From contig NZ_CP034550.1 in the NCBI RefSeq assembly GCF_009498035.1, positions 6,882,001 to 6,946,000 on the forward strand: a DNA stretch of 64,000 nucleotides, read 5' to 3'. Each line of letters begins with the position of its first letter. The stretch's first letter is position 1. This document shows, piece after piece, positions 1 to 64,000 of the stretch. Under the pieces are notes generated by a model. That model had not been told where the DNA came from, searched no databases, and saw nothing but the letters and a program-made list of their open reading frames with translations. Position numbers and translations under genes: made by a program. The stretch comes from Saccharothrix syringae. Lineage in GTDB: Bacteria; Actinomycetota; Actinomycetes; Mycobacteriales; Pseudonocardiaceae.

Positions 1-863
1 TTGTCCAGGTTCCACCGCCACGGCATCGCGCACTGCGACGCCTCGAACGTCCCCTGGTGGCACGGTTCGCCGGCGTCGTCGCCGAAGACGGGCAGCTTCC
101 ACGTGGAGTTGGCGTCGCCGCGGGAGCCGAAGGAGTACTGCGTCCCGTCGACCGTGGTGATCTTCCACGACTCGCCGGCGTCGCCCGGCTTGCCGATCCG
201 CTCCACCCGCGCGCCGTCGTCCGAGCGCGGGTGCCAGCCCTGCTCCGGGTCCAGGACCAGGTCGCCGCCCGACCCGCCGTACGACGAGGTCGCGTTGTCG
301 CTGCGCCAGCACAGGTCACCGACGCCCTTGGGCGGGGTGGTGCCGTCCGCGGTGTCGTTGGCGCACGGGATGTAGGAGCGCTCGATGTAGCCGACGGACA
401 GGTCCCAGCCGTCGCCGATCCACGACGCCTGGTTGTTCGTCGCGCTCGTCCGGCCGTCCACCGCGGACGACGCGTAGGACAGCGCGAGGGTGGGCGCGAA
501 CCCGCCCGGGACGGGCGGGACGCGCAGCGGGTAGGACCAGGTGAAGTCGCCGGTCTGGCCGGAGACGTCCCACTTGGCCGACGGGGACAGCGGGGTGGCC
601 CGGCTGGTGCCGCCGCCGTCCACGCCGCCGCCGCCCGGCGGCTGGTTGCCGTGCAGCTCGTTGCCGGTGGCCTCGTCGGGGCCGCGCGAGGTGTCCATCC
701 TCTGCTCGGTCACCTTCGCCGACGGGGTGTCGGGCAGCGGGACCGAGGGTTCGCCCGCCCACGCGAACGGGGGAACCGCGGTGGTCACCACCGAGGTGGC
801 CAGGACGAACGAGAACAGGACGGCGAGGCGTCTGCTGCCGGTGCGCAAGGTTCCTCCGGTCAT
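1..863 (-). CDS. RHS/YD-repeat type secreted protein, N-terminal part (cut by window start)
   Basis: 287 codons of a longer gene that runs off the left edge. The N-terminus has a signal peptide (twin Arg near residues 10-11, then a hydrophobic stretch ending near FAWA). The following segment, with phrases such as PPVPGGFAPTLALSYASSA and ASWIGDGWDLSVGYIERSY, matches the SpvB/TcaC-like N-terminal region found ahead of RHS/YD repeats in actinobacterial wall-associated and polymorphic-toxin proteins. The ATG overlaps the stop codon of the upstream LamG gene (ATGA), so the two are translationally coupled. The repeats and any C-terminal toxin domain lie outside the window, so toxin identity cannot be judged. 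Family assignment is fairly secure; function is inferred. Confidence 0.72.
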   Translation of the reverse strand, partial: MTGGTLRTGSRRLAVLFSFVLATSVVTTAVPPFAWAGEPSVPLPDTPSAKVTEQRMDTSRGPDEATGNELHGNQPPGGGGVDGGGTSRATPLSPSAKWDVSGQTGDFTWSYPLRVPPVPGGFAPTLALSYASSAVDGRTSATNNQASWIGDGWDLSVGYIERSYIPCANDTADGTTPPKGVGDLCWRSDNATSSYGGSGGDLVLDPEQGWHPRSDDGARVERIGKPGDAGESWKITTVDGTQYSFGSRGDANSTWKLPVFGDDAGEPCHQGTFEASQCAMPWRWNLD

Positions 864-3800
864 GGTCCGAACACCGCCGCTTCGGCGGGGGCGTCGACGA
901 GCGCGTAACCCAGCTGCCGGTCCACCGGGCGGCCGGCGCAGGAGGGGTCCGCGGTGACGAAGCTGTCCGTGCCCCGGCACCGGTAGAGCGGCCTGCTGGG
1001 CCCGGCTGGCGCGACCGTCCAGATCCGGCCCTGCGAGCCCACGACGGCCTTGCCCTCGCAGGCCGGGTCGGTGGACGCGAAGGAGTCGTTCCCGTCGCGG
1101 CAGAGCATCAACGACGTGGTGTCGGGCAGCTCGGCCATTGCCAGCACGCCCTGCACCTCGGCGAACACCGAGGCCACCGGCGCGGTGTCGACGGTGGAGA
1201 GGTCGTCGTAGCCGGGCAGGACGTAGCGGGCCAGCGGGGCGTAGCCGACCGAGTAGCCCAGCAGGCCCTCGGACGTGCCGCCCTCGCACGTGTCGGACCG
1301 CGACTCGAACCGGTCGCCGCCCGCCTTGCAGCGGTGGATCGCGACGGTCGGGACGTTGGTCGGCCGTGCGGTGTAGACCAGGCCGATCCCGCCCAGCGCG
1401 GTCTGCCCCTCGCAGGCCGCGTCGGTCGAGGTGAACGCGTCGGTGCCGGACGCGCACGCGTACAGCGCGCGGGTGTTCGGCCCCGCGGCGGCCGCGCGGC
1501 CCAGGGTGCCCTCGAAGTGGTAGCCGGGGCGGACCCGGTCGGTCGGGCCGGTGTAGTGGTCGCCCGCGCCGTTGACGAACCGGCCGAGCTGGCCCGCCGG
1601 CGGCGCCGGCCACGCGGCCCGCTCCGCGATCGCGGCGTCGCGCAGGACGCCTTCCGCCACGTGCACCTCGTCCAGGTCGCCCCGGAAGAACCCGGCGGCC
1701 TGCCCGCCGGCCTTGGCCCGGCCGACCACCTGCCCGCCCGTCGCGGGCCACAGGACGGCCTCGTCGCGCGAGGCGACCAGCCGACCGTCGACGTAGAGCC
1801 GCAACTGCCGCGCCGGGTAGTCGTAGACACCGGCCAGGTGGGTCCACTCGCCCACCCTGGGCGCCACCACGTCGGCGGCGTAGACCAGCGGTGCGCCGTC
1901 GGAGTCCGCGGTGTGCGCCCCGAACACCCACCTGCCCGGCTCCGGCCGGTACTGCAGGACGTACCCGGAGTTGCGGTCGCCGTCCTGGCTGACCACGGTG
2001 GCCGGCTGGTCGGTGGCGCGCAGCCGGGCCCAGGCGGACACGCTGAAGCTGTCGTGCAGGGGGACGTGCGCCGGGTTGGTCAGCGAGCCGGTGCCGTCGA
2101 GCACCGCGGCCCGCCCGGTCACGCCGGGCCCGTAGGTGACGCCCCCGGCGACGACGGCGTCGTTCTTCCGCCAGGAGGAGTCCTCGGCGTTGCCCCCGTC
2201 GAACCGGTAGTAGCCCCAGTCCCCGTCCGGGACGTCGTCGTGGACCTTGCGCACCTCGCCGTCGGACAGCGCCTTGCCGTAGACGCGGACCTCGTCGACG
2301 GCCAGGCCGAAGTACGACGCGTTGCCGCCGTTCCACCTGGCCCGGCCGATCGACATCGGCCCGGGTGCGGGCAGGACCGCCACCCCGACCTGGGCGGCCG
2401 AGAGCAGGCCGTTGACGTAGAGCCGGAGCTGGTGCAGGCCCGCGTCGTAGGACATCGCCAGGTGCGTCCACTCGCCCGGGTTCACCGACTCGGTCGAGTT
2501 CAGGATCACCACGTCCTGACCGGGGTCGTCGACGTCCCTGGTGGGCACGATCACCGCCCACTTGCGCGCGGCGCCGTTGTACCCCAGGGAGAACGTGCTG
2601 AGCCGGGTGCCGTCCTGCCCGATCACCGCCTGGTTGGCGGTGCCCGCGTTGTCCAGGTACACCCACGCGGCCGCGGTGAAGCTCCGCGCGGTGTCCACGA
2701 CCGGGCCGTCGGTCTCGGCGTAGCCCGAGGTGCCGTCCAGCCGCAGGCCGTGGGCGCCGCCGCGGCCGCCGATCCAGGTCACGCCGCCCTTGAGGTTGGC
2801 GGTCATGCCCCGGCCGCTGGTGTCCCCGCCGACCGTCCCGGTGCCCTCGTCGAACCCCCAGCCGGCCGCGTCGGCGGTCGGCAGCGTCGCCGGTGCCGTC
2901 TCCGCCGGGTAGGAGTGGAACAGCGCGGACACCCGGGTCTTGTCCAGCAGGCCGGTGTAGACCCGGACGTCGTCGACGTCGCCGACCCACTGCTCGGCGG
3001 CCCGGCCGGCCACCTCGCCGCGGCCGACCACCAGGCCCGCGCCCGCGGGCGGCCGCCACGGCGAGTTCAGCGTGCCGTCACCGACGCGCGTCCCGTTGAC
3101 GTAGAGCCAGATCTTCCTGGTCGCCGGGTCGTGCACGCCGACCAGGTGGGTCCACCGGTCCAGGTCGGACGGCAGCACCGACACCGCCGCCTGCGTGACG
3201 GGTGCGGCGGCCGTGTCCGACTCCGGCATCTCGAAGCTCCACACCCCGAACGGGTGGTTGGGCTCCCGCACGTGCCCCAGCTTGAACTTGCTGGCGCTCG
3301 CGCCGTCCACGCTGACCGCGTCCATCTTGCAGCCACCGGGGTTGGCCTGGAAGTCGCACGCCTTGTCCGGCAGCCGCACCCACGCCGACACCGTGAACGC
3401 CTGGTCGGTCCGCACGTCCAGGCCGGTGGTGGTCACCGAGTCGGTGCCGCCGTGGAAGGTCGCGGCGTTGCCGACCCGACCGGGGACGAACCCGGCGTCG
3501 CCGTTGAGCGTGCCGCCCCGGGAGCCGACCGAGTCGGCGGCGTTGCGGCCGGAGGACTCGTCGAACCGGTAGCCGTGCACCAGCGACAGGTCCCGGCCGG
3601 CCATGGCCTGGATCTCCGAGGCGAACAGCGTCCGGGAGTAGCCGGCCACGTCGTCGACGGCGCCGGTGAAGTACTCCACCGGCGCGCCGTTCCACTTGGC
3701 CCGGCCGATCTTCAGCCCGCCCGTCGCGTTCCACGACCGCGCGTGCGCGGTGGACCCGGCGAGCACGCCGTTGACGTAGAGCTGGATCTGCCGCGCGCCC

Positions 3801-6800
3801 GCGTCGTAGACCGCGACCAGGTGCGTCCACTGCCCCACCTGCACGGTCCCGGCGAGGACCTCGTCCCGGGCCGCGGTCGGGTCGTCGCCGGCGAACATCA
3901 CGAACGACCAGTGCCCGTCGTCGGACGCGCGGAGCTTGAACGCGCTGATCCGGTCGCCGTCCTGGGACACCACGGCGGGCAGGCCGCCGAGCTTGTCCAC
4001 GCGTGCCCAGGCGGCCACCGAGAAGCTGCGGTCGGTGTCCACGGTGTGCGGCGCGTCGACCCACTGCCGACCGGTGCCGTCCAGCCGGGCGGCCAGGTCG
4101 GCGGAGTCGGGCATGCCCGACTGGCCCGCGGTGTAGACGCCGCCGTTGACCATGGTCGCGTCCAGGCCGTTGGGCGACGAGTCGGCGGTGTCGCCGTCCA
4201 GCTTCCACAGGCCCTTGGCCACCGCGTCACCGCCGACGATGCCGCGGATCTCCTCGTCGGACAGCACCCGGCTGTAGGCGCGCAGCTCGTCGAGCGAGCC
4301 GTGCCACGGGTTGCCGGTCGCGCCGCCGTCCTTGTTGCGGCCCAGCACCATCGGCCCGGTCGCGTTGAACGCGGCGTTCTTCACCGCGGTCCCGGCGAGC
4401 ACGCCGTTGACGTAGAGCCGCATCTGCTTGGCGGGCGCGTCGTACACGGCCACCAGGTGCGTCCACTCCCCCACCTTCGCGGGCACGCCGCTGCTCACCG
4501 CCGCGTCACCGGGGTGGACGGCCTCGTCCGACCCGAACGCGTAGAACTCCCACCGGTCGCCCGCGGGGTTGGCCCGGTAGCCCATCAGCATGCCGCTGTT
4601 GACCTCGCCGAACTGCGCCACGGCCGTGGCCAGCGAGTTCGCGCCCCCGGTGCGGTCCAACTTCGCCCACAGGGCGACCGAGTAGCTCTGGTCGGTGCGC
4701 ACCACCGGGCCGTCGGTCCGCAGGTGGTCGGCGTCCTCGTCCAGCCGCAGCGCGCCGTCCACGGCGCCGTCGGGCACGAAGTGCGCGCCGCCCTGCAGCA
4801 CGCCCATGCTCCCGCCGGGCACCGCGTTGCCGGCGGTGGTGCCGGAGGTCTCGTCGAACTTCCAGTAGCCCAGCTGCACGTTGTCGCGGCTGACCGCGGC
4901 CCGGATGTCCGCGTCGTTGAGGGCCCTGTCGTAGATCTTCACCTCGTCGACCGAGCCCTGGAGGTGGTCCACGTCGGGGCGGGAGTCCCACATCGTCCGC
5001 CCGATGCGGACGGGCCCGGCCGCGTTCTCCGGCGGCGCGTTGACCTTGGCGACGCTGCCGGACAGCACGCCGTTGACGTACAGGCGGAGCTGCCCGGCCG
5101 GCGCGTCGTACACGCCGGTCACCTGGGTCCACGTGTTGAGCTGCGCGTTCGTCGACGACCACACCAGGTCGGCCGCGCCCTGCACGGCGTCCGGGTCGGC
5201 CATGGCGAACACCCAGCGGCCGCCGTTCTCGGCCCGGTACCACAGGTCGAACCCGGCGAAGGTGGTGCCGTCCTGGCTCACGACCGCCTGCGCGCCCTCG
5301 GCCCGGGTGATCCTGGCCCACGCGGACACGGTGAAGCTGCCGTCGGTCCGCACCGCGTTGGGCGCGGTCACGTACCCGCCGGTGCCGTCGAGCGTGATCG
5401 CGGAACCCACGGCACCGGGGCTGTAGCTGCTGCCGCCGGTGGTGGTGCCGTCGCGGTCGCCGAGGAAGGCGGTGTCCTTCGCGTTGCCCTCGAACGAGTA
5501 CTGCGCCACCGCGCCGCTGCCCGGCCGCACGTGCACGTGCAGCAGGGTTTCCGGGCTGGTGTTCCCGGCCCGGTCGACGCTCTGCACGTGCAGGGCGCGC
5601 GGTCCGTCACCCGGCGGGGTCGTGGTCACGGTCGCCCCGCCGCCCAGCGCGTCGGCGTCCACCGCCTCGCTCTTCTGCTCGTCCCACCGGTACACGTAGT
5701 GGTCGACGTCGGCGACCCCGGCGGCCTCGAAGGTGAACGCGCCGGGCACGCCGACACCGCCGTGCCACCTGTTGTCGTCCTGGTAGAGGCCCGCGGTCAC
5801 GGCCGGCGGGGCGGTCGGCGGGTCGCGGTCGACGACGAACCCCGGTCCACCGCGGGCGTCGCCGGTGTCCCAGCCGTCGTCACCGCGCAGCGACCAGGTG
5901 ACCTCCTGGCCGTTGTGCGAGGTCAGGTCGTAGGTGGTGCTGTAGGTGTTGCCCTGCTGGAGCTGCGGCCCCCTGCGGTCCTCGACCTGGGAGCCGCCCT
6001 TGACGGACCAGTTCGCGGTGAGCTGGTCCGAGCCGTCCCCGTCGGTGATCCTGCCCTTGAGCCGGACGGTGTCACCGGTCAGGTACGCCTTGCCCGCGCA
6101 CCACTTGCACACCACGCCCCTCGGCTCGGTGGTGAGGTCGGTGGCCGGGTCCGGCCTGGTGTTGTACTGCGCGACGATGCGCGTCGCGCCCCCGTCGTAC
6201 TTGCGCCAGCCGTCGGTGTAGCCGCTGCTCTCGTTGGCGGCCCGGATGAAGTACGCCGACCACCCGGACGGGTTGTAGTAGCCGCCGAGGTTCCAGCCGA
6301 TGCCCTTGTTGCCCGCGCACCCGGTGTAGGCGGGTTGGGCGTTCGCGCTGCCCACCCGGGTGCCGCCGGGCTGGTTGTTCCAGGTGAGGTTGGCGTCGAA
6401 GGTGGAGTTGGCGATCCACAGCTCGTGCTGGGCGTCGGCGCAGCGCGGGCTGTAGAGGATGGTCGCGTTGAGCGAGATGCCGATGACGCGCTTGCCGTTC
6501 AGGAAGCTCGTGTCGAACTCCCAGAACGACCGCGTGGCGCCGATGTCGTTGCCGCCGGTGCAGCCGGTCAGGCCCGAGCAGCGGCCCACCTTGGCGTACG
6601 AGTCGACGTCGCCGCCGCCCCACCAGTGCCTGCTGTCCGGCTTGCCGGAGAACACCTTGGCCCAGCCGGCGATGTCGAACGTGCGCCAGTCCGGGTCGAT
6701 GGTGACCGGGAACGCCGTGCCCGGGTCGGTCAGCAGCCCCTGATCGGGCACCAGGGTCAGGGACGTGCCGTCGAGCTCCAGGCCGACGGGCGCGGTCCGG

Positions 6801-7504
6801 CCCTCGGTCGCGTCCCACATGGTGGCGGGCGGGGTGCCGTAGCGGACCTTCCCGTCGGGGTCGGTGGCCCGGAGGGCTCCGTCCTCGGCGGTGACGGTCA
6901 CGCCGTCGGCGTGGAGGTCCATCCTGATCCGGGCCAGCGCCGGGTTCCTCGCGGCCTCGGGGGTCTTGACGACCAGGTGCTGGGTGACGCCGTCGGCGGC
7001 GGCGGTCAGCTCCAGGTCCACGCCGGGCAGGACGTCGCGGTAGGTCGCGGTGGGGCCGTCCAGCGACGGCACCGGCAGGGCGTCGGGCCAGGTCAGCGTG
7101 ATCGGGCCGTACCTGAGCAGCGGGCCGGTGCCGCCGCCGGACAGGGTCGTGCCGGTCACGACCGCCCTGGGGCTGACCGTGCGGTCCGGGTTCGCCGCGA
7201 GCACCGGGTCGACCGGTGCCCACGAGTCGCCCCGCCTGACCTGCGTCGGCCGCGCGCTCAGCTCGGCCAGCATGGTGCCGTCCGGCTGCGCGGACACCTT
7301 CCGCGTCGGCGTCCCCAGCGACGTCACGACCACGGGTTCGCCCTGCCGCCGCGCCGCCGCCACGGCCACGGCCTGGTCGGCCGACTCGCTGATGCGCGGG
7401 GCCGCGACCGGCGCGGGCTCCGGGTCGTCCTGGGCCGCGGTCACCACGAGCGCGACCCCCAGCAGCGCCATGACCAGCGCGAGTGGCTTTCTTCGCCACG
7501 TCAT
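860..7504 (-). CDS. Giant secreted LamG-domain protein with C-terminal cysteine-paired repeats
   Basis: A 2,214-residue secreted protein. I chose the ATG at 7504, preceded by GGAGG, over a GTG four codons upstream. After the signal peptide (WRRKPLALVMALLGVALVV) comes a domain of about 250 residues common in actinobacterial RHS partners, then a DNRLRE/CBM96-like region (around TFDIAGWAKVFSGKPD and NLTWNNQPGG). Six LamG/concanavalin-like jellyrolls follow, each opening with a G-Y/W-x-F/L-D pattern and containing WTHL and RLYVNG motifs. The C-terminus has four repeats of the type L-x-x-C...D-x-F-x-S...C-E-G, resembling DUF5648. It is coupled by ATGA to the downstream RHS gene, suggesting an adhesin or cell-surface partner. 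The ligand is unknown. Confidence 0.85.
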   Translation of the reverse strand: MTWRRKPLALVMALLGVALVVTAAQDDPEPAPVAAPRISESADQAVAVAAARRQGEPVVVTSLGTPTRKVSAQPDGTMLAELSARPTQVRRGDSWAPVDPVLAANPDRTVSPRAVVTGTTLSGGGTGPLLRYGPITLTWPDALPVPSLDGPTATYRDVLPGVDLELTAAADGVTQHLVVKTPEAARNPALARIRMDLHADGVTVTAEDGALRATDPDGKVRYGTPPATMWDATEGRTAPVGLELDGTSLTLVPDQGLLTDPGTAFPVTIDPDWRTFDIAGWAKVFSGKPDSRHWWGGGDVDSYAKVGRCSGLTGCTGGNDIGATRSFWEFDTSFLNGKRVIGISLNATILYSPRCADAQHELWIANSTFDANLTWNNQPGGTRVGSANAQPAYTGCAGNKGIGWNLGGYYNPSGWSAYFIRAANESSGYTDGWRKYDGGATRIVAQYNTRPDPATDLTTEPRGVVCKWCAGKAYLTGDTVRLKGRITDGDGSDQLTANWSVKGGSQVEDRRGPQLQQGNTYSTTYDLTSHNGQEVTWSLRGDDGWDTGDARGGPGFVVDRDPPTAPPAVTAGLYQDDNRWHGGVGVPGAFTFEAAGVADVDHYVYRWDEQKSEAVDADALGGGATVTTTPPGDGPRALHVQSVDRAGNTSPETLLHVHVRPGSGAVAQYSFEGNAKDTAFLGDRDGTTTGGSSYSPGAVGSAITLDGTGGYVTAPNAVRTDGSFTVSAWARITRAEGAQAVVSQDGTTFAGFDLWYRAENGGRWVFAMADPDAVQGAADLVWSSTNAQLNTWTQVTGVYDAPAGQLRLYVNGVLSGSVAKVNAPPENAAGPVRIGRTMWDSRPDVDHLQGSVDEVKIYDRALNDADIRAAVSRDNVQLGYWKFDETSGTTAGNAVPGGSMGVLQGGAHFVPDGAVDGALRLDEDADHLRTDGPVVRTDQSYSVALWAKLDRTGGANSLATAVAQFGEVNSGMLMGYRANPAGDRWEFYAFGSDEAVHPGDAAVSSGVPAKVGEWTHLVAVYDAPAKQMRLYVNGVLAGTAVKNAAFNATGPMVLGRNKDGGATGNPWHGSLDELRAYSRVLSDEEIRGIVGGDAVAKGLWKLDGDTADSSPNGLDATMVNGGVYTAGQSGMPDSADLAARLDGTGRQWVDAPHTVDTDRSFSVAAWARVDKLGGLPAVVSQDGDRISAFKLRASDDGHWSFVMFAGDDPTAARDEVLAGTVQVGQWTHLVAVYDAGARQIQLYVNGVLAGSTAHARSWNATGGLKIGRAKWNGAPVEYFTGAVDDVAGYSRTLFASEIQAMAGRDLSLVHGYRFDESSGRNAADSVGSRGGTLNGDAGFVPGRVGNAATFHGGTDSVTTTGLDVRTDQAFTVSAWVRLPDKACDFQANPGGCKMDAVSVDGASASKFKLGHVREPNHPFGVWSFEMPESDTAAAPVTQAAVSVLPSDLDRWTHLVGVHDPATRKIWLYVNGTRVGDGTLNSPWRPPAGAGLVVGRGEVAGRAAEQWVGDVDDVRVYTGLLDKTRVSALFHSYPAETAPATLPTADAAGWGFDEGTGTVGGDTSGRGMTANLKGGVTWIGGRGGAHGLRLDGTSGYAETDGPVVDTARSFTAAAWVYLDNAGTANQAVIGQDGTRLSTFSLGYNGAARKWAVIVPTRDVDDPGQDVVILNSTESVNPGEWTHLAMSYDAGLHQLRLYVNGLLSAAQVGVAVLPAPGPMSIGRARWNGGNASYFGLAVDEVRVYGKALSDGEVRKVHDDVPDGDWGYYRFDGGNAEDSSWRKNDAVVAGGVTYGPGVTGRAAVLDGTGSLTNPAHVPLHDSFSVSAWARLRATDQPATVVSQDGDRNSGYVLQYRPEPGRWVFGAHTADSDGAPLVYAADVVAPRVGEWTHLAGVYDYPARQLRLYVDGRLVASRDEAVLWPATGGQVVGRAKAGGQAAGFFRGDLDEVHVAEGVLRDAAIAERAAWPAPPAGQLGRFVNGAGDHYTGPTDRVRPGYHFEGTLGRAAAAGPNTRALYACASGTDAFTSTDAACEGQTALGGIGLVYTARPTNVPTVAIHRCKAGGDRFESRSDTCEGGTSEGLLGYSVGYAPLARYVLPGYDDLSTVDTAPVASVFAEVQGVLAMAELPDTTSLMLCRDGNDSFASTDPACEGKAVVGSQGRIWTVAPAGPSRPLYRCRGTDSFVTADPSCAGRPVDRQLGYALVDAPAEAAVFGP

Positions 7505-7579
7505 CTCGTCCTCCACCCCTCCGAGGCAATTGCCGGGCGAAGTGCAGCAAGACGACGATGCACGGACCTTTCACGGCTC

Positions 7580-9115
7580 TTACACGGGGACCGGAGAAGA
7601 CGGGTGCACGCCGAACCAGCGGGTGGCGGCCCGCTCGAACGCCGCGCGGTCCGGGTCGCGGTCGCCGGCCCAGGCGACGACGCCGTCCGGTCGGACGAGC
7701 ACCGCACCCAGCCCGAGGTCGTTCCGCGCCGCCCCGGCCGCGTACCGCACGCGGCTCCCCCAGCGCGCCGCCGCGCCGCGCAGGCGGTGGTCGGCGCCGA
7801 AGTCGAGCACGACGCCCCGTCCGTCGGGCATCAGGTCACCGAGGCGGGTGCCGTCCGCCAGGCGGAAGTCCGGTGCGTCGCGGCCGACCAGCGGGTGCTC
7901 GTCGCCGAGGTCGTGGCGGGTCCGCGCCCCCGACGTCCGCTCGAACACGTAGATCGTCCCGTCGCGGGTCCCGAGCAGGTCGCGGACCACCGCCTGGATC
8001 GCCCGGGCGTGCGCATCGGGTTTCATGACCGCCGTCTGCGCGCGCGTCCAGTCGAGCACCCGGGCGCCGACCGGGTGGCGTTCGCCGGTGTAGGTGTCGA
8101 GGAGCCCGTCCGGTGCGTCGCCGCGCACGGTCGCCGCGAGCTTCCACCCGAGGTTCACGGCGTCGCCGATGCCGAGGTTGAGCCCCTGCGCGCCGAGGGG
8201 CGAGTGGACGTGCGCGGCGTCGCCGGCGAGCAGCACGCGCCCCCGCCGGTAGGTCGTCGCCTGCATCGCCCGGTCGGTGAAGCTGGAGGCGTGCCGGACT
8301 TCGCCGAGGGTCACCTCGGTGCCGGACACCCGGCGCAGCACCGCCTGGAGGTGGTCCCGGGTCGGTGGCCGCGACCGGTCGAACGCGCCGCCGTCGAAGT
8401 CCAGCACGCCGACGTACCCCTCCGCGGGCGTCCGGAGGTACATGCCCGTCGGCGTCAGGGTGAAGCCGGGGCGCAGCTCTTCGGGATCGGCGATGGCGGC
8501 GAGCACGACGTAGCCGGTGAACTGCGGTTCGGTGCCGGCGAAGTCGAAGCCCGCGAGCCGGCGCACCACGCTGCGCCCGCCGTCGCAGCCGACGGCCCAG
8601 CGCGCCGCGTGCTCGTGCCCGCCCGCCCGCAGGACCACGCCCTCGTCGTCCTGCTCGACGGCGGAGACCGCGAGGCCCCGCCTGATCTCCACGCCCACGT
8701 CGGCCGCCCGCGCGGACAGCACCGACTCGACCGCTTCGAGGTCGGTCATCACGCCCTCCGCCGCCGGGCCGGGGAGCCGGAAGGGTGAAGCGGCGACGTT
8801 GGAGGGGTCGAGCACCATGCCCGCGAAGTGGCTCACGCTCCGAGGGGGTGACGGCTCGTCCGAGTCGGGTGCGTCGGGTGCGTCGGGTGCGTCGGGCAGA
8901 CCCGAGGCGGTCAGCAGCGGTCGCAGCAGGCCGCGGCGGTGGAACGCGGCGACGGAGGTGGCGGACAGGCCGCGCATGCCGAGCGGGTGGGTCTTCCAGG
9001 GGGAGCGGGGGTCCGGGTCCCGTTCGAGCACCAGGACGGAGCAGCCCGCGAGGCCCAGCTCGCAGGCGAGGAACAGGCCGACCGGGCCGGCGCCGGCGAT
9101 CACCACATCGTGCAC
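7580..9115 (-). CDS. FAD-dependent aromatic hydroxylase (group A flavoprotein monooxygenase)
   Basis: 511 residues, starting at a GTG preceded by AAGGAG. The N-terminal GAGPVGLFLACELGLAG is the Rossmann FAD site (GxGxxG), GCDGGRSVVRR is the DG motif, and LLAGDAAHVHSPLGAQGLN is the second FAD (GD) motif. The C-terminal 120 residues look like the thioredoxin-like domain of the RdmE/MtmOIV/rifampicin monooxygenase group, with no CxxC. Such enzymes use NAD(P)H and O2 to hydroxylate phenolic or polyketide substrates, or inactivate aromatic antibiotics. No polyketide synthase genes are nearby, so detoxification or resistance is as likely as biosynthesis. It is transcribed divergently from a SARP-type regulator, the natural candidate to control it. 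Confidence 0.85.
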   Translation of the reverse strand: MHDVVIAGAGPVGLFLACELGLAGCSVLVLERDPDPRSPWKTHPLGMRGLSATSVAAFHRRGLLRPLLTASGLPDAPDAPDAPDSDEPSPPRSVSHFAGMVLDPSNVAASPFRLPGPAAEGVMTDLEAVESVLSARAADVGVEIRRGLAVSAVEQDDEGVVLRAGGHEHAARWAVGCDGGRSVVRRLAGFDFAGTEPQFTGYVVLAAIADPEELRPGFTLTPTGMYLRTPAEGYVGVLDFDGGAFDRSRPPTRDHLQAVLRRVSGTEVTLGEVRHASSFTDRAMQATTYRRGRVLLAGDAAHVHSPLGAQGLNLGIGDAVNLGWKLAATVRGDAPDGLLDTYTGERHPVGARVLDWTRAQTAVMKPDAHARAIQAVVRDLLGTRDGTIYVFERTSGARTRHDLGDEHPLVGRDAPDFRLADGTRLGDLMPDGRGVVLDFGADHRLRGAAARWGSRVRYAAGAARNDLGLGAVLVRPDGVVAWAGDRDPDRAAFERAATRWFGVHPSSPVPV

Positions 9116-9275
9116 GGGAACTCCTTTTCGGCGGTTGTGGTGCCAGGTTGGGGCGGGCCGCTCACACCGGGCGCACGTGGCGCTGACGCGGGTGCGGACG
9201 TGGGCGGAGACGGCGCCGCGTGGGCACGCACAGCGCTGACGCCTGCCCGGCAGGCGCCTCGGGGAGGCCGTTGCC
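9116..9275. promoter_or_regulatory. Divergent promoter region between hydroxylase and SARP regulator
   Basis: 160 bp separating the two divergent starts. The decamer GCGCTGACGC occurs twice in direct orientation (9180-9189 and 9233-9242, 53 bp apart). SARP proteins bind direct repeats, so these are candidate sites, but the spacing is larger than the usual 11 or 22 bp. I see no convincing -35/-10 pair. Confidence 0.35.
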
Positions 9276-12200
9276 GTGCCTCGCCGGCGCGTGCGCGAAA
9301 ATCAGGGGGTGGACGGGGGTGCGCGGCTTCGCGTCACGCTGCTGGGCACCTTCCGGGTGTCCCGCGGTGACACCGCCCTGCCCGTCCCCGGCACCCGGTC
9401 GCAGAACCTCCTCACCCGCCTGGCGCTCGCGGGCGGACGCCCGGTCGAGCCGGGCGTCCTGATCGACGCGATCTGGCCGGAGGACCCGCCGGCCGCCCCC
9501 GCCCACGCCCTCCAGGCCCTCGTCTCGCGGTTGCGCCGCACCCTCGGCGCGGCGGACGACGTCGCACGACTCCCGGGGGGCTACCGGCTGGCCGTGGACG
9601 CCGCCGACGTGGACGCGCTGCGGTTCGAGCGGTTGGCCGGTGCCGGCCGGGACCGGCTGCGCGCGGGCGACCCGGGTGCCGCGGCGGCCGCGCTCGACGA
9701 GGCCGCGGCCCTGTGGGGCGACGGCCCCGGTGCCGAGCCCACGGCCGTCGCCGCGGTGGCGCCCGCCGTCGCGACCCGGCTGGCCCACGTCTCGGTCGAG
9801 GCCGTCGCCGACCTCGCCGACGCCGAGCTGGCACTGGGCCGCGCCGACGCGGCCGCCGCCCGCCTGACCGCCCTGCTCGCCGAGCACCCCGTGCACGAGC
9901 GCGCCGCCTCGCTGCTCATGGACGCGCTTGCCGCCCAGGGGCGCCAGGCCGATGCCCTGCGCCTGTACGAGCGGGTCCGCGAAACCCTGGCCGACGTCCT
10001 CGGCACCGATCCCGGCGAGGCGCTGCGCGGGCGTCACCTGCGCCTGCTGCGCACCGGGCCCACCCCGCCGACCGAGCCGCCCGGCCCCACCCCACGAACC
10101 AGCCCACCAACCGGCCCCGGCGCCCTCCCCACCCCGCTGACCAGCTTCATCGGCCGTGACGACGACCTCGCCCGCATCAGCGCCCTGCTCACCACCGGTC
10201 GCCTGGTCACCGTCCTGGGCCCCGGCGGCGCCGGCAAGACGCGCCTCGCCGTCGAGGCCGCCCACCGCCTGCGGCACGGCTACCGCGACGGCGCCCGGCT
10301 GCTCGACCTGGCCCCGGTCACCGAACCCGCGGAGGTGGGCGCGGCGCTGCTGGCCGCGATCGGGCTGCGCGGCTCGGCGCTGTTCGAGGCCGCGGCCAGG
10401 CTGCGCGGCGACCCGGTCGGCGAGCTGGACGTGCTGGTCGACCGGCTGGCCGGCCTGGAGGGCCTGCTCGTGATCGACAACTGCGAGCACCTGGTCGACG
10501 CCGTGGCGCACCTGCTCTCGACCCTGCTGCCCCGCTGCGCCGGGCTGCGGGTGCTGGCCACCAGCCGGGAGCCGTTGGCGATCGACGGTGAGGCGCTGGT
10601 CCCGCTGGGCCCGCTCGCCCTGCCCGGGCCGGGCGCGGACCTCGATCACGCCCGCCGCGCGGCGTCGGTGCGCCTGTTCGCCGAGCGGGCGGCGGCCGTG
10701 CGGCCCGGGTTCACCGTCGACGAGCGCGACCTGGACCCGGTGCTGCGCGTCGTCCGCGGCCTGGACGGCATGCCGCTCGCCCTCGAACTGGCCGCCGCCC
10801 GCCTGCGCACGCTCTCGCTCGCCGACCTGGCCGCCGGGCTGGCCGACCGCTTCCGGCTGCTCGGCACCGGCAGCCGGACCGCCCCGCCCAGGCACCGCAC
10901 GTTGCGCGCGGTGATCGCGTGGAGCTGGGACCTGCTCGACCCGGACGCGCGCACGGTCGCGGAACGCGTTTCGGTCCTGCCCGGCGGGGTCACGCCGGCC
11001 TCGGCGGCCGCGGTCTGCGCGGGTACCGGGCTGGCCGACGACGAGGTGCGGGACCTGCTGGCGGCCCTGGTCGACCGGTCGTTGGTGCAGCTCGTGCCGG
11101 ACACCGGTCGGTACCGGGTGCTGGAGACGATCCGCGAGTACGGGCTGGAGAGGCTGGCCGAGCAGGGTGCCCTGGCCGGGGTGCGGGACCTGGCCGCCCG
11201 TTACTTCGCCGACCTGGTGGCCCGGTGCGACCCGCTGCTGCGCGGCCCGGCGCAGCTCGACGCGCTCCACGTGCTGGGCGCCGAGTACGACAACGTGCTC
11301 GCCGCCCTGCGCCACCTCCTGGACGGCGGCGACGCCGACCGGGCGACCGGGCTCGCGGTGGACCTGACCTGGTACTGGCACCTGCTCGGCCGGGAGCGCG
11401 ACGCGGTCCACTGGCTCGGCCAGGTGGTGGCGTCGCCCGGCGACGGGGCGACGCGCGACCTCGCCGAAGGGGCGCTGCTGCTCAACACCATCGCCACCGG
11501 GGACGTGCCGGTCGCCGAGGAGGTGCGGGCGCTCACCGACCGGCTGTCGGCCCGGCCGGGTTCCGCCGGCGCGCCGATCGCGCTCGGGCTGGCCGTCCTG
11601 GAGGACACCGGGGCGTCGCGGGCGGTCGTCCGGCGGCTGGTCGACGGCCCGGACGCGTGGTCGGCCGGCCTCGCCCGCCTGCTGCGGGCCCAGGCCGCCG
11701 AGAACGAGGGCCGGCTCGACCTGGTCCGCGGCGACGTGACCGCCGCCCTGGACTGCTTCACCCGGGCGGGCGACCGGTGGGGCGTGGCCGCGACCCTCCC
11801 GCTGCGCGCCCTGCTGCGGCAGTACGGCGGCGACCTCGACGGCGCGGTGGCCGACCTGGCCGAGGCCAAGCGGCTGGCCCGCGAGTTCGGGTCGCTCAGC
11901 CTCGGCGACGAGGTCTTCATCGACCTGCGCCGGATCGACCTGCACCTGCGGCTGGGCGAGACCGCGCGGGCGGCCGGGGTGATCGCCTCGGCCCGGGAGC
12001 GGGCGCTGCGCTCGGCGTCCCCGGACATGGCGATCCTGCTCGACGCGTGGGAGGCCGACGTGCTGGTGCGGACCGGTGAGCTGGAGCGGGCGCGCGAGCT
12101 GGTCGGCGTGGTCGAGGCCGGGCTGTCCGAGCGGCTGCCGTTCGGCGGCGACCACGGGCGCGCGCTGATCAGCGCGGTGCGCAGCGCGCTCTGCCTCGAA

Positions 12201-12536
12201 CTCGGTGACGGCCCCGGCGCGGCGGAGGCCCTGGGCCGCGCGTACGCGGCCGCGGTCGACAGCTCGGACCTGCCGATCGTGGCGACGGTCGCGGTGGCCG
12301 TGGCCGGGCTCGCCGCGCTGCGCGGGAGTTACCCGGACGTGGCCGTCCTCCTCGGTGCGGCGGCCCGCCTGCGCGGCGCCCACGACCGCACCGATCCGCG
12401 GGTCGGCGCGCTGAGCGGCCGCGGTCGGGCCGCGCTCGGCGACGAGCGCTTCACCGCGGCGTACGAGAGCGGTTGGCGGTTGACCGTGCCGGCGGCGTTG
12501 GCCCGGGTCGACCCGGCGCGGCCGCGGACCCCGTGA
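9276..12536 (+). CDS. AfsR/SARP-type transcriptional regulator with NB-ARC-like ATPase
   Basis: 1,086 residues, starting at a GTG 8 nt after GGGAGG. Residues about 17-105 form the OmpR-like winged helix (RLRVTLLGTFRVSRGD...GGYRLAVDAADVDALRF). Residues about 110-258 form the bacterial transcriptional activation (BTAD) domain. A Pro-rich linker (about 260-290) leads to a P-loop ATPase: Walker A GPGGAGKT at 315-322 and a Walker B-like GLLVIDNCEH. The C-terminal third is alpha-helical and Ala/Leu-rich, like the sensor repeats of LuxR-type ATPase (LAL/SARP) regulators. It probably activates the divergent monooxygenase gene. It ends 18 bp from a convergent reductase gene. Confidence 0.87.
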   Translation: MPRRRVRENQGVDGGARLRVTLLGTFRVSRGDTALPVPGTRSQNLLTRLALAGGRPVEPGVLIDAIWPEDPPAAPAHALQALVSRLRRTLGAADDVARLPGGYRLAVDAADVDALRFERLAGAGRDRLRAGDPGAAAAALDEAAALWGDGPGAEPTAVAAVAPAVATRLAHVSVEAVADLADAELALGRADAAAARLTALLAEHPVHERAASLLMDALAAQGRQADALRLYERVRETLADVLGTDPGEALRGRHLRLLRTGPTPPTEPPGPTPRTSPPTGPGALPTPLTSFIGRDDDLARISALLTTGRLVTVLGPGGAGKTRLAVEAAHRLRHGYRDGARLLDLAPVTEPAEVGAALLAAIGLRGSALFEAAARLRGDPVGELDVLVDRLAGLEGLLVIDNCEHLVDAVAHLLSTLLPRCAGLRVLATSREPLAIDGEALVPLGPLALPGPGADLDHARRAASVRLFAERAAAVRPGFTVDERDLDPVLRVVRGLDGMPLALELAAARLRTLSLADLAAGLADRFRLLGTGSRTAPPRHRTLRAVIAWSWDLLDPDARTVAERVSVLPGGVTPASAAAVCAGTGLADDEVRDLLAALVDRSLVQLVPDTGRYRVLETIREYGLERLAEQGALAGVRDLAARYFADLVARCDPLLRGPAQLDALHVLGAEYDNVLAALRHLLDGGDADRATGLAVDLTWYWHLLGRERDAVHWLGQVVASPGDGATRDLAEGALLLNTIATGDVPVAEEVRALTDRLSARPGSAGAPIALGLAVLEDTGASRAVVRRLVDGPDAWSAGLARLLRAQAAENEGRLDLVRGDVTAALDCFTRAGDRWGVAATLPLRALLRQYGGDLDGAVADLAEAKRLAREFGSLSLGDEVFIDLRRIDLHLRLGETARAAGVIASARERALRSASPDMAILLDAWEADVLVRTGELERARELVGVVEAGLSERLPFGGDHGRALISAVRSALCLELGDGPGAAEALGRAYAAAVDSSDLPIVATVAVAVAGLAALRGSYPDVAVLLGAAARLRGAHDRTDPRVGALSGRGRAALGDERFTAAYESGWRLTVPAALARVDPARPRTP

Positions 12537-12554
12537 CCCGGTGCGGGCCGGCGT

Positions 12555-13190
12555 TCACCGGGCCGGCGTCGGGTGGCGCCGCGACCACCGGGGGTCGGTG
12601 ACCGCGCCGACGACGAACCGGGCCAGGTCGGCGCGGTTGACGCGGCGGCCGTTGGCCGGGTTCGCCGAGTCGACGACGCGGCAGGTGCCCGTCGGCGGCC
12701 CGTCGACGATGCGGGTGGAGCGGACGAACGTCCAGTCCAGCGGGCTGTCCCGGACGATCCGCTCCATCCGGCGCATGTCCTGGTAGAGGTCCTTCAGCAG
12801 GGTGCGGGCGACGACCCGGTACCACAGCGGGTGGTCCGGGTCGTCGAGCCGGACACCGCTGGACGACAGCGCGACCAGGCGGTCGACCCCGTGCTCCCCC
12901 ATCGCCGCGACGAACGCCCGCGCGGCCGCGGAGTACAGCCCGTCGGCCCTGGCCCCGGCCGGGCCGACGGCCGAGACGACGGCGTCGTGGCCGCGGACGG
13001 CGGCGCGGACGCCGTCGAGGTCCCGCACGTCGGCCCGGACCACCGAGAGCCGGGCGGGGTCGGCCGCCGGCCGGGGGAAGGCCGCCGGGTCGCGGACCGC
13101 CGCGGTGACGGTGTGCCCGGCGCGCAGCGCCTCTTCGACGAGGGCGCGGCCGGTGGCGCCGTTGGCGCCGAAGACGACGATCGAACTCAC
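12555..13190 (-). CDS. NAD(P)-binding SDR/NmrA-like reductase
   Basis: 211 residues from the GTG at 13190, which is preceded by GAGGGA and begins VSSIVVFGANGATG. An in-frame start 18 codons upstream would run into the operator region and lacks a good ribosome site. VFGANGATGRALVEEAL is the glycine-rich dinucleotide-binding loop of atypical short-chain dehydrogenases (SDR_a5/NmrA-like, NAD(P)H-binding domain PF13460). The mid-protein DAVVSAVGPAG and RLVALSSSGVRL fit this fold, which binds NADPH and often acts as a redox sensor or quinone reductase. It is divergent from the TetR gene at 13292, the usual arrangement for a repressor and its target. Confidence 0.8.
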   Translation of the reverse strand: MSSIVVFGANGATGRALVEEALRAGHTVTAAVRDPAAFPRPAADPARLSVVRADVRDLDGVRAAVRGHDAVVSAVGPAGARADGLYSAAARAFVAAMGEHGVDRLVALSSSGVRLDDPDHPLWYRVVARTLLKDLYQDMRRMERIVRDSPLDWTFVRSTRIVDGPPTGTCRVVDSANPANGRRVNRADLARFVVGAVTDPRWSRRHPTPAR

Positions 13191-13228
13191 GGGGTCCCTC
13201 CCGGTGATCGCGGATCGCGACGCTGGAT

Positions 13229-13273
13229 GAACGGTGTTCGTCACGAACAGCGTACGTTGCGAACGCCGTTCGT
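13229..13273. promoter_or_regulatory. Candidate TetR operator cluster
   Basis: In the 101-bp gap between the divergent reductase and TetR genes, GAACGGTGTTCGT (13229-13241) and GAACGCCGTTCGT (13261-13273) are direct near-copies (11 of 13 identical) 32 bp apart, about three helical turns. Each has dyad symmetry (GAAC...GTTC). Between them lies GTTCGTCACGAAC (13236-13248), a 13-bp perfect odd-centred palindrome. This fits TetR dimers bound on one DNA face. Confidence 0.55.
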
Positions 13274-13291
13274 CGGCCCTAGGGTCGGGCC

Positions 13292-14389
13292 ATGTCGAGG
13301 ACCGCGCGCACCCGACCGCCCCGCCCGCCCCTGAGCAGGCAGTGGATCGTGTCGGCGACGCTGGGGCTGGTGGGCGAGCTGGGGGTGCAGGCGGTCAGCA
13401 TGAGGCGGGTCGCGGCCGCGGTGGACACGGCGCCGGCCGCGCTCTACGTGCACGTCGCCGACCGCGACGAGCTGATGGCGCTGGCGCACGACCTCGCCGT
13501 CGCCGGCGTCGAACTCCCGGACGAGCGGGACGGGGACTGGCGGGCCCGCCTGGAGCTGCTGGTGCGGCGGGTCGTGAACGCCCTGGCGGCGCACCGCGAC
13601 ATCGCGGTCGTCGGCCGCGACGCCGCGCCCGGCCCGAACTCGCTGCGGATCACCGAGGAACTGCTCCGCCTCCTGCGGGTGGGCGGGGTGCCGGACCGCG
13701 TGTGCGCCTGGGCCCTGGACCTGCTCGGGCAGCACATCGCCTCGGCGGCGCTGGAGGCGTCCGCCGCGCGCGGGCAGCGGACCCCGCACGACGCCTACGC
13801 CGCGTTGGACGCGGGCGAGTACCCGAACCTGGCCGCGCTCTCCGGGCTGCTGGGCAGCGGTGACGCCGAGTCCAGGGCCCGGTGGAAGCTGCGGGCGACG
13901 ATCGACGGCATCCTCGCCCAGGCCGGTGAGGCGGGGGCGGCGGGCTGCCCCGCCCACCCGGAAAGCCGGCGAACGCGAGCCGATCTTCCCCGCCGGGCGA
14001 ACCGCAGAACCGATCTTCCCCGCCGGGCGAACCGCAGAGCCGGCCTCTCCCCCAGGCGAACCGCAAAGCCGGCCTCCCCCGGGCGAACCTCAGAACCGGC
14101 CTCTCCCCCGGACGAACCGCAGAGCCGATCTCTCCCCGCGCCGCCGCGTGGTGGACCGGGTCGTCGGACCGGCGGCACCCCCCTCCGCCGGTCCGCCACC
14201 CCGTCCTTCAGTGCCCCCCGCGCCCCCGCCCCGGCGGCGGCCGGACGCTGTTGCGCCGCACGAGCGCCGGGCTGGAGGTGCGCCGGGCCCCCTCGACCCC
14301 GTTCCCCTCGATCTGCGCCATCAGCAGCTCCAGGGCATCACGGGCGACGGCGTCGAAGTCCTGCCGGACGGTGGTCAGCGGCGGGATGA
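13292..14389 (+). CDS. TetR-family regulator with long repeat-encoded C-terminal extension
   Basis: The frame encodes 365 residues. Residues about 15-62 are a TetR helix-turn-helix (VSMRRVAAAVDTAPAALYVHV, then DRDELM). Residues about 63-212 are the all-helical ligand domain (TetR_C-like), ending near RATIDGILAQAG. A typical TetR protein would stop there. Instead the frame runs through six direct DNA repeats (13969-14142), giving an Arg/Pro/Ser-rich tail, and stops at 14389, overlapping the convergent LacI gene by 182 bp. Either the native stop was lost when the repeats arose, or the protein really carries a basic tail. The tail has no recognisable domain. It likely represses the divergent reductase gene and itself. 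Confidence 0.78.
   Translation: MSRTARTRPPRPPLSRQWIVSATLGLVGELGVQAVSMRRVAAAVDTAPAALYVHVADRDELMALAHDLAVAGVELPDERDGDWRARLELLVRRVVNALAAHRDIAVVGRDAAPGPNSLRITEELLRLLRVGGVPDRVCAWALDLLGQHIASAALEASAARGQRTPHDAYAALDAGEYPNLAALSGLLGSGDAESRARWKLRATIDGILAQAGEAGAAGCPAHPESRRTRADLPRRANRRTDLPRRANRRAGLSPRRTAKPASPGRTSEPASPPDEPQSRSLPAPPRGGPGRRTGGTPLRRSATPSFSAPRAPAPAAAGRCCAARAPGWRCAGPPRPRSPRSAPSAAPGHHGRRRRSPAGRWSAAG
13969..14142. repeat. Six tandem imperfect ~30-bp direct repeats
   Basis: Six units of 27-32 bp start at about 13969, 13997, 14027, 14056, 14083 and 14111. Each opens with GCGAAC(C)GCAGA(A/G)CC (the last opens GACGAACC) and closes with a C-rich tract. The block sits where the TetR and LacI genes converge. 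All units can be read in the TetR frame. Consecutive copies differ by small indels and substitutions, as in aged tandem duplications. This looks like an intergenic repeat element, not a coding domain. Confidence 0.75.
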
Positions 14390-15242
14390 AGTAGGCGGCC
14401 TCGGGCACGTCGTCGAAGCCGACCACGCTCACCTCGTGCGGCACCCGCCTGCCGCGCTCGTGCATCGCCCGCAGGATGCCCAGCGCCAGGTGGTCGTTGG
14501 CCGCGAAGATCGCCGTGACCTCCGGCATCCGCGCCAGCACCTGCCCCGCCCGGTAGCCCGACGCCGCGCTCCAGTCCGCGGGCACCACCGGCGGCACCTC
14601 CGCGCCCGCGGCCTCCAGCGCCTCCCGCCACCCCCGGATCCGGCCCGCGCTGTCGAACCAGTCCGACGGCCCCGACACGTGCCACACCGTGGGGTGCCCG
14701 GCCTCCAGCAGGTGACGGGTCGCCACCAGGGCGCCCTCCGCCTGGTCGACGGTCACCAGCGGGGTCGAGCGCTCCGAGTCGCCGTCGACCATCACCAGCG
14801 GCACGCCGGGGGGAACGGTGTCGACCGCGTCGTGCGCGGACGCCGTCGGCGCGATCACCACGATGCCCGCCACCCGCTGGTCGCGGTGCCGCTCCAGGGC
14901 CGTGGTGATCGACTCGCGGTCCAGCACGTCGACCCGGTGCGCGGTCACCACGAACCCCGCGCCCGCCGCCGCCTGCTCGAACGCCGCCAGCAGCGAGGCG
15001 GGACCGCACAGGGTCGTGTTCTGGGCCACCACCCCGATCAGCTGCGAGCGACCCGTCACCAGCGCGCGGGCGAACCCGTTCGGGCGGTAGCCCAGCTCCT
15101 CGATCGCCGCGCGCACCCGCAGGCGCGTCTGCTCCTGCACGTACGGGTGCCCGTTGAGCACCCGCGACACCGTCTGGTGCGAGACACCGGCGAGCCGGGC
15201 CACATCCGCCATCGCGGGCGTCCCGGATGCCCTGTTCTCCAA
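14208..15242 (-). CDS. LacI-family transcriptional repressor, likely regulator of the glycan island
   Basis: 344 residues from the TTG at 15242, which follows GGAGGGG by about 7 nt. An in-frame ATG at 15296 would add 18 basic residues without a good ribosome site. [21 protein letters not shown] is a canonical LacI helix-turn-helix, and the hinge helix is around [13 protein letters not shown] periplasmic-binding-like effector domain follows ([10 protein letters not shown]... to the C-terminus, with GFDDVPEA). The recognition helix SHQTVSR differs from E. coli LacI (SYQTVSR) at one specificity position, and the operators across the island resemble lac half-sites. It is divergent from the GH43 gene at 15726. 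It probably represses until a pentose or oligosaccharide inducer binds; the inducer is unknown. Confidence 0.88.
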
Positions 15243-15307
15243 CTGCCGTCCCCTCCGCGCGGCAGCCAGCGGCCGAGCGGGCGACCGGCGGCGCAAGCGA
15301 CCAGATC

Positions 15308-15354
15308 TCGAAAGTTTCGATATCGGAACCGATCGACTTTGACCAGCGGGTCAA
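15308..15354. promoter_or_regulatory. Overlapping palindromes upstream of the LacI gene
   Basis: TCGAAAGTTTCGA (15308-15320) is a perfect odd-centred palindrome. GTTTCGATATCGGAAC (15314-15329) is a near-perfect 16-bp palindrome overlapping it, and TTGACCAGCGGGTCAA (15339-15354) has 6-bp arms. They are 66-112 bp upstream of the repressor start. They may be autoregulatory or belong to a second regulator. GAAA-N-TTTC boxes are known, from memory, from actinomycete xylanase promoters. Confidence 0.45.
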
Positions 15355-15394
15355 TGTAGCCCTGCGTAATTTCGCCAGTCAACCGATGCCGAAT

Positions 15395-15421
15395 GCTAAA
15401 TGTCGCGGCGGGAACTTTAGC
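15395..15421. promoter_or_regulatory. GCTAAA-N15-TTTAGC element
   Basis: Perfect 6-bp inverted arms separated by 15 nt. The same arms recur near 32791 and 41517 with 16 and 14 nt spacers, always in a control region of this island. Confidence 0.45.
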
Positions 15422-15504
15422 TTCCGCAGCCCCTCGCCCGCCGAAGTTGTTCGCAAATGTTGCGCAGGGGCCGACCCCGGTCGAACGGGCGTCGAACGAC
15501 GGTC

Positions 15505-15532
15505 TTGACACCTTTTGTGTTACCGCTAACAC
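15505..15532 (+). promoter_or_regulatory. GH43 promoter with embedded LacI operator
   Basis: TTGACA (15505-15510) is followed after 6 nt by GTGTTACCGCTAACAC (15517-15532). The operator covers the spacer and the presumed -10 (TAACAC, 16-nt spacing), so a bound repressor would block RNA polymerase directly. The arrangement is repeated at 18146-18173. Confidence 0.65.
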
Positions 15533-15649
15533 TGTCCGGCAACACGAAGTTGACGTCGCCGACACGCCTCATTTACCCACATCGTGCCGCACCGGTGCAT
15601 TTCAAGACCGGTCGACTCGTCCTGCCCACCGCCAGGTTCCCGCCTTTCA

Positions 15650-15663
15650 TGTTAGCGATCACA
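15650..15663 (+). promoter_or_regulatory. Second LacI operator upstream of GH43 gene
   Basis: TGTTAGCGATCACA, an imperfect copy of the island operator centred on CG, 132 bp (centre to centre) downstream of the first operator and 63 bp before the start codon. Confidence 0.55.
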
Positions 15664-15725
15664 CCAATGTTGACCGCCGACCGGGACGACCGGGCGGCGA
15701 TGCCCCGCAGAACAAGGAGAACCCC

Positions 15726-18086
15726 GTGGATCGACAACGTCCGCAGCGACCGGGTCGGCGGACCGCCGCCGTCCTCGCCGCCGTCGGCGCGCTGCTGGCC
15801 GCAGGTCTGGCCGCCACCCCGGCGGCGACCGCCGCCGAACCGAACCTCATCACCAACCCGGGCTTCGAGGACGGCCTGACCGGGTGGGCCGTCAACAGCG
15901 GGAACCCCACCGACGGCGCGACCCTGTCGCCGACCGGCGACGCCCACTCCGGTACCGGCGCGGTGCTGGTGACCGGCCGGCGGACCACCGGGTCGGGACC
16001 GGCGCAGGACCTGGCCGGGAAGGTGCACGCGGGCAGGACCTACACGATCAGCGCCCGGGTCAAGTACGAGAACCCGGACAGCCCGGCGACCAAGCAGTTC
16101 TTCGTCACCATGCACTACGGCGGCTCGACCTACACCAACCTCGGCACCGGCACGGTGCCGCGCGGCCAGTGGGGGCTGCTCCAGGGCACGTTCACGATCC
16201 CGGCCGGGCAGGACGTCACGACCCCGCGCGTGTTCGTCGAGACGCCGTGGGTCGCGGACCCGGCGGCCGCGCCGGCGACCCACCTGATGGACTTCAAGGT
16301 CGACGACGTGGTCCTGCGGGAGTTCGTCCCGTCGACCACCATCGAGGTCCTGGCCAAGAACCCCGGCGAGGGCAACCCGCTGATCTCCCACAAGTTCGGC
16401 GCCGACGGCAACGCCTTCGTCCACGGCGGCCGGGTGTACGTCTACATGACCAACGACACCCAGGTCTACAACCCCGGCCCCGACGGCACCTCGCCCACCA
16501 ACACCTACGGCGGGATCAACACGATCACCGTGATCTCGTCCGACGACCTGGTCAACTGGACCGACCACGGGGAGATCCCGGTGGCCGGGCCGAACGGCCT
16601 GGCGAAGTACGCGTCGCAGTCGTGGGCGCCCGCGGTCGAGAGCCGCGTGGTCGGCGGGGTGGAGAAGTTCTTCCTCTACTTCGCCAACAACGGCGCGGCC
16701 ACCGGCGTCCTGGTCGGCGACTCGCCGCTGGGCCCCTGGCGCGACGAGCGCGGCAGCCTGCTGATCACCGCGCAGACCCCCGGTGCCTCGGACGGCCGCA
16801 ACTGGCTGTTCGACCCGGGCGTGTTCGTCGACGACGACGGCCAGGGCTACCTGTACTTCGGCGGTGGCGGCAACGACGGCTCCAACTCCGCGGAGAACAC
16901 CAACCACCCGAAGTCGACGCGCGTCATCAAGCTGGGTGACGACATGATCAGCACCGAGGGCGCGGCGCAGACCATCGACGCGCCCCTGGTGTTCGAGGCG
17001 GGCCACGTCTTCAAGCGCGGCGGCAAGTACTACTACTCGTACTCCTCGAACTTCGGCTTCGGCGGGCCGATCGACCCGAACGGCCCGCCGACCGGCGCCA
17101 TCGCCTACCTCATGGCCGACGACCCGATGGGGCCCTGGACGCCCGAGACCTACGCGGGCGTCATCTTCAAGAACCCCGGCGTCTACTTCGGCGCCGGCGG
17201 CAACAACCACCAGTCGGTCTTCGAGTTCAACGGCGACTACTACTTCACCTACCACGCCCAGACGGTGAACCGCCGCATCACCGGCGGCGCGACGCAGGGC
17301 TTCCGCAGCCCCCACATCGCCAAGCTGGAGTTCAACGCCGACGGCACCATCAAGGAGGTCCTGGGCACCTTCGACGGCGTCGAGCAGGTCCGCCGGCTCG
17401 ACCCCTACCGGGAGATCGAGGCGGAGACCATCGCCTGGCAGCAGGGACTGGCCACCAAGCGGCTCACCGCGCCGAACGACGTGCCGGACCTGGCCCTGCA
17501 CGACGTCGACAACGGCGACTGGACGTCGCTGTCGTCGGTGGACTTCGGCACCGGCGCCACCGGCGTGTCGGCACGGGTCAGGCCGCTGGTGGCGGGCGCG
17601 GGCGTCCAGGTGCGCCTGGACGACCGCACCGGCCCGGTGGTGGCCACCATCCCGGTCGACGGGCCCGCCGGGGAGTGGACCGAGGTCGGGACCGACCTCG
17701 ACGGCGTCTCGGGCGTGCACGACGTGTACTTCACCTTCGTCGGGCCGGACGGCCGGGACCTGGTCGAGGTCGACAGCTGGCGGTTCACCGCGCCGTCGCT
17801 GCGGGTCGACGGCGCGGCCGACACCCGGTGCGCCGGCCGGAACGTCAAGCTGACCGTGCGGGTGACCAACGACGACTCGGTGCCCGTCGACTTCGCCGTC
17901 GACACGCCGTACGGCGCGAAGTCGCTGGGCGGGGTCAAGCCGGGCCAGAGCCGGGCCCACCCGTTCACGGTGCACAGCCCGACCCTGCCCGCCGGGGTGG
18001 CGACGGTGACGGCGACCGCGAAGGTGGACGGGCGCGACGTGTCGGTCGGGCTCCAGGTCCCGTACGAGGCGCGCAGCTGTCGCTGA
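15726..18086 (+). CDS. Secreted GH43 arabinosidase/xylosidase with CBM4/9 and CBM6 modules
   Basis: 786 residues from a GTG preceded by AAGGAG. A signal peptide (about 1-37) is followed by a CBM4/9-like jellyroll (about 39-200, NLITNPGFEDGLTGW). The GH43 five-bladed propeller spans about 205-560, with candidate base D227 (GADGNAF), pKa-tuning D363 (WLFDPGVFVDDDG) and acid E424 (FEAGHVFK). A CBM6-like module (about 563-700, REIEAETIAWQQG) and an Ig-like tail with a cysteine pair complete it. The architecture fits arabinoxylan arabinofuranohydrolase or beta-xylosidase-type GH43 enzymes acting outside the cell. Exact subfamily and specificity cannot be fixed by eye. It is controlled by two LacI operators and divergent from the repressor gene. 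Confidence 0.87.
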   Translation: MDRQRPQRPGRRTAAVLAAVGALLAAGLAATPAATAAEPNLITNPGFEDGLTGWAVNSGNPTDGATLSPTGDAHSGTGAVLVTGRRTTGSGPAQDLAGKVHAGRTYTISARVKYENPDSPATKQFFVTMHYGGSTYTNLGTGTVPRGQWGLLQGTFTIPAGQDVTTPRVFVETPWVADPAAAPATHLMDFKVDDVVLREFVPSTTIEVLAKNPGEGNPLISHKFGADGNAFVHGGRVYVYMTNDTQVYNPGPDGTSPTNTYGGINTITVISSDDLVNWTDHGEIPVAGPNGLAKYASQSWAPAVESRVVGGVEKFFLYFANNGAATGVLVGDSPLGPWRDERGSLLITAQTPGASDGRNWLFDPGVFVDDDGQGYLYFGGGGNDGSNSAENTNHPKSTRVIKLGDDMISTEGAAQTIDAPLVFEAGHVFKRGGKYYYSYSSNFGFGGPIDPNGPPTGAIAYLMADDPMGPWTPETYAGVIFKNPGVYFGAGGNNHQSVFEFNGDYYFTYHAQTVNRRITGGATQGFRSPHIAKLEFNADGTIKEVLGTFDGVEQVRRLDPYREIEAETIAWQQGLATKRLTAPNDVPDLALHDVDNGDWTSLSSVDFGTGATGVSARVRPLVAGAGVQVRLDDRTGPVVATIPVDGPAGEWTEVGTDLDGVSGVHDVYFTFVGPDGRDLVEVDSWRFTAPSLRVDGAADTRCAGRNVKLTVRVTNDDSVPVDFAVDTPYGAKSLGGVKPGQSRAHPFTVHSPTLPAGVATVTATAKVDGRDVSVGLQVPYEARSCR

Positions 18087-18094
18087 TCACCGGC

Positions 18095-18128
18095 GGTGGG
18101 GCGGTCCGGGTTCCCGGGCCGCCCCACC
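18095..18128 (+). terminator. Hairpin terminator after GH43 gene
   Basis: The 10-bp stem GGTGGGGCGG (18095-18104) pairs with 18119-18128, and an inner CCGGG/CCCGG stem extends it, starting 9 bp after the stop codon. No T-run, as usual in high-GC actinomycetes. Confidence 0.7.
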
Positions 18129-18145
18129 ACCGTACGGCAACGGTA

Positions 18146-18173
18146 TTGACACTCAACGTGTTATCGCTAACAC
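18146..18173 (+). promoter_or_regulatory. GH127 promoter with embedded LacI operator
   Basis: TTGACA (18146-18151), 6 nt, then GTGTTATCGCTAACAC (18158-18173). It shares the geometry of 15505-15532, and both operators are followed by TG. This is the best operator match in the window. The region 18087-18424 otherwise holds only a terminator and a second operator, with no gene. Confidence 0.7.
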
Positions 18174-18311
18174 TGAGGTAACGCTCCGGTCACCCAGCGA
18201 GCACCACGGCGTGTGAACCACGCCGCGCGGTTCGTTGAAAGGCATTCCACCCGAGCAGCGTTCCACCCCACCACGACCACGCCTGTCCGCCTCGGCCGAC
18301 GGGCCCGTTTG

Positions 18312-18327
18312 TTGTTAACGATAACAA
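18312..18327 (+). promoter_or_regulatory. Second LacI operator upstream of GH127 gene
   Basis: TTGTTAACGATAACAA: perfect 6-bp arms around a 4-bp centre, 154 bp (centre to centre) after the promoter operator and 97 bp before the start codon. Confidence 0.65.
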
Positions 18328-18424
18328 AGCGACCCGCTCCAGGGGCGGTCCGCCCCGGGCGGGAAGTTGGCCACCGCTTGCGGACAGGCTCACCGCAGCC
18401 ACCGCAGCCGATCCCGGGAGCCTC

Positions 18425-20746
18425 ATGTCGTCCTCACCGTTGAGCCGTCGCAGGCTGTTGCAGGCCGCCGGCGTCGCGGCCGTCGCGAGCACCGCACCCA
18501 CCCTGTTCCAGGGCACCGCCGGGGCGGCGGCGGTCCCGCCCGCCCGCGCCGACGTCGGCGTCTCGGCCTACGCGTTCGACCTCTCCGAGGTCCGGCTGAC
18601 CTCGGGCCGGTGGCTGGACAACCAGAACCGGACGCTGTCCTACCTGCGGTTCGTCGACGTCGACCGGTTGCTCTACAACTTCCGCGCCAACCACCGGCTG
18701 TCGACCAACGGCGCGGCGGCCCTGGGCGGCTGGGAGGCGCCGAACTTCCCGTTCCGCACGCACAGCCAGGGCCACTTCCTCACCGCCTGGGCGCAGGCGT
18801 GGGCCGTGCTGGGCGACACCACCTGCCGCGACAAGGCCAACTACATGGTCGCCGAGCTGGCCAAGTGCCAGGCCAACAACGGCGCGGCCGGCTTCAACAC
18901 CGGCTACCTGTCCGGCTTCCCCGAATCGGACCTCGACGCGCTGGAGGCGGGCTCGCCCAAGGCGGTGTCGTACTACTCGATGCACAAGACCCTGGCCGGC
19001 CTGCTGGACGTGTGGCGCCACCTCGGCAGCACGCAGGCCCGGGACGTCCTGCTGCGGTTCGCGGGCTGGGTGGACTGGCGCACCGCGCGGTTGTCCTACA
19101 GCCAGATGCAGCGCGTGCTGGGCACGGAGTTCGGTGGCATGAACGCCGTGCTGACCGACCTGTACCAGCAGACCGGGGACTCCCGGTGGCTGGCGACGGC
19201 GCAGCGGTTCGACCACGCCGCCGTGTTCGACCCGCTGGCGGCCAACCAGGACCGCCTCAACGGGCTGCACGCCAACACGCAGGTGCCCAAGTGGGTCGGC
19301 GCGGCGCGCGAGTACAAGGCCACCGGCACGACCCGGTACCGCGACATCGCCACCAACGCGTGGAACATCACCGTGGCCGCGCACACCTACGTGATCGGCG
19401 GCAACAGCCAGGCCGAGCACTTCCGCGCGCCCAACGCCATCGCCGCCTACCTCAACACCGACACGGCCGAGGCGTGCAACACCTACAACATGCTCAAGCT
19501 GACCCGCGAGCTGTGGCTGCTCGACCCGAACAACGCGGCCTACTTCGACTACTACGAGCGGGCCCTGCTCAACCACCTGATCGGCCAGCAGAACACCGCC
19601 GACGGCCACGGCCACATCTGCTACTTCACCGGCCTGAACCCCGGCCACCGGCGCGGCAACACCGGACCGGCCTGGGGCGGCGGCAACTGGAGCACCGACT
19701 ACACCACCTTCTGGTGCTGCCAGGGCACGGCGCTGGAGACCAACACCAAGCTGGCCGACTCGATCTACTTCTACAACGGCACCACGCTCACGGTGAACCT
19801 CTACGCGCCGTCGGTGCTGAACTGGTCGGCGCGGGGCATCACGGTCACCCAGAGCACCACCTACCCGGCGAGCGACACCACCACGTTCACGATCAGCGGC
19901 ACCGCGAGCGGGTCGTGGACGATGCGCTTCCGCATCCCGGCCTGGACCAGCGGGGCCACCGTCAGCGTCAACGGCGTGGCCCAGGGCGTCACCGCCACGC
20001 CCGGCAGCTACGCCTCGCTCACCCGCTCCTGGGCGCCCGGCGACACCGTCACCCTGCGCCTGCCCATGCGGGTGATCACGGTGCCCGCCAACGACAACCG
20101 CAACGTCGTCGCGGTCACCTACGGCCCGGCCGTGCTGGCCGGCAACTACGGCAACACCGCGCTGTCCGCGCTGCCGTCGCTCGACGTCTCGTCGATCACC
20201 CGCACCAGCACCACGGCGCTCGCGTTCACCGCGAGGGCCAACGGCACGACGGTCAACCTCGGCCCGTTCCACGACGCCCACGGCTTCAACTACACCGTCT
20301 ACTGGAGCACCGGCGGCAGCGGGGGCGGCAGCTACCGCCTGGTCAACGCGGCCAGCGGCCTGGTGCTGGGCATCCGGGACATGTCGACCGCCGACGGCGG
20401 CCTGGCGCTGCAGTGGGGTGACACGGGCACCGCCGACCACAACTGGGAGATGATCCCCGACGGCGGCAACGTGCGCTTCCGCAACGTCCACAGCGGCAAG
20501 GTGCTGGGCGTGGAGAACATGTCCACCGCCGACAACGCCCGGGTGCTCCAGTGGGGCGACACCGGCACCGCCGACCACAAGTGGACGCTGGTCGACAACG
20601 GCGACGGCACGCACAAGATCCGCAACGTCAACAGCGGCAAGCTGCTGGCCATCCTCAACGGCTCCACCGCGCAGGGCGCGCAGGTGGTCCAGGACTCCGA
20701 CAACGGCTCGGCGGACAACCGCTGGCGGCTGGTCCGCAACGCCTGA
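18425..20746 (+). CDS. Secreted GH127 beta-L-arabinofuranosidase with C-terminal ricin-type lectin repeats
   Basis: 773 residues, ATG after GGGAG. The N-terminus (SRRRLLQAAGVAAVAS) is a twin-arginine signal, fitting a metal-containing enzyme exported folded. The catalytic domain (about 45-630) is an (alpha/alpha)6 barrel plus beta-sandwiches. TAEACNTYNML supplies E349 and C351, and FWCCQGT supplies C431 and C432. These match the Zn-binding Glu/Cys3 set of Bifidobacterium HypBA1, where the first Cys of the CC pair is the nucleophile. After a Gly/Ser linker, three RICIN-like repeats (about 640-773, each with LQWGD or QDSDN and NW/KW) form a lectin module. It releases terminal beta-L-arabinofuranose, as found in hydroxyproline-rich glycoproteins and some pectic side chains. 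Two LacI operators precede it. Confidence 0.9.
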   Translation: MSSSPLSRRRLLQAAGVAAVASTAPTLFQGTAGAAAVPPARADVGVSAYAFDLSEVRLTSGRWLDNQNRTLSYLRFVDVDRLLYNFRANHRLSTNGAAALGGWEAPNFPFRTHSQGHFLTAWAQAWAVLGDTTCRDKANYMVAELAKCQANNGAAGFNTGYLSGFPESDLDALEAGSPKAVSYYSMHKTLAGLLDVWRHLGSTQARDVLLRFAGWVDWRTARLSYSQMQRVLGTEFGGMNAVLTDLYQQTGDSRWLATAQRFDHAAVFDPLAANQDRLNGLHANTQVPKWVGAAREYKATGTTRYRDIATNAWNITVAAHTYVIGGNSQAEHFRAPNAIAAYLNTDTAEACNTYNMLKLTRELWLLDPNNAAYFDYYERALLNHLIGQQNTADGHGHICYFTGLNPGHRRGNTGPAWGGGNWSTDYTTFWCCQGTALETNTKLADSIYFYNGTTLTVNLYAPSVLNWSARGITVTQSTTYPASDTTTFTISGTASGSWTMRFRIPAWTSGATVSVNGVAQGVTATPGSYASLTRSWAPGDTVTLRLPMRVITVPANDNRNVVAVTYGPAVLAGNYGNTALSALPSLDVSSITRTSTTALAFTARANGTTVNLGPFHDAHGFNYTVYWSTGGSGGGSYRLVNAASGLVLGIRDMSTADGGLALQWGDTGTADHNWEMIPDGGNVRFRNVHSGKVLGVENMSTADNARVLQWGDTGTADHKWTLVDNGDGTHKIRNVNSGKLLAILNGSTAQGAQVVQDSDNGSADNRWRLVRNA

Positions 20747-20764
20747 TCCCCGGAGGTCGGCACG

Positions 20765-20797
20765 GCGCCCGGTGCGGATTCGCTCCGCACCGGGCGC
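20765..20797. terminator. Bidirectional hairpin between convergent genes
   Basis: 14-bp perfect stem GCGCCCGGTGCGGA (20765-20778) pairing with 20784-20797 across a 5-nt loop. It serves the GH127 gene (ends 20746) and the opposing CE3-type gene (ends 20806). Confidence 0.85.
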
Positions 20798-20805
20798 TTC
20801 GCGCA

Positions 20806-24426
<3,621 letters not shown>

Positions 24427-26805
24427 TCAGTCGCGCACGCCCCACTGCTGGTTGGTGCCGCCGTGGCAGGACCAGAGCTGGATCGGGGTGCCGTTCGCGG
24501 TCCCGTTGGCCGCGGCGTCCAGGCACAGCCCGGACTGCACGCCGGTGATGGTGCCGTTGGCGTTGAGGTTCCACTGCTGGTTCGGCTGGCCGTTGCAGTC
24601 CCAGGTGATCGCCGCGGTGCCGTTGGCGGTCCCCTGGCCGCTGGCGTCCAGGCACTTGGTCCCGTTCAGCACCAACTGCTTGGTGGAGCTGTAGGTCCAC
24701 CGCTGGTTGGTGCCGCCGTTGCAGTCCCAGAGGCGCGCCTGGGCGCCGTTGGCGCCCCCGCTCGCGATCTCGGCGCAGCGGCCCGACTGGGCACCCACCA
24801 GCATCGCGTTGCGCGGGCCGCCGCTGCCGCCCGAGGGCCCGGCGTTGGCGATCACGGCCTGCGCGCCCGCCGGCCAGTTGCCCCCGGTGACCGTGACGTT
24901 GCCCGACACCACGTTGCCGCGGTCGCCGTTGGTGATGTTCGTGCTGCCGTTGGTGGACCAGTTGCCGGTCAGCGTCCAGTCGCCCATGTTCTCGCCGCCC
25001 CAGTAGTTGGCGGTGGCCCACGTGCCGGTGGCGGAGAAGACGTTGTTGGTGGCCGTGTAGAACCGCGAGCCCTCGTCGAAGTAGAGGCCGTAGTAGCCGT
25101 TGGTCCGCAGGCAGTGGTTGCCGCTGATCACCGCGTTCGGGTTCCAGGCCAGGGTGTAGATGCAGCCGCCGTCGTTCATCTGCTGCATGACGTCGTGGAC
25201 GTAGTTGTCGGTGAGCCGGTTGTTGGTCGCGGTGGTGGGGGTGGTGTACCGCGGTTGGTAGTTGTAGAGGCCGCGGTTGGCGTAGTGGTTGCTGCCGCCG
25301 GCGTCGTTGGCGCCCCAGCCGTAGCCGATCGACATGCCGGAGTACGGCATGTTGTAGACCTCGTTGTGGGACACGGTGGCGTTGGTGACGTAGGTGTTCA
25401 GGACCGAGACGTTGCCGCGGTAGTCGATGCCGAGGTCGTGGATGCGGTTGTGGCTGATGGTGATGTCCCGGTTGACCATCCGCCGGTCGCCCGGGTGGTG
25501 GGCGTCGGCGCGCACGCCGCCGACCACGATGCCGCCGGCCGAGCCGCGGGCGATCTCGGAGCGGGTGACGGTGACGTTCGAGGCGCCCAGGCCGACCCCG
25601 CTGGCGTGGGCGTTGGCGTCGTTGCCGATGCCGATGGCCGTCTGGCCCAGGTTGACGAACCGGGAGTCGCTGAACGCGATGGTGTCGGCGGCGGAGACCT
25701 GCACCGCGGCGGGCATCTGGGACCAGTGCGGTCGGGCCGCCTCGAACTGGGCGCAGCCGTTCTGGCAGGAGGTCATCCGGTCGGCGGGCCAGTTCCAGGT
25801 GCCCGCGAGGTAGGCGCCGGTCTGCTGGTCGGCGTACCCCTGGTCGCCGCTGGGGCCCAGCCAGGTCGTACCGGTGAACGTGATGCCGCTGAACGAGATG
25901 TGGTGCGCCGGCGCGTCGTAGGTGCCGCCGACGTCCACCAGCGACTGGAGCACCGGCAGCTCCACCCCGGCGGTGCGCACGTCCTGCCCGGCCGGCGGGA
26001 TGTAGGACAGCGCGCCCGTGCCCGGGTCGAGGTGCCACTCCCCCGGCGAGTCCAGGAACTCGTAGGCGTTGGCCAGGTAGAGCGGGCCCGCCCGGTGCGG
26101 GGCGGCGAGCGTGTCGTACCCGAAGGTGTTGTTGCTCCACGCGGGCTGCCGCATGGTGAGGAAGTTGCCGCTGATGCCCTGCACCGGGGAGTACCGGTCG
26201 GTGAAGGAGTTGACGCTCTCCACCTCGACCCGGCCCGGGGCGGCCAGGTTGTTCAGGTAGCCCAGCGCGGAGCTGGTGAACCTCATGCCCGTGGCGGTGA
26301 AGGTGAAGTCGGCCCGGTTCACCTGCGTGCGCGCCCGCGTCGCGATCGCGCCGTCGACGTAGAGCTGCCGGGTGTCGGTCCCGGCGCCGACGTTCGCCCG
26401 CCAGACGTTCCGGCCCGCGTCGACGAGCGACCAGCCGGTGACGGCGCGGGCGCCGCTGATCACGGGGCGCGCGGACGGGGCGGCCTGCCACACCACGCGG
26501 TAGCCGTTGTTGCCGGAGTCCGCCGCGGTCAGCCGCAACGGTTCGGCGAGCCGGTACACCCCGTCGGCCAGCTGCACGACGAGGTCACCGGACATCGCGC
26601 CGTTGCGCGACCGCACCGCGGCCTGGGCGGCGGGCAACGCGCACGGCTGGGTGGCGGAGCAGGCGGTGCCGGTGCCGGAGGGCGAGGCGTAGAGGGTCGT
26701 GGTGGCCGCGTGCGCGGCGGGGGCGAGGGGCACTGGCACCGCCGCGGCGGTCAGCACCGCGACGGCGGCCGCCAGCGTTCTGCGCGGCGCGGAGGACGAG
26801 GACAA
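24427..26805 (-). CDS. Secreted right-handed parallel beta-helix protein with CBM13, probable glycoside hydrolase
   Basis: 792 residues from the TTG at 26805, which follows AGGAGG by 5 nt. Signal peptide about 1-33. Residues about 35-645 are a parallel beta-helix rich in Asn ladders (NVTVTRSEIARGS, ITISHNRIHDLGI, ATVSHNEVYNMPYSGMSIG). It also has an early QLYVDGAIATRART motif typical of the beta-helix proteins allied to GH141, with GH120 as an alternative. Candidate acidic residues lie in FDEGSR and NDGGCIY. Residues about 655-792 are a CBM13 trefoil. The glycan bond cut is unknown. It is the first of three lectin-tagged enzyme genes on this strand. Confidence 0.72.
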   Translation of the reverse strand: MSSSSAPRRTLAAAVAVLTAAAVPVPLAPAAHAATTTLYASPSGTGTACSATQPCALPAAQAAVRSRNGAMSGDLVVQLADGVYRLAEPLRLTAADSGNNGYRVVWQAAPSARPVISGARAVTGWSLVDAGRNVWRANVGAGTDTRQLYVDGAIATRARTQVNRADFTFTATGMRFTSSALGYLNNLAAPGRVEVESVNSFTDRYSPVQGISGNFLTMRQPAWSNNTFGYDTLAAPHRAGPLYLANAYEFLDSPGEWHLDPGTGALSYIPPAGQDVRTAGVELPVLQSLVDVGGTYDAPAHHISFSGITFTGTTWLGPSGDQGYADQQTGAYLAGTWNWPADRMTSCQNGCAQFEAARPHWSQMPAAVQVSAADTIAFSDSRFVNLGQTAIGIGNDANAHASGVGLGASNVTVTRSEIARGSAGGIVVGGVRADAHHPGDRRMVNRDITISHNRIHDLGIDYRGNVSVLNTYVTNATVSHNEVYNMPYSGMSIGYGWGANDAGGSNHYANRGLYNYQPRYTTPTTATNNRLTDNYVHDVMQQMNDGGCIYTLAWNPNAVISGNHCLRTNGYYGLYFDEGSRFYTATNNVFSATGTWATANYWGGENMGDWTLTGNWSTNGSTNITNGDRGNVVSGNVTVTGGNWPAGAQAVIANAGPSGGSGGPRNAMLVGAQSGRCAEIASGGANGAQARLWDCNGGTNQRWTYSSTKQLVLNGTKCLDASGQGTANGTAAITWDCNGQPNQQWNLNANGTITGVQSGLCLDAAANGTANGTPIQLWSCHGGTNQQWGVRD

Positions 26806-26911
26806 GGGGACCTCCTGGTGTGGGTGTGCGGTGCGGCGGCGGGGGTGGGGTGCTCGGGCGTGCGGTGGGGCGCGCTCGGGCGTGCCCGAGGCGGTCGCCA
26901 CGACGTGGCGG

Positions 26912-28084
26912 TCAGGACGGCAGCGGGTCCGGGCGGTCGGGGTCGCCGACCGGCGGCAGGCGCTGCCCGGCGCGTTCGGGCCGGACGTGCGGTCCGCCGG
27001 GCACCGGGGCCGCGGGCCGGTGGGGCGCGGGAATCGCCCCCTCGTCGACGCGGATGCCCAGCCCCGGGCCGTCGCCCAGGACGAACGCACCGCCCTCGAC
27101 GTGGTGCCCGACCGAGACCCCCACCGGCGGGTGCAGGTCCTGCAACTCGCTGACCAGGTGGTTCGGCACCGACGTCGCGGCGTGCAGCAGCCCGACCGGG
27201 GTCGTGCCGACCGGGCTCACGGGCAGGTCGTGGGCGTGCGCGAGGGCCGCGACGCGCAGGAAGTGGGTGACGCCCCACCCCGCCGACGCCTGCACGACGT
27301 CGACCGCGCCCGCCGCGAGCAGCGGGCGGTACTGCTCCAGCCCGGTCAGGTTCTCCCCGCTGGCGACCGACGCCCGCACGCCGCGGCCGACCACCGCGTG
27401 CCCCTCCGCGTCCCACCTCCGGACGGGCTCCTCGACCCAGGTCAGGTCGAGCACCCGTTCCAGCTCGGCGACGTGGCGCACGGCCTGCTTGCGGTTGAGG
27501 GCCTCGTTGACGTCGAGCATCAGGCCGGGGCGCGCCCCGCGGCCCGCGGCGGTGAGCACGTCGCGCACCAGGACGAGGCGGTCCCGGTCGCGGCCGACGT
27601 CGAGGCCCCCCTTGAGCTTCGCCGACCGCACGCCGCGGTCGGCGTAGGTCTCGTGCACCGCCACCAGCTCGTCGTCGCCCAACGCGATGTCCAACCCGGA
27701 GGCGTAGGCGGGCACCCGGCGGTCGCGCCCGCCGAGCAGCCGCCATAGCGGTTCGCCGGCGACCTGCGCCTTGATGTCCCACAGCGCGGTGTCCAGGGCG
27801 CCGATGGTGCCGAACACCGCGCCCGCGTGGCCGGCCTTGAACGTCCGGCGCAGCATCCGGTCGTAGAGGGCGGTGACGGCGCGCGGGTCCTCGCCCTCGA
27901 CGGCGGTGAAGACCTCCTCGACCCCCACGTGCGACCCGATCCCCACGCCGGTGACGCCCACGTCGGTCTCCACGAGCAGGAGCGGCACCCGGACGACGCC
28001 GTCGGCGAAGACGCCGTTGGCGTCGCCGACCGGCCGCCCCCAGTCCTGGACGGTGGTCAGGGCCCGGTAACCGGTGATGCGCAT
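26912..28084 (-). CDS. Enolase-superfamily (mandelate racemase/muconate lactonizing) sugar-acid dehydratase-like protein
   Basis: 390 residues, cytoplasmic. Capping domain about 1-120, TIM barrel about 125-350. The Mg ligands of the family are present: D191 (LMLDVNEA), E218 (WVEEP) and E244 (ASGENL). The second-strand base motif is K156-L-K158. The D...H dyad expected on later strands is not evident: VVQASAGWG replaces the usual acidic strand and SPVGTTP replaces the strand with His. It may be a sugar-acid dehydratase using only the KxK side, or a changed activity. It follows the permease gene by one base, so it belongs to the transporter operon and probably processes the imported sugar or its acid. 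Confidence 0.75.
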   Translation of the reverse strand: MRITGYRALTTVQDWGRPVGDANGVFADGVVRVPLLLVETDVGVTGVGIGSHVGVEEVFTAVEGEDPRAVTALYDRMLRRTFKAGHAGAVFGTIGALDTALWDIKAQVAGEPLWRLLGGRDRRVPAYASGLDIALGDDELVAVHETYADRGVRSAKLKGGLDVGRDRDRLVLVRDVLTAAGRGARPGLMLDVNEALNRKQAVRHVAELERVLDLTWVEEPVRRWDAEGHAVVGRGVRASVASGENLTGLEQYRPLLAAGAVDVVQASAGWGVTHFLRVAALAHAHDLPVSPVGTTPVGLLHAATSVPNHLVSELQDLHPPVGVSVGHHVEGGAFVLGDGPGLGIRVDEGAIPAPHRPAAPVPGGPHVRPERAGQRLPPVGDPDRPDPLPS

Positions 28085-28085
28085 G

Positions 28086-28913
28086 TCAGCCCCTCGTGGC
28101 TCCGGCCGTGACGCCGTCGGCGATCCGGCGCTGCAGTAACAGGTAGACGACCAGGACGGGTACCGCGGCGACCAGCACGCCGGAGGCGAAGACCGGGACG
28201 TCGTCCGAGTACTGCCCCCGCAGCGAGGTCACCCCGACCATGAGCGTGCGGTGGTCCGCCGACGGCATCACCAGCAACGCGATGAGCACGTCGTTCCAGC
28301 AGAACAGGGCGTCGAGCACGCCGACCGACAGGAGCGCCGGCGCGCCCATCGGCAGCATGATCCGCCAGTAGGCGCCGAGCGCCGTGCTGCCGTCGACCCG
28401 CGCCGCGTCCACGATCTCCGCGGGCACGGTCGAGTAGTAGCTCGTCATCAGGAAGACGGTGAACGGCAGGAACTGCGCCACGTACGCGAGCACCAGCCCG
28501 GGGTAGGTGTCGACGAGGCCGGTGTCGGCCAGCACCCGGGTGAGCGGGACCATGATCACCTGGAAGGGGATGAACAGCGCGGCCAGGCAGCCCAGGTACA
28601 GCACCGACGAACCGCGGAACCGCAGCCGGGCCAGCGCGAACCCCGCCATCGAGCCGAACAGCAGCAGCAGCGCGACCGAGCACGCCACCACGACCGTCGA
28701 GTTCAGGAAGTACCGGGACGTGCCGACGCCCGCCCACGCCTCGGCGAGGTTGTCCCACCGCGGCGACCCCGTCGGGGCGAACCGGTCGAGGACGTACTCG
28801 CGGCGGCTCTTCACCGCGACGTTGGCGGTGAACACCAGGGGGTAGGCCGTCGCCAGCGCGAGCCCGGCCATCGGTACCGCGACCACCCACCTGCCCCACC
28901 GCCCGCCGGCCAT
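28086..28913 (-). CDS. Carbohydrate ABC transporter permease, MalG type
   Basis: 275 residues with six predicted membrane segments and the cytoplasmic EAA loop (EIVDAARVDGSTALGAYWRIMLPMGAP), the contact for the ATPase. Its start codon shares one base with the stop of the MalF-type gene (TGATG), a coupled arrangement. No ATPase gene lies in this operon, so the transporter probably uses a shared MsiK-like ATPase, as is common in actinomycetes. Confidence 0.88.
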   Translation of the reverse strand: MAGGRWGRWVVAVPMAGLALATAYPLVFTANVAVKSRREYVLDRFAPTGSPRWDNLAEAWAGVGTSRYFLNSTVVVACSVALLLLFGSMAGFALARLRFRGSSVLYLGCLAALFIPFQVIMVPLTRVLADTGLVDTYPGLVLAYVAQFLPFTVFLMTSYYSTVPAEIVDAARVDGSTALGAYWRIMLPMGAPALLSVGVLDALFCWNDVLIALLVMPSADHRTLMVGVTSLRGQYSDDVPVFASGVLVAAVPVLVVYLLLQRRIADGVTAGATRG

Positions 28914-29827
28914 CAGCCCTCCCGGCCCGCGCGCCGCAGGACGCCGACCTGGGCCAGCCCCACCAGCAGCATCACCAGGAACAGCGCCGTGGACGCCGCC
29001 GAGGCGAGCGCGGGCCGGTCGAGCTGCCCCTGCTGCACCCAGATGTAGTACTCGGGCAGGTAGGTGGACGCCTCCGGACCGCCGCCGGTCATCACGAACA
29101 GCAGGCCGAACATCGAGGTCAGCATCCCGATCATGGTGGTCGCGAAGACGAACTGGATCGTGCGGGCCAGGCCGGGGACGATCACGTGCCGGAGGGTCTG
29201 CGGCAGGGACGCGCCGTCCACCCTGGCCGCGTCCAGCAGCGAGGGGTCCAGCGTCGAGAACCCGGCCAGGAAGACGACCAGCGCCATGCCGAACGTCGCC
29301 CAGACGTGCACGCCGACGACCGCGAAGATCGCCACGTCCGGGTCACCGAGCCAGTCCACCGGCCCGAGGCCCACCACGCCGAGGAGGTCGTTGAGCGGAC
29401 CGTCGTAGCCCAGGAGCAGGGTGAAGATCGCGCCCACGATCACCGGGGAGAGCACGGCCGGGAAGAAGTAGACGGCCCGGTAGACCCGGTGCCCGGGCAC
29501 CCGCAGGTGGATGGCGGTGGCGAGCAGCCCCGGGATCGCCACCGCGACCGGGAGCAGCAGCACCAGCAGGCCGACGTTGCCCAGCGCGGTGCGGAACAGC
29601 GGGTCGCCGAGCAGCGTCGCGTAGTTGTCCAGGCCGACCGGCGTGCCGTTGAGGTCGCCGTCGCCGGTGAAGGAGAAGTTGACGCCGAGCGCCAGCGGCC
29701 ACAGGCGCAGCGCGACGACGATCAGCACGGTCGGTGCCACCAGGGCGAACGGCGCCAGGCGCTCGGTCCGCGAGCCCCGGCGGGGTCGCGCGACCGGTGC
29801 CGGGGAGGGGTGGGGGCCGGTCGGCAC
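28913..29827 (-). CDS. Carbohydrate ABC transporter permease, MalF type
   Basis: 304 residues with a proline-rich cytoplasmic N-terminus, six membrane segments and the EAA motif (DPSLLDAARVDGASLPQTLRHVIVPGLA). It starts at a GTG three bases after the stop of the substrate-binding protein gene. It pairs with the MalG-type protein to form the channel for an oligosaccharide or sugar acid. Confidence 0.87.
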   Translation of the reverse strand: MPTGPHPSPAPVARPRRGSRTERLAPFALVAPTVLIVVALRLWPLALGVNFSFTGDGDLNGTPVGLDNYATLLGDPLFRTALGNVGLLVLLLPVAVAIPGLLATAIHLRVPGHRVYRAVYFFPAVLSPVIVGAIFTLLLGYDGPLNDLLGVVGLGPVDWLGDPDVAIFAVVGVHVWATFGMALVVFLAGFSTLDPSLLDAARVDGASLPQTLRHVIVPGLARTIQFVFATTMIGMLTSMFGLLFVMTGGGPEASTYLPEYYIWVQQGQLDRPALASAASTALFLVMLLVGLAQVGVLRRAGREG

Positions 29828-29830
29828 GGA

Positions 29831-31093
29831 TCAGCCCGCCCGGTCCGAGGCGGCGAGCTGCGCCAGGGCCTCGTCGACGGTGGTGGAGCCGCTGAGCAGC
29901 TGCTGCGACAGGCGTCCCATCAGGTCGACGGTCGTGCTGGGCAGGGCGACGTGCAGGGCCGGTTTGCCGGTCTTGATCCCCGCGGCGATGGCGGTGGCGG
30001 CCGGGCCGCCGGCGGAGACGTCGATGCCGGTGTCGGAGGTGATCGCGCCCGCGTCCGCGGAGAAGGCCGCCAGGGCCCCGGTCGAGGTCAGCGAGCGCAC
30101 CAGGTCGGCGGCCAGCGCCGGGTCCCGGGTCCACTTCGCCACCCCGTAGCCGATGCCGCCGTCGTAGGGCAGGCTCGGCGTCGCGGCGGGGTCGACCACC
30201 GGCGCGGCCATGACGCCGATGTCGTCCGGGTCCAGGAACTCGGCGAAGTCCTTCCAGTGCCCGACGTCGGACATCAGGCCGATGACGTGCGCGGCCCGGC
30301 CCGACTGGAAGAGCGCGAACGCGTCGTTGAACATCGCGGTGGAGTTGACCCCGTCGTTGTTGAGGCCGGCGGCGTCGACCTGCTGCCACAGCTCGAAGAT
30401 CCGCTTCACGCCCGGTGAGGTCCAGTTCCGCTTCCCGGCGGTCCACGCGTCGTACTCGGCCGGCGAGAGCACCGCGGAACCCATGCAGGACAGGAAGAAC
30501 TGGATGCCGATGCCCTCCTTGTTGCCCACGCCGAAGCACGTGGCGCCCGTCCGGTCGGCGATGGTGCGGCAGTCCTCGACGAAGTCGTCCCACGTGGTCG
30601 CGGGCGCGTCGGGGTCCAGCCCCGCCCGCTCGTAGAGCGCCTTGTCGTAGTAGAGGGGGTGGCCCTGCAGGGTCACCGGTGACGCGTAGGTCTTCCCGTC
30701 CTTCGTGAACGCGTCCCACCCGACCAGCCGCTGCCGGTCCCCGGCGACGTACTCGTCCAGCGGGAGCAGCGAGTCGGCCCGGTCGCGGATCCGGCCGCCG
30801 CCGTTGAACAGGATGACGTCCGGCCCCCGGCCGGCTTGGACGGCGGCCCCGAGCAGCGTGTAGTACTGGTCGAACGGCTGCGCGACGAACTCGACCTCGA
30901 CGTCCGGGTGGCCCTTCGCGAAGTCGGCCCTCGCCCGGTCCAGGTAGGCGGCCGAGGTCGCGTCGCCGGACTTCCAGTCCCAGACCACCAGCCGGTCGGC
31001 CGAACCGCCGGACGAGTCCGGCGCCGTGGCGCTCCCGCAGGCCGCGCAGAGCACCAGGACGAGGACGAACGACCACGACAAGCGCTGCTCCAT
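29831..31093 (-). CDS. Carbohydrate ABC transporter substrate-binding lipoprotein (family 1)
   Basis: 420 residues. The signal sequence ends in a lipobox (VLCAAC, Cys19 lipidated), then a Ser/Gly-rich spacer and a two-lobed binding protein of the MalE/UgpB group (DRLVVWDWKSGDATSAAYLDRA, DVILFNGGG, GVGNKEGIG). The Trp/Tyr-rich mid-region is typical of oligosaccharide binding. It is the first gene of the transporter operon: binding protein, MalF, MalG, enolase-superfamily enzyme. A hairpin terminator (31169-31198) separates it from the esterase gene upstream. The substrate cannot be read from sequence. Confidence 0.87.
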   Translation of the reverse strand: MEQRLSWSFVLVLVLCAACGSATAPDSSGGSADRLVVWDWKSGDATSAAYLDRARADFAKGHPDVEVEFVAQPFDQYYTLLGAAVQAGRGPDVILFNGGGRIRDRADSLLPLDEYVAGDRQRLVGWDAFTKDGKTYASPVTLQGHPLYYDKALYERAGLDPDAPATTWDDFVEDCRTIADRTGATCFGVGNKEGIGIQFFLSCMGSAVLSPAEYDAWTAGKRNWTSPGVKRIFELWQQVDAAGLNNDGVNSTAMFNDAFALFQSGRAAHVIGLMSDVGHWKDFAEFLDPDDIGVMAAPVVDPAATPSLPYDGGIGYGVAKWTRDPALAADLVRSLTSTGALAAFSADAGAITSDTGIDVSAGGPAATAIAAGIKTGKPALHVALPSTTVDLMGRLSQQLLSGSTTVDEALAQLAASDRAG

Positions 31094-31168
31094 CGTTGCT
31101 CACTCCATCCGGGCGGCGACCGGGCGGCCCGGCCGCTCGGGGAACGCGGGTGCGCGGCGCGACCGGGC

Positions 31169-31198
31169 GGCGGGGCTCCCGCGCCCGGGAGCCCCGCC
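31169..31198 (-). terminator. Hairpin terminator after the CE1 feruloyl-esterase-like gene
   Basis: 13-bp perfect stem (31169-31181 with 31186-31198) and a 4-nt loop, lying 19 bp past the stop of the esterase gene. The promoter of the transporter operon should therefore lie in 31094-31168. Confidence 0.75.
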
Positions 31199-31216
31199 CA
31201 CCCGCGGCCGGTGCGG

Positions 31217-32605
31217 TCAGAACTGCGAGATGAACCTCCACGCCTCGGCCTTGGTCCACGTCCGGGCGCCGTTCTCGGTGTAGGTGCCGTCGACCGGGCC
31301 GGGCGTGTGGCCGTTGTCGTACGCGGCCCACTGCACCGGGTAACCCGCCCGGCACGAGTAGGTCGTGACCACGTGGGACAGGCTCCCCTGCGCCGGCTCG
31401 CGCGGGTTCTGCGGCGTGCACCCGTTGTTCGCCACGAACCGGTCCCGCAGCGACCGCCCCATGGAGATGTTGAGCACGTTGTCCGTGATGCCGTGCAGGC
31501 CGAAGTAGGCGATCGGCTGGCTGCCGCCGCTGCACCCGCTCAGCTGGGCGCCGGAGTAGACGACCACGGCCCGGAACACGGTCGCGCGGGCGCAGGCGAG
31601 CGCGTAGCTCATGCCGCCGCCGTAGCTGAAGCCCATGGCGAAGCGCAGCTTCGGGTCGACGCAGAGGTCGGCCTCGATCCGCTTGATCATGTCGTCGGTG
31701 AAGGTGACGTCCTCGCCGCCGGAGTTGGCCCAGCCGTTGCCCAGGCCCTGCGGTGCGACCAGGATCGCGCTGTTGTTCGACTGCTCCTGCATCCCGTAGT
31801 AGGACCACGCGGTCCCGCTGCTGCCGCCGGAGGAGACGTCGTTCATGGTGCCGCCCCGCCAGTGGAACGCGAAGATCAGCCGGTACGGGCGGTTGTTGTC
31901 GTAGCCGTCGGGCACCCGCAGGACGAAGCTGCGGCTCTTCCCGCCGCTCTGGATCGTGTACGTGCCGCTGCGCAGCGTCGGGGCCTTGCCGCAGCCGCTG
32001 CCGCCGGGGTCGCCGCCACCGGACACCTTGGCCAACTGCCACTGCTGGTTGGTGCCGCCGTGGTCGGCGTACTGCACGACGTTGGCGTTGTCCGCGGTGG
32101 ACGCGCCCTGCACCTCCACCGCCTTGCCGCTGTGCCGGGCGATCAGCCGCACGTACCCGCCGTCGGAGTCGGCCAGGCCGAACTGCTGGTTGGTCCCACC
32201 GTGGTCGGCCCACTGCTGGATGGCAGTGCCGTCGGCGGTGGAGGAGCCGGGTACGTCGAGGACCTTGCCGGAGTGGCGTGATTTGAGGCGGTAGTAGCCG
32301 CCGCCGGAGTCGACGAACTGCCACTGCTGGTTGTTGCCGTCGTTGCGGGTCCACTGGGTGATGCGGCCGCCGTCGGCGGTGGAGAGGTTGTAGACGTCCA
32401 ACGCCTTGCCGCTGCCGCGGTTGACCAGGACGTACCACGCGTTCGTGTCGACCGTCGCCGCCGAGGCCGGTGGCGCGCCGACGCCGGTGACCGCGCCGGC
32501 CCCGGTGATCGCGCCGGTCGCGAGGACCACCGCCGCCACGGCGGTCGTCACCGGCCTCCGGCGACGCGGGGGTGAGGAGGCGGGTGCCTCGCCACTGGTG
32601 TTCAT
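31217..32605 (-). CDS. Secreted lectin-CE1 esterase (feruloyl/acetylxylan esterase, LpqC type)
   Basis: 462 residues from the ATG at 32605 (AAGGAG, 6-nt spacing). Signal peptide about 1-50 (RRRR then a hydrophobic stretch to ASAA). Residues about 53-193 form a ricin-type trefoil (three KALDV/KVLDV/KAVEV repeats ending NQQW or NQQF). After a Gly-rich linker, residues about 205-462 form an alpha/beta hydrolase with GFSYG (nucleophile S327), oxyanion segment FAFHWRGGT and C-terminal NGHTPGP supplying His. This is the CE1/LpqC-type feruloyl or acetylxylan esterase family. The lectin half shares 222 identical bases with the GH43 gene at 43437. Two LacI operators lie in the divergent region upstream. 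Confidence 0.85.
   Translation of the reverse strand: MNTSGEAPASSPPRRRRPVTTAVAAVVLATGAITGAGAVTGVGAPPASAATVDTNAWYVLVNRGSGKALDVYNLSTADGGRITQWTRNDGNNQQWQFVDSGGGYYRLKSRHSGKVLDVPGSSTADGTAIQQWADHGGTNQQFGLADSDGGYVRLIARHSGKAVEVQGASTADNANVVQYADHGGTNQQWQLAKVSGGGDPGGSGCGKAPTLRSGTYTIQSGGKSRSFVLRVPDGYDNNRPYRLIFAFHWRGGTMNDVSSGGSSGTAWSYYGMQEQSNNSAILVAPQGLGNGWANSGGEDVTFTDDMIKRIEADLCVDPKLRFAMGFSYGGGMSYALACARATVFRAVVVYSGAQLSGCSGGSQPIAYFGLHGITDNVLNISMGRSLRDRFVANNGCTPQNPREPAQGSLSHVVTTYSCRAGYPVQWAAYDNGHTPGPVDGTYTENGARTWTKAEAWRFISQF
32228..32449 (-). repeat. 222-bp exact inverted repeat, copy 1 (lectin coding)
   Basis: The reverse complement matches 43578-43799 base for base, including uncommon codons such as TCA and TTG. 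Both copies encode the first two lectin repeats of secreted enzymes. Identity stops abruptly at GACACGAAC on one side and GCCGACGGC on the other. Confidence 0.9.
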
Positions 32606-32790
32606 CGAGCACTCCTTCGGTTCGGGGCGAGGTCCCGCGGGCGCGCACCCCGGAACGCCCCGAGGGCGCTCCGGAAAGGGCGGGCGGTGGAATTCGACCG
32701 AGGCAAGTGGTGGAATCTCGCCGATGCGGCGCACCGGGGCCTTTCCGGCACCGTAGCCACCGGCGACACCGGGCGTCAACGCTCGATGTT

Positions 32791-32818
32791 GCTAAAATTG
32801 TGAGCGATAACTTTTAGT
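32791..32818. promoter_or_regulatory. lac-operator-like site inside a GCTAAA...TTTAGT element
   Basis: TTGTGAGCGATAACTT (32798-32813) reads like E. coli lacO1 lacking one G of GCGG. It is framed by GCTAAA (32791-32796) and TTTAGT (32813-32818), suggesting two overlapping sites. Confidence 0.6.
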
Positions 32819-32898
32819 CGGATCAGCGAATCTGGCCCCTCCGATGGTCATCACCGGGTGTCGAATGCGAATTCGAAGAGGTCAGCGACCGATGGCGC

Positions 32899-32912
32899 TG
32901 TTATCGCTCACA
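32899..32912. promoter_or_regulatory. Second LacI operator of the esterase/GH95 region
   Basis: TGTTATCGCTCACA. Its reverse complement TGTGAGCGATAAC is identical over 13 nt to the site at 32799-32811. The two sites are inverted relative to each other, 100 bp apart. Confidence 0.62.
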
Positions 32913-32930
32913 TGTGCCCGGTCCTGGTGA

Positions 32931-32960
32931 TTGACGGCCCTGTTCAAACCTGGCTACGTT
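32931..32960 (+). promoter_or_regulatory. Probable promoter of the GH95 gene
   Basis: TTGACG (32931-32936) and TACGTT (32955-32960) with an 18-nt spacer, 70 bp before the start codon and just downstream of an operator. Confidence 0.4.
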
Positions 32961-33029
32961 GCCCGGAGGCTTCCTTTGAGCTGTGACCTCAGCGCCTTGT
33001 CCCGCACCTTACGAAGAGGGGATTCGAGG

Positions 33030-35891
33030 ATGCCCGACCTGCCACGAAGGCAACTGATGAAGTTCGGCGCGGCGAGCGCCGGGGCCGCGCTGGTGCCGGG
33101 CGGTTGGTCGGCGGTGGCCCGCGCCGGTTCGCTCGCGCCGCCGGAGGTCCGCGCGGTCGGCGACCTGGCGCTGTGGTACGACGAGCAGGCCGGTTCGGAG
33201 TGGCTGCGGGCCCTGCCGGTCGGCAACGGCCGCCTCGGCGCGATGGTCTTCGGCAACGCCGACGTGGAGCGGTTGCAGCTCAACGAGGACACGGTCTGGG
33301 CGGGCGGCCCCCACGACTACACCAACACGCGGGGCGCGAGCGCCCTGGCGGAGATCAGGCGGCTGGTGTTCGCCAACCAGTGGGCGCAGGCGCAGACCCT
33401 CATCGACCAGGCCATGCTGGGCAACCCGGCGGGCCAGCTCGCCTACCAGACCGTCGGCGACCTCAGGCTCACCTTCCCCTCCCCCGGCGCGGTGTCCGGC
33501 TACCAGCGGTGGCTCGACCTGACCACCGCCACCACCGCCGTGACCTACGTGGCCAACAACGTGCGGTACCGGCGCGAGGTCATCGCCAGCGCGCCGGACC
33601 AGGTGATCGCGGTGCGGCTGACGGCCGAGACGCCGGGCGCGATCTCGTTCACCGCCGCGTTCAGCACGCCGCAGCGCGCCACCGCGTCGAGCCCGGACGG
33701 CACGACCGTCGCGCTGGACGGCCGGTCCGGCGACCAGCGGGGCATCGCGGGCGCGGTGCGGTTCCTCGCGCTGGCCAAGGCCGTCGCCGAGGGCGGGACC
33801 ACCAGCAGCTCCGGCGGCACGCTGCGGGTCACCGGCGCCACCAGCGTGACCCTGCTGATCTCGATCGGCACCAGCTACGTCGACTACCGCAACGCGAACG
33901 GCGACTACCAGGCCATCGCGCGGGGACGCCTCGCCGCCGCCCAGGGCACCGCCTACGACGTGCTGCGCGCCCGGCACGTGGCCGACTACCAGCGGCTGTT
34001 CGGGCGCGTCACGCTCGACCTGGGCCGCACCCCGGCGGCGGACCAGCCGACCGACGTGCGGATCGCGCAGCACGGCGCCACCGCCGACCCGCAGTTCTCC
34101 GCGCTGCTGTTCCAGTACGGCAGGTACCTGCTGATCTCCTCGTCGCGGCCGGGCACCCAGCCCGCGAACCTCCAGGGCATCTGGAACGACTCGCTGACCC
34201 CGTCGTGGGAGTCGAAGTACACCCTCAACGCCAACCTGCCGATGAACTACTGGCCGGCCGACTCGACGAACCTGCCCGAGTGCCACGAGCCGGTGTTCCG
34301 CATGATCGACGACCTCGTCGCGACCGGCACCCGCACCGCGCGGGCCCAGTACGGCGCCGGCGGCTGGGTCACCCACCACAACACCGACGGGTGGCGCGGG
34401 TCCTCGGTCGTCGACGGCGCGCTCTGGGGCATGTGGCAGACCGGTGGCGCGTGGCTGTCCACCATGGTCTGGGACCACTACCTGTTCACCGGCGACGTCG
34501 CGTTCCTGCGCGCCTACTACCCCGCGATGAAGGGCTCCGCCCAGTTCTTCCTCGACACCCTGGTGGAGGAACCGACCCTGAAGTGGTTGGTCACCAACCC
34601 GTCGAACTCGCCGGAACTGCCCCACCACGCCAACGCCAGCGTGTGCGCCGGGCCCACCATGGACATGCAGATCCTGCGCGACCTGTTCGAGGGCTGCGCC
34701 CGCGCCTCGGAGGTGCTGGGCGTGGACGAGGACTTCCGCGGCCGGGTCCGCGCGACGGCGCAGCGGCTGGCGCCGACGCGGGTCGGCTCCCGGGGCAACG
34801 TGATGGAGTGGCTCTACGACTGGGTGGAGACCGAGCCGAACCACCGGCACGTCTCCCACCTGTACGGGCTGCACCCCAGCAACCAGATCACCAGGCGGCG
34901 CACGCCCCAGCTGTTCGAGGCCGCCCGCCGGACCCTCCAGCTCCGCGGCGACGCGGGCACCGGCTGGTCCCTGGCGTGGAAGATCAACTACTGGGCGCGG
35001 CTGGAGGAGGGCTCCCGGGCGCACGACCTGATCCGCTCCCTGGTCACCACCGACCGGCTCGCGCCCAACATGTTCGACCTGCACCCGCCGTTCCAGATCG
35101 ACGGCAACTTCGGCGCGACCTCGGGCATCGCCGAGATGCTGCTGCACAGCCACGACGGCGAGCTGCACGTGCTGCCCGCGCTGCCGCCCGCCTGGCCGGC
35201 CGGCAGCGTCACCGGCCTGCGCGGCCGGGGCGGGTACACCGTCGGCGCCACGTGGAGCGGTGGCGGCGCGACCGCCCTGACCGTCACCCCGGACCGCGAC
35301 GGCACCGTCCGGGTCCGCAGCCGGATGTTCACCGGCACGTTCGAGCTGCGCGACGCGACCAGCGGCACGGCCGTCCAGCCGGCCAGGCCCGAGGCCGACG
35401 TGGTCGAGTTCGCCGGGCAGGCGGGCCACACCTACCGCGCGACGGGCCAGGGCGGCTCCGGCGGGGTGGTGCAGCCGGGGGTGTACTACCGGCTGGTCGC
35501 GCAGCACAGCGGCAAGCCCGCCGACATCAGCGGCGCGTCCACCGCGGCCGGCGCGCTGCTGCAGCAGTGGACGCCGACCGGCGGGACCAACCAGCAGTTC
35601 GACTTCCTGGCCACCGGCGACCAGTACCGCGTCCGGGCCCGGCACAGCGGCCTGGTGCTCCAGGTCGCCGGCACCGGCAGCGGCGCCGACGTCACCCAGC
35701 AGCGCGACGCCGGCACCCCGAACCAGCTGTGGCGGTTGGTCGACCACGGCGGCGGGGTGGTGAGCCTGGTCAACCAGCAGAGCGGCCTGGCGCTGGACGT
35801 GTGGTCCGCCTCCACCGCCGACGGGGCGCGGATCTCGCAGTACGCCCTCTCCGGCAACGCCAACCAGCGCTTCCAGCTCCAGCGCGTCTGA
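33030..35891 (+). CDS. Secreted GH95 alpha-L-fucosidase/alpha-L-galactosidase with ricin-type lectin
   Basis: 953 residues from the ATG at 33030. The twin-arginine signal ([14 protein letters not shown]) indicates Tat export. The N-terminal beta-sandwich (about 45-300) opens with [23 protein letters not shown], and a helical barrel follows. Catalytic positions of GH95 are present: N400 and N402 in [13 protein letters not shown]529 in SNSPE, and D691 in FQIDGNFG. In Bifidobacterium AfcA the equivalents are N421/N423, E566 and D766. A C-terminal lectin trefoil (about 815-953) has three repeats. GH95 enzymes cut alpha-1,2-linked L-fucose or L-galactose, both found on xyloglucan side chains. A fuconolactonase-like gene nearby supports L-fucose or L-galactose as product (inference). 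Confidence 0.88.
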
Positions 35892-35899
35892 CACCGGTG

Positions 35900-35937
35900 G
35901 CGGAACGGCCCGTCCGGCTCCGGACGGGCCGTTCCGC
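35900..35937. terminator. Strong bidirectional hairpin between GH95 and ABC permease genes
   Basis: 18-bp perfect stem (35900-35917 with 35920-35937) and a 2-nt loop, between convergent genes ending at 35891 (+) and 35937 (-). Confidence 0.88.
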
Positions 35938-36971
35938 TACTCCTGCGCCCTGCCCCCGGTCACCCGGGACAGCGCCAGCGCCACGAGGATGATCGCCCCG
36001 TTGAGGGCACCGATCCACTGGGCGGGCACCCCGCCGAGGGTGAGCACGTTCTGGATCAGGAACAGCAGCAGGATGCCGGTGAAGGCGCCGAACACCGTGC
36101 CCCGGCCCCCGTTCAGGCTGATCCCGCCGATGACGGCCGCGGCGAAGACGGTGAAGATGTAGCCGTTGCCCTGGGCCGAGGCCACCGACGCCAGGCGCCC
36201 GGACAGCATCAGGCCGCTGAGCGCGGCGAGCAGGCTCGCGGTGACGATGACGATCCACAGCACCCGGTCGGTGCGGATGCCGGCCGCCTTCGCCGCGTCG
36301 GCGTTGCCGCCGATCGCGTACAGGGCGCGGCCGAAGCCGGTGAAGCCGAGGACCACGCCGCCGAGGGCGAACAGGGCCAGGCACACCCACACCGACGCGG
36401 GCACCCCGAACCACTGCGCGGTGCCGAGGTAGAGCATGGACTCCGGGAGGCCGAAGAACGTCTGGCCGCCGGAGATGCCGGTCAGGGTGCCGCGCAGCAC
36501 GATCAGCATGCCCAGCGTCACGACGAAGCCGTTGAGCCCGAAGCGGATGACGAACAGGGCGTTGACCACGCCGACCAGCACGCCGACGGCCAGCGCCACG
36601 GGCACCGACCAGCCGCCCGGCAGCAGGCCGAGGCCGTGGCCCGCGCCGGCGGGCACCGCCAGCCACGCGGCGACGCCGGGGGCGAGGCCGACCGTGGACT
36701 CCAGCGACAGGTCCATCTTCCCGACGACCAGCACCATCGCCTGCGCCAGCACGAGCACCGCGATCTCGGACATGGTCTGGAGCACGTTGAGGAGGTTGTC
36801 GACCCGCAGGAACACCGGGCTGACCACCTGGCCGACGACCGCGATCGCCAGGATCGCCGGCACCAGCGCCAGGTCCCGCAGCCGGCCGGCCGCGATCCGC
36901 CTGCGGCCCGTCGGGCGGCCCTCCTCGTCGCCGCCGGCCGGGCCGTGCACGGCGGTCGCGGTCTCAACCAT
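35937..36971 (-). CDS. Monosaccharide ABC transporter permease, RbsC/AraH type
   Basis: 344 residues, hydrophobic throughout, about 8-10 membrane segments after a charged cytoplasmic N-terminus. GGISLNGGRGTVFGAFTGILLL is the conserved BPD_transp_2 segment near the C-terminus. The start overlaps the ATPase gene by 8 bp. With the ATPase and binding protein it makes a complete pentose/deoxyhexose importer. Confidence 0.88.
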   Translation of the reverse strand: MVETATAVHGPAGGDEEGRPTGRRRIAAGRLRDLALVPAILAIAVVGQVVSPVFLRVDNLLNVLQTMSEIAVLVLAQAMVLVVGKMDLSLESTVGLAPGVAAWLAVPAGAGHGLGLLPGGWSVPVALAVGVLVGVVNALFVIRFGLNGFVVTLGMLIVLRGTLTGISGGQTFFGLPESMLYLGTAQWFGVPASVWVCLALFALGGVVLGFTGFGRALYAIGGNADAAKAAGIRTDRVLWIVIVTASLLAALSGLMLSGRLASVASAQGNGYIFTVFAAAVIGGISLNGGRGTVFGAFTGILLLFLIQNVLTLGGVPAQWIGALNGAIILVALALSRVTGGRAQE

Positions 36972-38469
36972 CGGGGTCCACCCCTTCCATCGCGGCCACC
37001 AGGTCGTGCTCGTGCCAGCCGGCGGTCATCTCCGCCACCACGCGGCCCTGGAACACCACCAGGACCCGGTCGCACATGCGCAGGTCGTCGAGCTCGTCGG
37101 AGGCGACGAGCACGCCGGCGCCGGACCCGGCGACCTCCTCGACCTTGTCCAGCAGGAACTCCTTGGACCGCACGTCGACGCCGGCGGTCGGGTCGACCAG
37201 GACCAGCAGCCGGGGGTCGTTGGCCAGCGCCCGCGCCAGGACGACCTTCTGCTGGTTGCCGCCGGAGAGGTCGGCGACCGGGGTACCCGGGCCGGGCGCC
37301 TTGATCGCGAGGTTCGCGATCATCCGCCGGGCGAACGCGTCGCGGCGGCGGCCGTCGACGAACCCGGCGGGCCCGAGCCGGTCCGGGACGGTCAGCGTGC
37401 AGTTGTCCGCGACGGACATGCCCGGCACGAGGCCCTGGTGGTGCCGGTCGCGGGGGACGAACCCGACGCCGGCCCGCAGCGCGGCGGGGACGCTGCCCGG
37501 CCGGGGCCGGGACCCGGCGACCAGGACCGCGCCCGCGGCGGCGGTCCGCAGCCCGGCGACGGTCTCCGCGATCGCGACGCGACCGCTGCTCGCCGCGCCC
37601 GCCAGGCCCACCACCTCCCCCGCGCGGACCCGGAACGACACGTCCCGGTACGCGCCGGGCAGGGACGCGCCGACCACGTCGAGCACCACCTCGGCGTCGC
37701 CCGGCGGTCGACCGCGCGCCCGGCGGGCCCCCGGCGCGGCGTCGCCGGTCATGGCCGCGACCAGCGCCGACCGCGACAGCTCCGCCACCGGCGCGGTCAG
37801 CACGTGCCGGGCGTCGCGGAACACCGTCACCGCGTCGCACAGCTCGTAGACCTCGTGGAGGTGGTGGCTGATGTAGAGGAACGCGACGCCCTGCCGGCGG
37901 AGGTCGTCGACCCGGCCGAACAGCCGGCCGATGGCCGCCGAGTCGAGCTGGGCGGTCGGCTCGTCCAGGACGACGAAGCGGGCCCCGAACGACAGCGCCC
38001 TGGCGATCTCGACGAACTGCCGCCGCTCGACGTCCAGCTCACCCGCCGGGGTGCGCACGTCCACGTCGACCGACCAGGTCTCCAGCAGCTCCCGCGCCCT
38101 GCGGTGCACGGTCCGCCAGTCGATCAGCCCGGTGCGGCCCCGGTCGTACCGGTTGAGGAACAGGTTCTCCGCCACGGTCAGCCCGGGGATGATCGTGGAC
38201 CGCTGGTAGACGCACGCCACCCGCCGCCGCCAGGCGGCGCGGTCGGCGAGCCGGGGCGCGGGCTCGCCGCCGAAGGCCACCTCGCCCTCGTCCGGTGCCC
38301 GCAGGCCGGTGAGGACGGACACCAGGGTGGACTTGCCCGCCCCGTTGCGCCCGACCAGCGCGTGGACCTGCCCGGCCTCGACCCGGATCGAGGCCCCGCG
38401 CAGCGCCACGGTGGACCCGAAGCGCTTGGTGATGCCCCTCGCCTCGGCGACGGGCGTGGTCGTGGCCAT
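36964..38469 (-). CDS. Sugar ABC transporter double ATPase, RbsA/AraG type
   Basis: 501 residues from the ATG at 38469 (GGGAGG upstream); a GTG three codons earlier is too close to the ribosome site. Two ABC domains are visible. In the first, Walker A is GRNGAGKS and Walker B is FVVLDEPTAQLD. In the second, the Walker A region is degenerate (GLAGAASSGR), as usual in this family. Its signature LSGGNQQKV is intact, but Walker B reads LLVLVDPTAGVD instead of the usual LDEPT, losing the Asp-Glu pair. The first domain therefore probably provides most of the ATP turnover. It is located between the binding-protein and permease genes. Confidence 0.87.
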   Translation of the reverse strand: MATTTPVAEARGITKRFGSTVALRGASIRVEAGQVHALVGRNGAGKSTLVSVLTGLRAPDEGEVAFGGEPAPRLADRAAWRRRVACVYQRSTIIPGLTVAENLFLNRYDRGRTGLIDWRTVHRRARELLETWSVDVDVRTPAGELDVERRQFVEIARALSFGARFVVLDEPTAQLDSAAIGRLFGRVDDLRRQGVAFLYISHHLHEVYELCDAVTVFRDARHVLTAPVAELSRSALVAAMTGDAAPGARRARGRPPGDAEVVLDVVGASLPGAYRDVSFRVRAGEVVGLAGAASSGRVAIAETVAGLRTAAAGAVLVAGSRPRPGSVPAALRAGVGFVPRDRHHQGLVPGMSVADNCTLTVPDRLGPAGFVDGRRRDAFARRMIANLAIKAPGPGTPVADLSGGNQQKVVLARALANDPRLLVLVDPTAGVDVRSKEFLLDKVEEVAGSGAGVLVASDELDDLRMCDRVLVVFQGRVVAEMTAGWHEHDLVAAMEGVDPDG

Positions 38470-38488
38470 CTCGCGCACCGCCTCCCGG

Positions 38489-39535
38489 TCAGCCGCGCTC
38501 GTTGCCCCACAGGGACCGGTCGTCGTGCTTGAGGCTCGGCACGCCGTCGTAGGTGCCGCCGTCCGCGGTGACCAGCGGGGCGGGGAGCTGGTCCTCCAGC
38601 ACGCCGTCGCGCACCTGGACGATCGTGCTGCCGTGGTCGGTCGCGCCCGGCGCGAAGCTCCTGCCGTCGATGGCGGCCTTCAGGTAGTGCAGGGCGTACT
38701 CGGCGTAGAGGTCGGCGGGTTGCGACACGGTGGCGTCGATCCGGCCGCCGGCGATGTCCGCCAGCTCCTGGGGGATGCCGTCGTTGGAGACCACGAACAC
38801 GTGCCGGGGGTCGTCCGGGCCGACCAGCAGGTCCTTCTGCCTGAGCACCTGGAGGGTCCCGGCGAGCGCGAAGCTCGACTGCATGTAGACGCCCCGGATG
38901 CCCGGGTGGGCGGTCAGGTCGGTCTGGAGCTTCTGGGCCGCGACCGCGCCGTCCCAGTTGGTGGCCTCGCCGTAGACGGTGATGCCGGGGTAATTGGCCT
39001 TCATGCAGTCGTTGAACGCCTCGGTGCGGTCCCGGCCGTTGACCGAGGCGAGGTCGCCCTGGAGCATCACGACCTCGCCCTTGCCGCCGAGCTTGGCGCC
39101 GAGGAACCGGCACGCCTTCTCGCCGTAGGCCCGGTTGTCGGCGCGGACGACCATGAACACCCGGCCGGTGTCGGGGCGCGTGTCCACGGCGACCACCGGG
39201 ATCTTCCTGGCCTCCAGCTGCGCCAGCGTCGGCGCGATGGCGGCGGTGTCCTGCGGTGCCATCGCGACGCCCTTGACGCCCTGGCTGATGAACGCCTGGG
39301 CGTTGGCGGTGAGCTTGGCGACGTCGTTCTGCGAGTTGGTGGTCCTGAGCTCCAGGCCGAGCGCGTCGGCGAACCCCGGGGTGTAGCCGATGTAGGAGTT
39401 CCAGAAGTCGGTGTCGGACCGGGGGTAGTCGACGCCGACCACCGGGGCGCCGGAGCCGGGCTGCCCGGCGTCCGGGGAACCGCAGGCGGCGAGGGCGAGG
39501 GCAAGGACGGCTGCGACGCGGAAGCGGGTGGTCAC
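38489..39535 (-). CDS. Sugar ABC transporter substrate-binding lipoprotein, RbsB type
   Basis: 348 residues from the GTG at 39535 (GGGAGG upstream). Lipobox LALAACG with Cys18. The mature part is a type I periplasmic binding fold (VVGVDYPRSDTDFWNSYIGYTPGFADALG, GVAMAPQDTAAIAPTLAQLE, IPVVAVDTRPDT, FVVSNDGIPQELADI) of the ribose/arabinose/galactose group. It is first in a three-gene importer operon. The promoter faces a GntR/FadR regulator gene across 230 bp, so that regulator probably controls the importer. Confidence 0.87.
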   Translation of the reverse strand: MTTRFRVAAVLALALAACGSPDAGQPGSGAPVVGVDYPRSDTDFWNSYIGYTPGFADALGLELRTTNSQNDVAKLTANAQAFISQGVKGVAMAPQDTAAIAPTLAQLEARKIPVVAVDTRPDTGRVFMVVRADNRAYGEKACRFLGAKLGGKGEVVMLQGDLASVNGRDRTEAFNDCMKANYPGITVYGEATNWDGAVAAQKLQTDLTAHPGIRGVYMQSSFALAGTLQVLRQKDLLVGPDDPRHVFVVSNDGIPQELADIAGGRIDATVSQPADLYAEYALHYLKAAIDGRSFAPGATDHGSTIVQVRDGVLEDQLPAPLVTADGGTYDGVPSLKHDDRSLWGNERG

Positions 39536-39765
39536 GGCGTTCCTCCCAGGGCCAACCGGCACCATGACATGGGATGAATCTTCGATCCGCGGGCGGAGCG
39601 CTGTCCATACCAGCCGACCGATTGCGCCGCAGGTCCACCCGGATGGCCTGACAGGACAAGGACTTCGACCTCGCAGCCGCGAACACCCGGACGGCCGAGT
39701 CCTTCCGGGAGATGGGATGTCTTGTTAGCCTGCCGCCGCACACCCGCACGGGACCGGGGAGTCCG
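39536..39765. promoter_or_regulatory. Divergent control region, sugar importer / GntR regulator
   Basis: 230 bp without a gene. CCATGACATGG (39562-39572) is a perfect 11-bp odd-centred palindrome 27 bp before the importer start. ATGGGATG recurs at 39569-39576 and near 39712. These are candidate GntR/FadR sites; no clear -35/-10 pair is visible. Confidence 0.4.
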
Positions 39766-40464
39766 ATGTCGCTGACCGACAAGGCGATCGACCGGATCAG
39801 GGACCTGATCCGGTCCGGCGAGCTGCCGCCGGGGGCCAAGCTGCCGCCCGAGCAGCAGTTGGCCGCCGAGCTGGGCCTGTCCCGGAACCTGATGCGGGAG
39901 GCGGTCAAGGCGCTGGTCCTCGCGCGGGTGCTGGAGATCCGGCGGGGCGACGGCACCTACGTGACCAGCCTGGGCCCGGAGGTGCTGCTCGGGGGCGTCG
40001 CGTCCGCCGTGGAGCTGCTGCGGGGCGAGACGCTGCTGGAGCTGACCGAGGTGCGCAGGCTGCTCGAACCGGTCGCCACCGGCCTCGCGGCCACCCGCAT
40101 CTCGCGCCGCCAGCTCGACGAGGTCGGGCGGCACCTGGACGCGATGCGCGCCGCCCGGGACGACGTGGAGCTGCTCAACCGGCACGACGCCGCGTTCCAC
40201 CGGGCGGTGGTCGCCGCCACCGGCAACGCGGCCCTGGCCACCCTGCTGGAGGGCATCTCCGGCCGCACCCTGCGCGCCAGGGTGTGGCGGGGGCTGGCCG
40301 ACGGCGACGCGGCGGACCGCACGCTCGCCGAGCACCAGGCGATCCACGACGCCCTGGCCGACCGCGACGCCGCCCTGGCCCAGGCCGCGGCCCTCGTGCA
40401 CGTCAACACGACCGAGAGGTGGCTGCGCGAGCACCTGGCGCCGGCCGGGCGGGAGGCGACGTGA
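39766..40464 (+). CDS. GntR-family (FadR subfamily) transcriptional regulator
   Basis: 232 residues, ATG after GGGGAG. The winged helix (about 1-70) has KLPPEQQLAAELGLSRNLMREAVKAL and RRGDGTYVTS. The FCD ligand-binding domain (about 80-225) is all-helical, with metal-binding candidates D (NRHDAAFH) and His residues (AFHRAVV, EHQAIHDAL). FadR-type regulators often respond to sugar acids such as gluconate, galactonate or fuconate. The next gene overlaps its stop by 4 bp (GTGA), and the importer is divergent, so it likely controls both. Confidence 0.87.
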   Translation: MSLTDKAIDRIRDLIRSGELPPGAKLPPEQQLAAELGLSRNLMREAVKALVLARVLEIRRGDGTYVTSLGPEVLLGGVASAVELLRGETLLELTEVRRLLEPVATGLAATRISRRQLDEVGRHLDAMRAARDDVELLNRHDAAFHRAVVAATGNAALATLLEGISGRTLRARVWRGLADGDAADRTLAEHQAIHDALADRDAALAQAAALVHVNTTERWLREHLAPAGREAT

Positions 40465-41351
40465 CCAGGATCGACGCGCACCACCACCTCTGGCGGCTCC
40501 GGCCGGGGGCACCGGGCGGACCGGGGCCGGGCCGCCGGGCCCACGAGTGGCTGGCCGGGCCGGGGTCGGCCGCGATCCGCCGCGACTTCACCCTGGACGA
40601 CCTCTCCCCCGTCGCCTCGGCGGCGGGGATCGACCGGACGGTCCTGGTCCAGGTCCTCCCGGAGGTCGCCGAGACGGCGGAGTTCCTGTCCCTGGCGGAC
40701 GGGAGCGACGGGCTGGTGGCCGGTGTCGTCGGGTGGGTCGACCTCACCGACGACGGCGTGGGCGACGCGCTCGCCGCCCTGCGCGCGGGCCCCGGCGGCG
40801 ACCTGCTCGTCGGCGTGCGGCACCTGGTGCAGGGCGAGGCGGACCCGCGCTGGTTGGCCCGGCCGGACGTGCGGCGCGGGCTGCGCGCGGTGGCGGGCGC
40901 GGGGCTGGTCTACGACCTGCTCGTCCTCGTCCACCAGCTGCCCGCGGCCATCGAGGTCGTGCGCGCGCTGCCCGGGGCGACGTTCGTCCTGGACCACCTC
41001 GCCAAGCCCCCGATCGCCGCCGGCGGGCGCGAGCCGTGGGAGTCCCGCATCCGCGAGCTGGCCGCCGAGCCGAACGTCGCCTGCAAGCTGTCGGGCATGG
41101 TCACCGAGGCCGACCACGCCGGGTGGACCGCGGCGGACCTGCGCCCGTACGCCGACGTGGTGCTGGACGCGTTCGGCCCGTCGCGGGTGATGTTCGGCTC
41201 CGACTGGCCGGTGTGCCTGCTCGCCGGCTCGTACCGGGAGGTCGTCGCGGCGGCCGAGGAGCTGACCGCCGGGCTCACCGCCGCCGAGCGCGACGAGGTC
41301 TTCGGCGGCACGGCCGCCCGCGTCTACCGGCTGCCGGGACAACGGCGCTGA
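40461..41351 (+). CDS. Amidohydrolase-family sugar lactonase, L-fuconolactonase-like
   Basis: 296 residues from a GTG overlapping the regulator stop (GGGAGG 4 nt upstream). The N-terminal RIDAHHHLW is the metal-binding HxH motif of the COG3618 amidohydrolase group, and MFGSDWPVC near residue 245 carries the conserved Asp. Members hydrolyse L-fucono-1,5-lactone or L-rhamnonolactone in non-phosphorylative deoxysugar catabolism; some act on pyrone dicarboxylate. With a GH95 enzyme and an RbsABC importer next door, an L-fucose or L-galactose lactone is the best guess. A matching dehydrogenase is not in the window. Confidence 0.8.
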   Translation: MTRIDAHHHLWRLRPGAPGGPGPGRRAHEWLAGPGSAAIRRDFTLDDLSPVASAAGIDRTVLVQVLPEVAETAEFLSLADGSDGLVAGVVGWVDLTDDGVGDALAALRAGPGGDLLVGVRHLVQGEADPRWLARPDVRRGLRAVAGAGLVYDLLVLVHQLPAAIEVVRALPGATFVLDHLAKPPIAAGGREPWESRIRELAAEPNVACKLSGMVTEADHAGWTAADLRPYADVVLDAFGPSRVMFGSDWPVCLLAGSYREVVAAAEELTAGLTAAERDEVFGGTAARVYRLPGQRR

Positions 41352-41516
41352 GAGCGCCTCGCCCATAACGGGCACAACGGGTCGAAACGGCGGCGCAACC
41401 CAAATCGACCCTCCTCCACGTCACCTTTGACGGGTGGTCGCACCAATGCGCTGCGACCCGGTCCACCGCTCTGCACGGTAACCATCCCCGCGAGGTCCGG
41501 TCAACGCTCCCGGACA

Positions 41517-41542
41517 GCTAAAATGTTTGCGTTAACTTTAGC
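41517..41542. promoter_or_regulatory. GCTAAA-N14-TTTAGC element with operator-like core
   Basis: Arms at 41517-41522 and 41537-41542. The centre contains TGTTTGCGTTAACT (41524-41537), a degraded copy of the LacI operator with intact GTT and AAC arms around CG. Confidence 0.5.
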
Positions 41543-41787
41543 TCGTCCTGCGGAATTCGCCGTCGAACGGCGTTCGACCAGGCTGCGCCGCCGGGGGCGC
41601 CGCCGCGCGCCCGACCGCACGCCCGCCGGCCGCGACACGGGGTCCCACCTGCACGAAACATTTTCGGCGCACCTTGACCGGCCCTGCGCCATCGTTCACA
41701 GTCTGAGAGGCACGACGCGTACCCGCGGTGACGACTACCGCACCCCAGCGCCCTCCCCTTTGCGCCGAGGAGGTTGGACCTCTTAAT

Positions 41788-41801
41788 TGTTAGCGTTAAC
41801 A
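41788..41801 (+). promoter_or_regulatory. LacI operator upstream of the xylanase operon
   Basis: TGTTAGCGTTAACA, symmetric except at one pair, 42 bp before the GH10 start codon and 264 bp (centre to centre) after the operator-like core at 41530. Confidence 0.65.
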
Positions 41802-41833
41802 GCAAAGCTCTGAATCAACGTCCCAATCCGTGA

Positions 41834-43324
<1,491 letters not shown>

Positions 43325-43371
43325 TCCGCCCCGGACACCGCAAGGAGCACTTCCCCTGCCAACCGACCCCG

Positions 43372-43396
43372 GGGCCCCGCACGCCGTGCGGGGCCC
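43372..43396 (+). terminator. Intra-operon hairpin between GH10 and GH43 genes
   Basis: 11-bp perfect stem GGGCCCCGCAC (43372-43382) pairing with 43386-43396 across 3 nt, about halfway through the 112-bp gap. It may attenuate transcription or protect the upstream mRNA. Confidence 0.55.
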
Positions 43397-43436
43397 GGGC
43401 CGCATCCCCGCCCGGCGCGGCGGGCAAGGAGCTGTC

Positions 43437-45554
43437 ATGTCCCTCCCCGATCAACTGCCAGGGCGCCTCGCGCGCCGACGTGCCCGGTGGTCGCGGGTGG
43501 CCGCGGTGCTGGCCGCGGTCGCCCTCGGAGGTGCGATGGTCATCGCGGGCTCGGCGACCGGCTCGGCCGCCACCGTTGACACGAACGCGTGGTACGTCCT
43601 GGTCAACCGCGGCAGCGGCAAGGCGTTGGACGTCTACAACCTCTCCACCGCCGACGGCGGCCGCATCACCCAGTGGACCCGCAACGACGGCAACAACCAG
43701 CAGTGGCAGTTCGTCGACTCCGGCGGCGGCTACTACCGCCTCAAATCACGCCACTCCGGCAAGGTCCTCGACGTACCCGGCTCCTCCACCGCCGACGGCG
43801 CCGCCATCCAGCAGTGGACCGACGGCAACGGCACCAACCAGCAGTTCCGGCTGGCCGACTCCGACGGCGGCTACGTGCGGCTGATCAACCGCAACAGCAA
43901 CAAGGCCGTCGAGGTCCAGAACGCCGCCACCAACGACGGCGCGAACATCGTCCAGTACAACGACTGGGGCGGCACCAACCAGCAGTGGCAGCTCGTCCGC
44001 CTGGGCACCGGCCCCACCACGACGACGACCACGACCACGACGACGTCGCAGCAGCCGGGTGGCCAGTTCACCAACCCGGTGGTGTGGCAGGACTTCGCCG
44101 ACGTGGAGGTGATCCGGGTCGGGGAGGTCTACTACATGACCGCCTCCACCATGCACTACTCGCCCGGCGCGCCGATCCTGCGCTCCTACGACCTGGTCAA
44201 CTGGGAGTTCGCCGGCCACTCCGTGCCCTCGCTGGACTTCGGCACCAAGTACGACCTCACCAACGGGCAGCGGGCCTACGTCAACGGCATCTGGGCGTCG
44301 ACCCTGCAGTACCGGCCGTCGAACCGGACCTACTACTGGGCCGGGTGCATCGACTTCAACGACACCTACATCTACACCGCCACCAGCGTCGAGGGCCCCT
44401 GGAACCGGCACGCCCAGATCGACAACTGCTACTACGACGCCGGCATGCTCATCGACGACAACGACACCATGTACGTCGCGTACGGCAACTCCACCATCAG
44501 CGTCGCGCAGCTGTCGGCCGACGGGCGCAGCCAGGTCCGCGCGCAGCAGGTGTTCCAGACGCCCTCCAACATCGGCACGCTGGAAGGCTCGCGCTTCTAC
44601 AAGCGGGGCAACAGCTACTACATCTGGCTGACGCGTCCCGCCAACGGCCAGTACGTCCTCAAGTCCGACAACGGCCCCTTCGGCCCCTACACCGTCCGCC
44701 AGGTCCTGCTCGACCTGCCGGGTCCGATCTCCGGCGGCGGCGTGCCCCACCAGGGCGGCCTGGTCCAGACGCAGAACGGCGCCTGGTACTACATGGCGTT
44801 CATCGACGCCTACCCCGGCGGCCGCGTCCCCGCGCTGGCCCCGATCACCTGGACCTCGGACGGCTGGCCCACCCTGCAGACGGTCAACGGCCGCTGGGGC
44901 GCGAACTACCCCTCGCCGCTGCCCACCCGCCCGGTCAAACCGCTCACCGGCACCGACACCTTCCCGGGCACGGCGCTGGGCCCGCAGTGGGAGTGGAACC
45001 ACGACCCGGACACCTCCCGCTACTCGGTCAACAACGGCCTGACGCTCCAGACGGCCACGGTCACGGGCGACCTCTACGCGGCCCGCAACACCCTGACCCA
45101 CCGCATCCAGGGCCCCACCTCCACGGCCACCATCGAGCTGGACTACAGCGCGATGCGCGACGGTGACCGGTCCGGCCTGGCCATGCTGCGCCAGTCCTCG
45201 GCCTGGATCGGCGTCAAGCGCGACAACGGCCAGACCCGCGTCTCCATGACCACCGGCCTGGCCATGGACGGCAGTTGGCGCACCACCAGCACCGGCAGCG
45301 AGGCGGCGGGCGCCGCGATCTCCGGCGGTCGGATCTGGCTGCGGGTCAACGCCGACATCCGACCCGGCTCCGGGCGCGTCGCCAGGTTCTCCTACAGCAC
45401 CGACGGCACCAACTTCACCACCCTCGGGCCGACGTTCACCCTCAACAACACCTGGCAGTTCTTCATGGGCTACCGCTTCGGCATCTTCAACCACGCCACC
45501 CAGGCCCTCGGCGGCGCGGTGACCGTCCGCAAGTTCGACCTCACCACCCCCTGA
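43437..45554 (+). CDS. Secreted lectin-GH43 arabinofuranosidase/beta-xylosidase
   Basis: 705 residues, ATG after AAGGAG. Signal peptide about 1-45. N-terminal lectin trefoil about 47-188, a Thr-run linker (about 193-204), then a GH43 propeller about 208-500 with candidate base D222 (DFADVEV), pKa modulator D334 (YYDAGMLIDD) and acid E383 (TLEGSRFYK). The C-terminal beta-sandwich (about 515-705) resembles the GH43 C-terminal domain of beta-xylosidases (PF17851 type), which contributes to the active site. It probably removes xylose or arabinose from xylan fragments. The first lectin repeats are identical at DNA level to those of the esterase gene ending at 31217. Confidence 0.87.
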   Translation: MSLPDQLPGRLARRRARWSRVAAVLAAVALGGAMVIAGSATGSAATVDTNAWYVLVNRGSGKALDVYNLSTADGGRITQWTRNDGNNQQWQFVDSGGGYYRLKSRHSGKVLDVPGSSTADGAAIQQWTDGNGTNQQFRLADSDGGYVRLINRNSNKAVEVQNAATNDGANIVQYNDWGGTNQQWQLVRLGTGPTTTTTTTTTTSQQPGGQFTNPVVWQDFADVEVIRVGEVYYMTASTMHYSPGAPILRSYDLVNWEFAGHSVPSLDFGTKYDLTNGQRAYVNGIWASTLQYRPSNRTYYWAGCIDFNDTYIYTATSVEGPWNRHAQIDNCYYDAGMLIDDNDTMYVAYGNSTISVAQLSADGRSQVRAQQVFQTPSNIGTLEGSRFYKRGNSYYIWLTRPANGQYVLKSDNGPFGPYTVRQVLLDLPGPISGGGVPHQGGLVQTQNGAWYYMAFIDAYPGGRVPALAPITWTSDGWPTLQTVNGRWGANYPSPLPTRPVKPLTGTDTFPGTALGPQWEWNHDPDTSRYSVNNGLTLQTATVTGDLYAARNTLTHRIQGPTSTATIELDYSAMRDGDRSGLAMLRQSSAWIGVKRDNGQTRVSMTTGLAMDGSWRTTSTGSEAAGAAISGGRIWLRVNADIRPGSGRVARFSYSTDGTNFTTLGPTFTLNNTWQFFMGYRFGIFNHATQALGGAVTVRKFDLTTP
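43578..43799 (+). repeat. 222-bp exact inverted repeat, copy 2 (lectin coding)
   Basis: Partner of 32228-32449 in opposite orientation, 11.1 kb away. Recombination between the two would invert the GH95/transporter/xylanase segment. The flanking lectin sequence is similar but not identical, so this patch was probably homogenised by recent gene conversion. Confidence 0.9.
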
Positions 45555-45586
45555 CCGCCGCCCGAACAACACGAACGGAGGCCCAC

Positions 45587-46930
45587 GTGGTCAAGAGCAG
45601 GCTGACGGCCGTCGTCGCCGCGGTGCTGCCGCTCATCGCCGGTCTCGTGCTGGCGGTGGTCGCGCAACCCGCGAACGCGGCGTCGCTGGTGCGGGTGACG
45701 AACTTCGGCACCAACCCCACCGGCCTGAACATGTACGTCTACGCACCCGACGCGGTGGCACCACGTCCCGCCCTGCTGGTCATGGTGCACTACTGCGGCG
45801 GTTCCGCGAGCGCCGTCCACAACGGCAACGGCCGCGACTACGCCACCGCGGCCGACCGGTACGGGTACGTGATCGTCTACCCGGAGGCCACCCGCGAGGG
45901 CCGCTGCTTCGACGTGTCCACGGCCAACGCGTTGCGCCGCAACGGCGGCGGTGACTCCACGGGCATCATGTCGATGGTGTCCTACGCGCGGCAGCGCTAC
46001 AACGTCGACCCGGGGCGCATCGTCGTGGCCGGCTTCTCGTCCGGCGCGATGATGACCAACGTGCTGGCCGCCCAGTACCCGGACGTGTTCAGCGCGGGCG
46101 CGGCGTACTCGGGCGTCCCGGCGGGCTGCTTCGCGACCACCAACGGGTCGCTGTGGAACAGCCAGTGCTCGGGCGGGAACCTGCTGAAGACCCCGCAGCA
46201 GTGGGGCGACCAGGCGCGGGCCATGTACCCCGGCTACACCGGGCCGTACCCGCGGATGCAGCTGTGGCACGGCACGACCGACACCACGCTGGCCTACCCG
46301 AACTTCGGCGAGGCGCTGGACCAGTGGACCAACCTCCACGGGCTGAGCCGGACGCCGTCGTTCACCGACTACCCGCAGTCGAGCTGGACCCGCACCCGCT
46401 ACGGCAACACCGGTACCAACGCCACCATCGAGGGCATCAGCATCCAGGGCACCGGCCACACCCTGCCGCAGGCCGGGATGCTCGCGTACTCCATCGCCTT
46501 CCTCGGCCTGGACCGCCCGTCCACCACCACGACGACGACCACCACTTCCACCACGACCACCACTTCCACCACCACGACGACCACCACGACGACCACCACG
46601 ACGACGTCGGTCCCGCCCGACGCCTGCAAGGTCACCGCGGCGGTCAACGCCTGGAACAACGGCCTGACCGAGACGATCACCATCACCTCCGCCACGGCCC
46701 TGAACGGCTGGCAGCTCCGGTTCACGCTGCCCGGCGGGCAGGCCATCACCGGTGGCTGGAGCGCGAGCTACTCGCCGACCACCGGCCAGGTGACCGCGCG
46801 CAACGTCGACTACAACGCGCAGGTCCCGGCGGGCGGGTCGGTGTCGATCGGCTTCCAGGCCACCCACACCGGCGACGACTCCGCCGCCGGCGGCTTCACG
46901 CTCAACGGCGCGCCGTGCGCCGCGGGGTGA
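45587..46930 (+). CDS. Secreted CE1 (PHB-depolymerase-like) acetylxylan esterase with CBM2
   Basis: 447 residues, GTG after GGAG. Signal peptide about 1-32. Alpha/beta hydrolase about 35-310: oxyanion region VHYCGGS, GFSSG with nucleophile S151, Asp candidate in HGTTDTTL and His in GTGHTLP. A long Thr/Ser-run linker (about 313-343) leads to a CBM2 module (about 346-447, starting with CKV and ending with CAAG, Trp residues at NAWNN, NGWQL and GGWSA) that binds cellulose or xylan. Family members deacetylate xylan, and some cleave feruloyl esters or short polyhydroxyalkanoates. Gaps of 32 and 46 bp to its neighbours indicate the same operon as the xylanases. Confidence 0.88.
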   Translation: MVKSRLTAVVAAVLPLIAGLVLAVVAQPANAASLVRVTNFGTNPTGLNMYVYAPDAVAPRPALLVMVHYCGGSASAVHNGNGRDYATAADRYGYVIVYPEATREGRCFDVSTANALRRNGGGDSTGIMSMVSYARQRYNVDPGRIVVAGFSSGAMMTNVLAAQYPDVFSAGAAYSGVPAGCFATTNGSLWNSQCSGGNLLKTPQQWGDQARAMYPGYTGPYPRMQLWHGTTDTTLAYPNFGEALDQWTNLHGLSRTPSFTDYPQSSWTRTRYGNTGTNATIEGISIQGTGHTLPQAGMLAYSIAFLGLDRPSTTTTTTTTSTTTTTSTTTTTTTTTTTTTSVPPDACKVTAAVNAWNNGLTETITITSATALNGWQLRFTLPGGQAITGGWSASYSPTTGQVTARNVDYNAQVPAGGSVSIGFQATHTGDDSAAGGFTLNGAPCAAG

Positions 46931-46976
46931 CGGCCGCCGTGGCGCACCCAGAGCAGCCAACCGACCGGGAGGCACA

Positions 46977-48383
<1,407 letters not shown>

Positions 48384-48386
48384 GCC

Positions 48387-48426
48387 CCGCGGGCTCGACC
48401 CGACCGGGGTCGGGTCGAGCCCGCGG
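48387..48426 (+). terminator. Hairpin terminator ending the xylanase operon
   Basis: 18-bp perfect stem (48387-48404 with 48409-48426), 4-nt loop, 4 bp after the stop codon. Confidence 0.9.
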
Positions 48427-48466
48427 ACCAGGTGGACCGCCGAACCCCGAAAAACTCGGCCCGCCG

Positions 48467-48480
48467 TGTTATCGCTAACC
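48467..48480 (+). promoter_or_regulatory. LacI operator upstream of the dehydrogenase promoter
   Basis: TGTTATCGCTAACC, identical over 13 nt to the left of the operator at 18158-18173, 26 bp upstream of the probable -35 element. Confidence 0.6.
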
Positions 48481-48505
48481 GGATCCGGGTAACCCCGGAG
48501 TGGTC

Positions 48506-48553
48506 TTGTCGGTGGCGGAAAGCGTGCGCTACGGTGCCCTGGGAACGCTCCCA
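48506..48553 (+). promoter_or_regulatory. Probable promoter with CebR-like operator
   Basis: TTGTCG (48506-48511) and TACGGT (48530-48535), 18-nt spacer. TGGGAACGCTCCCA (48540-48553) starts 5 bp downstream. It differs at one base from the CebR/CelR consensus TGGGAGCGCTCCCA, the cellobiose-responsive repressor site of Streptomyces and Thermobifida. It overlaps the expected transcription start, an ideal repression position. Confidence 0.6.
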
Positions 48554-48613
48554 GACATGCTGGCCCGGCATCTGGCGACGACACCACGCACCCTGCTCGC
48601 AAGGAGGCGGAGC

Positions 48614-48706
48614 ATGGCTCCACGTGCGCGAAAGCGGTCCGGGTCGTCATCGTTCCGCTCCAGACCCGGTTCGGCGCCCGCCACGGCCGCCATCCGGCGC
48701 GTCTAG
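48614..48706 (+). CDS. 30-codon leader ORF
   Basis: Encodes 30 residues, strongly basic and Ser/Arg-rich (begins MAPRARKRSG, ends ATAAIRRV), behind a near-perfect AAGGAGG ribosome site 6 nt before the ATG. It lies downstream of the promoter and CebR-like box and ends 117 bp before the dehydrogenase start, between the two LacI operators. It has no signal peptide or known motif. It may be a leader peptide acting in cis or a small regulatory protein. Coding status rests on the ribosome site and position only. Confidence 0.45.
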   Translation: MAPRARKRSGSSSFRSRPGSAPATAAIRRV

Positions 48707-48774
48707 GGACACCTCCGCTCGACCACTTCGGCGCACGTCGGCCGCCATCGACGGGGCGCGATGTCGCATGACCT

Positions 48775-48790
48775 TTGTTAGCGATAACAA
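48775..48790 (+). promoter_or_regulatory. LacI operator just upstream of the dehydrogenase gene
   Basis: TTGTTAGCGATAACAA, perfect 6-bp arms, 33 bp before the start codon and 309 bp (centre to centre) from the other operator. It could act as a roadblock to elongation or control a second start site. Confidence 0.65.
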
Positions 48791-48823
48791 TGCGATTTCG
48801 CCTGTCTCCCCCGGAGGAACACC

Positions 48824-50533
48824 ATGCGAGACCTCCTCGCGACCAGGAAGAGCACCGCCTTCCGCAGGCGACTCCGAGCGGCGGCGGTGGTGCTGTCGGT
48901 CCTCGGTGTCGTGGGCTCCACGTCCGCCGCCGACGGCGCCACCCAGCGGCTGCTCGGGGCCGGTACCGACGACACCACCCCGCCGACCGCGCCGACCGAC
49001 CCCGGCGTCGCGGACCTGACGTGCACCGGGGTGACGTTCTCGTGGTCGGCGTCGACCGACGACGTCGGGGTGGCGTTCTACGACGTCTACCACGACGGCC
49101 AGCTCATGACCTCGGTGCCGGGCACCGCGCTGTCGGCGGAGCTGACCGTGGTGCCGGGCGCCACCTGGGGCCTGTACGTCAACGCCCGCGACGCCGCCGG
49201 CAACGTCTCCCAGGCCAGCGCCACGGTCACCATCACCGTGCCGCAGTGCCAGGCCGACACCGAGCCGCCCACCACCCCGGAGGGGGTGACCGCGACCGCG
49301 TCGGGCACCACGGTCACCGTGCGCTGGTCGCCGTCCACCGACGACGTCGGCGTCACCGGTTACGAGGTCCTGCGCGACGACACCCAGGTCGGCTCGGTCA
49401 CCGGCCCGACCGCCGGGTCGTTCACCGACAGCGGCCTGGCCGCGAACACCCGCTACGAGTACCGGGTGCGGGCGCGCGACGCGCAGGGCAACCGCTCGGC
49501 CCCGAGCGCGCCGGTCGCGGTCACCACGGGCGCCGCCTGCGCCACCGCGCTGTGCTCGGTCACCAGGGTCACCACCGAGACGGACCTGCCGTGGGGCCTG
49601 ACCACCCTGCCCGACGGGCAGGTGCTCTTCGGCCGCCGCGACACCTTCGAGGTCGTCCGCCTCGACCCCGCCACCGGCGCGAAGACCAGCCTCGGGCGGG
49701 TGCCGGGCGCGACGGGCACCGACGGCGAGGGCGGCGTCCTGGGCCTCGCCGTGGCCGCCGACTTCACCGCCGACCCGTGGCTGTACGTCATGCACACCAG
49801 CTCGACCGACAACCGGGTGGTGCGCATCCGCTACACCGACGGCGCGCTCACCGGCGACCCGCAGGTGCTGCTGACCGGCATCCCGCGCAACAAGTACCAC
49901 AACGGCGGCCGGCTGCGCTTCGGCCCCGACGGCAAGCTCTACATCGCCACCGGCGACGGCCAGAACGGCGACTGGGCCCAGGACCTCGACAACCTCGCCG
50001 GCAAGGTCCTGCGCATCAACACCGACGGCACCGTCCCCGCGGACAACCCCTTCGGCACCCCGGTGTGGAGCTACGGCCACCGCAACCCGCAGGGCCTGGC
50101 CTTCGACTCCCGGGGCCGGCTGTGGGAGCAGGAGTTCGGCAACTCCGTCATGGACGAGACGAACCTCATCGTGCGCGGCGGCAACTACGGCTGGCCCGCC
50201 TGCGAGGGCACCAGGGGCAGCTGCGACGAACCCGGCTTCGTCGCGCCCGCGCACACCTACCCCGTCGCCGAGGCTTCGTGCAGCGGCATCGCCGTGGTCC
50301 GCGACGCCCTCTACATCGCCTGCCTGCGCGGTGCGCGCCTGTACCGGGCCGAGATCACCGACGACGGCCTGACCAACGTCCAGCAGTTCCTCAACGGCAC
50401 CTACGGGCGCCTGCGCACGGTGGAGCCCTCCGCCGACGGCGGCCTGTGGCTGACCACCAGCAACTACGGCGACAAGGACAGCATCGCCAACAACAGCAGG
50501 GAAAGCATCCTCAAGGTCACCCTCGGACGGTGA
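48824..50533 (+). CDS. Secreted PQQ-dependent aldose dehydrogenase with two Fn3 domains
   Basis: 569 residues, ATG after GGAGG. Signal peptide about 1-36. Two fibronectin type III domains (about 55-140 and 148-236, each TPPT...W...STDDVGV...YDV/YEV). Then a six-bladed GSDH propeller (about 245-569): EGGVLGLAV, KYHNGGRLRFGPDGKLYIATGD with the catalytic His candidate H359, and YGHRNPQGLAF. The fold is that of soluble glucose/aldose sugar dehydrogenase, which oxidises aldoses at C1 to lactones using PQQ. Substrate may be xylose, arabinose, glucose or an oligosaccharide. The lactonase gene 37 bp downstream matches this product. No PQQ synthesis genes are present in the window. Confidence 0.87.
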   Translation: MRDLLATRKSTAFRRRLRAAAVVLSVLGVVGSTSAADGATQRLLGAGTDDTTPPTAPTDPGVADLTCTGVTFSWSASTDDVGVAFYDVYHDGQLMTSVPGTALSAELTVVPGATWGLYVNARDAAGNVSQASATVTITVPQCQADTEPPTTPEGVTATASGTTVTVRWSPSTDDVGVTGYEVLRDDTQVGSVTGPTAGSFTDSGLAANTRYEYRVRARDAQGNRSAPSAPVAVTTGAACATALCSVTRVTTETDLPWGLTTLPDGQVLFGRRDTFEVVRLDPATGAKTSLGRVPGATGTDGEGGVLGLAVAADFTADPWLYVMHTSSTDNRVVRIRYTDGALTGDPQVLLTGIPRNKYHNGGRLRFGPDGKLYIATGDGQNGDWAQDLDNLAGKVLRINTDGTVPADNPFGTPVWSYGHRNPQGLAFDSRGRLWEQEFGNSVMDETNLIVRGGNYGWPACEGTRGSCDEPGFVAPAHTYPVAEASCSGIAVVRDALYIACLRGARLYRAEITDDGLTNVQQFLNGTYGRLRTVEPSADGGLWLTTSNYGDKDSIANNSRESILKVTLGR

Positions 50534-50570
50534 ACCGGGGCCCTCGCCCGGACCGCGAAAAGGAGTCACC

Positions 50571-51569
50571 ATGCCCCGTTCCCGGACACCGCGCCGCCGC
50601 CGCGCGCTGACCGCGGTGGCGGTCGCCGTCGCGGGCGCCGTCACCCCCGTCGCCGACGCCGCGCCGGCCTCGCCGTGCACGCCGGGCGCCACCTACGGCC
50701 CGCCGCTGCCGAGCCAGGCGGTGACGGCCCAGCTCGTCCGAGGTGGGTTCAACTTCCTCGAAGGACCCACCTGGGACCAGCGCACGGGCACCCTGCTGCT
50801 GTCGGACATGCAGAACCCCACCGGCCCGCAGGGCGTGCAGCCGTCGGCCGTGCTCAGGTACACCCCGCCGGCGACCTTCGAGACGTTCATCGCCCAGTCC
50901 GGCAGCAACGGCCTGGCGGTCACCCCGGACGGCACGCGACTGCTCGCCGCCACCCACGACAACCGGACCGTCTCCTCCTACGGCCTGACCGACGGCAGCC
51001 GCACCACCGTCGCCGCCGACCACCTCGGCCGCGCGTTCAACTCGCCCAACGACCTGACCACCGGCCCGGACGGCACCACCTACTTCACCGACCCGTCGTT
51101 CCAGCGCGGCAACCGCGCCGACGAGCAGGGCGGGCGGACCGGCGTCTTCCGCGTCCGCGACGGCGTGGTCAACCTCGTCGACGACACCCTGGTGCAGCCC
51201 AACGGCATCGTCCTGTCGCCCGACGGCACGACGCTCTACGTGGGTGCCACCGGCAGCAACGCGATCGTGAAGTACACCGTCTCCCCCGACGGCACCCCCG
51301 GCAACCGCACGACGTTCGCCGACCTCCGCACGCCCGACGGCGCGACCGTCGACTGCGCGGGCAACGTGTACTGGGCCTCCTACGACGACGGCCTCGTGCA
51401 CGTCTTCTCCCCCACCGGGACGAGGCTCGGCACCATCTCCGCCGGCCGCAACACCACCAACGCGGCGTTCGGCGGCCCGGACGGCCGGACCCTCTACATC
51501 ACCTCCGGCACCTCCGGCCGGTTCGGGCTCTACCAGGTGCGCCTCAACGTGCCCGGCAACCCGTTCTGA
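50571..51569 (+). CDS. Secreted SMP-30/gluconolactonase-family lactonase
   Basis: 332 residues, ATG after AAAAGGAG. Signal peptide about 1-31. A six-bladed SGL propeller with metal-ligand candidates E64 (FLEGPTW), Asn of NSPNDLTTGPDGT and Asp of LSPDGTTLYVG, the usual Glu/Asn/Asp set. Members hydrolyse aldonolactones. Being exported and 37 bp behind an exported sugar dehydrogenase, it most likely opens the lactone made there, giving an aldonic acid outside the cell. A hairpin (51579-51606) ends the transcript. Confidence 0.87.
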   Translation: MPRSRTPRRRRALTAVAVAVAGAVTPVADAAPASPCTPGATYGPPLPSQAVTAQLVRGGFNFLEGPTWDQRTGTLLLSDMQNPTGPQGVQPSAVLRYTPPATFETFIAQSGSNGLAVTPDGTRLLAATHDNRTVSSYGLTDGSRTTVAADHLGRAFNSPNDLTTGPDGTTYFTDPSFQRGNRADEQGGRTGVFRVRDGVVNLVDDTLVQPNGIVLSPDGTTLYVGATGSNAIVKYTVSPDGTPGNRTTFADLRTPDGATVDCAGNVYWASYDDGLVHVFSPTGTRLGTISAGRNTTNAAFGGPDGRTLYITSGTSGRFGLYQVRLNVPGNPF

Positions 51570-51578
51570 ACCGGGACC

Positions 51579-51606
51579 GGGGCGGCGTCGCGGCACGCCG
51601 CCCCGA
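51579..51606. terminator. Bidirectional hairpin after the lactonase gene
   Basis: 11-bp stem CGGGGCGGCGT (51579-51589) pairing with 51596-51606, 6-nt loop, between convergent genes ending at 51569 and 51617. Confidence 0.82.
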
Positions 51607-51616
51607 TCCCCCGGAG

Positions 51617-52015
51617 TCAGCCGGTGAGCACGACGTCCTCGTGGTAGTCGCCGCACACCAGCTTGAACAGCGGCATGTGCGGCCAGACCGACAGGTAGCA
51701 GGTGCGCCACCGGAGCGGGTGCGCGTCGGAACCCAGCGGCGCGAGGGAGACGGTCCGCGTCTCACCGCACTGCGGCTGGACGCGCCCCTGCCCCCCGTCC
51801 CACGTGTAGTCGACGAGCCACACCATGTCGCAGTCGTTGCGCGTGACCACTAACGAGTTCGGCCCGGCCGCCGGGTCCTCGTCACCGGCGTTGTACCGGA
51901 CCTCGATCCGCGGGACGTCGGCGGGCCCGGGCGCTGCCGCTCGGGCGGTGGTCGGGAGGAGCAGGGCCACGACGCCGAGGACGACGGCGGCCCGGATCAA
52001 TCGACCTGGTGACAA
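51617..52015 (-). CDS. Small secreted protein of unknown function with four cysteines
   Basis: 132 residues from a TTG preceded by AGGAGG (5-nt spacing). Signal peptide about 1-26 (LIRAAVVLGVVALLLPTTARA). The mature part is about 106 residues with four Cys (RNDCDM, QPQCGE, WRTCYL, LVCGDY), enough for two disulfides, and an Asn/Asp/Trp-rich beta-type composition. It does not match subtilisin-inhibitor spacing or any family I know. It stands alone on this strand with 212 bp of non-coding DNA before the next gene. Confidence 0.7.
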   Translation of the reverse strand: MSPGRLIRAAVVLGVVALLLPTTARAAAPGPADVPRIEVRYNAGDEDPAAGPNSLVVTRNDCDMVWLVDYTWDGGQGRVQPQCGETRTVSLAPLGSDAHPLRWRTCYLSVWPHMPLFKLVCGDYHEDVVLTG

Positions 52016-52227
52016 CGGGACCTCCTGGAGGGAGTCGGACGACGCTGTCCGAGTGCCCGGTCCGCGAGATCACCACACCCGTGGAGGTCGCCCGGCCGCG
52101 TCACCCGTACGAATGCGGTCCCCGCGCGGCGGCACCGGGCAGGAACGGGGCGACGCCCGTCCGCGGCCTGCGGCGGGCCTGCCGCTCGGGCCGCCGAACA
52201 GCGATTTCCCGCGGCCCCGGCCGGCGG

Positions 52228-54294
52228 CTACTCGACGTCGAGGGCTTCCGCCAGCACCGGCGCCAGCGTGCGGCTGAAGGCGGCGTTGAGGTGGTCGGGG
52301 TCGTAGTACACGACGAGGTTGCCGACGACCCCGTGGCACTCCTGCTCGTCGCAGAAGTAGTCGGTGAAGTCCACCAGCGACACGTCCGGGTTGCCGCTGG
52401 TCCGCGCGACCTCCGCCAGCGGGTCCAAGGGCTGCGCCACGGCGCGGTCCACCGAGCACGCCGTCGGGTCGGCGGGGTTGAGCGCCACGCACTGGTGGTC
52501 GCGCACCTCGCCGTTCAGCGGCGGGTCGCCCAGCACCACCACGCGCGCGCCCGCGTCGGTCCACCGCTTCCAGGGCGGTTCGAGGCCGTCGCGGTACTGC
52601 TCGGTCTGCGAGCGGCCGCTGCCGTCGTCCACGACCTCCTTGCGCGCGTAGAACGACGTCAGCACCACCGAGGGCGAGTCCTCCGCGATCACGTCGGTCA
52701 TCCGCGCGGACCAGTCGGCGCACTTGCGCCTGGCCTCGTCGGTCGTGGCGCCGCGGTAGCCGACGAAGTCCACGTCCGCCATCGGGCACCCGCCCAGGTA
52801 GCCGACCTTGAACACCCAGCCGTGCTCGCGCGCCAGCTCGGCCACCATCGGCTGCCACTGCTGGGCATGCGAGTCGCCGACCAGCCACACGACCCGCGCG
52901 GACGCCGAACCGCCGCTGTAGTCGCAGCTCAGGACGTCCTTCAGGTCGGCGACGTCGACGCAGCCCTCGGGCCTCTTGAAGTACTCGTTGGCCGGCCCCA
53001 TGTGCACGACCTTCGCCGGGCCCAGCGGGTTGGGGCAGCCGTTGGCCGGGATCATCGCCCGCCCGCCCGCGCACGGCCCGGTGCCGTGCTCGGCCACGTC
53101 GCGCTCGGCCTGCGCCACGTGCCGCTCGTAGGTCCAGTTCAGGCCGCCCGCGGCGGCGGACACGACGACCAGGCCGGCCACCATCGCGGCGAACGTGGCA
53201 CCGGTGCCGGCGCGGACCGCGATGCCCCGGTCCTCGATCAGCACCTTCGACAGGTAGGCCAGTACGAACGAGGCCGCGAGCACGACGAGCAGGTACGGCG
53301 TGGTCATCCGGCCCGCGCTCAGCGCGTCGCCGAACACGAACGGCGCCACCACGACCAGCGGCCAGTGCCACAGGTACAGCGAGTAGCTGATGTTGCCGGT
53401 GAACTGCACCGGCGCCGACGCCGTGACCCGCGCGTGCCACTGCTGCCCAGGGCGCTGACCTGCGAGGATGACCAGCGCCGTGCCGACGGTGGGCACCAGC
53501 GCGAGGTAGCCGGGGAACGGCGTGGAGTGGTCGTAGCACAACGCCGACCCGATGATCAGCGCGAACCCGGCTGCCGACGCCACCCCGGACAGCCGCTTCG
53601 ACAGCTCGACGCCGGTCAGGGCGATGAGCGCGCCCAGCGCGAACTCCCAGACGCGCCCCGGCGTGACGAAGTACGCCTGGCTCGGCTCGACCTGCGTGTA
53701 GTAGGTGCTGAACGCCAGCGACGCCGCACCCACCACCGCGATGCCGACCACCTGGGCCCGGCGCCGCCGGACCTTGAACAGCAGGATCAGCAGCAGCGGC
53801 CAGACCAGGTAGAACTGCTCCTCCACCGACAGCGACCAGTAGTGCTGGACCAGACTGGCCGCCGCGTTGGCCGCCGAGTAGTCGACGGACTTGGCCGCGA
53901 GGAGCCAGTTCTCCCAGTACAGGGCGGCCGCGAACGACTCGGACGCGGTCGCCTCCCAGCGCGGGTAGGGCAGCAGGAAGTAGGCCGCCACCGTGCTCAC
54001 GACGAGCACCAGCAGCGCGGCGGGCAGGAGCCGGCGGACGCGGCGGGCGTAGAAGCGGGCGAGCCGGACGCGGCCGGTCGAGGTGATCTCGCGGTCGAGG
54101 TGCGAGCTGATCAGGAAGCCGGAGATGACGAAGAAGACGTCGACGCCGACGTAACCACCGGTGAGCCCGGTCGGCCACAGGTGGTTGACCACCACCGCCA
54201 GCACCGCCACGGCCCGGAGGGACTGGATGTCGGTGCGGAACGCCGACGGCCTGCGCACCTCGGCGGGCGCGCGTTCCTCGATGACCGTGCTCAC
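52228..54294 (-). CDS. Membrane O-acyltransferase (acyltransferase-3) with C-terminal SGNH domain
   Basis: 688 residues. Residues about 18-385 are the OafA/YrhL-type acyltransferase-3 membrane domain with ten or eleven segments. R27-x10-H38 (SLRAVAVLAVVVNHL) is the family's catalytic motif, followed by GGYVGVDVFFVISGFLI. Residues about 430-688 are an extracellular SGNH domain, with VWLVGDSHAQQW holding the Ser and DPDHLNAAFSRTL the Asp/His. Such fusions transfer acetyl groups across the membrane to surface glycans or peptidoglycan. The GTG start has only a weak ribosome site. Bordered by about 200-bp gaps, so likely monocistronic. Confidence 0.88.
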   Translation of the reverse strand: MSTVIEERAPAEVRRPSAFRTDIQSLRAVAVLAVVVNHLWPTGLTGGYVGVDVFFVISGFLISSHLDREITSTGRVRLARFYARRVRRLLPAALLVLVVSTVAAYFLLPYPRWEATASESFAAALYWENWLLAAKSVDYSAANAAASLVQHYWSLSVEEQFYLVWPLLLILLFKVRRRRAQVVGIAVVGAASLAFSTYYTQVEPSQAYFVTPGRVWEFALGALIALTGVELSKRLSGVASAAGFALIIGSALCYDHSTPFPGYLALVPTVGTALVILAGQRPGQQWHARVTASAPVQFTGNISYSLYLWHWPLVVVAPFVFGDALSAGRMTTPYLLVVLAASFVLAYLSKVLIEDRGIAVRAGTGATFAAMVAGLVVVSAAAGGLNWTYERHVAQAERDVAEHGTGPCAGGRAMIPANGCPNPLGPAKVVHMGPANEYFKRPEGCVDVADLKDVLSCDYSGGSASARVVWLVGDSHAQQWQPMVAELAREHGWVFKVGYLGGCPMADVDFVGYRGATTDEARRKCADWSARMTDVIAEDSPSVVLTSFYARKEVVDDGSGRSQTEQYRDGLEPPWKRWTDAGARVVVLGDPPLNGEVRDHQCVALNPADPTACSVDRAVAQPLDPLAEVARTSGNPDVSLVDFTDYFCDEQECHGVVGNLVVYYDPDHLNAAFSRTLAPVLAEALDVE

Positions 54295-54488
54295 GCTTTA
54301 GCTCGTCCCTCACATGCATTACCCGATTACGGACTGTTGCCGGAGCACGGTACAGGACCAGGGCGCACCCGGATGCCATCGGGCCTCGAATTCGGGTTTG
54401 AGACCCCGGATCAGCGGGTATCGGTGGAGGTTCGCCGCCGCCATGGTCATCAAGGTGAACCGGCCGGTGCCACACCCGTCCTGTAGAC

Positions 54489-55082
54489 ATGACCGACGAA
54501 CACGCCGCGTTCGGCGCACGACGCATCGACGTGACACGCCTGCCCGAGGACGTCGTCGAGCTGATCGACGCCCTCGCCCCCGGCGAGAGCCTGGTCATCA
54601 CCCGGAAGGGCGCCCCGATCGCGCTGCTCTCCGCCGCGGGCTCACCGCGCGTGAACACCGAGCGGGCACCGCTGGTGCCCGACGTGACCGTGGTCGCCAC
54701 CGCGATGAAGCTGTCGAGGTCGGCCCGCGCGGCGCTGTCCGCCGCGCTCGGCGGGGACTACATCGTGCTCGACCTGCACGCCGCCCCGAGCACGGCCGAC
54801 GTGCTGCTGGTGCCGCCGAGCAGCCCGCAGCTGATCGGGGGCCTGCGGTCGATGTTCCCGAACGCCCGCGTCGTCGTCACCGAGGTCGAGGACAACGGCC
54901 TCGGCGTCAGCCACCCCGGCCCGGTCCGGCGCCTGCTCGACGCCGGCGCCGACAGCTACCTGGCCTCGACCACCATCCCGCGCCTGGCGGAGCAACTGGA
55001 CCACGACGTGACCCGGCACCGCGAGCTCACCGCCGGCACCACCCCCACCCGGATCATCGAACCGGCTCACCACGAGCGGTAG
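54489..55082 (+). CDS. Phd-like N-terminus fused to receiver-like C-terminus, function unknown
   Basis: 197 residues, no clear ribosome site (possibly leaderless). Residues about 12-48 (IDVTRLPEDVVELIDALAPGESLVITRKGAPIALL) match the Phd/YefM antitoxin DNA-binding fold, including the ITRKGAPIA strand. Residues about 60-185 look like a degraded response-regulator receiver (VVVTEV, RRLLDAGADSYL) with no convincing phosphoacceptor. No toxin gene is adjacent; the next gene is convergent and overlaps it by 16 bp. It may be a stand-alone transcription factor. Confidence 0.6.
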   Translation: MTDEHAAFGARRIDVTRLPEDVVELIDALAPGESLVITRKGAPIALLSAAGSPRVNTERAPLVPDVTVVATAMKLSRSARAALSAALGGDYIVLDLHAAPSTADVLLVPPSSPQLIGGLRSMFPNARVVVTEVEDNGLGVSHPGPVRRLLDAGADSYLASTTIPRLAEQLDHDVTRHRELTAGTTPTRIIEPAHHER

Positions 55083-55738
55083 GGGCCGCTGCGCGACAGG
55101 GGGAACGGCGCGGCGCCCGTGCGCGCCCACTCGGCCAGGACCGCGCGGTCGACCAGGACGATGCCGACGCCGGCCGCCACCTTCCGGGCCTCGGAGGTGA
55201 AGTCCGACGTCGTCACGATCAGCGAGATGTCGGCCCCGTGGTAGAGCCGGTCGGTGCCGGCGAACAGCTGCACGGCCTTGGTGCCGACCTTGGTCCGGCC
55301 GTAGCGCTTGCACTGCACCACGACGAGGCCGCCGCCCGGCGCCGTGGCCAGGACGTCCGCGCCCGCGTCACCCGACCCGCCGACGACGCGGACGTCGGTG
55401 CACCCCGACCGGCTCAGCAACCGGGCCGTCCACCGCTCGAACTCCACCCCGCTCATCCCGTCGGTGACCTCGATGACGCGGTCGCGCTCGGCCTGGAGCG
55501 ACGCCTCGCGGCGGCGGGCGCGCAGCCACAGCACGAGGCTCGCCACTCCCCCGGCCAGCAGCGCCGCGGCGATCAGCGCGGACAGCACCGGGTGGGTCCG
55601 GACGAAGTCGACGAGCAGGAACAGCGCGATGCCACCGCCCACGAGCAGCAGCGGTGACACCTTGGTCTTCCGGCGGCTTCTCCCCCTGGCGCGCTTCTTC
55701 CCGCCGCCCTTCCCGCGGTTGCGTGTTCGCGCGGCCAT
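55067..55738 (-). CDS. Membrane-anchored Mrr-type restriction endonuclease-fold protein
   Basis: 223 residues. Residues 1-27 are very basic (Lys/Arg/Gly). Two membrane segments follow (about 28-45 and 51-72), then a charged helix and a Mrr_cat nuclease domain (about 92-210). The PD-(D/E)xK residues are visible: E99 in GVEFERW, D124/D128 in GDAGADVL and Q142-C-K144 in VVVQCKRY. Such proteins cut modified or foreign DNA, or act as stress nucleases. No methylase is nearby. Convergent and overlapping with the Phd-like gene by 16 bp. Confidence 0.82.
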   Translation of the reverse strand: MAARTRNRGKGGGKKRARGRSRRKTKVSPLLLVGGGIALFLLVDFVRTHPVLSALIAAALLAGGVASLVLWLRARRREASLQAERDRVIEVTDGMSGVEFERWTARLLSRSGCTDVRVVGGSGDAGADVLATAPGGGLVVVQCKRYGRTKVGTKAVQLFAGTDRLYHGADISLIVTTSDFTSEARKVAAGVGIVLVDRAVLAEWARTGAAPFPLSRSGPYRSW

Positions 55739-55829
55739 CCCTCCCCCTCGCCGCCGTCCAGGATGCCCACCGGCGGCACCGCGGCACAGGCCCCATCGAG
55801 TGAACCCGCGCGGGTCGCCCCGGGAGGAC

Positions 55830-55876
55830 GGGGGGCGCGGCGGGGGCGATCCCCCGAACTCCCCGCCGCGCCCCCC
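55830..55876 (-). terminator. Hairpin terminator of the glycogen/stress cluster
   Basis: 16-bp perfect stem (55830-55845 with 55861-55876) and a 15-nt loop, starting 4 bp past the stop of the STAS gene. Confidence 0.75.
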
Positions 55877-55879
55877 GCC

Positions 55880-56200
55880 TCACGCCACCAGGGCGATCGG
55901 TGGCGCGCTGACGCCCGAGAAGCCGGACAGCCGAACGGTCTCGGCCACCGCGCCCCGGGCGCCCGTGATCTCGATGCGCAAGCCCGGCCCGGCCGTCTGG
56001 TGCGCCATCAGCAGGCTCCGGACGCCCGCGCTGGGCAACGCGGTCAGGCGTTCCAGGTCGAACACCAGCCGCCGGACGGGCAGCAGGGCCACCGCGCTGA
56101 TCAGCTGGTCCAGCGTGGGGACCGCCTCCTGCCCCGCGTACCCGGTCAGGGTCACGGTGGCCTCGTCGTCGTCCATTTCCACCTTCGTGTACAGCGTCAT
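55880..56200 (-). CDS. STAS-domain protein (anti-sigma factor antagonist-like)
   Basis: 106 residues; the ATG at 56200 overlaps the GlgX stop by 4 bp (ATGA) and has GGAGG upstream. The single STAS domain contains VRRLVFDLERLTALPSAGVRSLLMAHQ, the loop where antagonists such as SpoIIAA carry a phosphorylatable Ser; here S54/S59 or nearby could serve. It probably takes part in partner switching of a stress sigma factor or senses metabolism. Last gene of the minus-strand cluster. Confidence 0.78.
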   Translation of the reverse strand: MTLYTKVEMDDDEATVTLTGYAGQEAVPTLDQLISAVALLPVRRLVFDLERLTALPSAGVRSLLMAHQTAGPGLRIEITGARGAVAETVRLSGFSGVSAPPIALVA

Positions 56201-58194
56201 CCCTCTGCTCCTCCTCGCGGGGCCGTGGTGAGCACCAGCACCGAACGCGGCCCCGCCGGAATCCGGTCCTGGTCGACGGGCACCGGGTCGCGGTGCACCT
56301 CGCAGGTCGTGGTGTCCAGGAACAGCCGCCACCGCGCGCCCGGCGGCAGCGCGACCTCGGCCGGTTCCCAGTGGGAGTTCGCGACCACCAGCACGACGTC
56401 GCCGGGCGCCTCGAACGTCACGGTGAGCAACGAGCCCTCCGCCTCGTGCCGGACGCCGTCGAACGCGTCCCGCCGCAGGGCCGGGTGCGCCCGGCGGAAC
56501 GCGATCAGCGACCGCGTGTACTCCACCAGGTCCCGGTTGCGCGTCGCGGCATCCCAGTCCACCCACGACACTTCGTCGTCGTGGCAGTACGCGTTGTTGT
56601 TGCCCTGCTGGGTGCGGCCGAACTCGTCGCCGGCCACCAGCATCGGCACGCCCCGGCCGAGCAGCAGCAGCGCCAGCGCGTTGCGGGTCAGCCGCCCGCG
56701 CAGGGCCAGCACCTCCGGGTCGTCCGTCGGGCCCTCGTGGCCGCAGTTCCACGAGTGGTTGACGTGCTCGCCGTCGCGGTTGTGCTCGCCGTTGCGCTCG
56801 TTGTGCTTCTCGTTGTACGAGAACAGGTCGGCGAGGGTGAAGCCGTCGTGGGCGGTCACGAGGTTGACCGACGCCAGGGGGCCGCGCCCGGCGTAGAGGT
56901 CGGGCGACCCGGCCAGGCGCAGCGCCGCCTCCCCCGCCGTGCCCGGGTCGCCCTTGAGGAAGCGCCGGACCGCGTCGCGGTACCTGCCGTTCCACTCGGC
57001 GAACCGGCCGTGCGCCGGGAACGAGCCGACCTGGTACAGCCCCGCCGCGTCCCACGCCTCCGCGATCAGCCTGGTGTCCCGCAGCAGCGGGTCCTCGGCG
57101 ATCGCCCGCAGCAGCGGCGGGTCGGCCAGCGGCGTGCCGTCCGCGCCCCGCGTCAGCGCCGAGGCCAGGTCGAACCGGAAGCCGTCCACGTGGTACTCGG
57201 TCACCCAGAACCGCAGGCACTCCAGGACGAACTCGACGACCAGCGGGTGGTTGGCGTTGAGCGTGTTGCCGGTGCCGCTGTAGTCGCGGTACCCGCCGTC
57301 GTCGTCCAGCAGGTAGAACACCCGGTTGTCCAGGCCGCGCAGCGAGATGGTCGGGCCGTTCCCGTTGCCCTCGGCGGTGTGGTTGAACACCACGTCGAGC
57401 ACCACCTCGATGCCCGCCCGGTGCAGGGTCTTCACCAGCGTCTTCAGCTCCGCGGAGGCGTCCGGGCCGGACGAGTAGCCCGCCTTGGGCGCGAAGAACC
57501 CGACCGTGTTGTACCCCCAGTAGTTCCACAGCGCCTGGCCCGCGACGGGGTCGAACCGGTCGTTGGCCAGCTCGTCGAACTCGAAGACCGGCAGCAGCTC
57601 GACGCAGTTGACGCCCAGCTCCCGCAGGTACCCCGCCTTCTCGGCGAACCCCGCGTACGTGCCGGGCGCCGCCACCCCCGACGACGGGTGCCGGGTGAAA
57701 CCGCGCACGTGCGCCTCGTACACGACCAGGTCGCGCGCCGGCAGGCCGAGCGGCCGGTCGCCCTCCCAGTCGAACTCGTCGACCACCACCCGGCCGCGGT
57801 ACCGGAACCCCTCGAACGGCTGCCGCGGCCCGCCCCACCGCTCGCCACCGCCGCCGATCGCCCGCGCGTACGGGTCGGCCACGACGCGCCGCGGGTCGTA
57901 GCGGTCGCCGGGGCCGCCCGGACCCCACACCCGGTAGCCGTACTCCAGGTCGCGGTGGTCGAGGCCGGGCACCGTCATCGCCCACACGCCGCCGGTCCGG
58001 CACTCCGGCGGGAACGGCAGCTCCGCGAAGGGCTCCGCCTCGCCCGCCCGGTACAGCACCAGCGACACCGCCGTCGCCCCGCTGGACCGGACGGCGAACG
58101 AGATGCCGCCCGGCACCACCCGCGCACCCGGCGGGTGCGGCGGTGCGGGCCGCACCGCTTCGATCAGCTCCGCCTCGATCAGCCTGGCTTCCAC
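56197..58194 (-). CDS. glgX: Glycogen debranching enzyme GlgX (GH13_11)
   Basis: 665 residues, GTG start. N-terminal CBM48 (about 15-115), GH13 barrel (about 150-540) and C-terminal beta domain. Conserved motifs: DVVFNHT (267-273), HVDGFRFDLAS with nucleophile D342, LIAEAWD with acid/base E379, and VTAHDGFTL. GlgX hydrolyses alpha-1,6 branches of phosphorylase-trimmed glycogen, releasing maltotetraose. It is separated by 91 bp from the AGE-family gene and coupled to the STAS gene. A GlgB gene lies in the same cluster, so both branching and debranching steps are present. Confidence 0.93.
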   Translation of the reverse strand: MEARLIEAELIEAVRPAPPHPPGARVVPGGISFAVRSSGATAVSLVLYRAGEAEPFAELPFPPECRTGGVWAMTVPGLDHRDLEYGYRVWGPGGPGDRYDPRRVVADPYARAIGGGGERWGGPRQPFEGFRYRGRVVVDEFDWEGDRPLGLPARDLVVYEAHVRGFTRHPSSGVAAPGTYAGFAEKAGYLRELGVNCVELLPVFEFDELANDRFDPVAGQALWNYWGYNTVGFFAPKAGYSSGPDASAELKTLVKTLHRAGIEVVLDVVFNHTAEGNGNGPTISLRGLDNRVFYLLDDDGGYRDYSGTGNTLNANHPLVVEFVLECLRFWVTEYHVDGFRFDLASALTRGADGTPLADPPLLRAIAEDPLLRDTRLIAEAWDAAGLYQVGSFPAHGRFAEWNGRYRDAVRRFLKGDPGTAGEAALRLAGSPDLYAGRGPLASVNLVTAHDGFTLADLFSYNEKHNERNGEHNRDGEHVNHSWNCGHEGPTDDPEVLALRGRLTRNALALLLLGRGVPMLVAGDEFGRTQQGNNNAYCHDDEVSWVDWDAATRNRDLVEYTRSLIAFRRAHPALRRDAFDGVRHEAEGSLLTVTFEAPGDVVLVVANSHWEPAEVALPPGARWRLFLDTTTCEVHRDPVPVDQDRIPAGPRSVLVLTTAPRGGAEG

Positions 58195-58285
58195 GTCTCC
58201 CCCGAGGAGTCCCGCCGGAAAGTCCTACCGAAGAGGTCCCACCGCGGCCGGTCGCGGCTCCCGCACGCGACCGGCCGCGCGGGCC

Positions 58286-60103
58286 TCACACCGCGACCAG
58301 CCGCGCCCGCACCTTCACCGGCGAGCTGGTGTCCGGCAGCCGCACGGTCAGCGACTCCGGGTCGAACCGGTCGTACGGGCCGCCGTCGACCTCCACCGAC
58401 TGCAACCGCACCGACCCCGGCGGCAGCGCGTCCGGCGCCACCCGCAGCAGCCGGCCCGGGAACCCGTCCGGCCGCGGCCGGAACCACAGGTCCAGCGACT
58501 CGCCGCGGATCAGCAGCCGCTCGTAGACCTCGGCGAGGAAGCACAGCTCGGCGGCGTGGTACATCGACATCGAGTGGCTGCCCTTGAGCCGCTCGGTGCC
58601 CAGCAGGTACGGCGTGCCGTCGGCGAGGACGCTGAAGTACACGCCGCCCTCGTCGTGGTCGAGGAAGAAGGCGTTGTAGAACGCCTCGGACTCGCGGGCG
58701 TGCCGCAGGAACCCGTCCTCGCCGGTGTTGCCGGCCAGGATCAGGTACGCCAGCACGCCCTGCTCCTGCTGCCACCACGCCTTGCGGTCGTGCCAGGTGA
58801 GCCGGTGGCCGGGCACGCCCGCCCGGGTCGCCCGCTCCACCACGTCGTACCAGCCGCCGCGCCGGGTGTCGCCGCCCACCGCGGGCATGGTCTCGCCGAT
58901 GGCGCGGGCGAGCTTGGTGTAGGCGTCCTTCGGGCGGATGGCGTTCATCCGCATCAGGTTCCACGCGATCTTGAGGTTGTGGCCCACCACCGCGCGGTCC
59001 TGCTGCCAGCCCCACTCGCGGTCCGGCGTCCAGTCGGCGTGGAACCGCTCCTGCACGAACGGGCTCGCCGGGTCCGGGAAGTGCGCGACGATCAGGTCGA
59101 AGCACTCCTCCAGCATGTCGGCGTCCTGGCGGCGCCCGGCGGCGAGGAACAGGTTGATCAGGTACGCGGGCGCGTGGTCGCCGATCGAGTTCCAGTTCTT
59201 GCGGGACCGGTTGGGCCCCAGGGACTCGTGGTCGGGCCGCAGGTGCACCGGGTCGATGTGCGAGTAGTACCCGCCGCGCTCCTCGTCGCGGAAGAACCGG
59301 TGGAACAGCCGCACGGTGGCGTCGACGTCGGCCAGGACGTCGGGGTCGCCGGTGATCCGGTAGGTCTGGGTCGGGCCGACCAGGGCGTAGATCTGCTCGT
59401 AGGCCGGGATGGACCGGAAGTCGTCGCCGAACTCCGAGGAGAACAGCTTGGTCTCCACCCCGTCGGCGACGTCGAGGCCGTGGTACCAGTACACGACGTC
59501 GTTCTCCGGGTCGGCGAACCGCAGGTGGTCGCGCAGGTAGCGGGTGCCGCGCTCGGCGACGTCGAGGAAGTCGTCCTCGCCGGTGAGCAGGAACGCCGAC
59601 GCCATCCCGTACACCAGCCGGGAGATCGTGTCGGTCTCCTGCACGTGCCTGCCGCTCTTGTCGCCGCCCAGCCGCAGGATGGTGCGGTAGTCGGCGTAGT
59701 CGACCTCGCCCGTGCCGAACTGGGCGACCCGGTAGAACCGGGCCAGCTCGCGGAGCTGGCGCGGCCACCAGCCGGGCCGCGCGAACGCGTACTCCCCCGG
59801 CTCGCGGTCGAGGAACACGATCCGGGTGGCGTCGAAGACGTGCCCGTCGCCGGTCGGCGAGTAGATGCCGTGCGCCAGGACGTGCCGCCCGGGCGTGAGC
59901 AGCTCCGCCTTGCGCGAGGTCAGGTCGGTGTACGGCTCGCCGAGGTTGCGCAGCAGCTCGGCGGAGGCGTGCTCGAAGCCCACCCGGACCGGGTGGCCGT
60001 CACCGGTGCGCAGGTCGACCAGGCCGCGGTCGGGGTGCGCCTCGGTGACGTACCCGGCGACCAGGTCGGAGATCCGGACGTGGGCCAGCGGGTCAGCGGC
60101 CAT
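58286..60103 (-). CDS. AGE-family (N-acylglucosamine 2-epimerase-like) protein with N-terminal extension
   Basis: 605 residues, ATG after GGGAGGGG. Residues about 1-130 are a beta-rich extension of unknown role. Residues about 135-540 are an (alpha/alpha)6 barrel of the AGE/cellobiose-epimerase family, with DRAVVGHNLKIAWNLM, TWHDRKAWWQQEQGVLAY and SMYHAAELCFL, where His residues act in C2 epimerisation. It is about 200 residues longer than simple cellobiose 2-epimerases. Substrate unknown; in this cluster a glucose oligomer or stress osmolyte is conceivable. It overlaps the DJ-1-type gene by 11 bp. Confidence 0.75.
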   Translation of the reverse strand: MAADPLAHVRISDLVAGYVTEAHPDRGLVDLRTGDGHPVRVGFEHASAELLRNLGEPYTDLTSRKAELLTPGRHVLAHGIYSPTGDGHVFDATRIVFLDREPGEYAFARPGWWPRQLRELARFYRVAQFGTGEVDYADYRTILRLGGDKSGRHVQETDTISRLVYGMASAFLLTGEDDFLDVAERGTRYLRDHLRFADPENDVVYWYHGLDVADGVETKLFSSEFGDDFRSIPAYEQIYALVGPTQTYRITGDPDVLADVDATVRLFHRFFRDEERGGYYSHIDPVHLRPDHESLGPNRSRKNWNSIGDHAPAYLINLFLAAGRRQDADMLEECFDLIVAHFPDPASPFVQERFHADWTPDREWGWQQDRAVVGHNLKIAWNLMRMNAIRPKDAYTKLARAIGETMPAVGGDTRRGGWYDVVERATRAGVPGHRLTWHDRKAWWQQEQGVLAYLILAGNTGEDGFLRHARESEAFYNAFFLDHDEGGVYFSVLADGTPYLLGTERLKGSHSMSMYHAAELCFLAEVYERLLIRGESLDLWFRPRPDGFPGRLLRVAPDALPPGSVRLQSVEVDGGPYDRFDPESLTVRLPDTSSPVKVRARLVAV

Positions 60104-60758
60104 GGCGCACCCCTCCCGTGGGCCGCACGGACGAGCGCCACCAGCGGGTGGTGCGGTCGGCCGTGCGGGCGGCCAGCAGGTCGATCACGGTCCGCGCGAA
60201 CAGGTGGCAGTGGTCGGCGCTGCGCGCGGTGACCAGGTCGCCGCTGACCACCACGTCCTGGTCGACGTACTGCGCGCCCATGTTGCGCGCGTCCGCGATG
60301 AGGTTGTTGTGGCAGGTCAGCGGGCGGCCCTTGACCACCTCGGGGATCGGGGCGACCAGCCACAGGCCGTGGCAGATGACGCCCTTGAGCACCGACGGCT
60401 CGGCGAACGCCCGCCGCAGCAGGTCCACCGCGGGCGCGGTGCCGCCCGGCGACTCGGCGTAGCGCAGCCGGTCCGAGACCATGCCCGACGGCACGATCAG
60501 GGCGTCGTAGCCGCGCAGCCGCTCGTCGTCCACCTGCTCCAGGTCGCCGTCCACCGTGATGGGGAGCCGGTGCTCGTGGCCGGTGAACGTGATGCTCTCC
60601 TGGCCCCACAGCCGGGTCAGGAACTCGACCCGCGCGCCCTCCTCGGCGAACCTGAGCCGGTAGTAGTCGATCTCCGGCTCCACGTAGTCGGTCTCCATCA
60701 GGATGGCGATGGTGCGCCCGGCGAGCGCGCCGCCCTCCCGCAGGATCGTCGTGGTCAT
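60093..60758 (-). CDS. DJ-1/PfpI-family protein
   Basis: 221 residues. Glutamine-amidotransferase-like fold with the nucleophile elbow GVICHGLW (C129), an acidic residue near E27/E29 and ALIVPSG before the elbow. The family includes deglycases, glyoxalases and chaperones that protect against carbonyl or oxidative stress. It lies 10 bp after the ThDP enzyme and overlaps the epimerase-like gene, so all three are co-translated. The Cys and a nearby His are kept, so it is likely active. Confidence 0.82.
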   Translation of the reverse strand: MTTTILREGGALAGRTIAILMETDYVEPEIDYYRLRFAEEGARVEFLTRLWGQESITFTGHEHRLPITVDGDLEQVDDERLRGYDALIVPSGMVSDRLRYAESPGGTAPAVDLLRRAFAEPSVLKGVICHGLWLVAPIPEVVKGRPLTCHNNLIADARNMGAQYVDQDVVVSGDLVTARSADHCHLFARTVIDLLAARTADRTTRWWRSSVRPTGGVRHGR

Positions 60759-60768
60759 CGCGTCCGCC

Positions 60769-62367
60769 CTAGTCCGTCAGCAGGTCGATCAGGAACGGGC
60801 CGTCGTGGTCGAGCATCTTGCGCACCGCGGGCTCCACCTGCGCCGGCTCGTCCACCCGCAGCGCCTCCACGCCCATGCCCCTCGCCAGGTCCACGAAGGA
60901 CAGGTCGGGGCGCAGGTCGAAGCCGTTCGGGTGGCGGTGCGACGGCACCCCGCCGTCCCGCCAGTACTGCTCGATGTTGAGGTCGAGCAGCTGGTAGCGG
61001 TGGTTGTTGCAGATGACGAACTTCGCGGCGACGCCGTGGCGCGCGGCCGTCCACAGCGCCTGGATGGTGTACATGCTGCCGCCGTCGCCGGTGACGCCGA
61101 CGACCGTGGCGTCCGGCCGGGCCATCTTGGCGCCGATGGCGCCGGGGATGCCGATGCCCAGCGAGCCGCCGCGGGTGAGGAAGTAGTTGCCCGGCACGTG
61201 CGGCGGCAGGTGGCTGAGCAGGCCCGCCGACGCGGTCAGCGCCTCGTCGAACAGCACCAGGTCGTCGTCGGTGTGCGCGGCCAGGGCCGCGCTGAAGTGC
61301 TCGATCAGCGGGCTGTCCGCGGTGAGCGCGGGCGGCGTCCACGGCGGGACCGGCGCGGGCTCGGCGGGGGCGCCCAGCGCGTCGGCGAGCGCCGCCAGGG
61401 TGGCCTTCGGGTCGGCCACCAGGGCGACGTCCACCGGGAAGTTCTTGGCGATCTCGTAGTCGTCGAGGTCGACGTGCACGACCCGGGCGTCCTCGGCGAA
61501 GGGGCTCGCCAGCTCCGGGAACACCTCGGGGAAGACGTAGGTGCCCACGATCAGCACCGCGTCGGCGTCCGCGACGACCGCCTTGCTCACCGAGCCGAAC
61601 ATGTGCCCGAGCTGCCCGCGGTAGAGCGGGTGGCGGTTGTCCATGTTCAGCTCGGAGTTGTCCAGGCCCCACACGGGCGCGCCCAGCGCCTCGGCGACCC
61701 GGGCCAGCTCGCGCTGCGCACCGGACACCGCCACGCCGTCACCCATCAGCACGACGGGGTTGCGCGCGCCGCGCAGCGCCGCCACCGCGCGGTCCAGCTC
61801 GTCGGGGACGGGCCGGACCGCGCGGCTGGGGACGGTGCTCGGCGCCACCGGCTCGGTGTTGGGCGCGTCGAGCACATCCATGGGCAGCGCGACGAACACC
61901 GGGCCGCGGGGCTCGGTCATCGCCGTCTTCACCGCCCTGCGCAGCACGCGCAGCACCGAGTCCGGATGGGTGACCCGGGTCGCGTACTTCGTCACCGGCC
62001 TGGCCATCGCCACCAGGTCGACGGCCATCTGCGAGTCCATGGCGTCGTAGCGGACGCCGGCCTCGCCGGCGACGACCACCAGCGGCGAGTGGCCGCGCAT
62101 GGCCTGGTAGAGCATGCCGATCCCGTTGCCGAGACCGACTCCCGTGTGCAGCTGCACGAGGGCGGGCCCGGCCGTGGCGCGGGCGTAGCCGTCCGCGATG
62201 CCGATGGCGACCGTCTCCTGCAACGCCAGCACGTAGTCGAAGTCGGGGTCCTGCTCGACGACGTCCAGCAGACCCTGCTCGACCGTGCCGGGGTTGCCGA
62301 ACATCGTCGTCAGCCCATCGGCCCGCAGTTGTTCGAGAAGGGCGTGCTTGCCCTGCCGTTCGGTCAT
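60769..62367 (-). CDS. Thiamine-diphosphate enzyme, acetolactate synthase/benzoylformate decarboxylase type
   Basis: 532 residues from the ATG at 62367 (GGAGG, 8-nt spacing); a GTG five codons upstream is possible. Pyr domain about 1-165 with the ThDP-activating E51 (LALQETVAIGIADGYAR), central domain about 180-320, and PP domain about 345-532 with GDGGSMYTIQALW...ICNN, the Mg-ThDP motif. The substrate is a 2-oxo acid; benzoylformate, oxalyl-CoA or glyoxylate (carboligase) are options. It is placed between two DJ-1/PfpI genes (13 and 10 bp gaps), hinting at aldehyde or oxo-acid handling. Confidence 0.83.
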   Translation of the reverse strand: MTERQGKHALLEQLRADGLTTMFGNPGTVEQGLLDVVEQDPDFDYVLALQETVAIGIADGYARATAGPALVQLHTGVGLGNGIGMLYQAMRGHSPLVVVAGEAGVRYDAMDSQMAVDLVAMARPVTKYATRVTHPDSVLRVLRRAVKTAMTEPRGPVFVALPMDVLDAPNTEPVAPSTVPSRAVRPVPDELDRAVAALRGARNPVVLMGDGVAVSGAQRELARVAEALGAPVWGLDNSELNMDNRHPLYRGQLGHMFGSVSKAVVADADAVLIVGTYVFPEVFPELASPFAEDARVVHVDLDDYEIAKNFPVDVALVADPKATLAALADALGAPAEPAPVPPWTPPALTADSPLIEHFSAALAAHTDDDLVLFDEALTASAGLLSHLPPHVPGNYFLTRGGSLGIGIPGAIGAKMARPDATVVGVTGDGGSMYTIQALWTAARHGVAAKFVICNNHRYQLLDLNIEQYWRDGGVPSHRHPNGFDLRPDLSFVDLARGMGVEALRVDEPAQVEPAVRKMLDHDGPFLIDLLTD

Positions 62368-62395
62368 TGACCTGCCCTCCACGGGTGTTTTCCGA

Positions 62396-63220
62396 TTACC
62401 AGCCGAATCGACGCAGACCGTTCTCCAGGACCTCCACCAGCTTTTCGCCGGCGAGGAAGGAGTCCGGGGTCGAGCGGGCCGTGATGAACGGGAAGTCGAC
62501 GATCACCGAGGTTTCCTTGCCGACGTTGCCGTGGAACTGGCCGTCGGGGCCGGTGGCGTCGCGCAGGATGTACTCCAGCGGGTACGGCGGCGGGCCCATG
62601 TTGAACTCGACGCCGACGAAGCCGGTGCCGTCCTTGTAGTCGTACTCCTTGCAGTGGCCCGTGACGTGCTTGCCCCAGATGATCGACTTGCGGTCGTCCC
62701 ACTCGCGGGCGAACGCCAGGGCGGCGACGCCGTAGCACTCGCCGACCACCGGCTTGTCGGCCCGGATGAAGGCCAGGATCAGCTCGTGCAGCCGGCCGTT
62801 GTTGGCCAGGTCCACGATCGGGCCGGAGCCGCCGACGATGACCAGCGCGTCGTACTCGGCGATGTCCTCGGCCAGCGTGGCGATCTCCCGGTAGTACGCC
62901 TCCATGGCGCGCAGCGGGTTCGGCGCGCTGTCGTAGGGGCGCTCGGGGATCCAGTCGGCCAGGCTGATCGGGTTGTCCAGGCGGGACGACTCGTCCAGCT
63001 CCCGGGCCGCGACCGCGACCTCCGGCGTGGTCACCGACCGGCCCAGCGGCGGGTCGACGTAGCCGGGGTCGAGGCTGGGCGGCAGGGCGACGGGCCGCTT
63101 GCCGGTCGGGGTGGCGAACACCGCCGTGTACCCCTGGCGGTCGCAGGCCACCAGGGGCCCGAGCAGCTCCTCACCCCAGTAACCGTATTCGGAAAGGATG
63201 AACAGGATTTTCTTGCTCAC
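62396..63220 (-). CDS. DJ-1/PfpI-family protein (HchA-like)
   Basis: 274 residues, GTG after GGGAG. Class I GATase-like fold: KKILFILSEYGYWGEELLGPL with E18, LVIVGGSG and the nucleophile elbow VVGECYGVAALAF with C162. Its length and N-terminal Glu resemble Hsp31/HchA-type glyoxalase-deglycases more than the second, shorter DJ-1 copy at 60093. Probably detoxifies methylglyoxal-type carbonyls in the cytoplasm. It starts 99 bp after the GlgB stop and may have its own promoter there. Confidence 0.82.
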   Translation of the reverse strand: MSKKILFILSEYGYWGEELLGPLVACDRQGYTAVFATPTGKRPVALPPSLDPGYVDPPLGRSVTTPEVAVAARELDESSRLDNPISLADWIPERPYDSAPNPLRAMEAYYREIATLAEDIAEYDALVIVGGSGPIVDLANNGRLHELILAFIRADKPVVGECYGVAALAFAREWDDRKSIIWGKHVTGHCKEYDYKDGTGFVGVEFNMGPPPYPLEYILRDATGPDGQFHGNVGKETSVIVDFPFITARSTPDSFLAGEKLVEVLENGLRRFGW

Positions 63221-63319
63221 ATTTTCTCCCGGTTTCGTGCCGATCGCTTCGGAACCGACAGGTCAATTTTCACCGGTGTGCGGACCACGAACAAGGAATC
63301 GCGGCCGCTGCGGTGCCAT

Positions 63320-64000
63320 TCAGCGAGTTGCGGAATTTTCCGTGTACTCGGCGGAGAACAGCCAGGTCACCGTGGACGCGGGCAGGTCGAGCACGCCGGT
63401 GACGTGCTCGCCGGCCAGGTGGGGGCGCTCGCTGTCGAGCAGGGTGGTCCAGGGACCGCCGACGTCCAGGCGCTGCGGGACGCCGGAGAAGTTGGCCGCG
63501 CACAGCAGCGTGCCGTCCGGGCCGGTGCGGCGGAACGCGACCACGTTCCGCGCGGGATCGCTGGCGTGCCAGGCGAACGCGGCCCGGTCGTCGTCGGTGG
63601 CGTGCAGCGCGGGGGTGCGCCGGTAGACGTGGTTGAGCCTGCGCACGAGGTCGCGGATGCCCTGGTGCGGCGGGCTGTCGGCCAGCTCCCAGGACAGCGA
63701 GCCGTCGCTGTCCCACTCGGGTGGCTGGCCGAACTCGCCGCCCATGAACAGCAGCTGCTTGCCCGGGTGCGCCCACGTGTACGCCAGCAACGCCCGCAGG
63801 CCCGCCGCGCGCTGCTTGTCGTCACCGGGCATGCGCTGCCACAGCGAGCCCTTGCCGTGCACCACCTCGTCGTGGGACAGCGGCAGCACGTAGCGCTCGT
63901 TCCACGCGTAGTCCAGCGGGAACTCCAGCTCGCCGTGGTGCGCGGCCCGGTGCAGCGGGTCGTGCCCCAGGTAGCCCAGCACGTCGTGCATCCAGCCGAG
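63320..64000 (-). CDS. glgB: 1,4-alpha-glucan branching enzyme GlgB, C-terminal part (cut by window end)
   Basis: 227 codons of the C-terminal part. The sequence reads GWMHDVLGYLGHDPLHRAAHH, then LPLSHDEVVHGKGSLWQRMPGD, then LLFMGGEFGQPPEWD and the C-terminal beta domain. These are hallmark GlgB motifs, with HDEVVH holding the conserved catalytic-site His-Asp. It forms alpha-1,6 branches in glycogen. It appears to lead the cluster DJ-1, ThDP enzyme, DJ-1, AGE protein, GlgX, STAS. Confidence 0.93.
   Translation of the reverse strand, partial: LGWMHDVLGYLGHDPLHRAAHHGELEFPLDYAWNERYVLPLSHDEVVHGKGSLWQRMPGDDKQRAAGLRALLAYTWAHPGKQLLFMGGEFGQPPEWDSDGSLSWELADSPPHQGIRDLVRRLNHVYRRTPALHATDDDRAAFAWHASDPARNVVAFRRTGPDGTLLCAANFSGVPQRLDVGGPWTTLLDSERPHLAGEHVTGVLDLPASTVTWLFSAEYTENSATR

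Follow-up and report, generated by a model that had tools for sequence, protein, structure and literature searches.

AraR of Corynebacterium glutamicum is a LacI-type regulator with few targets. In strain ATCC 31831 it represses araBDA and araE (PMC5956887), and Bifidobacterium AraQ, a LacI-family regulator of araBDA, has sites upstream of the −35 box that were read as activating and others that were read as repressing (PMC5928203). AraQ is tied to central metabolism, and the available sections of that report describe neither phased operator pairs nor a nested palindrome. A survey of the LacI family gives the even palindromic operator with a central CG as a family feature, counts about 20% of regulated operons with more than one site and places the peaks of inter-site distance at 13, 22 and 32 bp (PMC4052901). 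At E. coli lac, repression loops work best in vivo near 133 and 144 bp, which corresponds to about 11 bp per turn (PMC8501960; PMC1762422), and in CytR/CRP anti-activation a LacI-family repressor works at activator sites, using adjacent CRP sites and protein contact (PMC3454398).

The system described here was analysed in a 64,000-nt stretch of the genome of the soil actinomycete Saccharothrix syringae (the window, whose numbering we use unless a position is called genomic). It differs from C. glutamicum AraR in having many secreted-enzyme targets, a paralogous regulator and phased operator pairs, from the surveyed LacI operons in spacings that run from 44 to more than 200 bp in 11-bp steps, and from CytR/CRP in an operator nested within what would be another regulator's palindrome. 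It shares the repeat of about 11 bp with the E. coli lac loop, but the LacI tetramer helix is missing in the candidate repressor W. In the open-access literature we found no earlier description of the composite site or of AraR pairs in phase.

Paired operators in the window and across the genome

Ten places in the window match TGTTANCGNTAACA with at most two mismatches (Table 1), where dinucleotide shuffles give 0.14 expected and a maximum of 2; five are perfect, three carry one mismatch and two (32799 and 41524) carry two. The predicted operator is an even palindrome with a central CG, a trait of the LacI/GalR family. A first-pass annotation had already described ten operators in five pairs, with some positions off by 1 bp, and the spacings it gave (132, 154, 100, 264 and 309 bp) hold when counted start to start. 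Among the targets it named, Pfam agrees on GH43, GH127, GH95, GH10 and the GSDH-type dehydrogenase with an SGL lactonase; the CE1 esterase at 31217-32602 finds no confirmation, as only ricin-lectin domains exceed Pfam cut-offs there and the esterase matches are sub-threshold. Pairing as a design feature also stands, but the control regions differ in layout and do not follow one design. The sites at 32799 and 32899 each lie about 26 bp upstream of the −35 box of one of two divergent promoters, and 41524 is upstream of a promoter pointing leftward (41504), after which no leftward gene is left; there, one relative (L278) has a divergent GH27 gene. CebR, whose motif is TGGGAGCGCTCCCA, was considered as regulator of the ten sites and rejected for its different core; the window holds one CebR-like site (48540).

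Table 1. Coordinates of regulatory sites and genes in the window
Feature	Position	Strand	Basis or remark
W, LacI-family repressor, paralogue of AraR-type B	14208-15242	-	Pfam LacI and Peripla_BP_3; 81% identity to B
BxlR-type box CGAAAGTTTCG in W leader	15309-15319		1 match in window, 0.01 expected
Promoter-like TTGACT-N18-TACATT before W	15353-15382	-	Sequence
Second palindrome GCTAAA-N15-TTTAGC before W	15395-15421		No operator core inside; in 9/10 W orthologues
Operator, GH43 pair	15518-15531		Overlaps spacer/−10 region behind TTGACA 15505-15510
Operator, GH43 pair, within leader	15650-15663		TGTTANCGNTAACA search
GH43 with CBM4_9 and CBM6	15726-18086	+	Pfam
Operator, GH127 pair	18159-18172		Overlaps spacer/−10 region behind TTGACA 18146-18151
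Operator, GH127 pair, within leader	18313-18326		TGTTANCGNTAACA search
GH127, beta-L-arabinofuranosidase-like	18425-20746	+	Pfam
Ricin-lectin protein, weak (sub-threshold) esterase match	31217-32602	-	Pfam
Promoter-like TTGACG-N18-TACGGT, ricin-lectin/esterase-like gene	32750-32779	-	Sequence
Composite GCTAAA-N16-TTTAGT around operator 32799-32812	32791-32818		Sequence
Operator	32899-32912		Centre 25.5 bp upstream of −35 box of GH95 gene
Promoter-like TTGACG-N18-TACGTT, GH95 gene	32931-32960	+	Sequence
GH95 with ricin-lectin domain	33030-35891	+	Pfam
Composite GCTAAA-N14-TTTAGC around operator 41524-41537	41517-41542		Sequence
Promoter-like TTGACC-N17-CACAGT, GH10 operon, weak −10	41674-41702	+	Sequence
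Operator in GH10-operon leader	41788-41801		TGTTANCGNTAACA search
Xylan cluster: GH10-ricin lectin, then genes of next line	41843-48383	+	Pfam
GH43-ricin lectin; esterase-CBM2; GH10-CBM2	43437-45554; to 46930; 46989-48383	+	Pfam
Operator, upstream member of dehydrogenase pair	48467-48480		TGTTANCGNTAACA search
CebR-like site TGGGAACGCTCCCA between both dehydrogenase operators	48540-48553		1 mismatch to CebR motif
Operator in dehydrogenase-gene leader	48776-48789		TGTTANCGNTAACA search
GSDH-type dehydrogenase (48824-50533) and SGL lactonase-like protein (50571-51569)	48824-51569	+	Pfam

A scan of the whole genome gave 47 places for TGTTANCGNTAACA with up to two mismatches against 13 for a reversed-pattern control, and 37 against 3 for TGTKANCGNTMACA with up to one mismatch. 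Nine of these 37 lie in the window and 28 outside it, so the regulon earlier placed within 33 kb keeps its single LacI-type operator family but is genome-wide. Exact sites are not scattered through unrelated coding DNA: a narrower pattern has 11 exact genome matches, all before genes or at a gene's very start, and these genes encode GH43, GH127, GH62, GH10, GSDH, AraR (B), an araB-like kinase and, in one case, RbsD/FucU. Sites with two mismatches fall partly within coding DNA (for example at genomic positions 4944316 and 9103936), in a number close to that predicted by the control.

Two AraR-type paralogues and the genus-wide distribution of pairs

W carries PF00356 (LacI HTH) and PF13377 above cut-off, as LacI/GalR proteins do, and shares 81% identity with another LacI protein, B. 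The latter adjoins araB/araA-type genes, with an FGGY kinase and an L-arabinose isomerase downstream, and a perfect operator precedes B while another operator precedes the araB-like FGGY kinase; W, unlike B, is not beside araB/araA genes. The 13 residues of the recognition-helix region are identical in the two proteins, and W and B probably read the same operator. Where a single regulator was proposed earlier, there are two near-identical candidates. E. coli LacI tetramerises through a C-terminal helix; no such helix was found in W, which aligns with the E. coli protein only as far as residue 332 of LacI.

The upstream elements of the regulator genes divide by clade, with the palindrome GCTAAA-N15-TTTAGC before 9 of 10 W-type genes and the operator before all 17 B-type genes; a third clade of AraR-type genes, sharing 77-78% identity with W (L318-L320, L079 and L082), showed neither in the 600 bp checked. 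TTGAC-N18-TACATT is kept in 10/10 W orthologues, and the BxlR motif CGAANNTTTCG (PMC12772271) occurs once in the window, as CGAAANTTTCG at 15309, before W.

Among 25 genomes of the genus, 19 have an AraR-type gene, and operator pairs at 90-150 bp were found in exactly those genomes (19/19 with the gene vs 0/6 without). A family-wide search of 70 genomes with the narrower pattern detected pairs in just two, including the genome from which the window comes. Mobile elements were rejected as the source of pairs repeated within one genome, as the gene contexts of these pairs, judged by eye from translations, resemble secreted glycosidases.

Operator spacings follow an 11-bp repeat

The first-pass annotation had noted that the spacings are not multiples of 10.5 bp and had left looping hypothetical. 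They do miss 10.5 bp, but 11.0 bp fits, and looping is the better supported for it: 132, 154 and 264 bp are 12, 14 and 24 times 11, and 100 and 309 bp are 9 and 28 times 11 plus 1, giving R 0.96 at 11.0 bp vs 0.54 at 10.5 bp (n=5). Across the genus, R is 0.63 at 11.0 bp both for all 122 pairs and for 61 de-duplicated spacings (p 2.6e-11), 51 of which deviate from a multiple of 11 by no more than 2 bp; a 10.5-bp period fits these 61 values less well (R 0.37). These statistics leave out three 30-32 bp pairs built on TGTGACCGGTCACA, which resemble another motif, and the pair G018:C35 (103 bp, off phase). The spacing at the W locus, 103 bp in three genomes (one outside the statistics), is off phase, and relatives of the 41524/41788 pair, at 252, 254, 257 and 292 bp, do not share one phase. 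The helical phase expected of looped repression is found in the genus and not significantly in other genera (26 values, R 0.27, p 0.16). Judged from these spacings, pairs at whole helical turns suggest that the repressor loops the DNA.

A second palindrome encloses some operators at one register

Two of the ten sites (32799 and 41524) are nested in a second palindrome, GCTAAA-N15-TTTAGC, that the first-pass annotation did not mention. The operator core lies at one register inside 37 of 66 copies, where shuffling gives 0.035 expected. Of 52 unique palindromes, 30 gave a strict promoter match. In every one of these the −35 to −10 region lies wholly downstream of the palindrome, and in 29 the −35 box is 15 or 24.5-26 bp from the palindrome's centre, two values that differ by about one helical turn. 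For the remaining 22, a search of 150 bp to either side gave no such promoter. An outward-only search agreed with its repeat on both sides, and the promoter counts exclude 4 of 34 rows (G001:C8, G010:C86, G107:3036394 and G007:C9). Such placement, at set distances before the −35 box that differ by helical steps, is the geometry of an activator site, and we infer that the palindrome is the site of a separate regulator, resembling an activator site near −61. One genome (G005) has AraR and operator pairs and lacks the palindrome. The LacI genes at genomic positions 7754657 and 6844402 sit in clusters carrying the palindrome; they were set aside as its regulator because the 21-bp half-site distance was judged too wide for a LacI dimer.

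Discussion

We consider it probable that the sites belong to a genome-wide L-arabinose regulon with two AraR-type repressors, phased loops, nested activator sites and a feed-forward loop through W, the window being the plant-polysaccharide part under B and its paralogue W. L-arabinose would be the effector and W and B the binding proteins. When no arabinose is present, a bound operator would block the promoter core at GH43 and GH127, and a second operator, separated from it by whole turns of 11.0 bp, would bring two dimers to the same face of the helix and allow a loop. At the esterase-like gene and the leftward promoter 41504 the operator lies inside a putative activator site whose palindrome has its centre some 61 bp before the start; there the repressor would act by excluding the activator. 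Since the palindrome also precedes W, an incoherent feed-forward loop would result. A broader reading is conceivable, though we hold it tentatively: the genus may preserve a record of the DNA helical repeat in living cells, with dozens of pairs, from 44 to more than 200 bp, set by selection on an 11.0-bp lattice and repressor looping without the LacI tetramer helix, the operator may have been built repeatedly, at exact register, into a xylan-activator site, and that activator may drive W, making an AND-NOT promoter within an incoherent feed-forward loop.

The operators might instead act separately, one blocking the promoter and the other blocking or forming a roadblock elsewhere, with the phase arising from the polymerase face or from dimers cooperating via bent DNA. 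One operator of many pairs does hold a fixed place relative to the −35 box, the distance being 19-20 bp after TTGAC and 27 bp after TTGAG, so that phase to the operator is inseparable from phase to the polymerase; W also lacks the tetramer helix, and the shortest pairs, of 44-46 bp, leave very little DNA for a loop. Yet 9/9 spacings above 150 bp are in phase, beyond the reach of side-by-side contact, and a plain roadblock needs no phase, which leaves separate action unlikely, if a serious contender. Chance or shared ancestry, with most pairs descending from a few ancestral promoters, seems highly improbable. The 122 pairs do fall into 34 BLAST clusters (largest 16) and other genera show no significant phase, but the phase persists in cluster medians (p 1e-4) and in one random member per cluster (median p 6e-5), with p rising to 0.018 under looser clustering (21 clusters); when nearest homologues are compared, 24 of 37 changes in spacing come within 2 bp of 11n, and the window and its own genome agree in phase.

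The remaining alternatives concern the regulators. The window sites could be W's alone, with B confined to araBA and the operators look-alikes, as the location of W in the island and its different gene control would allow; we doubt this, given the identical recognition-helix region and the operator pairs kept by nine genomes without a W orthologue (G004, G005, G007, G012, G013, G014, G017, G020 and G107). It is likewise improbable that the GCTAAA palindrome is an extended operator of a repressor, of the LacI family or another, and each composite one large repressor site. The two LacI genes in palindrome-bearing clusters favour that idea, but 30/30 strict promoters lie downstream of the palindrome, 29 at two distances, which is activator geometry, and 29 of the 66 copies have no operator core.

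To our knowledge, most of what is known about helical phasing in repression loops comes from engineered E. coli constructs. In the preferred model of looped AraR-type repression, evolution seems to have carried out such a series of spacings again and again in soil bacteria of high GC content, at the same 11 bp per turn, so that loop mechanics would be readable from genomes and directly testable. The nested activator/repressor element suggests a dual demand, for a xylan signal and arabinose, before costly enzyme secretion. The two repressor copies also differ in their own upstream elements, one clade having the operator before the gene and the other an activator-type palindrome instead.

Window operators and the genome-wide regulon

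A pattern search of the window for TGTTANCGNTAACA (≤2 mismatches) returned ten matches against 0.14 expected, five of them perfect, three with one mismatch and two (32799 and 41524) with two, in agreement within 1 bp with the ten positions and spacings of the first-pass annotation. Pfam likewise bore out the targets it had named, namely GH43, GH127, GH95, a GH10/GH43/esterase/GH10 xylan cluster (its xylanase operon) and a GSDH-type dehydrogenase accompanied by an SGL lactonase, but the esterase label of 31217–32602 drew sub-threshold matches only. The same annotation saw a single LacI regulon over 33 kb; the sites are real, but the regulon is larger. Across the single 10.93-Mb contig of S. syringae, the window operator pattern occurs at 47 places vs 13 with a reversed control, some of the weak matches lying within unrelated genes, and TGTKANCGNTMACA with one mismatch occurs at 37 vs 3 in the control, 9 inside the window and 28 outside. 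Counted by hand, 24 of these 37 form 12 pairs less than 340 bp apart, and two more have a partner found only by the looser 47-place scan.

At one locus outside the window, a pair 46 bp apart (4740091/4740137) lies 5′ of an RbsD/FucU gene, and in three loci of relatives (L172, L183, L189) a secreted-glycosidase-like gene separates such a pair from the RbsD/FucU-like gene; S. syringae may therefore have lost that glycosidase-like gene.

Features of the window and operator targets elsewhere in the genome; promoters are consensus matches
Feature	Position or genes	Remark
Operators over spacer/−10	15518, 18159	behind TTGAC
Operators in front of TTGAC	32799, 32899, 41524	25–27 bp class
Partner operators in leaders	15650, 18313, 41788, 48776	
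Second palindrome	15395–15421	before W
Composite palindrome	32791–32818	N16, one mismatch
Composite palindrome	41517–41542	N14
Targets outside window, glycosidases	GH43 x3, GH62 x3 (one divergent from GH10), GH54, GH27, GH30	Pfam of neighbour genes
Targets outside window, other	ABC solute-binding protein, RbsD/FucU gene, araR (B), araB-like kinase	Pfam of neighbour genes

An AraR-type repressor

Of 193 candidates in the genome, 150 were scored and yielded no fewer than 44 LacI-type DNA-binding domains; among those listed three proteins carry QTVSR in the recognition helix: the window repressor W, a paralogue B (2620600–2621613; 81% identical to W over its full length) and C (5149675; 46%). B has a perfect operator directly upstream, and 3′ of it come two further genes, one for an FGGY kinase whose start bears another perfect operator and one for an L-arabinose isomerase. 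The window operator is therefore the operator of an AraR-type repressor, which would bind it with arabinose as the likely effector. Among named relatives, Saccharothrix proteins come closest to W (86–88% identical), and a tree of 26 proteins separates the W group (10) from the B group (16) with full support. In a third AraR-type clade (five loci, 77–78% identical to W), we found no operator or palindrome within 600 bp upstream. Near C, two identical perfect palindromes, TGTTTACGCAAACA, stand 107 bp apart (5154950 and 5155057) and are perhaps operators of C itself.

An AraR-type protein (E ≤1e-120) is present in 19 of 25 genomes of the genus, and 90–150 bp operator pairs occur in exactly the same 19 and in none of the six others, an agreement expected at random once in 177,100 if relatedness is ignored. 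Genes beside the pairs in 20 stretches of relatives were, judged by eye, mostly secreted-glycosidase-like, plus a few for transporters and regulators.

Operator spacing in the genus follows an 11-bp repeat

The strength of phasing (R) of the five window spacings, measured start to start, is 0.54 at 10.5 bp per turn and 0.96 at 11.0 (p 0.01, n=5); for fifteen pairs of the S. syringae genome, listed by hand, it is 0.50 and 0.57 (p 0.008 at 11.0). For a wider test, places found in four contiguous genus searches (29–272 bp) were fetched and a loose site definition was applied alike to 105 stretches of relatives and 12 S. syringae sources, giving 122 unique pairs (8 from S. syringae) in 34 clusters by BLAST with operators masked; three 30–32 bp places (another motif) and one off-phase pair (G018:C35, in a genome of the genus; 103 bp) were omitted. 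All 122 pairs gave R 0.63 with a best period of 11.00, and the 34 cluster medians gave R 0.515 (p 1e-4; best R attained by a jitter null in 4/5000). When each cluster contributed a single value per spacing group (61 values), R was 0.632 at 11.0 (p 2.6e-11) with the best period at 11.05, and 51 values lay within 2 bp of a multiple of 11 (jitter null 0/5000), comprising 42/52 below 150 bp and 9/9 above. Other cut-offs gave p 1e-7 (49 clusters) and p 0.018 (21 clusters), a single cluster being uninformative. Between nearest homologues, 24 of 37 spacing changes of ≥4 bp were multiples of 11 within 2 bp (binomial p 0.014). Phasing in other genera was not significant (16/26 values fit, R 0.27, p 0.16). 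The phasing remains a comparative result whose statistics are limited by promoter relatedness. The araR-region pair in Lentzea and relatives has spacings of 57–58 or 78–80 bp, classes that differ by ~22 bp, or two 11-bp turns.

With the in vivo repeat (11.0 bp) in place of 10.5 bp, the looping proposed in the first-pass annotation gains much, but the phasing was not confirmed by other genera. The alignment of W with E. coli LacI ends at residue 332, short of the LacI tetramer helix, so W lacks that helix; a loop would need dimer–dimer contact, perhaps aided by a DNA-bending protein. GalR loops DNA through dimer–dimer contact. For lac loops in vivo, reported values include optima near 133 and 144 bp, or 11 bp per turn (PMC8501960), and fitted helical repeats of 10.95, 11.08 and 11.60 (PMC1762422); a LacI-family site survey lists distance peaks at 13, 22 and 32 bp (PMC4052901).

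A second palindrome often encloses the operator

GCTAAA-N15-TTTAGC occurs in 66 copies in 17 of 40 genomes (reversed control 4), all 17 among the 24 genomes of the genus and none among 16 others. None of the six genus genomes that lack an AraR-type gene has it, and G005, a relative, is alone in lacking it among the 18 AraR-bearing genus genomes searched. An operator core (≤1 mismatch) is nested in 37 of the 66 palindromes in a single register, in both orientations (19 and 18), against 0.035 expected on shuffling the inner bases.

Centres of 258 unique operator sites peak 19–20 bp behind TTGAC starts and 26–27 bp behind TTGAG, over the spacer and −10, and again 25–27 bp in front of TTGAC. A strict TTGAC-N16-19-TANNNT match lies within 150 bp of 30 of the 52 palindromes unique by flanks (N14 or N15); its distance from the palindrome centre is 15 bp in 7 cases, 24.5–26 bp in 22 and 79 bp in one, and in none do the two overlap. 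The two main distances differ by about one turn, in the manner of activator sites at around −51 and −61.

The predicted promoter beside 41517 faces left where no leftward gene starts, and the matching place in L278, a fetched locus, has a divergent GH27 gene, so operator 41524 is probably the remnant of a lost neighbour. Stretches related to the 41524/41788 pair have spacings of 252, 254, 257 and 292 bp, and this pair therefore lends phasing no support.

W and B differ in their promoters. TGTTATCGCTAACA lies upstream of 17/17 B-type genes (16 plus L306, a fetched locus), 74–100 bp from a point near the gene start, with no second palindrome upstream of any of them. W orthologues have the palindrome in 9/10 cases (one as N16) and a TTGAC-N18-TACATT match in 10/10, and their operators, where present, are ≥250 bp away. 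W therefore looks driven by a putative second regulator, presumably an activator, while it would repress some of that regulator's targets, a circuit that by sequence would be an incoherent feed-forward loop.

The window also holds other motifs. TGGGAACGCTCCCA at 48540–48553, between both operators of the dehydrogenase gene, is one mismatch from the CebR operator motif. CGAAAGTTTCG in the W leader (15309–15319; 0.01 expected in the window) is by motif a BxlR-type xylan box, reported as CGAANNTTTCG (PMC12772271). Control regions that contain composites repeatedly carry a third inverted repeat, TCGAA-N3..6-TTCGA, with its exact 16-bp form once in the window (32861–32876) and further copies spotted by eye at 41564 and at genome positions 6843302, 7751996 and 2130520.
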